DNA of 64,000 bases from Siphonodentalium dalli (taxonomy: Eukaryota > Mollusca > Scaphopoda > Gadilida > Siphonodentaliidae), in NCBI GenBank assembly GCA_032622095.1, contig CP136066.1, forward strand, positions 105,235,319 through 105,299,318. Reading direction: 5' to 3'. The translations under genes were made by a program, and so were the position numbers. The notes under the pieces are model-generated. The model worked only from the letters and a program-made list of their open reading frames with translations. It ran no database searches and had not been told where the DNA came from. This document shows positions 1 to 64,000 of this stretch, piece after piece (within the stretch, counting starts at the first letter, position 1; each line of letters begins with the position of its first letter).

Positions 1-146
1 AGCAAGTTGTCTTTTCTTGAATACACCGCGCCACATAGAGCGCATACGAATTTTCTCTGGACAGCCTGATGACATTTAGCGTGTCTTGAAAGATTTCCAC
101 TCGAACAAAACGTCTTTGCACATATGTCACAGCGATACAATTGCTT
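1..146 (-). CDS. Partial C2H2 zinc-finger exon (cut by window edge)
   Basis: Read on the minus strand, a pyrimidine-rich tract ending TTTGTCCTTTCAG leads into an open frame that begins KQLYRCDICAKTF. It continues through a complete first finger (C-X2-C-X12-H-X3-H, ending RHAKCH), a linker (QAVQRKF) and the first half of a second finger (VCALCGAVYSRKDNLL) before the window ends. The first base after the AG is codon position 1. By eye about two thirds of residues match the exon at 561-824, so the two are probably tandem duplicates. C2H2 pairs of this kind bind DNA in nuclear transcription factors. The stop codon and the last histidines lie outside the window. Whether it belongs to the same gene as the other finger exons is inferred from shared phase, strand and layout. 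Confidence 0.8.
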
Positions 147-246
147 CTGAAAGGACAAACGGAACTGGTCTTAGCCCTTTACAAGTAAGATCAGGTTAGA
201 CGGTCCCCGTTGGGAGGGGGTGCTAATCTTGAAATTTCAATCTGCA

Positions 247-403
247 CCAGGTCCGGTTCCGTGGTTTCATAGATTCATCCATCACCGGTTCCGTTGTTTC
301 AGTGCTATGGGTCAAAGTTTTGGAGTAGCATTTCCTGGAGCTTTTGAATTATTCATGACTTTCATATGTGGAAAGTTAAGTAACGCCACGGAACCGGACC
401 TGG
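247..403. repeat. Short element with ~18-bp inverted termini
   Basis: ACCAGGTCCGGTTCCGTGG at the left is mirrored by CCACGGAACCGGACCTGG at the right, with a partial internal copy (CACCGGTTCCGTTG) near 283. This looks like a small MITE between the first two finger exons. No family recognised; no target duplication identified. Confidence 0.5.
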
Positions 404-462
404 CGGATCCAAAATGGCCGCGAGTTAGTGATAAGGCATATTGGTCTTGACGAAATACAAGG

Positions 463-468
463 TTTATT
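463..468 (-). other. Candidate polyadenylation signal AATAAA
   Basis: TTTATT on the plus strand is AATAAA on the minus strand, about 93 nt past the stop codon of the 561-824 exon. The position suits a short 3' UTR and supports that exon being a terminal exon. A hexamer alone is weak evidence. Confidence 0.5.
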
Positions 469-560
469 TAAACGAGTATGATTCAGTAAACACTATTCTA
501 TTCTATATACAAGAATCTCCGTACTACAAGGGAAATGGTGAATACTTTTGAATCGAATCT

Positions 561-824
561 CTACTTCGTCAGACCACTATCTGGATAGACAACTATTTCG
601 AGATGATCATCCGAGGTATAGGTTTCGACGCAGCGAGCCTTGCCGCCGATGAGTCCGTGTTTGTGGGCTGCGTGTTGGAGTACGTTATCTTTTCTATTGT
701 AAGCCAATCCACACAGGGCACACACAAACTTCCGGCGGACTGGCTGATGACATTTAGAGTGCCTCGAGAGAGTCGAACTTGAAGCGAATTCCTTCCCACA
801 CACGTGACATCGATATGGGCCGGT
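561..824 (-). CDS. C2H2 zinc-finger terminal exon (two fingers)
   Basis: The exon follows a clean acceptor (TTGTTTCTACTTTCAG) and starts in phase 0 with TGPYRCHVCGKEF. Its 87 codons plus stop encode two fingers: finger 1 C-X2-C-X12-H-X3-H (CHVC ... RHSKCH) and finger 2 C-X2-C-X12-H-X4-H (CALC ... QHAAHKH). An acidic tail of about 30 residues containing SDDHLEIVVYPDSG follows, then a stop. The frame can be extended upstream to an ATG at 908, but that stretch is intron, because the acceptor lies inside it. It is the closest relative of the partial exon at 1-146. A candidate AATAAA lies about 93 nt downstream. Expected role: alternative DNA-binding C-terminus of a nuclear factor. The N-terminal partner domain is not in the window. 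Confidence 0.85.
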   Translation of the reverse strand, partial: TGPYRCHVCGKEFASSSTLSRHSKCHQPVRRKFVCALCGLAYNRKDNVLQHAAHKHGLIGGKARCVETYTSDDHLEIVVYPDSGLTK

Positions 825-1008
825 CTGAAAGTAGAAACAAGAACTCTCAGATCGAACCCACATTAATGTCACTCGTGCGTGGGTCAAGTAGTTAGTATAT
901 ATATACAATCGACATGGGTGGATCAGAAAGTAGAAACAAGATTACTCTCCGATCTAACCTATATAGTAATTTCACTGATGGGACCAAACTCTGAAAGTAG
1001 AAATAAGG
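811..1008 (-). repeat. Tandem duplicates of a 3' splice-acceptor tract
   Basis: The acceptor of the 561-824 exon (plus strand GGTCTGAAAGTAGAAACAAG) recurs upstream as GATCAGAAAGTAGAAACAAG near 921-940 and as CTCTGAAAGTAGAAATAAGG near 990-1008. Each is preceded by a related GAYATGGG / GATGGG sequence. Only the copy at 825-826 joins an open finger frame. The others look like decayed duplications of the intron-exon boundary. Confidence 0.6.
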
Positions 1009-1010
1009 TT

Positions 1011-2610
1011 GGCCACATGCAGATGAAACACATATACATGTACCAATGCCGCTGATTGTTCAAGTTACGCTGAAATGGTCAAGACCGCGAGATCCAGCTA
1101 TTAGTTAATTTCATTAAATAGTGCGGTATAAGCTTTTTTCTGGAGTTATTGATACAGTTATTGGGTCCATTGGATGTGGATAAAGCTGCCATATTCGATA
1201 TATAACGCGGCCACCATAGATTTATAACCCTCCTGCCAAATGTTATAAGATTTAATTTATAACCCATGGCTGAGAAACTCAAGTGGATGGACAAAAAAAA
1301 AAGTCGGCATATTTAAAGTCAATCAATGTCTTAATTTATTAATGGTTATATGTGAGATGCTATTTATTTATGTATTTTTATTCTTGGATTACGCTAGAAT
1401 ATGGTTATATCCAATAAAGAATTTGAATTTGAAAAGATGAATATCTCTATTTATTTTCACAACCTGTGAAAGACCTGAATATCTCCCAAATGCGTTTGCC
1501 TATACGAATTCGCTAGCGGAATGATCAAATACGTTGGAGCAGAACCTCGTCTAAGTTTACAGATGACGGAGAAACACATGCCTTCACATATTTATAGGCA
1601 AATTATGGCCGATTGCAGTATTTCCGCGAGTAACGTATTCAGAAAGCCCGACGTTTTCGTACTCACGCCAGACCCCGTTTCTCTATAGAAACTCATGACG
1701 TTGTCGTTGCTGGGGGCTTTAGTCTCTGTGACGTTTCAGAAACTCGTTTTTGTGTGATTCGAAAGTTGTTCCATTGCGGTCGTGTTTCAATCGCACAATT
1801 ATCAAAACTCTTAAAATATTCAATGGTCTATCTATAACTTCATCTTAAAATATCAATAGTATTCAAGAGAATGGGGAGACGAGCTAAGATAAAGATGAAG
1901 AAAAGCGCACGGATGAAGAGATATATCGAGATTGTGTTGGAAATCGAAGAAAGAATTGACAGAGTTCGTAGTGCCATCGCGCTGCCGTTTATGCTGATGC
2001 GCATGCAGTTGTATGGGGCCTAAAAAGAAATTGACGATTTCAATGAAGATGCAGATGATAACGTTGACAGCCAATGTGTGGACTCCCAATGAAACTGTGA
2101 GCTCAATCTCAATTAAATCATACACATCTGCATCGTTCTTGACGCGTTCGTCTATAAACAACCCATGTACGCATACTGCCATGCAATGGATCCGTTTAGC
2201 ATGTGTCCGGGCCAACGAAAACTAACACCGAGGAAGTTATGGGTGAACTGACTAAAGAGGAACTGATGTGCATAAAGGCAAAGGATGACGTCTTCGGTAT
2301 AAACAGAATCATCTTCAGCAAACTTCCACTTCCTCGCCACCATTCTAACTTGAACCCCATGCATCGGTGTGAGTGTTTCGGTGAGCCTCAACTTCTCTTA
2401 TTGTGTGTGCAGAACACCACGACATCGCCGGAATGGGTCTGCGCGCGAGACTGACTTCTCTGGTGAAGCTTGGTTATTTTTCGCTCATCAGCAGTAACTA
2501 AATGTTGACGGAAAGAATGACACCCATATCCGACGGGAAGAGAGCCAAACTGGTACGCCAAGTCAAGGTATCGGAAGCTAAGGTAAACCTCCTTCGCTTA
2601 GTAAATAATT
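1011..2610. other. No recognisable gene
   Basis: Non-repetitive AT-rich sequence. Near 1375-1430 there is an AATAAAGAATTTGAATTTG run resembling the tail of a decayed element. A 50-residue plus-strand ORF at 1871-2023 is rich in Lys, Arg and Glu (starts MGRRAKIKMKK) but resembles no family I know and stops early. Overlapping ORFs on both strands between 1850 and 2450 show no domains. Confidence 0.4.
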
Positions 2611-2890
2611 GTATACAGTAGATGCGACAATGTTCCATTGGAGTTGAACTCAACTGACAATGCATCAAGTGAAACTCTTCAACAATATTCGTCAACATAG
2701 ACATGTGAAGTTCATGGATTAATTCACTAATATGACTTTATTGAGGCGACATCGATATCGTTCACATTAATTGAAATGAAAACGAGTCAATATTTTAAGA
2801 GAAACTGTTTGCATGGATCTGTTCGAATTTAGCAAGTTGTATATACGCTGAAGTCAAGGTATTTTAATTTGTTTTCTCAATATCTCAGCT
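2611..2890. repeat. Diverged duplicate of the segment just left of the array
   Basis: GATGCGACAATGTTCCA, GCATGGATCTGTT and TATACGCTGAAGTCAAGG occur here. They recur in the same order as GATGCGACAATGTCCA, GCCATGGACCTGTT and TATACGCTGAATTCAAGG between about 4656 and 4760. The pair is old and imperfect. The second copy ends right where the tandem array starts. Confidence 0.5.
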
Positions 2891-2935
2891 GTCAGACTAT
2901 CTGACTATACCTAATGCGCACACGATTAGATAGCA

Positions 2936-3169
2936 ATTGATATTCAAACGGAGTAACAGGTGACACGCGAGGTTAGGATTACAGTTCGAAATTAGTATCC
3001 TGAGTTAATCAGAAGGGAGATAACTCTATAAGAACGTACTATGGATCAACTGGGATGTTATGGGAACGCTCTTCAAAAGCACTACTTCAAACATATCCGT
3101 TATTTCGTCAATAATCCTACCCTCAACCCTAACCTCACGTGTCACGTGTTATTGCGAGTTAATATCAAT
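2936..3169. mobile_element. Non-autonomous element with ~40-bp imperfect inverted termini
   Basis: The left arm contains GTAACAGGTGACACGCGAGG followed by TTAGG. The right arm, reverse-complemented, contains AACACGTGACACGTGAGG followed by TTAGGG. Both arms open outward with a sequence like ATTGATATT. The interior has no ORF. Class not recognised. Confidence 0.6.
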
Positions 3170-3274
3170 CGACGAGTGGATAGATAAACAACGTTTCTGT
3201 CAAATGGTAATACATAACACTCTTCAGATATAATTGGATCTTTTTTGCACCAAGCCAAAGTTATTTTTGATTTT

Positions 3275-3646
3275 ATTAAAGATGTATTCAGGGTTCCAGG
3301 CTAATTTAGTAATTTTTACAAAACATATTTAACTTTTTATTTAGATTGTAACGTACAAAATAAAAAAATTTGGAAGGAGAAATTGTACATAAATGACCCT
3401 CTTTTGTGTCATATTGAATTTTCTACATATCTATTTAATATCATTTCGATGTTTTAGTGGGACACCAAAAATTAATTTGGTAATTTACAAATAACACAAT
3501 GTTATATTTTGGCATTTATAGGTCTAGATCAAATGACATATTTTATTTTCAACAGTTTTTCAACACAACATTGTAGAAAATGTTTAGTGATATTTTTTAT
3601 GTTGTTGTTGTAACAGGAGATCTGGAACCCTGAATATAACTTTAAT
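3275..3646. mobile_element. AT-rich MITE with 25-bp terminal inverted repeats
   Basis: It starts ATTAAAGATGTATTCAGGG and ends CCCTGAATATAACTTTAAT; the arms continue to GTTCCAG/CTGGAAC. The interior of about 320 bp is strongly AT-rich and non-coding. Typical MITE structure, superfamily not determined. Confidence 0.7.
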
Positions 3647-3655
3647 ACTCATTAT

Positions 3656-4222
3656 GGTGGCGCTGTGGTCCAGTGGTTAGAGTGCTCGACTCGTAACATC
3701 ATGGTGTGAAAATGTCATGTATTCGAATTCCGCTCTCTGCCATTGAACATCAAACACTGCGTTGGTTGCCTTCGACAAGCGATCTCGTACCACAGTTGTC
3801 GTGAGGGACTCGCTCGTTAACCGAGTACCTGGTCGGGAGTCAATTGGTATTGTCAGTATGATAATCCTGATGCGCTCATTAGCTGAACCGATTGCTTCCT
3901 CCTAACTAATATCCTATATGACCGGGGTAATAATCATGCACATGTAAAGCGCATTGAAACATACAGTAATGCTCTAATTAATCGACTCCTTAAACACAGC
4001 AGAATTATGGGTAACTTTTCAGGATTTAGTCGGAAATATGACTTGTTGCCATTCATCGGAAAGCTCTCTGAGAGCTTTCCGATGAATGGCAACAAGCCAT
4101 ATTTCCGACTAAATCCTGAAAAGTTACCCATAATTCTGCTGTGTTTAAGGAGTCGATTAATTAGAGCATTACTGTATTTACTGTGGAATGCGCTATACAG
4201 ATGCATCGATTATTATTATATG
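3656..4222 (+). mobile_element. tRNA-type SINE, interrupted by a MITE
   Basis: The head resembles a tRNA promoter: an A-box-like stretch (GTGGTCCAGTGGTTAGAG) and, about 40 nt later, a B-box-like ATTCGAATTCC. A body follows with CGTTAACCGAGTACCTGG, which resembles the conserved central domain of some invertebrate SINEs (from memory). The tail reads GTAAAGCGCATTG ... GGAATGCGCTATA and ends in an ATT run near 4209-4220. A foldback MITE at 3964-4174 splits the tail. Removing it restores a continuous SINE, so the SINE is older. The head is not a functional tRNA: it does not fold into a proper cloverleaf by eye. Confidence 0.7.
3964..4174. mobile_element. TA-type foldback MITE (family 'CAGTAATGC'), copy 1
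   Basis: An almost perfect palindrome of 211 bp. It begins CAGTAATGCTCTAATTAATC, ends with the mirror image GCATTACTG and is flanked by TA on both sides. Arms are about 105 nt with nearly no loop. TA duplication and termini suggest a Tc1/mariner-type non-autonomous element. It sits inside the SINE tail. Confidence 0.85.
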
Positions 4223-4353
4223 ACAATCATGATCACAGTCACATGTTTGATATTTATTTCCACAAGTTTTATATGCGATGGATGGAAAAAAATATGGGTG
4301 AATGCATAAGCATATTTCAGAGAGATTCCTGTATGACTCAATGTGGCGATCGT

Positions 4354-4601
4354 TTAACCCTTTGAGTGCCAGGGGCCGATCTCATCGGCCCTAAACCTAC
4401 AAAATAAGTCTGTTAAAGAATATAAGAATAAATTATTAAAATTGTAAAAAATTAAAAAAAAATTAAAACAAATAATGTTAGGCCAATGCATTCTCTTATA
4501 TATGCGAGGCGACCTATGGTCGACTCGCATATATAAGAGAATGCATTGGCACAGGGTATATGGGTTGATACAAAAATCGGACCTGGCACTCAAAGGATTA
4601 A
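4354..4601 (+). mobile_element. TTAA-type (piggyBac-like) MITE with internal hairpin, copy A
   Basis: TTAA flanks both ends. Termini are CCCTTTGAGTGCCAGG and CCTGGCACTCAAAGG. TTAA duplication with CCC-type termini is the hallmark of piggyBac-class elements. The interior holds a near-perfect hairpin at 4483-4549 whose stem starts CCAATGCATTCTCTTATATA. No ORF. An almost identical copy in reverse orientation lies at 55452-55698. Confidence 0.8.
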
Positions 4602-5714
4602 AGGGATCTTAAACACAAAATTTAGGGCTTTACACATAAAATAAATGAGGCAAATTGATGCGACAATGTCCACCTTGAACTGAACTGTTACATATGTGAG
4701 AAACTATTGCCATGGACCTGTTATGATTTACCATATTATACGCTGAATTCAAGGGATTTGAATATTTTTCAATAACTCACATCACACACACTTCGTTGAA
4801 AAGTAATTGGTCAAAAAATTTCAGAAAATAACTTAAACAAATGGCCATGTGGCCCATGACCGTTTGTTGAACTAATTATCTGAAAGAGATGGATTCTCCC
4901 ACCAGTTATATAAGTGTATGAAATAAGCTTATAGTGGAATGGTCTATAATTCATTTGGAGGGTAGTTCAGGAAATACAAGTGCAGAAGGTTTCCTATTCA
5001 TTGGTCAAAATTGTTCAGAAATTAAGTTCAACAAACGGCCTATGCGGCCCATGACCGTTTGTTGAACTAATTATCCAAAAGAGATGGATTCTCCCACCAG
5101 TTATATAAGCATGCATTGGAATGGACTATATTCATTTGGAGGGTTTATCGGGAAATACAAGTGCAGAAGGATACATATTCATTGGGGAAAATTGTTCATC
5201 AAATAAGTTCATCTCGTATTATATAATCGTACATTGGAATGGTCTGGAATTAATTTGGAGGGTTGTTCAGGAAATACAAATGCACAAGGATTCCTACTCA
5301 TTGGGGAAAATTGTTCAGAAAATAAGTTTAACAAATGGCCTATGCGGCCCATTACCGTTTGTTGAACTAATTTTCTGAAAGAGATGGATTCTCCACCAGT
5401 TATATAAGCGTAAGAAATAAGTGTATAGTGGAATGGTCTATAATTCATTTGGAGAGCAGTTAGGGAAATACAAATGCAGAAGGATTCCTATTCATTGGTG
5501 AAAATTGTTCAGAAAATTAGTTCAACAAATGGCCTATGCGGCCCATGACCGTTTGTTTAACTAATTATCTGAAAGAGATGGATTCTCCCACCAGTTATGT
5601 AAGCGTAAGAAATAAGCATACATTGGAATGGTCTATAATTCATTTGTAGTGTTGTTCAGGAAATACAAGTGCAGAAGGATTCCTATTCGTTGGTTAAAAT
5701 AGTTCAGAAAATAA

Positions 5715-5756
5715 GTTCAACAAACGGCCTATGCGGCCCATGACCGTTTGTTGAAC
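5715..5756. repeat. Type A palindrome (representative)
   Basis: 13-nt arms GTTCAACAAACGG and CCGTTTGTTGAAC enclose CCTATGCGGCCCATGA, which itself contains GGCC...GGCC pairing. Nearly every type A unit has this hairpin, with a few recurrent variants (AAATGG, AAACGACC or AAAAGG on the left; TTTATTG or TTTTTTG on the right) that mark subfamilies. Confidence 0.9.
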
Positions 5757-7498
5757 TAATTATCCGAAAGAGATGGATTCTCCACCAGTTATATAAGCGT
5801 AAGAAATAAGCATACATATACCAAATGTAACGTTTGTTGAACTAATTATCTGAAAGAGATGGATTCTCCCACCAGTTATATAAGCATAAGAAATAAGCGT
5901 ACATTGCAATGCTCAATAATTCATTTAGAAGGTTGTTAAAAAATTAAAGTGCCGAACGATTCCTATTCATTAGTGAAAATTATTTAGAAAATAAGTTCAA
6001 CCAACGACCTATGCGGCCCATGACCGTTTTTTGAACTAATTATCTGAAAGAGATGGATTCTCCACCAGTTATATATTAAAGCGTATGAAATAAGCGTATA
6101 GTGGAATGGTCTATAATTCATTTGGAGGGTAGTTCAGGAAAGACAAGTGCAGAAGGATTCCTATTTATTGGTAAAAATTGTTCAGAAAATAAGTTCAACA
6201 AACGGCCTATGCGGCCCATGACCGTTTGTTGAACTAATTATCCGAAAGAGATGGATTCCCCCACCAGTTATATAAGTGTGCATTGGAATGGACTATATTC
6301 ATTTGGAGGGCTGTTCGGGAAATACAAGTGCAGAAGGATACATATTCATTTGGGAAAATTGTTCATCAAATAAGTTCATCTGGTATTATATAATCGTACA
6401 TTGGAATGGTCTGGAATTCATTTGGAGGGTTGTTCAGGAAATACAATTGTACAAGGATTCCTACTCATTGGGGAAAATTGTTAAGAACATAATTTCAACG
6501 AACGGCCTATGCGGCCATTGACCATTTGTTGAACTAATCTTAAAGAGATGGATTCTCCCACAAGTTATATAACTGTACATTGGAATGGCCTGTAATTAAT
6601 TTGGACGGAAGTTCTGGAAATACAACTGCAGAAGGATACATATTCATCAGGGAAAATTGTTCATCAAATAAGTTCAATTAAAATAATCGAACATTGGAAA
6701 GGTTAATAATTCATTTTGAGGGTTGTTCAGGAAATACAAGTGCAGAAGGATACATATTCTTTGGGGAAAATTGTCATTCAAATAAGTTCAACTAGTATTA
6801 TATAATCGTAAATTGGAATGGTCTATAATTCATTTGGAGGGTGGTTTGGGAAATGCAAGTGCAGAACGATTCCTATTCATGGGTGAAAATTGTTCAGAAA
6901 ATAATTTCAACAAATGGCCTATGCGGCCATGACCGTTTGTTGAACTAATTATCCGAAAGAGATGGATTCCCCCACCAGTTATATATAAGTGTGCATTGGA
7001 ATGGACTATATTCATTTGGAGGGTTGTTCGGGAAATACAAATGCAGAAAGATACATATTCATTTGGGAAAATTGTTCATCAAATAAGTTCATCTGGTATT
7101 ATATAATCGTACATTGGAATGGTCTGGAATTCGTTTGGAGGGTTGTTCAGGAAATACAAATGTACAAGGATTCCTACTCATTGTGGAAAATTGTTTAGAA
7201 CATAATTTCAATGAACGGGCTATGCGGCCATTGACCATTTGTTGAACTAATCTTAAAGAGATGGATTCTCCCACAAGTTATATAACTGTACATTGGAATG
7301 GGCTGTAATTAATTTGGACGGAAGTTCTGGAAATACAACTGCAGAAGGATACATATTCATCAGGGAAAATTGTTCATCAAATAAGTTCAATTAAAAAAAT
7401 CGAAGATTGGAAAGGTTAATAATTCATTTTGAGGGTTGTTCAGGAAATACAAGTGCAGAAGGATACATATTCATTGGGGAAAATTGTTCATCAAATCA

Positions 7499-7524
7499 GT
7501 TCAATTGGTAATATATAATTGAAC
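7499..7524. repeat. Type B palindrome (representative)
   Basis: GTTCAATT ... AATTGAAC forms a perfect 8-bp-arm inverted repeat with a 10-nt spacer, at the same place in the unit where type A has its longer palindrome. Related B-like units have AAGTTCATCTGG or AAGTTCAACTAG there and lack the symmetry. Confidence 0.75.
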
Positions 7525-8424
7525 ATTGGAATGGTTAATAATTCATTTTGAGGTTTGTTCAGGAAATACAAGTACAGAAGGATACATATTCTTTGGGGAA
7601 AATTGTCATTCAAATAAGTTCAACTAGTATTATATAATCGTACATTGGAATGGTCTAAAATTCATTTGGAGGGTGGTTTGGGAAATGCAAGTGCCGAACG
7701 ATTCCTATTCATTGGTGAAAATTGTTCAGAAAATAAGTTCAACAAACGGCCTATGCGGCCCATGACCGTTTGTTGAACTAATTATCTGAAAGAGATGGAT
7801 TCTCCCACCAGTTATATAAGTGTAAGAAATAAGCATACATTGGAATGGTCTATAATTCATTTGGAGTGTTGTTCAGGAAATATAAGTGCAGAAGGATCCT
7901 ATTCGTTGATTAAAATAGTTCAGAAAATAAGTTCAACAAACGGCCTATGCGGCCCATGACCGTTTGTTGAACTAATTATCTGAAAGAAATGGATTCTCCC
8001 ACCAGTTATATAAGCGTAAGAAATAAACATACATTGGAATGGTCTATACATGTAATTAATTTGGAGCGTTGTTCAGGAAATACCAAGTGCAGAAGGATTC
8101 CAATTCGTTGGTGAAAATTGTTCAGAAAATAAGTTCAACAAATGGCCAATGCGGCCGATTACCGTTTGTTGAACTAATTATCTGAAAGAGATGGATTCTC
8201 CACCAGTTATATAAGCGTAAGAAATAAGCGTACATTGGAATGCTCAATAATTCATTTAGAAGGTTGTTCAAAAATTAAAGTACCGAACGATTCCTATTCT
8301 CCCACCAGTTATATAAGTGTATGAAATAAGTGTATAGTGGAATGGTCTATAATTCATTTGGAGGGTAGTTCAGGAAATACAAGTGCAGAAGGATTCCTAT
8401 TCATTGGTGAAAATTGTTCAGAAA

Positions 8425-11400
8425 ATAAGTTCAACAAATAGCCTATGCGGCCCATGACCGTTTGTTGAACAAATTATCTGAAAGAGATGGATTCTCCCAC
8501 CAGTTATGTAAGCATGCATTGGAATGGACTATATTCATTTGGAGGGTTGTTCGGGAAATACAAATGCAGAAAGATACATATTCATTTGGGAAAATCGTTC
8601 ATCAAATAAGTTCATCTGGTATTATATAATCGTACATTGGAATGGTCTGGAATTCATTTGGAGGGTTGTTCAGGAAATACAAATGCACAAGGATTCCTGC
8701 TTATTGGGGAAAATTATTAAGAAAATAAGTTCAACAAATAGCCTATGCGGCCCATGACCGTTTGTTGAACTAATTATCTGAAAGAGATGGATTCTCCACC
8801 AGATATATAAGCGTACATTGGAACGGTCTATAATTCATTTGGAGTGTTGTTCAGGAAATACAAGGGCAGAAGGATTCCTATTCGTTGATTAAAATAGTTC
8901 AGAAAATAAGTTCAACAAATGGCTTATGCGGCCCATGACCGTTTGTTGAACTAATTATCTGAAAGAGATGGATTCTCCCACCAGTTATATAAGCGTAAGA
9001 AATAAGCGTACATTGCAATGCTCAATAATTCATTTGGAAGGTTGTTCAAAAATTAAAGTGCCGAACGATTCCTATTCATTAGTGAAAATTATTTAGAAAA
9101 TAAGTTCAACAAACGACCTATGCGGCCCATGACCGTTTTTTTAACTAATTATCTGAAAGAGATGGATTCTCCACCAGATATATAAGCGTATGAAATAAGT
9201 GTATAGTGGAATGGTCTATAATTCATTTGGAGGGTAGTTCAGGAAATACAAGTGCAGTTCTAAGGATTCCTATTCATTGGTCAAAATTGTTCAGAAAATA
9301 AGTTCAACAAACGGCCTATGCGGCCCATGACCGTTTGTTGAACTAATTATCTGAAAGAGATGGATTCTCCACCAGATATATAAGCGTACATTGGAATGGT
9401 CTATAATTCATTTGGAGGGTTGTTCAGTAAATACAAGTGCAGAAGGTTTCCTATTCATTGGTCAAAATTGTTCAGAAAATAAGTTCAACAAATGGCCTAT
9501 GCGGCCCATGACCGTTTATTGAACTAATTATCTGAAAGAGATGGATTCTTACACCAGTTATATAAGCGTACATTGGAATGGCTTGTAATTAATTTGGACG
9601 GAAGTTCTGGAAATACAACTGCAGAAGGATACATATTCATCGGGGAAAATTGTTCATCAAATAAGTTCAATTGGTAATATATAATTGAACATGGGAATGG
9701 TTAGTAATTCATTTTGAGGGTTGTTCATGAAATACAAGTGCAGAAGGCTACATATTCATTGGGGAAAATTATTCATCAAATAAGTTCAATTGGTAATATA
9801 TAATTGAACATTGCAATGGTTAATAATAATTCATTTGGAGGGTTGTTCAGGAAATAAAAGTGCAGAACGATTCCTATTCATTGGTGAAAATTGTTCAGAA
9901 AATAAGTTCAACAAATAGCCTATGCGGCCCCATGACCGTTTGTTGAACTAATTATCTGAAAGAGATGGATTCTCCCACCAGTTATGTAAAGCATGCATTG
10001 GAATGGACTATATTCATTTGGAGGGTTGTTCGGGAAATACAAATGCAGAAAGATACATATTCATTTGGGAAAATTGTTCATCAAATAAGTTCATCTGGTA
10101 TTATATAATCGTACATTGGAATGGTCTGGAATTCATTTGGAGGGTTGTTCAGGAAATACAAATGCACAAGGATTCCTGCTTATTGGGGAAAATTATTAAG
10201 AAAATAAGTTCAACAAATAGCCTATGCGGCCCATGACCGTTTGTTGAACTAATTATCTGAAAGAGATGGATTCTCCACCAGATATATAAGCGTACATTGG
10301 AACGGTCTATAATTCATTTGGAGTGTTGTTCAGGAAATACAAGGGCAGAAGGATTCCTATTCGTTGATTAAAATAGTTCAGAAAATAAGTTCAACAAATG
10401 GCTTATGCGGCCCATGACCGTTTGTTGAACTAATTATCTGAAAGAGATGGATTCTCCCACCAGTTATATAAGCGTAAGAAATAACCGTACATTGCAATGC
10501 TCAATAATTCATTTGGAAGGTTGTTCAAAAATTCAAGTGCCGAACGATTCCTATTCATTAGTGAAAATTATTTAGAAAATAAGTTCAACAAACGACCTAT
10601 GCGGCCCATGACCGTTTTTTTAACTAATTATCTGAAAGAGATGGATTCTCCACCAGATATATAAGCGTATGAAATAAGTGTATAGTGGAATGGTCTATAA
10701 TTCATTTGGAGGGTAGTTCAGGAAATACAAGTGCAGTTCTAAGGATTCCTATTCATTGGTCAAAATTGTTCAGAAAATAAGTTCAACCAACGGCCTATGC
10801 GGCCCATGACCGTTTGTTGTACTAATTATCTGAAAGAGATGGATTCTCCACCAGATATATAAGCGTACATTGGAATGGTCTATAATTCATTTGGAGGGTT
10901 GTTCAGTAAATACAAGTGCAGAAGGTTTCCTATTCATTGGTCAAAATTGTTCAGAAAATAAGTTCAACAAATGGCCTATGCGGCCCATGACCGTTTATTG
11001 AACTAATTATCTGAAAGAGATGGATTCTTACACCAGTTATATAAGCGTACATTGGAATGGCTTGTAATTAATTTGGACGGAAGTTCTGGAAATACAACTG
11101 CAGAAGGATACATATTCATCGGGGAAAATTGTTCATCAAATAAGTTCAATTGGTAATATATAATTGAGCATGGGAATGGTTAGTAATTCATTTTGAGGGT
11201 TGTTCATGAAATACAAGTGCAGAAGGCTACATATTCATTGGGGAAAATTATTCATCAAATAAGTTCAATTGGTAATATATAATTGAACATTGCAATGGTT
11301 AATAATAATTCATTTGGAGGGTTGATCAGGAAATAAAAGTGCAGAACGATTCCTATTCATTGGTGAAAATTGTTCAGAAAATAAGTTCAACAAATAGCCT

Positions 11401-11560
11401 ATGCGGCCCATGACCGTTTGTTGAACTAATTATCTGAAAGAGATGGATTCTCCCACCAGTTATGTAAGCATGCATTGGAATGGACTATATTCATTTGGAG
11501 GGTTGTTCGGGAAATACAAATGCAGAAAGATACATATTCATTTGGGAAAATTGTTCATCA
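8425..11560 (+). repeat. 1.48-kb higher-order repeat, about 2.1 copies
   Basis: The run of units starting with AACAAATAGCCTATGCGG and GTTATGTAAGCATGCATTGG near 8425 recurs 1479 bp later (8524 matches 10003) and starts a third time near 11387. That third copy breaks off around 11570 and jumps to a type B unit. The two full copies match except for scattered single-base differences. Confidence 0.8.
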
Positions 11561-13579
11561 AATAAGTTCAATTGGTAATATATAATTGAGCATGGGAATG
11601 GTTAGTAATTCATTTTGAGGGTTGTTCATGAAATACAAGTGCAGAAGGCTACATATTCATTGGGGAAAATTATTCATCAAATAAGTTCAATTGGTAATAT
11701 ATAATTGAACATTGCAATGGTTAATAATAATTCATTTGGAGGGTTGATCAGGAAATAAAAGTGCAGAACGATTCCTATTCATTGGTGAAAATTGTTCAGA
11801 AAATAAGTTCAACAAACGGCCTATGCGGCCCATGACCGTTTGTTGAACTAATTATCTGAAAGAGATGGATTCTCCACCAGATATATAAGCGTACATTGGA
11901 ATGGTCTATAATTCATTTGGAGGGTTGTTCAGTAAATACAAGTGCAGAAGGTTTCCTATTCATTGGTCAAAATTGTTCAGAAAATAAGTTCAACAAATGG
12001 CCTATGCGGCCCATGACCGTTTATTGAACTAATTATCTGAAAGAGATGGATTCTTACACCAGTTATATAACCATAAGAAATAAGCATACATTGGAATGGT
12101 CTATAATTCATTTGGAGGGTAGTTCAGGAAATACAAGTGCAGAAGGCTACATATTCATTGGGGAAAATTATTCATCAAATAAGTTCAATTGGTAATATAT
12201 AATTGAACATGGGAATGGTTAGTAATTCATTTTGAGGGTTGTTCATGAAATACAAGTGCAGAAGGCTACATATTCATTGGGGAAAATTATTCATCAAATA
12301 AGTTCAATTGGTAATATATAATTGAACATTGGAATGGTTAATAATTCATTTGGAGGGTTGTTCAGGAAATAAAAGTGCAGAACGATTCCTATTCATTGGT
12401 GAAAATTGTTCAGAAAATAAGTTCAACAAAAGGCCTATGCGGCCCATGACCGTTTGTTGAACTAATTATCTGAAAGAGATGGATTCTCCCACCAGTTATA
12501 TAACCATAAGAAATAAGCATACATTGGAATGGTCTATAATTCATTTGGAGGGTAGTTCAGGAAATACAAGTGCAGAAGGATTCCTATTCATTGGACAAAA
12601 TTGTTCAGAAAATAAGTTCATCAAACGGCCTATGCGGCCCATGACCGTTTTTTGAACTAATTATCTGAAAGAGATGGATTCTCCCACCAGTTATATAAGC
12701 GTAAGAAATAAGCATACATTGGAATGGTCTATAATTCATTTGGAAGGTTGTTAAAAAATTAAAGTGCAGAAGAATTCCTATTCATTAGTGAAAATTATTT
12801 AGAAAATAAGTTCAACAAACGACCTATGCGGCCCATGACCGTTTTTTGAACTAATTATCTGAAAGAGATGGATTCTCCCACCAGTTATATAAGCGTATGA
12901 AATAAGTGTATAGTGGAATGGTCTATAATTCATTTGGAGGGTAGTTCAGGAAATACAAGTGCAGTTCTAAGGATTCCTATTCATTGGTCAAAATTGTTCA
13001 GAAAATAAGTTCAACAAACGACCTATGCGGCCCATGACCGTTTGTTGAACTAATTATCTGAAAGAGATGGATTCTCCACCAGTTATATAAGTGTGCATTG
13101 GAATGGACTATATTCATTTGGAGGGCTGTTCGGGAAATACAAGTGCAGAAAGATACATATTCATTTGGGAAAATTGTTCATCAAATAAGTTAATCTGGTA
13201 TTATATAATCGTACATTGGAATGGTATGGAATTCATTTGGAGGGTTGTTCAGGAAATACAAATGTACAAGGATTTCTACTCATTGGGGAAAATTGTTAAG
13301 AACATAATTTCATTAGTGAAAATTATTTAGAAAATAAGTTCAACAAACGACCTATGCGGCCCATGATCGTTTTTTCAACTAACTATCTGAAAGAGATGGA
13401 TTCTACCACCAGTTATATAAGCGTATGAAATAAGTGTATAGTGGAATGGTCTATAATTCATTTGGAGGGTAGTTCAGGAAATACAAGTGCAGTTCTAAGG
13501 ATTCCTATTCATTGGTCAAAATTGTTCAGAAAATAAGTTCAACAAACGGCCTATGCGGCCCATGACCGTTTGTTGAACT

Positions 13580-16500
13580 AATTATCTGAAAGAGATGGAT
13601 TCTCCACCAGATATATAAGCGTACATTGGAATGGTCTATAATTCATTTGGAGGGTTGTTCAGTAAATACAAGTGCAGAAGGTTTCCTATTCATTGGTCAA
13701 AATTGTTCAGAAAATAAGTTCAACAAATGGCCTATGCGGCCCATGACCGTTTATTGAACTAATTATCTGAAAGAGATGGATTCTTACACCAGTTATATAA
13801 CCATAAGAAATAAGCATACATTGGAATGGTCTATAATTCATTTGGAGGGTAGTTCAGGAAATACAAGTGCAGAAGGCTACATATTCATTGGGGAAAATTA
13901 TTCATCAAATAAGTTCAATTGGTAATATATAATTGAACATTGGAATGGTTAATAATTCATTTGGAGGGTTGTTCAGGAAATAAAAGTGCAGAACGATTCC
14001 TATTCATTGGTGAAAATTGTTCAGAAAATAAGTTCAACAAAAGGCCTATGCGGCCCATGACCGTTTGTTGAACTAATTATCTGAAAGAGATGGATTCTCC
14101 CACCAGTTATATAACCATAAGAAATAAGCATACATTGGAATGGTCTATAATTCATTTGGAGGGTAGTTCAGGAAATACAAGTGCAGAAGGATTCCTATTC
14201 ATTGGACAAAATTGTTCAGAAAATAAGTTCATCAAACGGCCTATGCGGCCCATGACCGTTTATTGAACTAATTATCCGAAAGAGATGGATTATCCCACCA
14301 GTTATATAAGCGTTAGAAATAAGCATACATTGGAATGGTCTATAATTCATTTTGAGGGTTGTTCAGGAAATACAAGTGCAGAAGGCTACATATTCATTGG
14401 GGAAAATTGTTCATCAAATAAGTTCAATTGGTAATATATAATTGAACATTGGAATGGTTAATAATTCATTTGGAGGGGTGTTCAGGAAATACAAGTGCAG
14501 AGGGATTCCTATTCATTGGACAAAATTGTTCAGAAAATAAGTTCAACAAACGGCCTATGCGGCCCATGACCGTTTTTTGAACTAATTATCTGAAAGAGAT
14601 GGATTCTCCCACCAGTTATATAAGCGTAAGAAATAAGCATACATTGGAATGGTCTATAATTCATTTGGAAGGTTGTTCAAAAATTAAAGTGCAGAAGAAT
14701 TCCTATTCATTAGTGAAAATTATTTAGAAAATAAGTTCAACAAACGACCTATGCGGCCCATGACCGTTTTTTGAACTAATTATCTGAAAGAGATGGATTC
14801 TCCCACCAGTTATATAAGCGTATGAAATAAGTGTATAGTGGAATGGTCTATAATTCATTTGGAGGGTAGTTCAGGAAATACAAGTGCAGTTCTAAGGATT
14901 CCTATTCATTGGTCAAAATTGTTCAGAAAATAAGTTCAACAAACGACCTATGCGGCCCATGACCGTTTGTTGAACTAATTATCTGAAAGAGATGGATTCT
15001 CCACCAGTTATATAAGTGTGCATTGGAATGGACTATATTCATTTGGAGGGCTGTTCGGGAAATACAAGTGCAGAAAGATACATATTCATTTGGGAAAATT
15101 GTTCATCAAATAAGTTAATCTGGTATTATATAATCGTACATTGGAATGGTATGGAATTCATTTGGAGGGTTGTTCAGGAAATACAAATGTACAAGGATTT
15201 CTACTCATTGGGGAAAATTGTTAAGAACATAATTTCAACGAACGGCCTATGCGGCCATTGACCATTTGTTGAACTAATCTTAAAGAGATGGATTCTACCA
15301 CAAGTTATATAACTGTACATTGGAATGGCCTGTAATTAATTTGGACGGAAGTTCTGGAAATACAACTGCAGAAGGATACATATTCATCAGGGAAAATTGT
15401 TCATAAAATAAGTTCAATTAAAATAATCCAACATTGGAAAGGTTAATAATTCATTTTGATGGTTGTTCAGGAAATTCAAGCGCAGAACGATACATATTCA
15501 TTGGGGAAAATTGTCATTCAAATAAGTTCAACTAGTATTATATAACCGTACATTGGAATGGTCTATAATTCATTTGGAGGGTGGTTTGGGAAATGCAAGT
15601 GCAGAAGGATTCCTATTCATTGGTGAAAATTGTTCAGAAAATAAGTTCAACAAATGGCCTATGCGGCCCATGACCGTTTGTTGAACTAATTATCTGAAAG
15701 AGATGGATTCTCCCACCAGTTATATAAGCGTAAGAAATAAGCATACATTGGAATTGTCCATAATTCATTTTTATAATTCATTTGGAGTGTTGTTCAGGAA
15801 ATACAAGTGCAGAAGAATTCCTATTCATTTGTCAAAATTGTTCAGAAATTAAGTTCAACAAACGGCCTATGCGGCCCATGACCGTTTGTTGAACTAATTA
15901 TCTGAAAGAGATGGATTTTCCCACCAGTTATATAAGCATGCATTGGAATGGACTATATTCATTTGGAGGGTTGTTCTGGAAATACAAATGCAGAAAGATA
16001 CATATTCATTTGGGAAAATTGTTCATCAAATTAGTTCATCTGGTATTATATAATCGTACATTGGAATGGTCTGTAATTCATTTGGAGGGTTGTTCAGGAA
16101 ATACAAATGCACAAGGATTCCTACTCATTGGGGAAAATTGTTAAGAAAATAAGTTCAACAAATGGCCTATGCGGCCCATGACCGTTTGTTGAACTAATTA
16201 TCTGAAAGAGATGGATTCTTACACCAGTTATATAAGCGTACATTGGAATGGCTTGTAATTAATTTGGACGGAAGTTCTGGAAATACAACTGCAGAAGGAT
16301 ACATATTCATCAGGGAAAATTGTTCATCAAATAAGTTCAATTGGTAATATATAATTGAACATGGGAATGGTTAGTAATTCATTTTGAGGGTTGTTCATGA
16401 AATACAAGTGCAGAAGGCTACATATTCATTGGGGAAAATTATTCATCAAATAAGTTCAATTGATAACATATAATTGAACATTGGAATGGTTAATAATTCA

Positions 16501-19500
16501 TTTGGAGGGTTGTTCAGGAAATACAAGTGCAGAAGGATTCCTATTCATATGTGAAAATTGTTCAGAAAATAAGTTCAACAAAAGGCCTATGCGGCCCATG
16601 ACCGTTTGTTGAACTAATTATCCGAAAGAGATGGATTATCCCACCAGTTATATAAGCGTTAGAAATAAGCATACATTGGAATGGTCTATAATTCATTTTG
16701 AGGGTTGTTCAGGAAATACAAGTGCAGAAGGCTACATATTCATTGGGGAAAATTGTTCATCAAATAAGTTCAATTGGTAATATATAATTGAACATTGGAA
16801 TGGTTAATAATTCATTTGGAGGGTTGTTCAGGAAATACAAGTGCAGAAGGATTCCTATTCATTGAACAAAATTGTTCAGAAAATAAGTTCAACAAACGGC
16901 CTATGCGGCCCATGACCGTTTGTTGAACTAATTATCTGAAAGAGATGGATTCTCCACCAGTTATATAAGCGTATGAAATAAGCATATAGTGGAATGGTCT
17001 ATAATTCATTTGGAGGGTAGTTCAGGAAATACAAGTGCAGTTCTAAGGATTCGTATTCATTGATCAAAATTGTTCAGAAAATAAGTTCAACAAACGGCCT
17101 ATGCGGCCCATGACCGTTTGTTGAACTAATTATCTGAAAGAGATGGATTCTCCACCAGATATATAAGCGTACATTGGAACGGTCTATAATTCATTTGGAG
17201 TGTTGTTCAGGAAATACAAGGGCAGAAGGATTCCTATTCGTTGATTAAAATAGTTCAGAAAATAAGTTCAACAAATGGCTTATGCGGCCCATGACCGTTT
17301 GTTGAACTAATTATCTGAAAGAGATGGATTCTCCCACCAGTTATATAAGCGTAAGAAATAAGCGTACATTGCAATGCTCAATAATTCATTTGGAAGGTTG
17401 TTAAAAAATTAAAGTGCCGAACGATTCCTATTCATTAGTGAAAATTATTTAGAAAATAAGTTCAACAAACGACCTATGCGGCCCATGACCGTTTTTTTAA
17501 CTAATTATCTGAAAGAGATGGATTCTCCACCAGATATATAAGCGTATGAAATAAGTGTATAGTGGAATGGTCTATAATTCATTTGGAGGGTAGTTCAGGA
17601 AATACAAGTGCAGTTCTAAGGATTCCTATTCATTGGTCAAAATTGTTCAGAAAATAAGTTCAACAAACGGCCTATGCGGCCCATGACCGTTTGTTGAACT
17701 AATTATCTGAAAGAGATGGATTCTCCACCAGATATATAAGCGTACATTGGAATGGTCTATAATTCATTTGGAGGGTTGTTCTGGAAATACAACTGCAGAA
17801 GGATACATATTCATCGGGGAAAATTGTTCATCAAATAAGTTCAATTGATAATATATAATTGAACATGGGAATGGTTAGTAATTCATTTTGAGGGTTGTTC
17901 ATGAAATACAAGTGCAGAAGGCTACATATTCATTGGGGAAAGTTATTCATCAAATAAGTTCAATTGGTAATATATAATTGAACATTGCAATGGTTAATAA
18001 TAATTCATTTGGAGGGTTGTTCAGGAAATAAAAGTGCAGAACGATTCCTATTCATTGGTGAAAATTGTTCAGAAAATAAGTTCAACAAATAGCCTATGCG
18101 GCCCATGACCGTTTGTTGAACTAATTATCTGAAAGAGATTGATTCTCCGCCAGATATATAAGCGTACATTGGAACGGTCTATAATTCATATGGAGTGTTG
18201 TTCAGGAAATACAAGGGCAGAAGGATTCCTATTCGTTGATTAAAATAGTTCAGAAAATAAGTTCAACAAATGGCTTATGCGGCCCATGACCGTTTGTTGA
18301 ACTAATTATCTGAAAGAGATGGATTCTCCCACCAGTTATATAAGCGTAAGAAATAAGCGTACATTGCAATGCTCAATAATTCATTTGGAAGGTTGTTCAA
18401 AAATTAAAGTGCCGAACGATTCCTATTCATTAGTGAAAATTATTTAGAAAATAAGTTCAACAAACGACCTATGCGGCCCATGATCGTTTTTTTAACTAAT
18501 TATCTGAAAGAGATGGATTCTACCACCAGTTATATAAGCATATGAAATAAGTGTATAGTGGAATGGTCTATAATTCATTTGGAGGGTAGTTCAGGAAATA
18601 CAAGTGCAGTTCTAAGGATTCCTATTCATTGGTCAAAATTGTTCAGAAAATAAGTTCAACAAACGGCCTATGCGGCCCATGACCGTTTGTTGAACTAATT
18701 ATCTGAAAGAGATGGATTCTCCACCAGATATATAAGCGTACATTGGAACGGTCTATAATTCATATGGAGTGTTGTTCAGGAAATACAAGGGCAGAAGGAT
18801 TCCTATTCGTTGATTAAAATAGTTCAGAAAATAAGTTCAACAAATGGCTTATGCGGCCCATGACCGTTTGTTGAACTAATTATCTGAAAGAGATGGATTC
18901 TCCCACCAGTTATATAAGCGTAAGAAATAAGCGTACATTGCAATGCTCAATAATTCATTTGGAAGGTTGTTCAAAAATTAAAGTGCCGAACGATTCCTAT
19001 TCATTAGTGAAAATTATTTAGAAAATAAGTTCAACAAACAACCTATGCGGCCCATGATCGTTTTTTTAACTAATTATCTGAAAGAGATGGATTCTACCAC
19101 CAGTTATATAAGCGTATGAAATAAGTGTATAGTGGAATGGTCTATAATTCATTTGGAGGGTAGTTCAGGAAATACAAGTGCAGTTCTAAGGATTCCTATT
19201 CATTGGTCAAAATTGTTCAGAAAATAAGTTCAACAAACGGCCTATGCGGCCCATGACCGTTTGTTGAACTAATTATCTGAAAGAGATGGATTCTCCACCA
19301 GATATATAAGCGTACATTGGAATGGTCTATAATTCATTTGGAGGGTTGTTCAGTAAATACAAGTGCAGAAGGTTTCCTATTCATTGGTCAAAATTGTTCA
19401 GAAAATAAGTTCAACAAATGGCCTATGCGGCCCATGACCGTTTATTGAACTAATTATCTGAAAGAGATGGATTCTTACACCAGTTATATAACCATAAGAA

Positions 19501-22500
19501 ATAAGCATACATTGGAATGGTCTATAATTCATTTGGAGGGTAGTTCAGGAAATACAAGTGCAGAAGGCTACATATTCATTGGGGAAAATTATTCATCAAA
19601 TAAGTTCAATTGGTAATATATAATTGAACATGGGAATGGTTAGTAATTCATTTTGAGGGTTGTTCATGAAATACAAGTGCAGAAGGCTACATATTCATTG
19701 GGGAAAATTATTCATCAAATAAGTTCAATTGGTAATATATAATTGAACATTGGAATGGTTAATAATTCATTTGGAGGGTTGTTCAGGAAATAAAAGTGCA
19801 GAACGATTCCTATTCATTGGTGAAAATTGTTCAGAAAATAAGTTCAACAAAAGGCCTATGCGGCCCATGACCGTTTGTTGAACTAATTATCTGAAAGAGA
19901 TGGATTCTCCCACCAGTTATATAACCATAAGAAATAAGCATACATTGGAATGGTCTATAATTCATTTGGAGGGTAGTTCAGGAAATACAAGTGCAGAAGG
20001 ATTCCTATTCATTGGACAAAATTGTTCAGAAAATAAGTTCATCAAACGGCCTATGCGGCCCATGACCGTTTTTTGAACTAATTATCTGAAAGAGATGGAT
20101 TCTCCCACCAGTTATATAAGCGTAAGAAATAAGCATACATTGGAATGGTCTATAATTCATTTGGAAGGTTGTTAAAAAATTAAAGTGCAGAAGAATTCCT
20201 ATTCATTAGTGAAAATTATTTAGAAAATAAGTTCAACAAACGACCTATGCGGCCCATGACCGTTTTTTGAACTAATTATCTGAAAGAGATGGATTCTCCC
20301 ACCAGTTATATAAGCGTATGAAATAAGTGTATAGTGGAATGGTCTATAATTCATTTGGAGGGTAGTTCAGGAAATACAAGTGCAGTTCTAAGGATTCCTA
20401 TTCATTGGTCAAAATTGTTCAGAAAATAAGTTCAACAAACGACCTATGCGGCCCATGACCGTTTGTTGAACTAATTATCTGAAAGAGATGGATTCTCCAC
20501 CAGTTATATAAGTGTGCATTGGAATGGACTATATTCATTTGGAGGGCTGTTCGGGAAATACAAGTGCAGAAAGATACATATTCATTTGGGAAAATTGTTC
20601 ATCAAATAAGTTAATCTGGTATTATATAATCGTACATTGGAATGGTATGGAATTCATTTGGAGGGTTGTTCAGGAAATACAAATGTACAAGGATTTCTAC
20701 TCATTGGGGAAAATTGTTAAGAACATAATTTCATTAGTGAAAATTATTTAGAAAATAAGTTCAACAAACGACCTATGTGGCCCATGATCGTTTTTTCAAC
20801 TAATTATCTGAAAGAGATGGATTCTACCACCAGTTATATAAGCGTATGAAATAAGTGTATAGTGGAATGGTCTATAATTCATTTGGAGGGTAGTTCAGGA
20901 AATACAAGTGCAGTTCTAAGGATTCCTATTCATTGGTCAAAATTGTTCAGAAAATAAGTTCAACAAACGGCCTATGCGGCCCATGACCGTTTGTTGAACT
21001 AATTATCTGAAAGAGATGGATTCTCCACCAGATATATAAGCGTACATTGGAATGGTCTATAATTCATTTGGAGGGTTGTTCAGTAAATACAAGTGCAGAA
21101 GGTTTCCTATTCATTGGTCAAAATTGTTCAGAAAATAAGTTCAACAAATGGCCTATGCGGCCCATGACCGTTTATTGAACTAATTATCTGAAAGAGATGG
21201 ATTCTTACACCAGTTATATAACCATAAGAAATAAGCATACATTGGAATGGTCTATAATTCATTTGGAGGGTAGTTCAGGAAATACAAGTGCAGAAGGCTA
21301 CATATTCATTGGGGAAAATTATTCATCAAATAAGTTCAATTGGTAATATATAATTGAACATGGGAATGGTTAGTAATTCATTTTGAGGGTTGTTCATGAA
21401 ATACAAGTGCAGAAGGCTACATATTCATTGGGGAAAATTATTCATCAAATAAGTTCAATTGGTAATATATAATTGAACATTGGAATGGTTAATAATTCAT
21501 TTGGAGGGTTGTTCAGGAAATAAAAGTGCAGAACGATTCCTATTCATTGGTGAAAATTGTTCAGAAAATAAGTTCAACAAAAGGCCTATGCGGCCCATGA
21601 CCGTTTGTTGAACTAATTATCTGAAAGAGATGGATTCTCCCACCAGTTATATAACCATAAGAAATAAGCATACATTGGAATGGTCTATAATTCATTTGGA
21701 GGGTAGTTCAGGAAATACAAGTGCAGAAGGATTCCTATTCATTGGACAAAATTGTTCAGAAAATAAGTTCATCAAACGGCCTATGCGGCCCATGACCGTT
21801 TTTTGAACTAATTATCTGAAAGAGATGGATTCTCCCACCAGTTATATAAGCGTAAGAAATAAGCATACATTGGAATGGTCTATAATTCATTTGGAAGGTT
21901 GTTAAAAAATTAAAGTGCAGAAGAATTCCTATTCATTAGTGAAAATTATTTAGAAAATAAGTTCAACAAACGACCTATGCGGCCCATGACCGTTTTTTGA
22001 ACTAATTATCTGAAAGAGATGGATTCTCCCACCAGTTATATAAGCGTATGAAATAAGTGTATAGTGGAATGGTCTATAATTCATTTGGAGGGTAGTTCAG
22101 GAAATACAAGTGCAGTTCTAAGGATTCCTATTCATTGGTCAAAATTGTTCAGAAAATAAGTTCAACAAACGACCTATGCGGCCCATGACCGTTTGTTGAA
22201 CTAATTATCTGAAAGAGATGGATTCTCCACCAGTTATATAAGTGTGCATTGGAATGGACTATATTCATTTGGAGGGCTGTTCGGGAAATACAAGTGCAGA
22301 AAGATACATATTCATTTGGGAAAATTGTTCATCAAATAAGTTAATCTGGTATTATATAATCGTACATTGGAATGGTATGGAATTCATTTGGAGGGTTGTT
22401 CAGGAAATACAAATGTACAAGGATTTCTACTCATTGGGGAAAATTGTTAAGAACATAATTTCATTAGTGAAAATTATTTAGAAAATAAGTTCAACAAACG

Positions 22501-25500
22501 ACCTATGCGGCCCATGATCGTTTTTTCAACTAATTATCTGAAAGAGATGGATTCTACCACCAGTTATATAAGCGTATGAAATAAGTGTATAGTGGAATGG
22601 TCTATAATTCATTTGGAGGGTAGTTCAGGAAATACAAGTGCAGTTCTAAGGATTCCTATTCATTGGTCAAAATTGTTCAGAAAATAAGTTCAACAAACGG
22701 CCTATGTGGCCCATGACCGTTTGTTGAACTAATTATCTGAAAGAGATGGATTCTCCACCAGATATATAAGCGTACATTGGAATGGTCTATAATTCATTTG
22801 GAGGGTTGTTCAGTAAATACAAGTGCAGAAGGTTTCCTATTCATTGGTCAAAATTGTTCAGAAAATAAGTTCAACAAATGGCCTATGCGGCCCATGACCG
22901 TTTATTGAACTAATTATCTGAAAGAGATGGATTCTTACACCAGTTATATAACCATAAGAAATAAGCATACATTGGAATGGTCTATAATTCATTTGGAGGG
23001 TAGTTCAGGAAATACAAGTGCAGAAGGCTACATATTCATTGGGGAAAATTATTCATCAAATAAGTTCAATTGGTAATATATAATTGAACATGGGAATGGT
23101 TAGTAATTCATTTTGAGGGTTGTTCATGAAATACAAGTGCAGAAGGCTACATATTCATTGGGGAAAATTATTCATCAAATAAGTTCAATTGGTAATATAT
23201 AATTGAACATTGGAATGGTTAATAATTCATTTGGAGGGTTGTTCAGGAAATAAAAGTGCAGAACGATTCCTATTCATTGGTGAAAATTGTTCATAAAATA
23301 AGTTCAACAAAAGGCCTATGCGGCCCATGACCGTTTGTTGAACTAATTATCTGAAAGAGATGGATTCTCCCACCAGTTATATAACCATAAGAAATAAGCA
23401 TACATTGGAATGGTCTATAATTCATTTGGAGGGTAGTTCAGGAAATACAAGTGCAGAAGGATTCCTATTCATTGGACAAAATTGTTCAGAAAATAAGTTC
23501 ATCAAACGGCCTATGCGGCCCATGACCGTTTATTGAACTAATTATCCGAAAGAGATGGATTATCCCACCAGTTATATAAGCGTTAGAAATAAGCATACAT
23601 TGGAATGGTCTATAATTCATTTTGAGGGTTGTTCAGGAAATACAAGTGCAGAAGGCTACATATTCATTGGGGAAAATTGTTCATCAAATAAGTTCAATTG
23701 GTAATATATAATTGAACATTGGAATGGTTAATAATTCATTTGGAGGGGTGTTCAGGAAATACAAGTGCAGAGGGATTCCTATTCATTGGACAAAATTGTT
23801 CAGAAAATAAGTTCAACAAACGGCCTATGCGGCCCATGACCGTTTTTTGAACTAATTATCTGAAAGAGATGGATTCTCCCACCAGTTATATAAGCGTAAG
23901 AAATAAGCATACATTGGAATGGTCTATAATTCATTTGGAAGGTTGTTCAAAAATTAAAGTGCAGAAGAATTCCTATTCATTAGTGAAAATTATTTAGAAA
24001 ATAAGTTCAACAAACGACCTATGCGGCCCATGACCGTTTTTTGAACTAATTATCTGAAAGAGATGGATTCTCCCACCAGTTATATAAGCGTATGAAATAA
24101 GTGTATAGTGGAATGGTCTATAATTCATTTGGAGGGTAGTTCAGGAAATACAAGTGCAGTTCTAAGGATTCCTATTCATTGGTCAAAATTGTTCAGAAAA
24201 TAAGTTCAACAAACGACCTATGCGGCCCATGACCGTTTGTTGAACTAATTATCTGAAAGAGATGGATTCTCCACCAGTTATATAAGTGTGCATTGGAATG
24301 GACTATATTCATTTGGAGGGCTGTTCGGGAAATACAAGTGCAGAAAGATACATATTCATTTGGGAAAATTGTTCATCAAATAAGTTAATCTGGTATTATA
24401 TAATCGTACATTGGAATGGTATGGAATTCATTTGGAGGGTTGTTCAGGAAATACAAATGTACAAGGATTTCTACTCATTGGGGAAAATTGTTAAGAACAT
24501 AATTTCAACGAACGGCCTATGCGGCCATTGACCATTTGTTGAACTAATCTTAAAGAGATGGATTCTACCACAAGTTATATAACTGTACATTGGAATGGCC
24601 TGTAATTAATTTGGACGGAAGTTCTGGAAATACAACTGCAGAAGGATACATATTCATCAGGGAAAATTGTTCATAAAATAAGTTCAATTAAAATAATCCA
24701 ACATTGGAAAGGTTAATAATTCATTTTGATGGTTGTTCAGGAAATTCAAGCGCAGAACGATACATATTCATTGGGGAAAATTGTCATTCAAATAAGTTCA
24801 ACTAGTATTATATAACCGTACATTGGAATGGTCTATAATTCATTTGGAGGGTGGTTTGGGAAATGCAAGTGCAGAAGGATTCCTATTCATTGGTGAAAAT
24901 TGTTCAGAAAATAAGTTCAACAAATGGCCTATGCGGCCCATGACCGTTTGTTGAACTAATTATCTGAAAGAGATGGATTCTCCCACCAGTTATATAAGCG
25001 TAAGAAATAAGCATACATTGGAATTGTCCATAATTCATTTTTATAATTCATTTGGAGTGTTGTTCAGGAAATACAAGTGCAGAAGAATTCCTATTCATTT
25101 GTCAAAATTGTTCAGAAATTAAGTTCAACAAACGGCCTATGCGGCCCATGACCGTTTGTTGAACTAATTATCTGAAAGAGATGGATTTTCCCACCAGTTA
25201 TATAAGCATGCATTGGAATGGACTATATTCATTTGGAGGGTTGTTCTGGAAATACAAATGCAGAAAGATACATATTCATTTGGGAAAATTGTTCATCAAA
25301 TTAGTTCATCTGTTATTATATAATCGTACATTGGAATGGTCTATAATTCATTTGGAGGGTTGTTCAGGAAATACAAATGCACAAGGATTCCTACTCATTG
25401 GGGAAAATTGTTAAGAAAATAAGTTCAACAAATGGCCTATGCGGCCCATGACCGTTTGTTGAACTAATTATCTGAAAGAGATGGATTCTTACACCAGTTA

Positions 25501-28500
25501 TATAAGCGTACATTGGAATGGCTTGTAATTAATTTGGACGGAAGTTCTGGAAATACAACTGCAGAAGGATACATATTCATCAGGGAAAATTGTTCATCAA
25601 ATAAGTTCAATTGGTAATATATAATTGAACATGGGAATGGTTAGTAATTCATTTTGAGGGTTGTTCATGAAATACAAGTGCAGAAGGCTACATATTCATT
25701 GGGGAAAATTATTCATCAAATAAGTTCAATTGATAACATATAATTGAACATTGGAATGGTTAATAATTCATTTGGAGGGTTGTTCAGGAAATACAAGTGC
25801 AGAAGGATTCCTATTCATATGTGAAAATTGTTCAGAAAATAAGTTCAACAAAAGGCCTATGCGGCCCATGACCGTTTGTTGAACTAATTATCCGAAAGAG
25901 ATGGATTATCCCACCAGTTATATAAGCGTTAGAAATAAGCATACATTGGAATGGTCTATAATTCATTTTGAGGGTTGTTCAGGAAATACAAGTGCAGAAG
26001 GCTACATATTCATTGGGGAAAATTGTTCATCAAATAAGTTCAATTGGTAATATATAATTGAACATTGGAATGGTTAATAATTCATTTGGAGGGTTGTTCA
26101 GGAAATACAAGTGCAGAAGGATTCCTATTCATTGAACAAAATTGTTCAGAAAATAAGTTCAACAAACGGCCTATGCGGCCCATGACCGTTTGTTGAACTA
26201 ATTATCTGAAAGAGATGGATTCTCCACCAGTTATATAAGCGTATGAAATAAGCATATAGTGGAATGGTCTATAATTCATTTGGAGGGTAGTTCAGGAAAT
26301 ACAAGTGCAGTTCTAAGGATTCGTATTCATTGATCAAAATTGTTCAGAAAATAAGTTCAACAAACGGCCTATGCGGCCCATGACCGTTTGTTGAACTAAT
26401 TATCTGAAAGAGATGGATTCTCCACCAGATATATAAGCGTACATTGGAACGGTCTATAATTCATTTGGAGTGTTGTTCAGGAAATACAAGGGCAGAAGGA
26501 TTCCTATTCGTTGATTAAAATAGTTCAGAAAATAAGTTCAACAAATGGCTTATGCGGCCCATGACCGTTTGTTGAACTAATTATCTGAAAGAGATGGATT
26601 CTCCCACCAGTTATATAAGCGTAAGAAATAAGCGTACATTGCAATGCTCAATAATTCATTTGGAAGGTTGTTAAAAAATTAAAGTGCCGAACGATTCCTA
26701 TTCATTAGTGAAAATTATTTAGAAAATAAGTTCAACAAACGACCTATGCGGCCCATGACCGTTTTTTTAACTAATTATCTGAAAGAGATGGATTCTCCAC
26801 CAGATATATAAGCGTATGAAATAAGTGTATAGTGGAATGGTCTATAATTCATTTGGAGGGTAGTTCAGGAAATACAAGTGCAGTTCTAAGGATTCCTATT
26901 CATTGGTCAAAATTGTTCAGAAAATAAGTTCAACAAACGGCCTATGCGGCCCATGACCGTTTGTTGAACTAATTATCTGAAAGAGATGGATTCTCCACCA
27001 GATATATAAGCGTACATTGGAATGGTCTATAATTCATTTGGAGGGTTGTTCTGGAAATACAACTGCAGAAGGATACATATTCATCGGGGAAATTGTTCAT
27101 CAAATAAGTTCAATTGATAATATATAATTGAACATGGGAATGGTTAGTAATTCATTTTGAGGGTTGTTCATGAAATACAAGTGCAGAAGGCTACATATTC
27201 ATTGGGGAAAGTTATTCATCAAATAAGTTCAATTGGTAATATATAATTGAACATTGCAATGGTTAATAATAATTCATTTGGAGGGTTGTTCAGGAAATAA
27301 AAGTGCAGAACGATTCCTATTCATTGGTGAAAATTGTTCAGAAAATAAGTTCAACAAATAGCCTATGCGGCCCATGACCGTTTGTTGAACTAATTATCTG
27401 AAAGAGATTGATTCTCCACCAGATATATAAGCGTACATTGGAACGGTCTATAATTCATATGGAGTGTTGTTCAGGAAATACAAGGGCAGAAGGATTCCTA
27501 TTCGTTGATTAAAATAGTTCAGAAAATAAGTTCAACAAATGGCTTATGCGGCCCATGACCGTTTGTTGAACTAATTATCTGAAAGAGATGGATTCTCCCA
27601 CCAGTTATATAAGCGTAAGAAATAAGCGTACATTGCAATGCTCAATAATTCATTTGGAGGGTTGTTCAAAAATTAAAGTGCCGAACGATTCCTATTCATT
27701 AGTGAAAATTATTTAGAAAATAAGTTCAACAAACGACCTATGCGGCCCATGATCGTTTTTTTAACTAATTATCTGAAAGAGATGGATTCTACTACCAGTT
27801 ATATAAGCATATGAAATAAGTGTATAGTGGAATGGTCTATAATTCATTTGGAGGGTAGTTCAGGAAATACAAGTGCAGTTCTAAGGATTCCTATTCATTG
27901 GTCAAAATTGTTCAGAAAATAAGTTCAACAAACGGCCTATGCGGCCCATGACCGTTTGTTGAACTAATTATCTGAAAGAGATGGATTCTCCACCAGATAT
28001 ATAAGCGTACATTGGAATGGTCTATAATTCATTTGGAGGGTTGTTCAGTAAATACAAGTGCAGAAGGTTTCCTATTCATTGGTCAAAATTGTTCAGAAAA
28101 TAAGTTCAACAAATGGCCTATGCGGCCCATGACCGTTTATTGAACTAATTATCTGAAAGAGATGGATTCTTACACCAGTTATATAACCATAAGAAATAAG
28201 CATACATTGGAATGGTCTATAATTCATTTGGAGGGTAGTTCAGGAAATACAAGTGCAGAAGGCTACATATTCATTGGGGAAAATTATTCATCAAATAAGT
28301 TCAATTGGTAATATATAATTGAACATGGGAATGGTTAGTAATTCATTTTGAGGGTTGTTCATGAAATACAAGTGCAGAAGGCTACATATTCATTGGGGAA
28401 AATTATTCATCAAATAAGTTCAATTGGTAATATATAATTGAACATTGGAATGGTTAATAATTCATTTGGAGGGTTGTTCAGGAAATAAAAGTGCAGAACG

Positions 28501-31305
28501 ATTCCTATTCATTGGTGAAAATTGTTCAGAAAATAAGTTCAACAAAAGGCCTATGCGGCCCATGACCGTTTGTTGAACTAATTATCTGAAAGAGATGGAT
28601 TCTCCCACCAGTTATATAACCATAAGAAATAAGCATACATTGGAATGGTCTATAATTCATTTGGAGGGTAGTTCAGGAAATACAAGTGCAGAAGGATTCC
28701 TATTCATTGGACAAAATTGTTCAGAAAATAAGTTCATCAAACGGCCTATGCGGCCCATGACCGTTTATTGAACTAATTATCCGAAAGAGATGGATTATCC
28801 CACCAGTTATATAAGCGTTAGAAATAAGCATACATTGGAATGGTCTATAATTCATTTTGAGGGTTGTTCAGGAAATACAAGTGCAGAAGGCTACATTTTC
28901 ATTGGGGAAAATTGTTCATCAAATAAGTTCAATTGGTAATATATAATTGAACATTGGAATGGTTAATAATTCATTTGGAGGGGTGTTCAGGAAATACAAG
29001 TGCAGAAGGATTCCTATTCATTGGACAAAATTGTTCAGAAAATAAGTTCAACAAACGGCCTATGCGGCCCATGACCGTTTTTTGAACTAATTATCTGAAA
29101 GAGATGGATTCTCCCACCAGTTATATAAGCGTAAGAAATAAGCATACATTGGAATGGTCTATAATTCATTTGGAAGGTTGTTCAAAAATTAAAGTGCAGA
29201 AGAATTCCTATTCATTAGTGAAAATTATTTAGAAAATAAGTTCAACAAACGACCTATGCGGCCCATGACCGTTTTTTGAACTAATTATCTGAAAGAGATG
29301 GATTCTCCCACCAGTTATATAAGCGTATGAAATAAGTGTATAGTGGAATGGTCTATAATTCATTTGGAGGGTAGTTCAGGAAATACAAGTGCAGTTCTAA
29401 GGATTCCTATTCATTGGTCAAAATTGTTCAGAAAATAAGTTCAACAAACGACCTATGCGGCCCATGACCGTTTGTTGAACTAATTATCTGAAAGAGATGG
29501 ATTCTCCACCAGTTATATAAGTGTGCATTGGAATGGACTATATTCATTTGGAGGGCTGTTCGGGAAATACAAGTGCAGAAAGATACATATTCATTTGGGA
29601 AAATTGTTCATCAAATAAGTTAATCTGGTATTATATAATCGTACATTGGAATGGTATGGAATTCATTTGGAGGGTTGTTCAGGAAATACAAATGTACAAG
29701 GATTTCTACTCATTGGGGAAAATTGTTAAGAACATAATTTCAACGAACGGCCTATGCGGCCATTGACCATTTGTTGAACTAATCTTAAAGAGATGGATTC
29801 TCCCACAAGTTATATAACTGTACATTGGAATGGCCTGTAATTAATTTGGACGGAAGTTCTGGAAATACAACTGCAGAAGGATACATATTCATCAGGGAAA
29901 ATTGTTCATAAAAAAAGTTCAATTAAAATAATCCAACATTGGAAAGGTTAATAATTCATTTTGAGGGTTGTTCAGGAAATTCAAGTGCAGAACGATACAT
30001 ATTCATTGGGGAAAATTGTCATTCAAATAAGTTCAACTAGTATTATATAACCGTACATTGGAATGGTCTATAATTCATTTGGAGGGTGGTTTGGGAAATG
30101 CAAGTGCAGAAGGATTCCTATTCATTGGTGAAAATTGTTCAGAAAATAAGTTCAACAAATGGCCTATGCGGCCCATGACCGTTTGTTGAACTAATTATCT
30201 GAAAGAGATGGATTCTCCCACCAGTTATATAAGCGTAAGAAATAAGCATACATTGGAATTGTCCATAATTCATTTTTATAATTCATTTGGAGTGTTGTTC
30301 AGGAAATACAAGTGCAGAAGAATTCCTATTCATTTGTCAAAATTGTTCAGAAATTAAGTTCAACAAACGGCCTATGCGGCCCATGACCGTTTGTTGAACT
30401 AATTATCTGAAAGAGATGGATTTTCCCACCAGTTATATAAGCATGCATTGGAATGGACTATATTCATTTGGAGGGTTGTTCTGGAAATACAAATGCAGAA
30501 AGATACATATTCATTTGGGAAAATTGTTCATCAAATTAGTTCATCTGGTATTATATAATCGTACATTGGAATGGTCTGTAATTCATTTGGAGGGTTGTTC
30601 AGGAAATACAAATGCACAAGGATTCCTACTCATTGGGGAAAATTGTTAAGAAAATAAGTTCAACAAATGGCCTATGCGGCCCATGACCGTTTGTTGAACT
30701 AATTATCTGAAAGAGATGGATTCTTACACCAGTTATATAAGCGTACATTGGAATGGCTTGTAATTAATTTGGACGGAAGTTCTGGAAATACAACTGCAGA
30801 AGGATACATATTCATCAGGGAAAATTGTTCATCAAATAAGTTCAATTGGTAATATATAATTGAACATGGGAATGGTTAGTAATTCATTTTGAGGGTTGTT
30901 CATGAAATACAAGTGCAGAAGGCTACATATTCATTGGGGAAAATTATTCATCAAATAAGTTCAATTGATAACATATAATTGAACATTGGAATGGTTAATA
31001 ATTCATTTGGAGGGTTGTTCAGGAAATACAAGTGCAGAAGGATTCCTATTCATATGTGAAAATTGTTCAGAAAATAAGTTCAACAAAAGGCCTATGCGGC
31101 CCATGACCGTTTGTTGAACTAATTATCCGAAAGAGATGGATTATCCCACCAGTTATATAAGCGTTAGAAATAAGCATACATTGGAATGGTCTATAATTCA
31201 TTTTGAGGGTTGTTCAGGAAATACAAGTGCAGAAGGCTACATATTCATTGGGGAAAATTGTTCATCAAATAAGTTCAATTGGTAATATATAATTGAACAT
31301 TGGAA
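13580..31305 (+). repeat. Large higher-order duplications (~9.2 kb and a 3.3-kb block present three times)
   Basis: Segments from about 13.1 to 22.2 kb recur at an offset of 9151 or 9270 bp; the two offsets differ by exactly one 119-bp type B unit. Example: the unit at 15016 matches 24286. A block at 22.73-26.07 kb recurs at 27.97-31.30 kb (offset 5235), so that stretch exists three times with the copy at ~13.6-16.8 kb. The first large copy has an extra ~574-bp tandem step between about 18.15 and 19.30 kb that the second lacks. Copies look nearly identical by eye, implying recent amplification. Confidence 0.8.
19260..22720 (+). repeat. 1.73-kb higher-order repeat, two tandem copies
   Basis: Positions 19316 and 20512 match 21046 and 22242 (offset 1730). 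The same ~1.73-kb arrangement, with length changes, is seen from about 11.88 to 13.61 kb and from 22.7 kb onward. Each copy contains the same illegitimate junction AACATAATTTCATTAGTGAA (about 13309, 20730, 22460), so the junction predates the amplification. Confidence 0.75.
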
Positions 31306-34300
31306 TGTTGAACTAATTATCCCAAAGAGATGGATTATCCCACCAGTTATATAAGCGTTAGAAATAAGCATACATTGGAATGGTCTATAATTCATTTTGA
31401 GGGTTGTTCAGGAAATACAAGTGCAGAAGGCTACATATTCATTGGGGAAAATTGTTCATCAAATAAGTTCAATTGGTAATATATAATTGAACATTGGAAT
31501 GGTTAATAATTCATTTGGAGGGTTGTTCAGGAAATACAAGTGCAGAAGGATTCCTATTCATTTGTGAAAATTGTTCAGAAAATAAGTTCAACAAAAGGCC
31601 TATGCGGCCCATGACCGTTTGTTGAACTAATTATCTGAAAGAGATGGATTCTCCCACCAGTTGTATAAGCGTAAGAAATAAGCATACATTGGAATGGTCT
31701 ATAATTCATTTGGAGTGTTGTTCAGGAAAAACAAGTGCAGAAGGATTCCTATTCATTGGACAAAATTGTTCAGAAAATAAGTTCAGCAAACGGCCTATGC
31801 GGACCTTGACTGTTTGTTGAACTAATTATCTGAAAGAGATGGATTCTCCCACCAGTTATATAAGCGTATATTGGAATGGTCTATAATTCATTCGGAGTGT
31901 TGTTCAGGAAAAACAAGTGCAGAAGGATTCCTATTCATTGGACAAAATTGTTCAGAAAATAAGTTCAACATACGGCCTATACGGCCCATGACCGTTTGTT
32001 GAACTAATTATCCGAAAGAGATGGATTCTCCCACCAGTTATATAAGCGTAAGAAATAAGCATACATTGGAATGGTCTATAATTCATTTGGAGGGCGGTTC
32101 GGGAAATACAAGTGCAGAAGGATTCCTATTCATTGGTCAAAATTGTTCAGAAAATAAGTTCAACAAACGGCTTATGCGGCCCATGACCGTTTTTTGAACT
32201 AATTATCTGAAAGAGATGGATTCTCCCACCAGTTATATAAGCATGCATTGGAATGGTCTGGAATTCATTTGGAGGATTGTTCGGGAAATACAAATGCAGA
32301 AGGATACATATTCATTTGGGAAAATTGTCATACAAATAAGTTCAACTGGTATTATATATTCGTATATTGGAATGGTCTATAATTCATTTGGAGGGCGGTT
32401 CGGGAAATACAAGTGCAGAAGGATTCCTATTCATTGGTCAAAATTGTTCAGAAAATAAGTTCAACAAACGGCTTATGCGGCCCATGACAGTTTGTTGAAC
32501 TAATTATCTGAAAGAGATGGATTCTCCCACCAGTTATATAAGCGTATGAAATAAGTGTATAGTGGAATGGACTATAATTCATTTGGAGGGTTGTTCAGTA
32601 AATACAAGTGCAGAAGGTTTCCTATTCATTGGTCAAAATTGTTCAGAAAATAAGTTCAACAAATGGCCTATGCGGCCCATGACCGTTTGTTGAACTAATT
32701 ATCTGAAAGAGATGGATTCTTACACCAGTTATATAAGCGTACATTGGAATGGCTTGTAATTAATTTGGACGGAAGTTCTGGAAATACAACTGCAGAAGGA
32801 TACATATTCATCGGGGAAAATTGTTCATCAAATATGTTCAATTGGTAATATATAATTGAACATGGGAATGGTTAGTAATTCATTTTGAGGGTTGTTCATG
32901 AAATACAAGTGCAGAAGGCTACATATTCATTGGGGAAAATTATTCATCAAATAAGTTCAATTGGTAATATATAATTGAACATTGGAATGGTTAATAATTC
33001 ATTTGGAGGGTTGTTCAGGAAATACAAGTGCAGAAGGATTCCTATTCATATGTGAAAATTGTTCAGAAAATAAATTCAACAAAAGGCCTATGCGGCCCAT
33101 GACCGTTTGTTGAACTAATTATCTGAAAGAGATGGATTCTCCCACCAGTTATATAAGCGTAAGAAATAAGCATACATTGGAATGGTCTATAATTCATTTG
33201 GAGTGTTGTTCAGGAAATACAAGTGCAGAAGGATTCCTATTCATTGGACAAAATTCTTCAGAAAATAAGTTCATCAAACGGCCTATGCGGCCCATGACCG
33301 TTTATTGAACTAATTATCTGAAAGAGATGGATTCTCCACCAGTTATATAAGCGTATGAAATAAGTGTATAGTGGAATGGTCTATAATTCATTTGGAGGGT
33401 AGTTCAGGAAATACAAGTGCAGTTCCAAGGATTCCTATTCATTGATTCTCCTATTCATTACACCAGTTATATAAGCGTACATTGGAATGGCTTGTAATTA
33501 ATTTGGACGGAAGTTCTGGAAATACAACTGCAGAAGGATACATATTCATTGGGGAAAATTGTTCATCAAATAAGTTCAATTGGTAATATATAATTGAACA
33601 TGGGAATGGTTAGTAATTCATTTTGAGGGTTGTTCATGAAATACAAGTGCAGAAGGCTACATATTCATTGGGGAAAATTATTCATCAAATAAGTTCAATT
33701 GGTAATATATAATTGAACATTGCAATGGTTAATAATTCATTTGGAGGGTTGTTCAGGAAATAAAAGTGCAGAACGATTCCTATTCATTAGTGAAAATTAT
33801 TTAGAAAATAAGTTCAACAAACGACCTATGCGGCCCATGACCGTTTTTTGAACTAATTATCCGAAAGAGATGGATTCTCCCACCAGTTATATAACCATAA
33901 GAAATAAGCATACATTGGAATGGTCTATAATTCATTTTGAGGGTTGTTCAGGAAATACAAGTGCAGAAGGCTACATATTCATTGGGGAAAATTGTTCATC
34001 AAATAAGTTCAATTGGTAATATATAATTGAACATTGGAATGGTTAATAATTCATTTGGAGGGGTGTTCAGGAAATACAAGTGCAGAAGGATTCCTATTCA
34101 TTGGACAAAATTGTTCAGAAAATAAGTTCAACAAACGGCCTATGCGGCCCATGACCGTTTTTTGAACTAATTATCTGAAAGAGATGGATTCTCCCACCAG
34201 TTATATAAGTGTAAGAAATAAGCATACATTGGAATGGTCTATAATTCATTTGGAAGGTTGTTCAAAAATTAAAGTGCAGAAGAATTCCTATTCATTAGTG

Positions 34301-37300
34301 AAAATTATTTAGAAAATAAGTTCAACAAACGACCTATGCGGCCCATGACCGTTTTTTGAACTAATTATCCGAAAGAGATGGATTCTCCCACCAGTTATAT
34401 AAGCGTATGAAATAAGTGTATAGTGGAATGGTCTATAATTCATTTGGAGGGTAGTTCAGGAAATACAAGTGCAGTTCTAAGGATTCCTATTCATTGGTCA
34501 AAATTGTTCAGAAAATAAGTTCAACAAACGACCTATGCGGCCCATGACCGTTTGTTGAACTAATTATCTGAAAGAGATGGATTCTCCCACCAGTTATATA
34601 AGCATGCATTGGAATGGACTATATTCATTTGGAGGGCTGTTCGGGAAATACAAGTGCAGAAAGATACATATTCATTTGGGAAAATTGTTCATCAAATAAG
34701 TTAATCTGGTATTATATAATCGTACATTGGAATGGTATGGAATTCATTTGGAGGGTTGTTCAGGAAATACAAATGTACAAGGATTTCTACTCATTGGGGA
34801 AAATTGTTAAGAACATAATTTCAACGAACGGCCTATGCGGCCATTGACCATTTGTTGAACTAATCTTAAAGAGATGGATTCTCCCACAAGTTATATAACT
34901 GTACATTGGAATGGCCTGTAATTAATTTGGACGGAAGTTCTGGAAATACAACTGCAGAAGGATACATATTCATCAGGGAAAATTGTTCATAAAATAAGTT
35001 CAATTAAAATAATCCAACATTGGAAAGGTTAATAATTCATTTTGAGGGTTGTTCAGGAAATTCAAGTGCAGAAGGATACATATTCATTGGGGAAAATTGT
35101 CATTCAAATAAGTTCAACTAGTATTATATAACCGTACATTGGAATGGTCTATAATTCATTTGGAGGGTGGTTTGGGAAATGCAAGTGCAGAAGGATTCCT
35201 ATTCATTGGTGAAAATTGTTCAGAAAATAAGTTCAACAAATGGCCTATGCGGCCCATGACCGTTTGTTGAACTAATTATCTGAAAGAGATGGATTCTCCC
35301 ACCAGTTATATAAGCGTAAGAAATAAGCATACATTGGAATTGTCCATAATTCATTTTTATAATTCATTTGGAGTGTTGTTCAGGAAATACAAGTGCAGAA
35401 GAATTCCTATTCATTTGTCAAAATTGTTCAGAAATTAAGTTCAACAAACGGCCTATGCGGCCCATGACCGTTTGTTGAACTAATTATCTGAAAGAGATGG
35501 ATTTTCCCACCAGTTATATAATCGTACATTGGAATGGACTATATTCATTTGGAGGGCTGTTCGGGAAATACAAGTGCAGAAAGATACATATTCATTTGGG
35601 AAAATTGTTCATCAAATAAGTTCATCTGGTATTATATAATCGTACATTGGAATGGTCTGGAATTCATTTGGAGGGTTGTTCAGGAAATACAAATGCACAA
35701 GGATTCCTAGTCATTGGGGAAAATTGTTAAGAAAATAAGTTCAACAAATGGCCTATGCGGCCCATGACCGTTTGTTGAACTAATTATCTGAAAGAGATGG
35801 ATTCTTACACCAGTTATATAAGCGTACATTGGAATGGCTTGTAATTAATTTGGACGGAAGTTCTGGAAATACAACTGCAGAAGGATACATATTCATCAGG
35901 GAAAATTGTTCATCAAATAAGTTCAATTGGTAATATATAATTGAACATGGGAATGGTTAATAATTCATTTTGAGGGTTGTTCAGGAATACAAGTGCAGAA
36001 GGCTACATATTCATTGGGGAAAATTATTCATCAAATAAGTTCAATTGGTAATATATAATTGAACATTGGAATGGTTAATAATTCATTTGGAGGGTTGTTC
36101 AGGAAATACAAGTGCAGAAGGATTCCTATTCATATGTGAAAATTGTTCAGAAAATAAGTTCAACAAAAGGCCTATGCGGCCCATGACCGTTTGTTGAACT
36201 AATTATCTGAAAGAGATGGATTCTCCCACCATTTATATAAGAGTAAGAAATAAGCATACATTGGAATGGTCTATAATTCATTTGGAGTGTTGTTCAGGAA
36301 ATACAAGTGCAGAAGGATTCCTATTCATTGGACAAAATTGTTCAGAAAATAAGTTCATCAAACGGCCTATGCGGCCCATGACCGTTTATTGAACTAATTA
36401 TCCCAAAGAGATGGATTATCCCACCAGTTATATAAGCGTTAGAAATAAGCATACATTGGAATGGTCTATAATTCATTTTGAGGGTTGTTCAGGAAATACA
36501 AGTGCAGAAGGCTACATATTCATTGGGGAAAATTGTTCATCAAATAAGTTCAATTGGTAATATATAATTGAACATTGGAATGGTTAATAATTCATTTGGA
36601 GGGTTGTTCAGGAAATACAAGTGCAGAAGGATTCCTATTCATTTGTGAAAATTGTTCAGAAAATAAGTTCAACAAAAGGCCTATGCGGCCCATGACCGTT
36701 TGTTGAACTAATTATCTGAAAGAGATGGATTCTCCCACCAGTTGTATAAGCGTAAGAAATAAGCATACATTGGAATGGTCTATAATTCATTTGGAGTGTT
36801 GTTCAGGAAAAACAAGTGCAGAAGGATTCCTATTCATTGGACAAAATTGTTCAGAAAATAAGTTCAGCAAACGGCCTATGCGGACCTTGACTGTTTGTTG
36901 AACTAATTATCTGAAAGAGATGGATTCTCCCACCAGTTATATAAGCGTATATTGGAATGGTCTATAATTCATTCGGAGTGTTGTTCAGGAAAAACAAGTG
37001 CAGAAGGATTCCTATTCATTGGACAAAATTGTTCAGAAAATAAGTTCAACATACGGCCTATGCGGCCCATGACCGTTTGTTGAACTAATTATCCGAAAGA
37101 GATGGATTCTCCCACCAGTTATATAAGCGTAAGAAATAAGCATACATTGGAATGGTCTATAATTCATTTGGAGGGCGGTTCGGGAAATACAAGTGCAGAA
37201 GGATTCCTATTCATTGGTCAAAATTGTTCAGAAAATAAGTTCAACAAACGGCTTATGCGGCCCATGACCGTTTTTTGAACTAATTATCTGAAAGAGATGG

Positions 37301-37640
37301 ATTCTCCCACCAGTTATATAAGCATGCATTGGAATGGTCTGGAATTCATTTGGAGGATTGTTCGGGAAATACAAATGCAGAAGGATACATATTCATTTGG
37401 GAAAATTGTCATACAAATAAGTTCAACTGGTATTATATATTCGTATATTGGAATGGTCTATAATTCATTTGGAGGGCGGTTCGGGAAATACAAGTGCAGA
37501 AGGATTCCTATTCATTGGTCAAAATTGTTCAGAAAATAAGTTCAACAAACGGCTTATGCGGCCCATGACAGTTTGTTGAACTAATTATCTGAAAGAGATG
37601 GATTCTCCCACCAGTTATATAAGCGTATGAAATAAGTGTA
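31306..37640 (+). repeat. 1.25-kb block repeated 5081 bp apart
   Basis: 31.31-32.56 kb recurs at 36.39-37.64 kb, including the distinctive units around 32216 and 37297, the variant GCGGACCTTGACTGTTTG and the CATACGGCC variant. The first copy starts at an abrupt chimeric junction near 31306, where a type B unit is cut after ACATTGGAAT and fused to GTTGAACTAATTATCCC. Confidence 0.75.
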
Positions 37641-40600
37641 TAGTGGAATGGTCTATAATTCATTTGGAAGGTAGTTCAGGAAATACAAGTGCAGTTCTAA
37701 GGATTCCTATTCATTGATCAAAATTGTTCAGAAAATAAGTTCAACAAACGGCCTATGCGGCCCATGACCGTTTGTTGAACTAATTATCTGAAAGAGATGG
37801 ATTCTCCACCAGTTATATAAGCGTGCATTGGAATGGACTATAATTCATTTGGAGGGTTGTTCAGTAAATACAAGTGCAGAAGGATTCCTATTCATTGGAC
37901 AAAATTCTTCAGAAAATAAGTTCATCAAACGACCTATGCGGCCCATGACCGTTTTTTGAACTAATTATCTGAAAGAGATGGATTCTCCACCAGTTATATA
38001 AGCGTATGAAATAAGTGTATAGTGGAATGGTCTATAATTCATTTGGAGGGTAGTTCAGGAAATACAAGTGCAGTTCCAAGGATTCCTATTCATTGATCAA
38101 AATTGTTCAGAAAATAAGTTCAACAAACGGCCTATGCGGCCCATGACCGTTTGTTGAACTAATTATCTGAAAGAGATGGATTCTCCCACCAGTTATATAA
38201 GCATGCATTGGAATGGACTATATTCATTTGGAGGGCTGTTCGGGAAATACAAGTGCAGAAAGATACATATTCATTTGGGAAAATTGTTCATCAAATAAGT
38301 TCATCTGGTATTATATAATCGTACATTGGAATGGTCTGGAATTCATTTGGAGGGTTGTTCAGGAAATACAAATGTACAAGGATTCCTACTCATTGGGGAA
38401 AATTGTTAAGAACATAATTTCAACAAGCGGCCTATGCGGCCATTGACCATTTGTTGAACTAATCTTAAAGAGATGGATTTTCCCACAAGTTATATAACTG
38501 TACATTGGAATGGCCTGTAATTAATTTGGATGGAAGTTCTGGAAATATAACTGCAGAAGGATACATATTGATCAGGGAAAATTGTTCATTAAATAAGTTC
38601 AATTAAAATAATCCAACATTGGAAAGGTTAATAATTCATTTTGAGGGTTGTTCAGGAAATTCAAGTGCAGAAGGATACATATTCATTGGGGAAAATTGTC
38701 ATTCAAATAAGTTCAACTAGTATTATATAACCGTACATTGCAATGCTCAATAATTCATTTAGAAGGTTGTTCAAAAATTAAAGTACCGAACGATTCCTAT
38801 TCATTAGTGAAAATTATTTAGAAAATAAGTTCAACAAACGACCTATGCGGCCCATGACCGTTTGTTGAACTAATTATCTGAAAGAGATGGATTCTCCCAC
38901 CAGTTATGTAAGCGTAAGACATAAGCATATAGTGGAATGGTCTATAATTCATTTGGAGGGTAGTTCAGGAAATACAAGTGCAGAAGGATTCCTATTTATT
39001 GGTAAAAATTATTCAGAAAATAAGTTCAACAAACGACCTATGTGGCCCATGACCGTTTGTTGAACTAACTATCTGAAAGAGATGGATTCCCCCACCAGTT
39101 ATATATAAAGCGTGCATTGGAATGGACTATATTCATTTGGAGGGCTGTTCGGGAAATACAAGTGCAGAAGGATACATATTCATTTGGGAAAATTGTCATT
39201 CAAATAAGTTCAACTAGTATTATATAATCGTACATTGGAATGGTCTATAATTCGTTTGGAGGGTGGTTTGGGAAATGCAAGTGCAGAACGATTCCTATTC
39301 ATTGGTGAAATTTTTTCAGAAAATAAGTTCAACAAATGGCCTATGCGGCCCATGACCGTTTGTTGAACTAATTATCTGAAAGAGATGGATTTTCCCACCA
39401 GTTATATATGCATGCATTGGAATGGACTATATTCATTTGGAGGGCTGTTCGGGAAATACAAATGCAGAAAGATACATATTCATTTGGGAAAATTGTTCAT
39501 CAAATAAGTTCATCTGGTATTATATAATCGTACATTGGAATGGTCTGTAATTCATTTGGAGGATTGTTCAGGAAATACAAATGCACAAGGATTCCTGCTT
39601 ATTGGGGAAAATTATTAAGAAAATAAGTTCAACAAACGGCCTATGCGGCCCATGACCGTTTGTTGAACTAATTATCTGAAAGAGATGGATTCTCCCACCA
39701 GTTATATAAGCATAAGAAATAAGCATACATTGGAATGGTCTATAATTCATTTGGAGTGTTGTTCAGGAAATACAAGGGCAGAAGGATTCCTATTCGTTGA
39801 TTAAAATAGTTCAGAAAATAAGTTCAACAAACGACCTATGCGGCCCATGACCGTTTTTTGAACTAATTATCTGAAAGAGATGGATTCTCCCACCAGTTAT
39901 ATAAGCGTATGAAATAAGTGTATAGTGGAATGGTCTATAATTCATTTGGAGGGTAGTTCAGGAAATACAAGTGCAGTTCTAAGGATTCCTATTCATTGGT
40001 CAAAATTGTTCAGAAAATAAGTTCAACAAACGGCCTATGCGGCCCATGACCGTTTGTTGAACTAATTATCTGAAAGAGATGGATTCTTACACCAGTTATA
40101 TAAGCGTACATTGGAATGGCTTGTAATTAATTTGGACGGAAGTTCTGGAAATACAACTTCAGAAGGATACATATTCATCAGGGAAAATTGTTCATCAAAA
40201 AAGTTCAATTAAAATAATCGAACATTGGAAAGGTTAATAATTCATTTTGAGGGTTGTTCAGGAAATACAAGTGCAGAAGGATACGTATTCATTGGGGGAA
40301 ATTGTTCATCAAATAAGTTCAATCGGTAATATATAATTGAACATTGGAATGGTTAATAATTCATTTTGAGGTTTGTTCAGGAAATACAAGTACAGAAGGA
40401 TACATATTCTTTGGGGAAAATTGTCATTCAAATAAGTTCAAATAGTATTATATAATCGTACATTGGAATGGTCTATAATTCATTTGGAGGGTGGTTTGGG
40501 AAATGCAAGTGCAGAAGGATTCCTATTCATTGGTGAAATTGTTAAGAAAATAAGTTCAACAAATAGCCTATGCGGCCCATGACCGTTTGTTGAATTAATT

Positions 40601-40659
40601 ATCTGAAAGAGATGGATTCTCCCACCAGGTATATCAGCATAAGAAATAAGCATACATTG

Positions 40660-41262
40660 TAATGGTCTATAATTCATTTGGAGGGTTGTTCAGGAAATAC
40701 AAGTTCAGAAGCATTCCTACTCATTGGTCAAAATTGTTAAGAAAATATGTTCAACAAACGGCCAATGGTCTTTTATTCATTTGGATGGTAGTTCTGGAAA
40801 TAAAAGTGCAGGAGGATTCCTATTCATTAATGAAAAATATTCAGAATATAAGTTCATTTCACTTATATAATGGTCTATATAAAATTCATCTGGAGGGTTG
40901 TTCAGGAAATACAATTGCAGGAGAGGGGATTCATATTTTGATGAAAATGTTCAGAAAATAAGGTCAGCATTATAATGGCCTCTGCAGCCCATTGACGTTT
41001 GTTGAACTTATTATCTGAACGAGATGAATTCGCCCTCCAGTTATATAAGGGTGTTGTCTAAGCATACATTGGAAAGGTCAAAAACCATCAGGAGGGTTGT
41101 TCATGAAAAAAGTCGACAACAGCTAACAGATGTGCAGAAGGATTACTATTCAACAAACAGCTAGGCTATAGATCACATATCTGCTTGTTGAACTTGTCAT
41201 CTGAACATTCCCTTTGTACTACATGTACTCGTCAATGAGTATTTTGTATGGAAATGGTTTAA
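40660..41262 (+). repeat. Diverged right edge of the array with TTAA-type terminus
   Basis: The last three or four units are heavily diverged and shortened. The final one retains ACATTGGAAAGGTC, GGAGGGTTGTTC, GTGCAGAAGGATTACTATTC and a degraded palindrome. It then continues into CATGTACTCGTCAATGAGTA and GGAAATGGTTTAA. ACTCGTCAATGAGTAT also ends the single-copy relative at 62183-62425, and the reverse complement of this terminus opens the fragment at 62762. The array therefore ends at the natural end of a mobile element. Confidence 0.7.
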
Positions 41263-41710
41263 TATACAACACAGAAGTTAAATTATTTACAAGTTTGATT
41301 GTTCTGAACTGAAATAAACAAATAAAAGAGGTCGAAAATGATCAGATTCCCCCAAAAGATGAATGTGCCATGCATTGATAATCTTTAAGATATTCAGATA
41401 CAATGCTCACAAACAGGTCAAAATAAAACTTATACATATAGAAGCCCCACCTTTGTGTTTAATATGCCTTTAAGTGAATGATACATTGAGTCATACAGGA
41501 AGCTATAGCAGAATATAGTAAAATATCTTTCTAACATCAATGACTATACCCTGCATATATATATGTATTCCACTTTCAGGATTTTGTTTTTGATACAAGA
41601 TTGTTGATTGTTGCTACTCATATATGTTTTTTTTGCTTCAAGAATTCATTGACATTGTGAATCTTCATGAATTTAAACACAACTATGGTACTAATATGTT
41701 ATAAACACAT
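41263..41710. other. No gene seen
   Basis: AT-rich single-copy-looking sequence between the array and the next MITE. No ORF with recognisable content. Confidence 0.5.
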
Positions 41711-41717
41711 GAATATA

Positions 41718-41865
41718 CAGTAATCAACTTCTTAACCACAGCAGAATTATGGGTAACCACAAGAGCTTTCCGATGAATGGCAACAAGCCATATTTCCGAC
41801 TAAATCCTGAAAAGTTACCCATAATTCTGCTGTGGTTAAGAAGTCGATTACTTAGAGCATTACTG
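41718..41865. mobile_element. CAGTAATGC foldback MITE, copy 2 (left arm deleted)
   Basis: Flanked by TA. The left arm starts CAGTAATC and has lost most of its length: it jumps from GGGTAACC to AAGAGCTTTCCGATG. The right arm is full (ATAATTCTGCTGTGGTTAAG ... GCATTACTG). Confidence 0.75.
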
Positions 41866-41910
41866 TAGCTTTCTAACATCTCTGGATATGCGATACTCTG
41901 ATACCAAAGA

Positions 41911-42655
41911 TTTAAAGATGGTCTATCTCATCCCAGCAACTTTATACAGATTGAAGGGCATAAAATAATATGTATGGATCGAGGAAACCTATCCAGAAAA
42001 CCTTTAATCAATTAATATAAATTTATGGTGTCCTGTTTCCACCACATACTCTTTTGGCTTCGTTCATTTGGTTTTTTCGCTTGCTTCGGTTCCTTCACGG
42101 CGAAGTAATCTAAATTATTTTGGAACGGCCGAAACCCAACAACAACAACAACCAACAATCAAAAAAAACTTTTTTCTTGATTGTTATTGTTGGGTTTCGG
42201 CGGTTCCTTCGCTTGCTTCAGATTATTTCGCTCGCTTCGCCATGAAGTAACCAAAGCAAGCAACAACAAAAAAACAAACGATGGAAGCGAAAAAAGTATG
42301 TGGCGGAAACAGGACACCATACAAATTTCATTTAAAATTTCTAATGACATTCCTGGGACACTTTTAGGCACAATTTTTTTATTTTAGAACACAACTCTGC
42401 GCGAAAATGTTCGGAGCACTGTATCTTGTTAGCAACCTCAATCAAGGCAAATTGCATATCAGCTACCAGATTTACCGTGAATTATGATCAAAATAAACCA
42501 CTTTATTTTTATGTCTTTATAAACAAATAATATACCCCATTATCAGTTTTATCTGCATTTTATTGACAAAATATCTAATTGTAGTCTTGAAATAGGGATT
42601 CATAAAACTTATTTTTTGTTCAAATTGTGCCCCGGAAGAGATAGACCATCTTTAA
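41911..42655. mobile_element. Element with TTTAAAGATGGTCTATCTC inverted termini, with a nested MITE
   Basis: The left end TTTAAAGATGGTCTATCTC is matched perfectly in reverse complement at 42637-42655. The interior is non-coding and contains a second foldback element (42027-42318). Related terminus-like fragments occur near 53211 and 61345. Confidence 0.6.
42027..42318. mobile_element. Nested foldback MITE (GGTGTCCTGTTTCC termini)
   Basis: GGTGTCCTGTTTCCACCACA at the left is mirrored by TGTGGCGGAAACAGGACACC at the right. The arms continue through CTTCGCTTGCTTC-like and GTTGTTG/CAACAAC-like tracts to a centre around AAAAAACTTTTTTC near 42170. ORFs on both strands are by-products of the palindrome. 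Inserted within the 41911-42655 element. Confidence 0.75.
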
Positions 42656-42690
42656 ATTAAATATGTTTTCATTGCCATTCTTCAATAAAT

Positions 42691-42961
42691 TTAACCCTTT
42701 CATGACTCGAACTTCCTGACATTTATATGCGAAAACGGTGTGCCAAAGCATTATCTTGTATATGCGTGTTGTCCATATGGAGCCTCGCATATATAAGAGA
42801 ATGCATTGGCCTAACAATATTTACCGTGATCTTGTATTAAAGCCAGTGCATTTCTCTTATATATGCGAAGCTCCCTATGGGAAACTCGCATATATAAGAG
42901 AATGCACTGGCACAGGTTATTTAATGCTGCACCAGCACACCTCCTGTCGTGAAAGGGTTAA
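42691..42961 (+). mobile_element. TTAA-type MITE with two internal hairpins, copy B
   Basis: TTAACCCTTTCATGAC at the left and GTCGTGAAAGGGTTAA at the right, flanked by TTAA. Two hairpins lie inside (42743-42809 and 42843-42910), both with the CTCTTATATATGCGA-type stem seen in copy A. They are separated by CAATATTTACCGTGATC. Non-coding. Confidence 0.8.
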
Positions 42962-43704
42962 GCACATACAATTATGCAGCTCTTTGATGATGTCATATGA
43001 TATTGTAATATAAATGTATTTGCATGTATGTATATATAGATTGATTGATGATATGTTGACAATTTCATGAACAACACTGTAAATATCGGAAAATAAACAT
43101 ATGTTCAGTAGTTTGACTTACTGTTTGAATTTCGGTCTCAGTTCAGCGGACACAAGAAGTCCATTGGGGGAAGGGTTGGGTCAAGCTATACTCTAAGCTT
43201 TCCAACTGTTGGAAATTTCCAAAGTGACACACACCCTTATATACTTTTAGTATAATAAAGTGTTTACTTTCATATATATATTTTTGAATGAAAATTACAA
43301 AAGAATATGTTTTACAAAATTGGTGGTGGGGGCGAGACACCACAAGTCCCTTCATATCCTACGTCCCTGTATGTGGGTTTCTTTTCTCAAGATATTCACT
43401 CTGGAAAATTTTCTTGATATTGTCCAATGAAATCCACACAGAACCATTTCTACCCGAGCAGCAATATATTTATCACTCCAAAAGTGATTGAAAAACTTGT
43501 ATCTTCCAATAACTTACAAAACATAAATCTACTATCACTCATGCATTTCCACATGCTTTGAAATTATAGGTACAACACTTGAAGACGCATATTCACTATT
43601 TCCAGAGTTTATCACTCAAAATGTACAATATAGATGGTCATCAGCGAAGACATGACTGATAATTTGCCAGGCAAAATGGCAAGTGTATTAATGTAGCCTG
43701 ATGA
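42962..43704. other. No gene seen
   Basis: AT-rich intergenic or intronic sequence. Small ORFs at 43143-43355 (minus) and 43288-43491 (plus) have no recognisable domain. Confidence 0.4.
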
Positions 43705-44849
43705 TCTAATATATATTTTGGGACTTCTGTTTGTTTGTCTGTTTGTCTGTTAGCTATGGCCGGGAAAACTGCCAGACGGATTGAGCCCAAACTTCCTATC
43801 TAAGGGTAAAATCCCAGATGGAGTGTCATCGCACCGCTTCTGAGAACGTCAGAGCACTCATTCTCCAATCCCACGCCACCGCAATGGAAATTCATGAGTT
43901 AATCGCGTGACATGAGCGTGTTCTGTATGTGTACAGACATGAGCGTGTTGTCTGCGTTTGTACTTGATAAAGAGCGTGTATGTGTCCAGACATGAGCGTG
44001 TCTGTGTACAGACATGAGCGTGTTGTGTGATTCTTATTAAAGTCTGTGTTCGTACTTAGGGGTTCCTGGGATTGGGGGAGATTTTCATCGGGTCAGTTTT
44101 TCAGCCCGAGGTGACCTTCACCTTGATACGGGTACCCACAAATGATCTAGTAAATATTTTGGGACTTCTGTCTGTTTGTTTGTCTGTTAGCTATGGTCCA
44201 GAAACTGCTGGACGGATTTCGACGAAATTTGATACCTACAGGTAATTTTTTACAGGGAGTGTTTTGGACGGGTCAAATAGTGACTCTGACCTGACCTTGA
44301 CCTTCAAAATGGTCAATTCAAGGTCAAAGCCCGGACGAAGTTGGGTCACCTGCTAGGGAGATTTTCATCGGATCAGTTTTTCCGCCCGAGGTGACCTTCA
44401 CCTTGAAACGGGTACCCACAAATGATATATATATATGTATGTGTGTGTCCGTTATAGACTCGAAAACGGCCCTACAGATTGAGTCAAACTTGCTACCTGG
44501 GGGAACTTTTGTCGGTGAACTCTCATGGACCAGTCAAATTGTGACACTGACCTGACCTTGACCTTCAAAATTATCAATTCAAGGTCAAATCCGGTAAAAC
44601 TGGCGGATATCGACGAAATTTGATACATAGGTGTACTTTTGTCCGGGGAATGTATTCGACAGGTCAAATCGTTACCAGGACCTTACCTTGATCTTCAAAA
44701 TGGTCAATTCAAGGTCAAATCGGGTAAAACTGGCAGATTTCAACGAAATTTGTTGCAAATGCAGCACACGTGTCTCGGAAGCTTGTGGAAATTGCTTTTT
44801 CGAACAAAGCCATGGGACAAATGCCGCCAGTGGCGGGCTAATCTGCTAG
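43705..44849 (+). mobile_element. Helitron-like non-autonomous cluster with internal tandem repeats
   Basis: It begins A^TCTAATATATATTTTGGGAC and ends ...CTAG^T at 44849, preceded by the hairpin CCGCCAGTGGCGG; these are Helitron-type ends. Inside are repeated TGACCTTGACCTTCAAAATG / TCAATTCAAGGTCAAA modules. A shorter copy lies within (44146-44356) with its own TCTAGTAAATATTTTGGG start, CCCGGACGAAGTTGGG hairpin and CTAG end. Direct repeats (GGAGATTTTCATCGG...) flank that inner copy at about 44078 and 44357. No Rep/helicase coding sequence. Confidence 0.65.
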
Positions 44850-45405
44850 TAGTATATAGAAGGCCATGAACCTATACGTCTCCTATAAATCTACTCTCCG
44901 TTGTATGCCCATGTAGAGATCATATTCATTAAAACCTGCAAACTTATTTTGCATTGCATCACCAGCCTTCATAATTGGCTACGGCAATCAGCATTGCCGA
45001 AGCAATTTGCTGAAGCAAACTGGGGCATGGCATACTGTTGCCGTAGCGGATTGCCGAAGCCAAACAATCTGAATTAAGAGGGCTGCATCACTTACATTCA
45101 TGGAATTTCCTTCAGGTAATCAATTTGAAATACATTATTCGACATTTTGCGTAATCAACTACTACTGATAAGAATTACAAATAGGGTAATATATATATAT
45201 ACTAGATTTTTATCAGTTTCTATCCATAGTTACAATCACGGTTTAGAGAAACCAAGCATGGGCACAAGAGCTTTGTATGCAATCATCGAACAAACCACCT
45301 GATAACAACATAATTCAGTACAAAATAATCACAGCAAACATAATCATATCACCTTACTATATGAGTGACACAGAGTTTGGACGGCACTATTTTCTCACAA
45401 GGGAC

Positions 45406-45465
45406 CTGTATAGTTGTCAATTCTGCGAAAAGATTTTTGAACCATCTGAAAAATTTATGACTACT
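45406..45465 (+). pseudogene. Possible zinc-finger fragment (low confidence)
   Basis: The plus-strand frame reads LYSCQFCEKIFEPSEKFM, resembling the first half of a C2H2 finger, but no histidine pair follows. The frame runs into a MITE 20 bp later. It lies on the opposite strand to the other finger exons. It could be chance; the rest of 44850-45483 shows no gene. Confidence 0.2.
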
Positions 45466-45483
45466 ATTAGCTATTCAGTAGTA

Positions 45484-45576
45484 CAGTAATGTCCTAAATA
45501 ATTGACTCCTTAATTATAATTTTTCAGGATATAGTCGGAAATATGGCTTGTTGCTATTCATCAGAAAGTTCTCACT
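45484..45576. mobile_element. CAGTAATGC foldback MITE, copy 3 (left arm only)
   Basis: Starts TA|CAGTAATGTCCTAAATAAT and runs through CAGGATATAGTCGGAAATAT to TCAGAAAGTTCTCACT, then stops. The right arm is missing. Confidence 0.7.
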
Positions 45577-46459
45577 GTTTTGTCATGATGTATGATGATT
45601 ATTTTATTTTTATTTTATTTCCGGTCTCATGATTGACAGGAACATCATCTAACGTCAACGGGATGCATATGGAACATATGTTCCATACGGTTTTGTAAAT
45701 ATGGAACAGCAGGAACAAGCGTGTAATAAATTGCCTTCTTTGCATTGCTGCAACTCTCGTTATTCCCCAGAGAGAAATTTCCCCTTTTATGAATTCGTAC
45801 CGAGATACTTATAGTGAGGAATGACCTCCTATGTTTTGCCGCTTATCTAAAAATCCCAGCATTTTCACGGATTCCAACCAAACACCATTATTTTATTCCT
45901 CTCTATGTTAACTACAAGTTTCCTCTTGTCACAATAATCTTCAAATTGAGTAAGAACGTTCTTAGACTATTAGAAGAATTAGATATATTGTATCATCATC
46001 ATCCATATAGAAAGGAAAATATAGGTTGCCATTGATATTGTGTGCTAACAATTTAGCAACAAAGACCATTCCTCCACATCCTGTCAAAAGCTTTCGACAA
46101 ATCTACGAATGCATAGAATAGTTTTTTTTACTCAGTTTCACTAAATTAATGATATTCTGAATCCGGATTGCATGAGTTTCTCTCAGTAGGTTGTTAGCAA
46201 CTTTTGACGATACCCTCAGACTTGGATTAAACACCATGGGGTCAGTGCTAAACATATATACCAAAGTTACAAGATAGGACACATTCCAGTAACAAAATCA
46301 CATTTAATTTACAGGCGCGAGAGCTTACAGCTAATGATGAATGTTGGATTAGTGTTTATCTTTGCACATGCTTTTGAGGATATTTAGTCTGGTGATGTTT
46401 CCTCCAAAGTTAGAACACGCCCATTAAAAACACGGGAACTTTTGATGTCATGACCCGTT
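45577..46459. other. No gene seen
   Basis: AT-rich sequence. A small perfect palindrome TATGGAACATATGTTCCATA lies near 45667-45687. ORFs here show no domain. Confidence 0.4.
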
Positions 46460-46474
46460 CTGATGTGAAACTTT
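46460..46474. repeat. LINE target-site duplication (3' side)
   Basis: CTGATGTGAAACTTT adjoins the poly(A) end of the LINE and is repeated exactly at 50657-50671. Confidence 0.85.
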
Positions 46475-46805
46475 TTTTTGTTTTAATATTTTTTTATTCA
46501 GATCATTTTTTAAATTTCATCATGTGACATTAGTCTTATTCAGTATTGTATAACATTTTCAAATATTTTGAGGTATATATGAACATACATGTATATATGA
46601 TTAAATGTAATTTGTAGATATAAAGTAACAAAATATAAAACAAGTAATTTTTTTTTTGTGGATAATCAGTGTATTTGTGAAACGTGGATACTTATGATAA
46701 CTTATTTCTGAACTGTCGTGGGCTGTCGTGGGGGGAAGTTATTAAATCCATATTATGAGCATGTTTGAGTAATAGCTTCACTGAGAAGTAGATATTGCCT
46801 TGTTT

Positions 46806-49800
46806 TCAATTGCTAAGAATTGCTTCCAGAGCTTCCCATCTTTCCCCATATTTTTTACTTCTATCATTCAAGGAATATGTGTTTAGAGTTTCAATTCTTT
46901 TATAATATTTAAAAAATTCAAGAAGTCCATTTATAGTTGGGTTGGTAGCCCTCATCTTACATGAGTATATAAATTTTCTATACAGCATTGTACAGATATC
47001 AAGGGTATCATTGGGATGTATATCTCCATGCATACCTAGGACAGTATACTCTGGTTTTAATTCGAATGTAATATCACACTTTTGTTTTAACTTATGTTGG
47101 AGTTGATGTAGAACTGATTTTGAAATGGGGCAATCCCAAAAGAGATGTATAATTGTTTCTTTCGTGTTCCCACAAAAAGAGCATAATTCTGTTTCTGACA
47201 GTTTACACTTGAATAATTTTGAATTTGTATAAAGTATGTCTTGATTAATTTTGTATTGAAAACTTATCAGGCCAGTATCATCTGTGATATGATATGGGTT
47301 CCTATATATTTGTTTCCAATCCAAATCACATAAAGCTATTCCAAGTCTATTAGACCATTTTTTTTGTATGTGGGAAGGTGTTTCAGCATATTGTCTAAGA
47401 ATAATTGGGTAAAAAATCTTACATGGTGTTAAGGCATTCCCGAGAATTTCTATTTTACTTTTTTAATTGATTCAAGTTTCTCACTATTTCTCAAACATGC
47501 TCTCCATTGGGATGGTATCGCATTCAACAGTCCTTGATAGTGTGTGAAAGGAATTTGTAAATTATAAGTGCTACAGAATGATGGATAGTCTATAAAGAGT
47601 CCACCATCATCTTTCATCAAGTCATTTATAAAAAATACACCCTGCTTTATCCATTTAGTGTTTAAGAGCATATGATTGTCTATTTTTATATATTTATTCC
47701 AATAAATGGATTTGGATTGGATGTCTTGTGGGGCTGTGCTGATATCTTGATCTACCAAACTCCAAGCCTGTATAACGCTTTTCCAAAATGGATTAACTTT
47801 ATTTGCCATAATAGTCAGTGCTTCATTTTGAAAGAACCAAACTTTTGGACCACCAAAGGGCTCCAAGTCATCTAAGATTATCTTTTTCCAGCTGGCATTA
47901 TTGGAAGTGTCTAGCAATTTTTGTATCCAGGTCATTTTTAATGCATTTGCAAACGAGTCAATATGTGGAAACTTCAAGCCTCCGTTTTCAATTTCATTTA
48001 TTATAACATTACGTTTAATTTTATCTTTTTTTCCAGACCATAAAAAGCGATAAAAGATTTGTTGGATTTTTAGAGATGTGTCTTTTGAAGGGGGAGGTAG
48101 TACTGATAGACAGTGAATTAACATTGGAAGTGCAAGAGTCTTTATTACTGTTGTTTTTCCAGTAAGACTTAGTTGTCTGAAGGACCAGTCATTCAGTAGA
48201 TTTTCTAGCTTTTTTATTTTTGTCTTGTAATTATTTTGAATGTAGTCGTCATTGAAGAGGTTGAATTCAATACCAAGTATAGTGACCGAATTTGAGTGAT
48301 TCCATAGGATATTTTCTTCTGTTGGAATTTCTTCACCACAGCCCCGTTTCGATCCAATCCATAAGACTTGAGTTTTTTGGAAGTTTGCTTTTAGTCCTGT
48401 TATCTTTGCGAAATTTCGGACTGTATTAAGGGCTTCGTTTAATGAGTGTGAGTCATTCCTGAGGAAGAGGTTCATGTCATCTGCATATTGTGAGACCATG
48501 CATCAGTTTTGTTAATTTTTATCCCGTTTATATCTAAATTATTTTTTAAAGATGCGCTAAGAGTTTCTACCGCTAAAATAAACAGGTAAGGAGAAAGTGG
48601 GTCACCTTGTCTTACCCCTCTATGTATATCTATCTTGTTAGATAGGTTTCCGTTATTGACAATATAGCTGAAAATATCTGTATAAAAGGTTTTTACCCAA
48701 CCGATGATATCTGGTCCAAATTTGTAAAATTTTAAACAATTTTCTAAATAACTCCATTCTAAGGAGTCAAAAGCTTTTTCAAAATCAAGTAGTACTAGTA
48801 ATCCAGGTATATCTCTTTGCTCGCATTTTTCTAATAAATCAAATGTAAGCCTTGTTGATTCCCCAATGTAACGCCCTGCTAGAAATCCAAGTTGTGAATC
48901 TGCAATAAGTTTTGGGAGGACTTTCTTTACCCGATTAGCAATAACTGTTGATCCAATTTTAACATCAACATTGAGAAGCGAAATAGGCCTCCAATTTTTA
49001 ATGTATTCTTTAGGTTTATTGGGTTTTGGCAGACATGTTATAATTCCACATCTTTGCGTGACTGATAATTTTTGTGTACGAAAACCATAGTTCAATGAGT
49101 TAACAACAAATTGCCCCAGATCTTTCCAGAAAAATTTGTAGAATTCTGCTGTATATCCATCTGATCCTGGGGATTTTTCATTTTTTATCTTTTTTAATGA
49201 TGCTGTGCATTCGTATTCAGTTAGTTGTCCCTCCAAGGATTCAGTTTCTTGCGTATCCAAGAAATTCAGAAAAGGGTTTTCAACATCAAGAAAATTATTT
49301 TCTTCATCTCCAGCTGTTGGTTCAATCTTTGATTCATATAGATTTTTGTAAAAATTGTGTTGTTCTTCAATTATGTCAGAAAGTTCGGTTATTTCAGATC
49401 CATCACTTTTAATTAGTTTGGCAATAGTTTTTTCAGTGTAGCTTCTTTTTTCTAAATTGCAAAAGTATTTGGTTGATTTTTCCCCTTCTACTTTCCATTT
49501 TGCTTTTGTTCTCAGAATTATTCCCTGTATTTTCTTGTCTCTTAATTCGATTAGCTCTGATTTTAATTTATCTATTTTTGCAGCGACCGATTCATCACCA
49601 TTGTCGAGTATTTCCGAAAGCCTTGAAATTTCTGTCTCAAGTTTATTTTCAGATTCATTTCTTCCCTTTTTCAAATTTGAAGAGTATGCAATAGTTTGGC
49701 CACGAATCATAATTTTTAGGGTTTCCCAAAATAGTTGATCATTGATTTTAAAAAGATTTTCCTCCCCAATGCGTATATTTTCAGTGTTATTGTTCACATA

Positions 49801-50164
49801 TTGGTCTACTACCTCAGCAATTATAGTTTTAACTAATTCTATATACTTTTTGTCTCTCAATAAACTGTTGTTAAATTTCCATGTCCCTCTGCCCCTGGGA
49901 TGACTCACAAATTGTATAGTTAAGCTCACTGGAGAATGGTCTGATTTATAACTAGTATGTATATCAGATTTTTTTATGAAAGACTGAAGATCAGAGGAGA
50001 CCAGGAAGTAGTCGAGCCTAGCCATTTTACTTCCTGGGCCCCTCCAACTGTATCGTTTAATGCCTGGGTTATGAAGCCTCCATGTATCGTGTAAATCTAA
50101 CCTCATTTGCCAGAACTTCATTTTTTCATTTGATTTTGTGTTGTTTTTCTGTTTATAATGGATT
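46806..50164 (-). pseudogene. LINE ORF2 remnant: endonuclease C-part, reverse transcriptase, C-terminal CCHC-like region
   Basis: In order: end of an APE-type endonuclease (RLDYFLVSS, then SDHSPVSLT near 49910-50020); a coiled, Lys/Glu-rich linker; reverse transcriptase with NWRPISLLNVD, LLVLLDFEKAFDSLEW and GVRQGDPLSPYLF; and the catalytic YADD just after a frameshift near 48490. A second frameshift near 47455 leads to the C-terminal part (NALTPCKIFYP ... LCDLDWKQIYRNPYH), then CSFCGNTKETIIHLFWDC, the Cys/His motif common at the end of L1/Tx1 ORF2. Motif order and spacing fit the Tx1 branch of L1 elements. No complete frame remains. Confidence 0.9.
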
Positions 50165-50475
50165 TTATCACATAATTTGGCCATAAAAGCAGTTTCATAA
50201 TTATCGGTAATAGACACGTTTAATATCAGCGCGTGCGATGACGTCACGGCGTTCTTCAAATAACTTGCGATCGCTGTAGTTTATGATTGTTGTTTTCGAT
50301 GAATATTTCGCGTTGCTTCGGGTTTATTTGATCATGTGATAAAAGGTATCTCACACTCGTCCTATTTTAGACGTAATTTATCAACCTCGTCCTCTAAATT
50401 CTATTTGAGCCTCGGTAAACCTCGGATGATAAATTCCGTATAAAATAGAAACTCATGTGAGATCCTCTATGTATC
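50165..50475. mobile_element. ~310-bp insertion splitting the LINE endonuclease
   Basis: The LINE frame is readable up to AGDWNVPQDYSIDT (about 50476-50520) and resumes at HYKQKNNTKSNEK (about 50160). The segment between is unrelated and carries imperfect inverted repeats: GGATCTCACATGAG / CGAGTGTGAGATACC and TTTTATCACATGATC / TTATGTGATAAAATCC. It is probably a small DNA element; borders are approximate. The ATG at 50259, which gives a longer ORF, lies inside the insertion. Confidence 0.6.
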
Positions 50476-50656
50476 TATTGAATAGTCCTGAGGTACATTC
50501 CAGTCTCCTGCAATTATTATAGAAGAGTTTTCCAATTTGTCAATTTTGTTAAAAAGTTTTTCAAAAAACATTGGGCTGTCCTCGTTCGGCCCATATACAG
50601 CACATAGGCTAAGTCTCTGATGTTGGATTGTAATATCAAGAATGATGTAATTTCCA
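50476..50656 (-). pseudogene. LINE endonuclease N-part fragment
   Basis: The minus-strand frame reads GNYIILDITIQHQRL, then LCAVYGPNEDSPMFFEKL, then SSIIIAGDWNVPQDY: the YGPN and GDWN motifs of L1-type apurinic endonucleases. It begins right at the target duplication, so this is where reverse transcription stopped. Confidence 0.85.
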
Positions 50657-50671
50657 CTGATGTGAAACTTT
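50657..50671. repeat. LINE target-site duplication (5' side)
   Basis: CTGATGTGAAACTTT, identical to 46460-46474. It marks the 5' end of the truncated LINE. Confidence 0.85.
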
Positions 50672-50859
50672 ATAACATCGATAAAACAATGCAGGGAATT
50701 TATTTCTGTGATAATGTTCTTCAGAGATGGGCATGGTCCCAGCTCGAGATTAGCCCATTTCGCAGTAAATATATTTCTTGTGTTGTTTTTTTATATAAAT
50801 TTCCTCTTCATATCATCAAAAAGTTCCCAACGAGTATGATATCTACAGGCATAACCAGA

Positions 50860-50971
50860 GAAGCTAACTACATGCCAAGATCTTGTGTGGACAATGAGAT
50901 ATTTATTGAGATTATATATTCTGGCGAAGCTCCACCCACATTTTTACATCTGTTTCTTCGTGCAATGCTGC
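50860..50971 (-). pseudogene. Decayed zinc-finger copy (third tandem copy)
   Basis: The minus strand gives KCGWSFARIYNLNKYL after a stop codon in the expected CNKCG position. It parallels finger 2 of the 51290-51565 exon (KCGRRFARIDNLSTHI). The first cysteine is lost, and the copy is cut at its 5' side by the TTAA-type MITE at 50972-51237. Non-functional. Confidence 0.65.
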
Positions 50972-51237
50972 TAAACCTTCCATGACTGAAACATCCTCAA
51001 ATTGTTCGAAAACCCTGTGCCAATGCATTCTCTTATATATACGAGTCTCCCATTTATTGGGAGCCTCGCATATATAAGAGCATACATTGGCCTATCAATA
51101 TTTACCTTGACCTTACAGGCCAGTGCATTCTCTTATATATGCGAGGCTTCCTGTTGGAGACTCGCATATATAAAAGAGTGCACTGCCACATGATCCTAAA
51201 AGCTGCACCAGGGCAGCTCCCGTCATGAAAGGGTTAA
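50972..51237 (+). mobile_element. TTAA-type MITE with two internal hairpins, copy C
   Basis: The left end is TAAACCTTCCATGACTG (TTAA degraded to TAAA) and the right end CCGTCATGAAAGGGTTAA. It carries two CTCTTATATA-type hairpins (51020-51090, 51120-51186) separated by CAATATTTACCTTGACC, as in copy B. It interrupts a duplicated finger sequence; the neighbouring duplicate supplies an uninterrupted site (TGCTGCTTGAGGTGTCGCG). Confidence 0.8.
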
Positions 51238-51360
51238 TGTGTCGCGTGCAGCTCCATGTATACAATATTTAAATGTTTACTGAAGTTATCTATTCTGGCG
51301 AAGCGCTGACCACATTTATTACATCTGTTTCTTCGTGCAATGCTGCTTGAGGTGTCGCGC
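51238..51360 (-). pseudogene. Decayed zinc-finger copy (second tandem copy), overlapping the tail of the active exon
   Basis: In one minus-strand frame this reads CNKCGQRFARIDNFSKHLNI, a finger clearly duplicated from KCGRRFARIDNLSTHI about 124 bp away. The exon at 51290-51565 enters this duplicate in a different frame and stops in it at 51290. Confidence 0.7.
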
Positions 51361-51565
51361 GTAGCTCCGCAAGATGTACAGTATATATATGTGTACTGAG
51401 GTTATCTATTCTGGCGAAACGCCGCCCACATTTATAACACTGATTTGGTTTCTCCGCCCAATGCTGTTTCAGGTGTCGGGTGAGGTTGTGTTTCAGAGTG
51501 AAACTATTTCCACAAATATGGCACGCCAGAACGGCAGGGCTTGAATCCCCCTCGCCCACATAACT
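51290..51565 (-). CDS. C2H2 zinc-finger terminal exon (two fingers)
   Basis: Acceptor TTGTTTCTGTTTCAG, then phase 0 SYVGEGDSSPAVLACHICG. Ninety-one residues: finger 1 CHICGNSFTLKHNLTRHLKQH (X12, X3) and finger 2 CYKCGRRFARIDNLSTHIYTVH (X12, X4), followed by a 32-residue tail. The second half of the tail (ALHEETDVINVVSASPE) is a duplicated finger read out of frame. The upstream ATG at 51580 lies in the intron. It has the same orientation, phase and finger geometry as the exons at 561, 57297 and 61934. TTTATT at 51315-51320 would be an AATAAA inside the coding part. Role inferred: alternative DNA-binding C-terminus. Confidence 0.85.
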   Translation of the reverse strand, partial: SYVGEGDSSPAVLACHICGNSFTLKHNLTRHLKQHWAEKPNQCYKCGRRFARIDNLSTHIYTVHLAELRATPQAALHEETDVINVVSASPE

Positions 51566-51795
51566 CTGAAACAGAAACAAGGCGTGAATTTACTAAACTG
51601 GCTCAAACGTGACTACATGACTCGAATCTGCTCCATGGGTCAGGGGCAAATACAACTCCAAGAAGTAAACATACATGTACATGTGCATGCATAGATCACT
51701 CCCATTCAATGTGAGATGAATACACTGATGCGGTCTATTCGGAATCCTGAATACCAGAATACCAGTTAACAGAAAGTGTTGAATCCTTTGCACCA

Positions 51796-52625
51796 TCTAT
51801 TATATATTTTGGAAGATCTGTGTGTGTGTGTGTGAGGGTGTGTCTGTGTGTGTGTCTGTCTGTAATCGATGGACTCAAAAACGGCCGAGCCGATTTCGAT
51901 GAAACTTGGTATTTTCGGCCGGGGAGTGACATGGGCATATTAATTTGCCCGTGCGACGTGACCTTAACATCAGGTAATTTCAAGGTCAAACGCCCGAATA
52001 TCACGGGATTTCGATGTAACTTGGTGTGTGGGTGTATTTTCGGCCGGGGAGTGGCATAAACCTATTAATTTGCCCGTGCGACGTGACCATGACCTTGAAA
52101 TCGGGTCATTTCAAGGTCAAACGCCCGAATATCACAGAATTTCGATGAAACTTGGTATGTGGGGTTACTTTTGTATGGGGAGTATCATAAGCATATTAAT
52201 TTGCCCGTGCGACATGACCTTGAAATCGGGTCATTTCAAGGTCAAACGCCCGAATATCACGGGATTTCGATGAAACTTGGTATGTGGGAATACTTTCGTA
52301 TGGGGAGTCTCATAAGCATATCCATTTGCCTGTGCGATGTGACCTTGAAATCGGGTCAATTCAAGGTCAAATCGCCAATTTTGATTGTATTTTGACGAAA
52401 TTTTATACATATGGTTACTTTTGTCCACTGGGTGTTTTGGACGGGTCAAATCGTGACCCCGACCTGACCTTGACCTTCAAAATGATCAATTCAAGGTCAA
52501 ATCGGGTACTTTTGTCGGGTACTTTTGTTCGGGCAGTGTTTTGGACGGGTCAAAAAGACCTGACCTTGGCCTTCAAAATAGACAATTCAAGGTCAAAGCC
52601 CGGACGAAGTCGGGTCACATTCTAG
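51796..52625 (+). mobile_element. Non-autonomous Helitron-like element
   Basis: 5' end A^TCTATTATATATTTTGG. 3' end CCCGGACGAAGTCGGG (hairpin), TCACATT, then CTAG^T. Insertion between A and T, a TC start, and a hairpin about 8 nt before CTAG match the Helitron rule. Inside are a (TG)n tract and about four ~120-bp repeats built on TTTCGATGAAACTTGGTAT, TGACCTTGAAATCGGGTCA and TCAAGGTCAAA. No transposase. Frames of 70-110 codons across it are repeat by-products. Confidence 0.8.
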
Positions 52626-52998
52626 TATCATATATTTCACGAATTTGCTGAAGTAATATCGACAACTTAATCATATCAAGAGGTATTGGACTGAATTACA
52701 TCAAAATATTTCATTCGGGGTGGAAGATAATCCAAATTTTTGCAGTTTCAGTTATTGTACAATATGCATACAAACATTTTTATTGAATCCTGAATACTGT
52801 CAACAATTTGGTATACATATGAAAATGGTCTATTTCTTTGATGAAATCACAAAGTTCAAATTTCGAAGATCTTTTTTCAGCTCAGAAGCTTTGTCCTTAA
52901 TGTGGCATGTAAATTGAAAACTTGAGCTGCATTTTGGAGACAAATTGGTGTAACATATCATTTCAAATGGTAGAGGAGGCTGTTTCTTTACATATACA
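52626..52998. other. No gene seen
   Basis: AT-rich spacer between two elements; no recognisable content. Confidence 0.4.
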
Positions 52999-53205
52999 TT
53001 AACCCTTTTTATACTGAATTGATTCACCCTTTCAGTTATAAAAGTATACATTGGAATGGTCTAATAATCATTTGGAGGGGTGTTCAGGTAACAAAATCAG
53101 ACAACAGCGAGAAAAACAGATAATACAAGAGCAGAATCATTGAATGATTCATACTAAGGGAACTAGTCTCCTCAACAGGTATTTTAATAGTATAAAAAGG
53201 GTTAA
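52999..53205 (+). mobile_element. TTAA-type MITE related to the satellite unit
   Basis: TTAA flanks both ends. Termini are CCCTTTTTATACT and AGTATAAAAAGGG. The interior contains GTTATAAAAGTATACATTGG, then AATGGTCTAATAATCATTTGG, GAGGGGTGTTCAGG and a GCAGAATCATTG stretch. These match, in order, the core of the satellite units (ACATTGGAATGGTCTATAAT, TCATTTGGAGGG, GTGCAGAAGGATT). It lacks the long palindrome. A single, unexpanded relative of the array. Confidence 0.8.
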
Positions 53206-53411
53206 CTATACTTAAAGATGGTATGACCAAAGTCCCAATTTATAGCAGACAAATGACATGAATTTTGGATCGTGGAGCAGTTTATTTTAGTTATGCCAAA
53301 AGTATAATATAGTGGTTTTTTTGTTGGAAAATGACTAGCCAAGGAGTTCAAAATTTTGTATAGCATCATCATCATCAGTTGCAAATTGCTGAATTGCCAT
53401 ATTAAACAATT

Positions 53412-53585
53412 ATTCCAGAATAGGGGTGCTTGCATGGTCTCAATGTGACCATTCAGAGTATTGATTTCTGTGTAGGATGCAGCTCAGATTAATCTGAGGA
53501 CTGGTTTGATATTTTGATTACATGTATATGGTTTCTTCGATGTCGCTGTTTAATAGTTCTGCTTCATGCAAGGTGTCGAGGCATG
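53412..53585 (-). pseudogene. Decayed copy of the 57297-57506 finger exon
   Basis: Stretches such as AATAGGGGTGCTTG and GGTTTCTTCGATGTCGCTGT are shared with 57297-57506 in the same order and orientation (the minus strand encodes RHRRNH in both). Here the frame is broken, the Cys pair of the second finger is lost (CAGTGTTCTCAGTGC replaced by CAGTCCTCAGATTAA), and small insertions are present. An old tandem duplicate about 3.9 kb away. Confidence 0.75.
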
Positions 53586-54460
53586 TATTGTTTTAATATT
53601 TTTTATTGTGATCATTCTCATGATATGTACATGTATATAAGTGATACAGAACATACAAATTAATTTTAAAACAGTTGGGTAACAGATTACTAAATCATAT
53701 AATGTACTCTTCAGAATTTATATCTTCTGTTTTTGAATGATTATGTCAGTTTCTGTGATTCAATGATAAAAGATAACATTTCTTTGTATTCAATATTCAC
53801 TAATTCAGTAATTTTTTAGAATGTTGCAATTTTGTATACATGTTAAGAGGAGAGGCCAATAGATGTTTAACCCCTCCTTTGGTGATTGTAAATAGATATG
53901 ATCGGAATTAGATTACCACAGCATAATGTAATTATGTTATGTTATGTTAGAAGTACCTGTTCATGGAATTATACATTATGTAGTTCGCCCACTGAGACAT
54001 CTATACACTCGTACTAGTAGATCAATCGAAAAAACAACGTTGATGGCATATATAATAACATTGGAATACCATAGGACCCTTAACCTGAGATAATCGAACA
54101 CAGTCCACATGGACGCCGGGAGCACCAAAGGGCAACGGGGCAAACCAGTCAGGAGGGCACTTTTCGGGTACCCCTGGGTCAGTGCAAGGGGGGCAAGTGA
54201 CCCTGCATGCTCCCCTTCTCCGCCATCCCTGACAGTCCATACCATGGTGGTCAGTATAGCTTTCAAGAAAAATAGTTTAGACCATACAAAAGTGTTATCT
54301 ATATATTGTTTATACATCCATAATATGATGATGATGCTGGCCAATATGACACCGAAACAGATTACTACAGTTCATATAAAAGAGAGTAAGTAGCACTCAA
54401 TAAAAAAAATTCAGACTTTACAATGTTTTAGTAGCTGGGACGCTAAACTCCATATAACCT
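53586..54460. other. No gene seen; one GC-rich patch
   Basis: Mostly AT-rich. At about 54100-54240 a markedly GC-rich patch is open in several frames. It matches nothing I recognise and could be a fragment of an unrelated repeat. Confidence 0.4.
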
Positions 54461-54979
54461 TTAAAGATACGGGCGGCGTTGGCGGTGGGTATGCTGTTAA
54501 AATATTCACCTCCGTCAAAAACCGCCATAAACAGAAGGAATAGTAAGATATAGACAGACTTTGTTCTTATGCCAATCAGAAATATGGCATAAACAGTATG
54601 TTATTGTCAATTTTTCCCATTTGTTGTGTAAACAAAAGCAAAAAACGTTACGTTTCCTGGCTTTTGTTTAGATCCGGATATGGTAAACATAAAGAGCGTT
54701 ATTTGTTAGTTTTCCTAATATGGAAATAATAAAGAGCGTTTATATCATTTTTGTGTGATAAACAATAGAATTGCGCTGTAAACAGAAGCACAACTTCTGT
54801 AACACGAGTAGTCTCTTGTTTACGTACACCATCGTACGTCTTGACGACAATATACTATTTACGTGCTGATTATGTTTGGCATATGAGCGGAACTGTATAT
54901 ATATTTTGGTGTTCCTACTGTTGATGGCGATTTGAACAAATATAAATATTTCTGCAACGAACGCCGCCCGTGCCTTTAA
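54461..54979. mobile_element. Long-arm foldback MITE (AAAGRYACGGGCGGCG), copy 1
   Basis: TTAAAGATACGGGCGGCGTT at the left is mirrored by ACGCCGCCCGTGCCTTTAA at the right. Arms of roughly 150 nt contain TATGCTG, AACAGAAGGAATAG and AACAGTATGTTATTGTC, with mirrored forms including GTTTGGCATATGAG and GACAATATACTATTTACG. The centre holds inverted CTTTTGTTTA/TAAACAAAAGC copies. Non-coding. Related to 61417-61795. Confidence 0.7.
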
Positions 54980-55451
54980 TGTTAATCTGCTAAGTGCTCT
55001 GTGGCCCCTATAATTCAAACAACCATGACAATATGAATAAATTGGAAGCTATGGTTCTGGCAATAACCCACACCAACATCTGCCATCTTGGGCTGGAGAA
55101 TTTTTTTTTTAAGTACTTATTTGATTGAGTGTTTATCTGAGCCTTATTTTGCCTCCTGTCTAGGACCCCCTGACATGATGAACTGATAACAGCCCTAAAT
55201 GCTCCATTGTAATAAATAGATATTGTTCATACATACACATGTAGTATAGCATTGATTTCTGTTCTTGAGAAGAAATCCAATAAAAGCCCCATAGCCTTCA
55301 ATGTTAAACTTCTGACCCCTCAGTGGCCCCTAAAAATCACTCAACCATGACCCTATGAACAAATTATAACCTGGGTATATTATAATAACATTCCCTATCA
55401 AGTATTGAGGAAATCCTTCCCAGTTTATGATATGCAATAGCTAAAAGTAGC
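54980..55451. repeat. Two diverged direct repeats, no gene
   Basis: GTGGCCCCTATAATTCAAAC, then AACCATGACAATATGAA, near 55000-55040. These recur as GTGGCCCCTAAAAATCACTC, then AACCATGACCCTATGAA, near 55325-55360, about 320 bp apart. No ORF. Confidence 0.5.
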
Positions 55452-55698
55452 TTAACCCTTTGAGTGCCAGGTCGATTTTTGTATCAACCCATATACCCTG
55501 TGCCAATGCATTCTCTTATATATGCGAGTCGACCATAGGTCGCCTCGCATATATAAGAGAATGCATTGGCCTAACAATTTTTTTTATTTTTTTTTTACAA
55601 TTTTTTACAATTTTAATAATTTATTCTTATATTCTTTAACAGACTTATTTTGTAGGTTTAGGGCCGATGAGATCGGCCCCTGGCACTCAAAGGGTTAA
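55452..55698 (-). mobile_element. TTAA-type MITE with internal hairpin, reverse-oriented twin of copy A
   Basis: TTAA-flanked, with CCCTTTGAGTGCCAGG and CCTGGCACTCAAAGGG termini. It contains the 55503-55569 hairpin and the same internal AT-rich and GGGCCGATGAGATCGGCCC segments as 4354-4601, in opposite orientation. The two copies are nearly identical over 247 bp, implying recent movement. Confidence 0.85.
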
Positions 55699-55806
55699 TT
55701 CAATAAATCAAATTGGTCTCCAGGCCTTAAAGTTCTCTTTTTTCTCACAGTGGGAAGCCTGTTATCATCAGGAATTCTCAAATCTGGATAATTCTAACTT
55801 CTAAGT

Positions 55807-56190
55807 TGAAAAGGGCCACAACTCCAGTAAAAATAATCTGATCAAACCCATATTCAAACTCGATCCGTATTTAGGCTGAGAAATTCACGTTCCAAATTTG
55901 GTTCCGATCAGATAAAAAATGAGTTATTGCAGGACGCGTGAATTCTAAGTAAAAAAAAAAGGGCATATCTCTGTAAAAAAAAAAATCTCAATCAGTATTT
56001 TGGGCTGAGAAACTCACATATAAAAATTTGGTTCCGATGTTTGAGTTATCGCAGCATGAGTAAATTCTGAGTAAAAAAGGACAATAACGCTGTAAATTAA
56101 AAACACAAATTTCTATTTTGGGCTGAGAAACTCATATACAAAATTTGGTTCCGTCGAGAGTTTGGGTTATTGCGCCATGCGTCAAGTGTC
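55807..56190. repeat. Three tandem ~120-140-bp repeats
   Basis: Each carries TTTNGGCTGAGAAAYTCA and AAATTTGGTTCCGATC-like text, then GAGTTATTGCAGNANGCGTG. They are followed by a GACAGACGGACAAACGAC-type purine-rich tail. Resembles internal repeats of a non-autonomous element. Non-coding. Confidence 0.6.
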
Positions 56191-56344
56191 TATGGACAGA
56201 TGGACAGGCAGTCGGTCATGACGGCACGACAGACAGACGGACAAACGACGAGTGGTCATTCCGGACGTCAACACTGTGTGTACCATATAAAATACTATAT
56301 TGCATACATTTCTCTTGCCGCTCAGCATTATCAGACAATAATAA

Positions 56345-56596
56345 TTAATCCATATTCAAAGAGAAATCTAATTGAGTCCCATAAATCTTGGAAAAATTTT
56401 CCAGGAAGGAAGGAATCAATTCAATCTCTCGGTCAAGGCTCAAAATAAGTGGCCGGTCATGGTCATTGTCCGATGAAAAATAGCTTATGTCCAGTGCACT
56501 TCTGTATCTGTCGGACAGTTTGACCAATGCATATTTTAAAACAATCTGTATCTGTTTGAGTACGGCCACGGAGCCACTACTGGCCAAATAGGACAT
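56345..56596 (-). CDS. Unrecognised 83-codon ORF, possibly a terminal exon
   Basis: The minus-strand frame MSYLASSGSVAVLKQIQIVL ... LDISYFSSDNDHDRPLIL ... FSLNMD has a protein-like composition: alternating hydrophobic residues, an acidic DNDHD patch and no low complexity. It overlaps no repeat I recognise. A CAG within CTATTTGGCCAG, just inside the start, could be an acceptor. No known domain; it may be chance or a fragment of an element. Confidence 0.2.
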   Translation of the reverse strand: MSYLASSGSVAVLKQIQIVLKYALVKLSDRYRSALDISYFSSDNDHDRPLILSLDREIELIPSFLENFSKIYGTQLDFSLNMD

Positions 56597-57064
56597 TGAA
56601 AGTAAAAAATAGTGAATATAATTATGTTGTTTGTGAATTACATGTGTATTTATTAATCGAAGTAAAGTTTTTGAACTTTTGAAAACAAAAATAACATAGG
56701 TTTTTCCCAGGTGGCGATTGGACGCTCACTAAAATAATTTGTCGATTGTAAATTTAAATACTCTCATACAGTATATCTGAAAAATGACAGGCACCATTTT
56801 GAAATGACCAACACCATCAATTTGGTGCCTGTCATTTTGACAGGCAGAATTGTTTTTTATTTTGAGCCTTGCTCTCGGTTAATTTGCAGATACTCAATAA
56901 GCACTATAATTTTGGATCATTGTTAAAAAGAATATAGCATAAATTCAACCTATTGTCTCGGTCTCCATTTATTTCAAAGAGCCCTTTTCATCTAGAATAT
57001 TTTGTAGTTTCAATAAAATTGTCTTTGAATTAGGGCATTCATTTCAAGATGTTTGTATGGTGTA
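56597..57064. other. Probable 3' flank of the 57297-57506 exon; one short inverted repeat
   Basis: AAAATGACAGGCACCA / TGGTGCCTGTCATTTT form an inverted repeat at 56781-56839. TTTATT at 56968-56973 (AATAAA on the minus strand) is a possible distal poly(A) signal for the exon at 57297. No gene. Confidence 0.4.
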
Positions 57065-57276
57065 TAGTAATGCCCTAAATAATCAACTCCTTAACCACAG
57101 CAGAATTATGGGTAACTTTTCAGGATTTAGTCGGAAATATGGCTTGTTGCCATTCATCGGAAAATTCTCACTGAGAGCTTTCTGATGAATGGCAATAAGC
57201 CATATTTCCGACTAAATCCTGAAAAATTACCCACAATTCTGCTGTGGTTGAGGAGTCGATTATTTAGGGCATTAAT
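57065..57276. mobile_element. CAGTAATGC foldback MITE, copy 4, just past a finger-exon stop codon
   Basis: TAGTAATGCCCTAAATAATC ... GATTATTTAGGGCATTA, arms ~100 nt. Terminal bases are slightly decayed. Its edge is about 20 bp from the stop codon of the 57297-57506 exon, so it would be in the 3' UTR. Confidence 0.8.
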
Positions 57277-57296
57277 ATATAGGGAACAGGGCATCT

Positions 57297-57506
57297 CTAA
57301 TCAGAAGGCAGGGAGATTATCCCACAATAGGGGTGCTTGCCCTCAATATGACACTTCAAACTGTCGATTCGTGTGTATGATGCCCCGCACTGAGAACACT
57401 GGTGTGGTTTTTTGATTATATGGTTTCTTCGATGTCGCTGTAAGTTCTGCTTCAAGGTGTATGTTGAGCCACAGACATCACATGCGTATCCACCCTGACG
57501 AACACG
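57297..57506 (-). CDS. C2H2 zinc-finger terminal exon (two fingers), no in-frame start
   Basis: The acceptor TTCCCTTTCAG is followed in phase 0 by RVRQGGYACDVCGSTYTLKQ. The exon encodes 69 residues: finger 1 CDVCGSTYTLKQNLQRHRRNH (X12, X3) and finger 2 CSQCGASYTRIDSLKCHIEGKH (X12, X4), joined by IIKKPHQ, with a short tail YCGIISLPSD and stop. It has no methionine, as expected of an internal-start exon, and so is missed by ATG-based ORF finding. A decayed paralogue lies at 53412-53585. A foldback MITE abuts its 3' end. Function inferred: alternative DNA-binding end of a transcription factor. Confidence 0.85.
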   Translation of the reverse strand, partial: RVRQGGYACDVCGSTYTLKQNLQRHRRNHIIKKPHQCSQCGASYTRIDSLKCHIEGKHPYCGIISLPSD

Positions 57507-57908
57507 CTGAAAGGGAAACAGAACCTAACATTCAGTGTTCGTCCAGCGGAGGAGTAAAAAAAAAAAATCTAATCAAGTATGGCTGGAGAGGTTTAATACT
57601 ACGTTTTGAGATTTTTGCAGCTTTCGACCAGGAACCCATCTATTCAACAAGAGACATTGAGTGCGCGCAAATAAACAGACATGTGAGTCACAAAAGCAAT
57701 GGCGGACAACAAAGATACCAATTATCATTCACTAGTCAGTTATATCAACTTTAAACTCTGAGATGAAAATCATTCATTAAAATGTACTTTTACTTTCATG
57801 AACTAGAAATTTAGACATTTGCTGTCAAATTTCGTGCAATAGACTGTTCCTTGTCTTTGTTCACCACAAAATTGAAAACCTAGTAACCGGACCCTTTCTG
57901 CGCAAGTA
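57507..57908. other. Intron-like, no gene seen
   Basis: Upstream side of the 57297-57506 exon. The plus-strand frame at 57461-57754 has no domain. Confidence 0.4.
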
Positions 57909-58104
57909 CAGTAATGCCCTAAATAATCGACTCCTTAACCACAGCAGAATTATGGGTAACTTTTCAGGATTAAGTCGGAAATATGGCTTGTTGCCATTCA
58001 TCGGAAAGCTCTCAGTGAATGGCAAGCCATATTTCCGACTAAATCCTGAAAAGTTACCCATAATTCTGCTCTGGTTGAGAAGTCGATTATTTAGGGCATT
58101 ACTG
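57909..58104. mobile_element. CAGTAATGC foldback MITE, copy 5
   Basis: TA-flanked; CAGTAATGCCCTAAATAATC ... GGGCATTACTG. The centre is shortened (CTCTCAGTGAATGGC). Confidence 0.85.
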
Positions 58105-58593
58105 TATCGTGATTACTGTGGGTGATTGTTCAAGGACAAAAGCATTTTATTCAGCAGCTCAAAATTTTTTAAATTAGATTGTCTATTTCTAGCTTTGTTT
58201 GGAGTTGTAAATCTTTATAACATGAGGAGAAGTCCTACCCTTTGTTCATAAATCAAGAGAGTTTGTGTGAATTGGTAATTTAGGAGTAATGTATTTCGAA
58301 AACAAAGATGAAATTGGGTCCATTTTCAGCTGCTGTCGTTGCCCAAAACATCCGTTATGACAAGTGATGCTCCAATAAAAGTGGGAAAACTTCTATTATT
58401 GACCTCAAGCATTGACAGATTATAACCGCCTACAAAAATTCTTTATTCTCATGACTACGTCTGTGGCAGGAACATATCATCCATTGAGATAGATACATGT
58501 ATGTTCTATTTCCAAACAAAGGCTGTGCAATATTCACCATCAGTTTCTTTAACCAACAGTGAGACATAACATATGAAAGTGTCAATGACAATG
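58105..58593. other. No gene seen
   Basis: AT-rich sequence with no recognisable ORF. A run of about 13 G lies just past it near 58611-58623. Confidence 0.4.
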
Positions 58594-59256
58594 TAGCTCA
58601 ACTTGGATTTTGGGGGGGGGGGGGTAATTTCATTGTTACAGTTAATAGAGCAATTGAGAATGCAGAAAGTTTAAATGTCTAAGTAATATTAGATGTCAAC
58701 ATGAAGATTTATGATATATATAAAGTAAAATCCAAGATGGTTGCTGGTGGCCATGTTTTTAAATGAAATTCGGAAAAATTTGATGGCTCCCATTTCGACT
58801 TCACCCCGAAGATCCATATGAAGTTTGGTGACGATCAGATGAATGATGTGGTCTGTAGAGTGTGCCAAAGGTTTAGTCAGTAAAATCCAAGATGGCCGGT
58901 GGCAGCCATGTTTTTTAACGTATTTTGGTTAAAATAAGAGGCTACCATCTAAAACGTCACCCTGATGATCCATATGAAGTTTGGGGATGATCGGGTGTGA
59001 GATGAGGGCAGCAGGGTGTGCCATATGGATTCAAATTTAAAATCAAAGATGGCTGCTGGTGGCCATGTTTTTTAGCGAATTTCAATCAAAATAGGAGGCT
59101 CACATTTAGAGGTCACCCCAGAGATCCATATCAAGTTTGGTGACGATCTGATGAGAGATGTGACCTGTAGGGTGAGCTAACGGAAATTGTTGATGGACGA
59201 ATGACAGACCCCAAACCATGGCAATAGCTCAAACTTGACTTTGTCAAGTTGAGCTA
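58594..59256. mobile_element. Element with TAGCTCAACTTG / CAAGTTGAGCTA ends and three internal repeats
   Basis: Short inverted ends enclose three ~150-bp tandem repeats, each with TCCAAGATGGCYGSTGG-like, GCCATGTTTTTT-like and GATCCATATGAAGTTTGG segments, then CCAAACCATGGCAATAGCTC. Similar TTGAGCTA-ending repeats are, from memory, abundant in bivalves. Non-coding. Confidence 0.6.
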
Positions 59257-59287
59257 ACTAGTAGTCCACTGTAATCCATATGTTATA

Positions 59288-59568
59288 CAGTAATGCTCTA
59301 AGTAATCGACTTCTTAACCACAGCAGAATTATGGGTAACTTTTCAGGATTAGTCGGAAATATGGCTTGTTGCCATTCATCAGAAAGCTCTCAGGGAGAGC
59401 TTTCCGATGAATGGCAACAAGCCATATTTCCGGCTTGTTGCCATTCATCAGAAAGCTCTCAGGGAGAGCTTTCCGATGAATGGCAACAAGCCATATTTCC
59501 GACTAAATCCTGAAAAGTTACCCATAATTCTGCTGTGGTTAAAAAGTCGATTACTTAGGGCATTACTG
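59288..59568. mobile_element. CAGTAATGC foldback MITE, copy 6, with duplicated centre
   Basis: TA-flanked, with termini CAGTAATGCTCTAAGTAATC and GGGCATTACTG. The central hairpin segment (TTGCCATTCATCAGAAAGCT / AGCTTTCCGATGAATGGCAA) occurs twice in tandem, making the copy ~70 bp longer than its relatives. Confidence 0.85.
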
Positions 59569-59989
59569 TAGGTGCCGTTTTAATATTACCAAATTTGTAT
59601 ATAATCTTTTATGTATCATGATACATGCGCACATCATGCATTGTTTTATTAAAGCTTTTAATTGGTTAACTGGAATGTGTGTCAATGTGTATGCTCGTGA
59701 TAGCATGAACGCTAGTGTCACCATGCACACGGATTATCACTCACCCTGTAACTGGTGGGAAATTAGATCGGTCTGGGGTGTCAGCCGTTCACTGGTATTT
59801 GAAATGGTCAGATGTCAGATGATTCTCCATTATTAGATATTATTTTGAGATACAAACTTAATTATAAGGATTATATTAGCTGTGCTAGGCCAAATTATTC
59901 AGTTGATCTTTTAAAATATACCTTATTGACCCTCAAACTGTGTTGTTGGACTTAGCTATAGTAAATTTAGGTAACACATAATACCACCA
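59569..59989. other. No gene seen
   Basis: A 72-codon plus-strand frame at 59618-59836 has no domain. AT-rich sequence otherwise. Confidence 0.4.
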
Positions 59990-60098
59990 CCCCTGCTCAG
60001 TGGTCCTGCTAAAATGCTATGATGCCCTAACAGCATCATAGCAATTCAGTGGGACCCAACCACATCATAGCAAATTAGCAGGACCACTTGACCAGGGG
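59990..60098. repeat. Compact inverted repeat
   Basis: CCCTGCTCAGTGGTCCTGCT at the left mirrors AGCAGGACCACTTGACCAGG at the right, with ATGCTATGATG/CATCATAGC continuing the stem. A third partial copy (CATCATAGCAATTCAGTGGG) lies inside. MITE-like. Confidence 0.6.
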
Positions 60099-60665
60099 TA
60101 ATTACATGAAGCCGCTTTGAGGCCCGAGATTTCAAAAAATATATATATAGTTCAACTATGATTGGATGGATTCTCCTGCCAAATATTATGGGGTGATAGA
60201 GCCTGTTTATTCTTGACATGTGAAGATAGACATTCTCCAACCTTTGTCCAAAAACTCAGCCAATAACTTCCAATTATTATTTTATCTAAATTGGGTACAT
60301 AAATTTAAGTAATGCAGGTATCTATGAAAATGTAATTTATTTACTGGTATGTACTTCATAACAATGAAAAAATGAAATAGATAACAAATAATACACATGG
60401 TAGAGAATCTTAACTGAGAAACATAAAATGCACACATGTGTGATAAGTAAATATTATGTAACCTTAGATGCAGCATCAAGCATGTAGACTCATAAGAAAA
60501 GTTCCTAGCCAGAAAAGGCCAGTAGCATAACAAGAAAATCAATGACTGTGTTAAGACATTCAACAACTGTAGTGACTGAGAAAGGACTATGTCTAAAGTC
60601 TACAATACACTGATTAAAAATTACTTCAATCTGATACACACTCCCTGTGTGTATTTCTTCCAGTG
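60099..60665. other. No gene seen
   Basis: AT-rich. ORFs at 60046-60240 and 60282-60566 (minus) have random-looking composition. Confidence 0.4.
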
Positions 60666-60841
60666 CCAGAAAATGTAATATTCAAATTAACAGTCAGAGA
60701 AGAGAGTCACATACGTCTGTAAAGTCATGAAAGAAGTAAAGAACAGTCCCTAACTATGATGAGAGTGTAAATTCTATTATATCTCATAATATAAGGAGCC
60801 TGTGTAAAAGGCTGTGTACCTACAGCAACCATATACATAAC
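60666..60841 (+). repeat. Direct repeat, copy 1 of 2
   Basis: CAGAAAATGTAATATTCAAA ... CAGTCCCTAACTATGATGAG ... AAAAGGCTGTG ... ACAGCAACCATATACATAAC. The same ~175 bp recurs 397 bp to the right with few substitutions. Confidence 0.8.
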
Positions 60842-61062
60842 AGCCCCTTTATATAAGATTAAAACATATGGCTCATAACGTATAAAACTGTTATGTATCT
60901 TCAAAGAATAAAAGTAAATAAAATGACTTAAATTGTTCCTATTAGGTCTTTGAATTAATTTGATGGAAAGGCAGGGAAAGGGGGAAAGAATAAGTACCCT
61001 AGTTCTATCCCTATTTGAACCCCATTGACTATCGATTACATTGTTGAGTGAAATATTTCTTC

Positions 61063-61238
61063 AGAAAATGTAATATTCAAATTAACAGTCAGAGAAGAGA
61101 GTCACATACGTCTGTAAAGACAGGAAAGAAATAAAGAACAGTCCCTAACTATGATGAGAGTGTAAATTCTATTATATCTCATAATATATGGAACCTGTGT
61201 AAAAGGCTGTGTTCTTACAGCAACCAAATACATAACCA
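61063..61238 (+). repeat. Direct repeat, copy 2 of 2
   Basis: Near-identical to 60666-60841, with small differences (GTCATGAAAGAAGTAAAG becomes GACAGGAAAGAAATAAAG). A simple tandem duplication of ~397 bp with a diverged remainder, or two copies of one element. No coding content. Confidence 0.8.
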
Positions 61239-61416
61239 AAAAGTTTAACTTCATATGGTAGCTGGTTATCATCATCAACCCACTTCTGATTTTTCTGTGA
61301 AAATAAGTTTAAAGATTTTGTTATTGAAAATGTTGCTTGGAAGAGATAGGGCATCTTTAAATGATATATTTATAAATATATTTATCCATCCCGGCTATAT
61401 GAGATAGAATATATAC

Positions 61417-61795
61417 TTAAAGACACGGATGGCCTTCACGGTGGGTATGCTGTTTAAATAGTCACACCTAGTTAAAACTGTCATAAACAGAAAGAATATT
61501 AAAATGTAGACATGTTTTGTTCTAAAACCAATCATAAATATCGCGTAAATAGTATGTTATTGTCAAGTTTGTATGCTGTGGTATGTAAACAAAAGCCAGG
61601 TTCTTAAACATTTTTGGCTTTTGTTTCCAGAACAAAGCATACAAACTCGACAATAACATACTATTTACGGGATATTTATGATTGGTATAAGACCCAAGTC
61701 TGTCTATATTTTAATATTCTTTTTGTTTATGGCGGTTTTTATGGATGTGACTATCTTAAAAGCATACCCACCGCGAAGGCCATCCATGCCTTTAA
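61417..61795. mobile_element. Long-arm foldback MITE, copy 2
   Basis: TTAAAGACACGGATGGCCTT at the left is mirrored by AAGGCCATCCATGCCTTTAA at the right. Arms exceed 150 nt: GTGGGTATGCT mirrors AGCATACCCAC, and AATAGTATGTTATTGTC mirrors GACAATAACATACTATT. The centre has AACAAAAGCC/GGCTTTTGTT. It shares terminus pattern and interior motifs with 54461-54979. Non-coding. Confidence 0.85.
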
Positions 61796-61862
61796 TCATG
61801 CTCGGATAGATAGTCATAAGTGCATGTAATTGAGTAAACCACCCTATCATCGACTGGGGATA

Positions 61863-61923
61863 CAGTAATGCCCTAAATAATCGACTCCTTAACCACATGA
61901 GTCGATTATTTAGGGCATTACTG
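61863..61923. mobile_element. CAGTAATGC foldback MITE, copy 7: minimal 61-bp form
   Basis: TA-flanked. Only the outer arms remain: CAGTAATGCCCTAAATAATC, then GACTCCTTAACCACATGAGTC, then GATTATTTAGGGCATTACTG. The central ~150 bp is gone. It ends about 10 bp from the stop codon of the 61934-62146 exon. Confidence 0.85.
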
Positions 61924-61933
61924 TATATGGTAA

Positions 61934-62146
61934 TTACTGGGGAGATGTATGTATGGTGGCTGTATGTTTCACACCTATATGCATTTTCAGATTATCAGCA
62001 CGTGTAAACCCCTTCCCACAATGTTGACAAATATAGTATTTTAATTTCCCGTGCACATGAGATTTCAGATGGCGAGTCAAATTGTCTCTTCGAGTGAAAG
62101 AAGTTCCACAAATTCCACATTTGAGATCAGGGATCACATGACCACC
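61934..62146 (-). CDS. C2H2 zinc-finger terminal exon (two fingers)
   Basis: The acceptor TTTTGTTTTATTTTCAG is followed in phase 0 by GGHVIPDLKCGICGTSFTRR. Seventy residues: finger 1 CGICGTSFTRRDNLTRHLKSH (X12, X3) and finger 2 CQHCGKGFTRADNLKMHIGVKH (X12, X4), tail TATIHTSPQ, stop. The ATG at 62170 lies in the intron. In a lola-like locus transcribed from high to low coordinates this would be the first of the alternative exons in this window. A minimal foldback MITE lies immediately downstream. Confidence 0.85.
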   Translation of the reverse strand, partial: GGHVIPDLKCGICGTSFTRRDNLTRHLKSHVHGKLKYYICQHCGKGFTRADNLKMHIGVKHTATIHTSPQ

Positions 62147-62182
62147 CTGAAAATAAAACAAAAAGGTCAATTACTTAATTAA

Positions 62183-62425
62183 TTAACCCTTTCTGTACAA
62201 AATTGATTCTTTCATTCAGTTATAAAAGTATAAATTGGAATGGTCTATTATTCATCTGGAGGGATGTTAAGGAAATTGAAGCAGACGACTTATATAAATA
62301 CAAGTGCAGAAGGATTCTTATTTATTGGTGGGAAATGTTCAGATAATAAGTTCAACAAGAGGCCTATGTAATCTGAACATTTCCTAAAGGAACTACTCGT
62401 CAATGAGTATTAAGTTTAGAGAAGG
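62183..62425 (+). mobile_element. TTAA-type MITE, closest single-copy relative of the satellite unit
   Basis: Left end TTAACCCTTTCTGTACAAAA. It then carries CAGTTATAAAAGTATAAATT, GGAATGGTCTATTATTCATC, GGAGGGATGTTAAGG, ACAAGTGCAGAAGGATTC, TATTTATTGG, AAGTTCAACAAGAGGCCTAT and ACTCGTCAATGAGTAT. This follows the satellite type A unit from its GTTATATAAG box to the left half of its palindrome. It ends with the same ACTCGTCAATGAG block as the array's right edge. The right terminus is decayed, so that border is approximate. Confidence 0.75.
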
Positions 62426-62497
62426 CTCATTAGCTCTTCATCAAATGGGCCTACATCTTTCAGTCTACTGTTAACTCTGGCACAGGAAATTCCAAGT

Positions 62498-62705
62498 TTA
62501 ACCCTTCCATGGCTGGAGCTTACTGAAATTTAAAAAAATTTTAGTTATGGAAGAAAATGAGAATTATATCAATTTTAATTTAACTTTACCGACTTATACT
62601 CCAGTATTTTAAAATGAAGGGTACAAATTCCATATACCAGTTAAACTGCAACACTTGGGCTTCTTTAATGCTGCATCATCGCAGCTCCCGTCATCAAAGG
62701 GTTAA
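62498..62705 (+). mobile_element. TTAA-type MITE, copy D (no hairpins)
   Basis: TTAACCCTTCCATGGCTGGA at the left and CAGCTCCCGTCATCAAAGGG, then TTAA, at the right. Termini match copies B and C, but the interior is different AT-rich sequence without the CTCTTATATA hairpins. Confidence 0.75.
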
Positions 62706-62761
62706 CTGAGTGTCAGTCCCAATTGTGAGGAAATGCATTTCGAGAAAAAGAGGCTCAATTA

Positions 62762-62797
62762 TTAACCATTTCTATACTAAATACTCAGTGACGAGTA
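62762..62797. mobile_element. Terminal fragment of a TTAA-type MITE
   Basis: TTAACCATTTCTATACTAAA, then TACTCAGTGACGAGTA: the reverse complement of the array's right terminus. It is cut off by the foldback MITE at 62798. Confidence 0.6.
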
Positions 62798-63010
62798 CAG
62801 TAATGCCCTAAGTAATCGACTCTTTAACCACAGCAGAATTATGGGTAACTTTTCTGGATTTAGTCGGAAATCTGGCTTGTTGTCATTCATTGGAAAGTTC
62901 TCAGTGAGAGGTTTCCGATGAATGGCAACAAGCCATATTTCATACTAAATCCTGAAAAATTACCCATAATTCTGCTGTGGTTAAGGAGTCGATTATTTAA
63001 AGCATTACTG
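62798..63010. mobile_element. CAGTAATGC foldback MITE, copy 8
   Basis: TA-flanked; CAGTAATGCCCTAAGTAATC ... AAAGCATTACTG, arms ~105 nt, full-length like copy 1. Confidence 0.85.
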
Positions 63011-63247
63011 TATGTAACTTGGTGCTTTTGCATCAAGAATATTTCTATAGCAACCCAAATCTGATGTATCCCGTTTTACAACCTAAACCACTCTATTACT
63101 ATAATGGTAGCTAGGGCATCCTAAACAAATATGATATTGAATGCGATAAATTTAAGTTTATAAAGTACCTAAAAACTTAAGGGATTAAAGGGACCCAAGG
63201 CACTCGCATTGAATAAAAATATATGCCATATATGCTCTATTCTATTC

Positions 63248-63729
63248 TATTCTATTGAACAAAGATATCTAATGTTTTGTGCGATGTCTTCATTATCAAA
63301 ATTTTGTCTGTAGTTGTTATTGAGAGCAATCAATTGGTTCCGAGGAGAGTTAAATAATTCATGAGAGGCGAGAGACGTCGGTAAGAAACGAGTGAGCGTT
63401 AGTGAATGAATTTCTTACCTAAAAGTCTCTTGCCTCGAGTGAATTATTTAACTAATTGATTACTCTATTCATTACACTTCTGCATCAATTTGGTTCGCTA
63501 AATATGATTAAAACACCCAGAATTAATGCACGAAAGTCTTGATGTGGAGAAAGATCAACCATCGAAAATTGATTCTAGATCACTCGTTTCTTACAGATAT
63601 CTCTCGCCTCTCGTGAATTATTTAGCGTAATTCTCAGAAACAATTGATTACTCTCTATATCAACTACAGACAAAACTTTGATAATGAAGACATCACACAA
63701 AACATTAGATATCTTCGTTCAATAGAATA
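63248..63729. mobile_element. Large foldback element with ~85-nt arms
   Basis: TATTCTATTGAACAAAGATA and its continuation (ATGTTTTGTGCGATGTCTTC, then ATTATCAAAATTTTGTCTGT) are mirrored by 63640-63729. Inside, GAGAGGCGAGAGA, GAAACGAGTGA and their mirrored forms (TCTCTCGCCTCTC, TCACTCGTTTC) form a second nested stem. Non-coding. Confidence 0.8.
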
Positions 63730-64000
63730 AGCTTGTATGGGTCCTTTACAAAAAGGGTGCCATTTGTATTTATTTGAATTCTGGAATCGGAAACTGAATG
63801 TCTGGAAAAGGTATATAGTATTGCGTTATCTTTAAACAAGAAACTATTTTTTAAAAGTTTGCACACTGCTTTCTCTCATTTTAATGATCAAAATTAGGGA
63901 GCACCATAAAAGCTTCAGAGCATCGACAGCTTCAGATTTTCTTGTCATGGTCTACAGTTTTCAATTTTTACATGATCGCTGACTAAAAAAATTGAACTGG
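63730..64000. other. No gene seen
   Basis: AT-rich sequence to the window end. No finger exon and no shared N-terminal exon found here. Confidence 0.4.

Follow-up and report, generated by a model that had tools for sequence, protein, structure and literature searches.

It is very probable that the 36-kb satellite array in the stretch of 64,000 nucleotides analysed here (the window) is the expanded interior of a single MITE, of which the left end is gone and the founding copy still stands at the right edge of the array, and that the array has spread together with the carrier segment in which it lies. The genome searched comprises 2.23 Gb on nine contigs of 190-301 Mb; the window belongs to contig C6 (105235319-105299318) and contains no Ns, and its reading frames, which we take to be of LINE and zinc-finger type, suggest animal DNA. 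An earlier note on this DNA had placed an array at 4804-41262, and it is present there, with 226 plus-strand unit matches in a profile search and 222 units by a fuzzy anchor, the main spacings being 119, 175, 195, 139, 185 and 181; in Tandem Repeats Finder it is covered by periods of about 114-119, 181-198, 300-314 and longer, which overlap. Arranged head to tail in long arrays at several loci and showing higher-order duplication, the repeat qualifies as satellite DNA. The parts of the array in the window are as follows:

4804-41021, plus strand: satellite array of long (about 175-195 bp) and short (119 bp) units in a single orientation.
13834-31307, plus strand: recent block duplications in the array, of 5.2 kb (about 99.1%), 3.6 kb (about 99.6%) and 2.9 kb (about 99.6%), overall 99.1-99.7%.
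41022-41262, plus strand: terminal unit, a MITE copy that starts at position 18 and extends through the right TTAA (41259-41262), lacking only the left terminus.
About 41105-41127, plus strand: MITE segment beginning GCAGACGACAG, found within this array only in the terminal unit (1 of 222 units).
41227-41262, plus strand: right-end block ACTCGTCAATGAGTATT, followed by the degraded right terminus and its TTAA.

The MITE itself is an abundant single-copy family. A genome search with the element at 62183-62434 gave 5997 first-look candidates; all 40 that were scored match, lie on all nine contigs, share 79-85% with the query (the query itself apart) and are mostly near full length. For the consensus and profile, single copies were chosen by their similarity to element 62183; 20 places were fetched, one (L052) was left out, and the other 19 were aligned with element 62183 to give 20 rows. 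The resulting consensus is 251 bp long. Each of its ends consists of TTAA and a perfect 17-bp inverted terminus, CCCTTTCTATACTAAAT, and its interior includes a palindrome of 24 bp (GGAAATGTTCAGATAATAAGTTCA with its complement), the loop of which varies among copies. The family thus combines terminal inverted repeats, a TTAA target duplication and a short length with many copies, as a MITE does; the consensus and the element at 52999-53205 each begin and end with TTAA, and individual single copies vary in this respect. TTAA followed by a CCC terminus is a piggyBac-type trait, and this MITE may belong there. Three copies lie in the window outside the array:

52999-53205, plus strand: single-copy MITE with TTAA and inverted termini intact and an internal deletion (profile matches, alignment).
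62183-62432, plus strand: almost complete single-copy MITE whose right terminus has decayed (E 2.7e-71, the element being itself one of the profile's 20 rows).
62762-62797, minus strand: right-end fragment of the MITE, interrupted by a TA-flanked palindromic element.

Pairs of TTAACCACAGCAG were also considered as elements of the MITE kind and rejected, as this sequence sits within the TA-flanked palindromic element.

The derivation of the satellite unit from the interior of a TTAA-type MITE had been suggested in the earlier note from its likeness to the interiors of the elements at 62183 and 52999, and this likeness is borne out. An interior-unit profile built from 45 of the 134 long interior units, with both single-copy elements excluded, matches 62234-62393 at 77.1 bits and the shorter element twice, at 53048-53095 (24.6 bits) and 53019-53077 (16.9 bits); the top score over 100 dinucleotide shuffles of 41401-64000 is 10.8 bits, so the similarity to both elements far exceeds that of shuffled AT-rich sequence. 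The first element had been given as 62183-62425; its homology stands, but it reaches about 62432, where the right terminus is decayed. The second is TTAA-flanked with inverted termini (CCCTTTTTATACT), as described, but lacks much of its middle. In the MITE profile the long units correspond to positions about 10/20 to 198-200 and the short units to about 38 to 173, and the monomer is homologous to the MITE interior, as in a MITE-derived satellite. The long units are joined through TTATCTGAA, where the right arm of the palindrome has its outer edge, followed by a few bases mostly ending in GAG and then by ATGGATTC, which sits just inside the left terminus of the MITE. This junction is absent from the MITE consensus and has the same form in all 11 loci given, a count that took only places with both halves within 34 bases and does not include four further loci. 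The shared form points to one birth of the tandem repeat, and to one MITE that would have expanded once, inside a larger segment later duplicated across six contigs.

The edges of the arrays were compared in the window and in seven clusters chosen by unit similarity alone (9 of 3299 candidates scored). All eight arrays run in register on the right to MITE position 249-250, the right TTAA, in the profile search, and are thereby joined in register to a MITE end on that side. The last unit in the window (41022-41262) matches profile positions 18-249 with E 4.1e-23, 175 of its 214 aligned bases being identical to the MITE. The ACTCGTCAATGAG block, located at 41227 and again at 62395, is followed at the array's right edge by the degraded terminus GTATGGAAATGGTTTAA with TTAA, as had been read from the letters. 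By local alignment, seven of the eight arrays have the right terminus where it is expected, at scores that 2 to 27 of 300 shuffles also attain; that of C6:94.76 is too decayed for this test. On the left, no MITE terminus was found by local alignment at any of the seven edges tested (C6:186 was left out), 51 to 275 of 300 shuffles attaining the best score, and none was found at left edges by profile search. A 10-base match, TTAACCCTTT, at window position 4354 was rejected as the array's left terminus, since it belongs to another MITE (4354-4602). The caveat of the earlier note that no left terminus lies near 4804 is therefore true by local alignment against 300 shuffles, and of its proposal that the satellite was born in a MITE and grew between its ends, the origin in the MITE is retained while the enlarged two-ended element is not, the left terminus being no better than shuffles at 7 of 7 edges, so that no array enclosed by both MITE ends was seen there. 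Nor do any of the 40 scored MITE copies, out of the 5997 candidates of a search that favours single full-length copies, hold 2-5 units between intact termini. Long arrays may lose their MITE ends, according to passages in two reviews (PMC9659126, PMC12628747).

Beyond the right TTAA the sequence is homologous in all eight loci, the main pieces at 64-91%, the near-identical C1 pair apart. We first guessed that each array was an independent insertion, and dropped this guess because the sequence beyond the right TTAA is common to the eight loci. The carrier segment in the window consists of the following parts:

1432-4803, plus strand: left block of the carrier, with later small-element insertions and the remains of an orphan reading frame.
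4603-4800, plus strand: carrier sequence adjoining the array, at 16 genome places including this one (16 of 16 candidates scored).
41263-43430, plus strand: right block of the carrier, the first 430 bases or so homologous at the other seven compared loci and the rest at some.

The right-flank homology between the window and C6:94.64 extends to about window position 43430. The left flank is common to the window, C9:195, C6:94.64, C6:220 and both C1 copies, with its outer limit at window position 1432; C6:94.76 has only the array in common with these loci there. Including the window, 16 places match the right block; they are on C1, C2, C3, C4, C6 and C9. Another match, 119 bases in length, is at C4:212.91, and left flanks contain shorter ones. 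Six of the seven newly fetched right-block loci have array units alongside in the same orientation; the seventh carries a minisatellite built from the right-end block. Four of these seven loci retain the right-end motif, which is missing at C2:62.124, C4:173.15 and C3:189.31; in the last of these the profile nevertheless detects the right end. The 16 places with the 198 bases left of the array are largely the right-block loci, some with two copies, and the left-flank copy at C9:33.88 also passes into an array. A second left piece recurs at several left-flank loci and at C3:69.71 (40 of 1150 candidates scored, most candidates being another small element within the query). The left block of C6:220 contains an intact reading frame of 306 amino acids, pieces of which match in the window and C6:94.64, with short pieces only in the C1 copies and no match in C9:195. 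Among the carrier copies found, none is without the MITE and none shows an empty insertion site.

The flanks shared on both sides indicate that what was duplicated was a larger segment in which the array had already begun, and that the arrays owe their spread to this and not to the expanded MITE transposing. The birth of the satellite, which took place in a MITE, is separable from its spread, which went with the duplicated carrier and not by transposition. A possible, though doubtful, alternative is that the carrier is a large mobile element to which the satellite regularly belongs. Such an element would account for copies on C1, C2, C3, C4, C6 and C9, for the inverted repeats of about 70 bases that flank the array at C6:94.64 and C1:144.25, and for the intact 306-aa reading frame at one locus. 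At the outer limits, however, no terminal repeats were recognized by eye, the homology between C1:144.25 and C6:220 runs well past the limits seen elsewhere, as in segmental duplication, and the 306-aa frame has no Pfam match above the cut-off (two below it, E 0.09 and 0.1), no PDB match and no protein match.

The direction of the change can be read from a piece of about 22 bp of the MITE (GCAGACGACAG and its neighbours). It is filled at at least 20 of 22 positions in 20 of 20 single MITE copies, which were selected for their similarity to element 62183, which itself has the piece. In the window array it occurs in the last unit only (1 of 1 right-end units versus 0 of 221 others), which argues that the MITE came first. 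Across 14 array loci, and counting an array unit as carrying the piece if at least 14 of the 22 positions are filled, it is present in 9 of 13 right-end units versus 16 of 593 others; this sum, made by hand, excludes two right-end stumps that start beyond the piece, locus C2:62.105 and minus-strand matches. The right-end units without it are those of both C1 copies, which are 99.6% alike in the left flank, and one of the two at C6:220, while that of C6:94.64 has 13 of the 22 positions. The other units with the piece lie at C6:186, C6:220, C6:94.64, both C1 copies, C4:213.02 and C3:189.31, and at C4:173.15 the last unit retains the piece and the right end is gone. The remaining sequence of the right-end units is no closer to the MITE consensus (0.12-0.35 versus interior array means of 0.12-0.22), so that the argument on direction rests on the piece together with the in-register right end. 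On the sequence evidence, the direction is judged to be from MITE to satellite.

The opposite order, in which the satellite came first and the MITE family originated when one satellite monomer was captured between inverted termini, as proposed for miDNA4 of Xenopus, is improbable here. It would explain why MITE and satellite have the monomer in common, and the model of Scalvenzi and Pollet, as a review presents it in the passage concerned (PMC12628747), is the capture of a pre-existing tandem repeat. Yet the piece of about 22 bp is carried by all 20 single copies and by most right-end units and is absent from nearly all interior units, the array edge contains MITE sequence outside the unit as far as the TTAA, and the MITE consensus lacks the unit junction. 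It is more improbable still that the expanded MITE itself transposed and that every array is an independent insertion of the enlarged element; at most loci the right edge does consist of a MITE terminus whose TTAA is present or degraded, but the homology beyond the TTAA at 8 of 8 loci compared, the left flank that recurs largely at the same loci and the want of a left terminus at all 7 edges tested contradict it. An assembly error or a chance similarity of AT-rich DNA can practically be set aside, for although long arrays are prone to misassembly and this one has 99% block duplications within it, the shuffle control, the same anatomy elsewhere at different lengths and the freedom of the window from Ns speak against both.

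For the expansion of a single MITE within a duplicated carrier, we propose the following course. A TTAA-type MITE of about 250 bp with an internal palindrome would have inserted into carrier DNA, and the part of its interior that begins just inside the left terminus and ends with the right arm of the palindrome, at its outer edge, would have been tandemly duplicated once, whether through unequal exchange or through slippage at the palindrome or template switching there. Since the left end would have been lost or never included, the product would no longer have been able to transpose. Derived units minus the piece of about 22 bp would have multiplied inside, the last unit keeping the MITE sequence to the right TTAA. 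Duplication would then have taken carrier and array to about fifteen places on six contigs, each array growing or shrinking separately, and the window copy would have reached 226 units via recent block duplications.

The seven arrays read edge to edge contain about 24 to 226 units. After minus-strand matches and units with at least 15% gaps had been dropped (584 to 507 units), the mean unit distance is 0.142 within the window array, 0.175-0.215 from there to the other arrays and 0.172-0.213 within those. For all of the 217 window units the nearest neighbour belongs to the array of the unit itself, and so it does for 119 of 125 units at C6:186; the six small arrays range from 0 of 18, where a near-identical twin copy exists, to 19 of 34. 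Taken with the blocks of 99.1-99.7%, these distances and neighbours suggest that the arrays predate the duplication of the carrier; they seem to have begun before it, and the window copy seems to have grown recently.

Several MITE-derived satellites, Xstir and miDNA4 among them, are listed in the pertinent passages of two reviews, which describe arrays that outgrow the MITE and lose its ends (PMC9659126, PMC12628747). The TIR-220 repeat of Tetris in Drosophila virilis is likewise a satellite from part of a DNA transposon (PMC4079207, PMC9659126), and it is traced to the terminal inverted repeat of a foldback element (PMC9659126), whereas here the termini lie outside the unit. In Crassostrea gigas, satellite-like tandem repeats are tied to non-autonomous Helentrons and spread genome-wide, as repeats are tied to a mobile element and spread here, and the arrays are carried by that element (PMC7492417); in the present case the element is one-ended and the array rides on a duplicated segment. 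According to the review passages on miDNA4 of Xenopus tropicalis (Scalvenzi and Pollet 2014), a satellite motif lies inside a MITE, single or tandem depending on the copy, and long arrays are said to lose the inverted ends, in both of which it resembles the present case; miDNA4 is listed there as Tc1/mariner, with a MITE that captures an existing repeat, (PMC9659126, PMC12628747). Here the MITE is of the TTAA type and its own interior forms the unit, with dispersal by way of a duplicated carrier. For Xstir/Xmix of Xenopus laevis (Hikosaka and Kawahara 2004), the same two reviews report a MITE, an array and a MITE joined to an array, with repeats that come from the internal sequence of the MITE, as they do here, and a proposed mechanism in which two nearby elements form a stem-loop (PMC9659126, PMC12628747). 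Unlike in Xstir/Xmix, one junction is common to the 11 loci given and the spread by a larger segment is visible here. The present case fits the model of arrays that outgrow the MITE and lose its ends in outcome, and differs in its termini, its clear direction and its dispersal. It is a further well-polarized MITE-born satellite, in which a known route of satellite origin is unusually well preserved. To our knowledge, the step from mobile element to satellite has mostly been argued from similarity, with the direction left open. This array retains the founding element at one edge, its lost piece gives the direction, and its one junction points to a single birth; the MITE and the duplicated carrier allow birth and spread to be told apart, and about fifteen daughter loci make satellite growth traceable within one genome.

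A second kind of repeat is associated with the same loci. The right-end block is single in most of them, doubled at C1:19.27 with a spacing of 27 bp, and present as tandem series at C6:220 (about 50 copies of 27-28 bp) and C2:62.105 (16 copies of 28 bp). The two series have different units and so look independent, as if the block had expanded by itself at two loci, with units of 27 and 28 bp. We tentatively raise the possibility that a one-ended, immobile MITE with a palindrome is a lasting hot spot of tandem-repeat birth, with three repeats in one locus family. The three repeats are the satellite of about 119/195 bp and the minisatellites of 27 and 28 bp, the latter two from the same terminal block.

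Two array loci on contig C1, at 144.25 Mb (L014) and 144.42 Mb (L015), lie about 168 kb apart and have left flanks that are 99.6% identical; either one locus was recently duplicated or the assembly contains it twice. On contig C6, which holds the window, two successive MITE right ends with array in between were found at both 186 Mb (L013) and 220 Mb (L016/L017), where the carrier, the larger duplicated segment that holds the array, or the array itself looks to have been duplicated in tandem. Inverted repeats of ~70 bases (75-89%) flank the array on either side at C6:94.64 (L009/L010) and C1:144.25. Flanking inverted repeats in the window were noticed by eye only, and the inverted-repeat comparison gave none there.

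The MITE right-end block itself forms 27- and 28-bp minisatellites at C6:220, C2:62.105 (L038) and C1:19.27 (L043), the last being at the two-copy stage.

The carrier at C6:220.16, in its oriented left block (loci L017, L028 and L029), contains an orphan reading frame of 306 aa, which is intact at this one locus and is matched by mere pieces in the window and C6:94.64 copies. This frame gave no Pfam match above the cut-off, none in PDB and no protein match. Other features of the window and its immediate left flank are as follows.

46806-50280, minus strand: three reading frames of 602, 350 and 218 aa
561-941 and about 61950-62150: reading frames on the minus strand
4354-4602, 42691-42961, 55452-55698 and 62498-62705: further small TTAA-flanked elements with CCCTTT/CCCTTC termini
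L018:8703-8934, minus strand, immediately left of the window: an additional, near full-length MITE copy
3963-4180, 41716-41870, 59314-59542, 62797-63010 and others: small TA-flanked element, a near-perfect palindrome
51909-52424: a distinct tandem repeat with a period of about 125 bp

The group of three frames resembles a broken LINE reverse transcriptase, and the frames at 561-941 and about 61950-62150 resemble C2H2 zinc-finger exons. The four CCCTTT/CCCTTC-ended elements differ in sequence from the MITE, and the genome seems to contain multiple TTAA families. The palindromic TA-flanked element (CAGTAATGC..., with TTAACCACAGCAGAATTATGGGTAAC internal) is present in numerous copies, and a MITE fragment at window position 62762 is interrupted by it.
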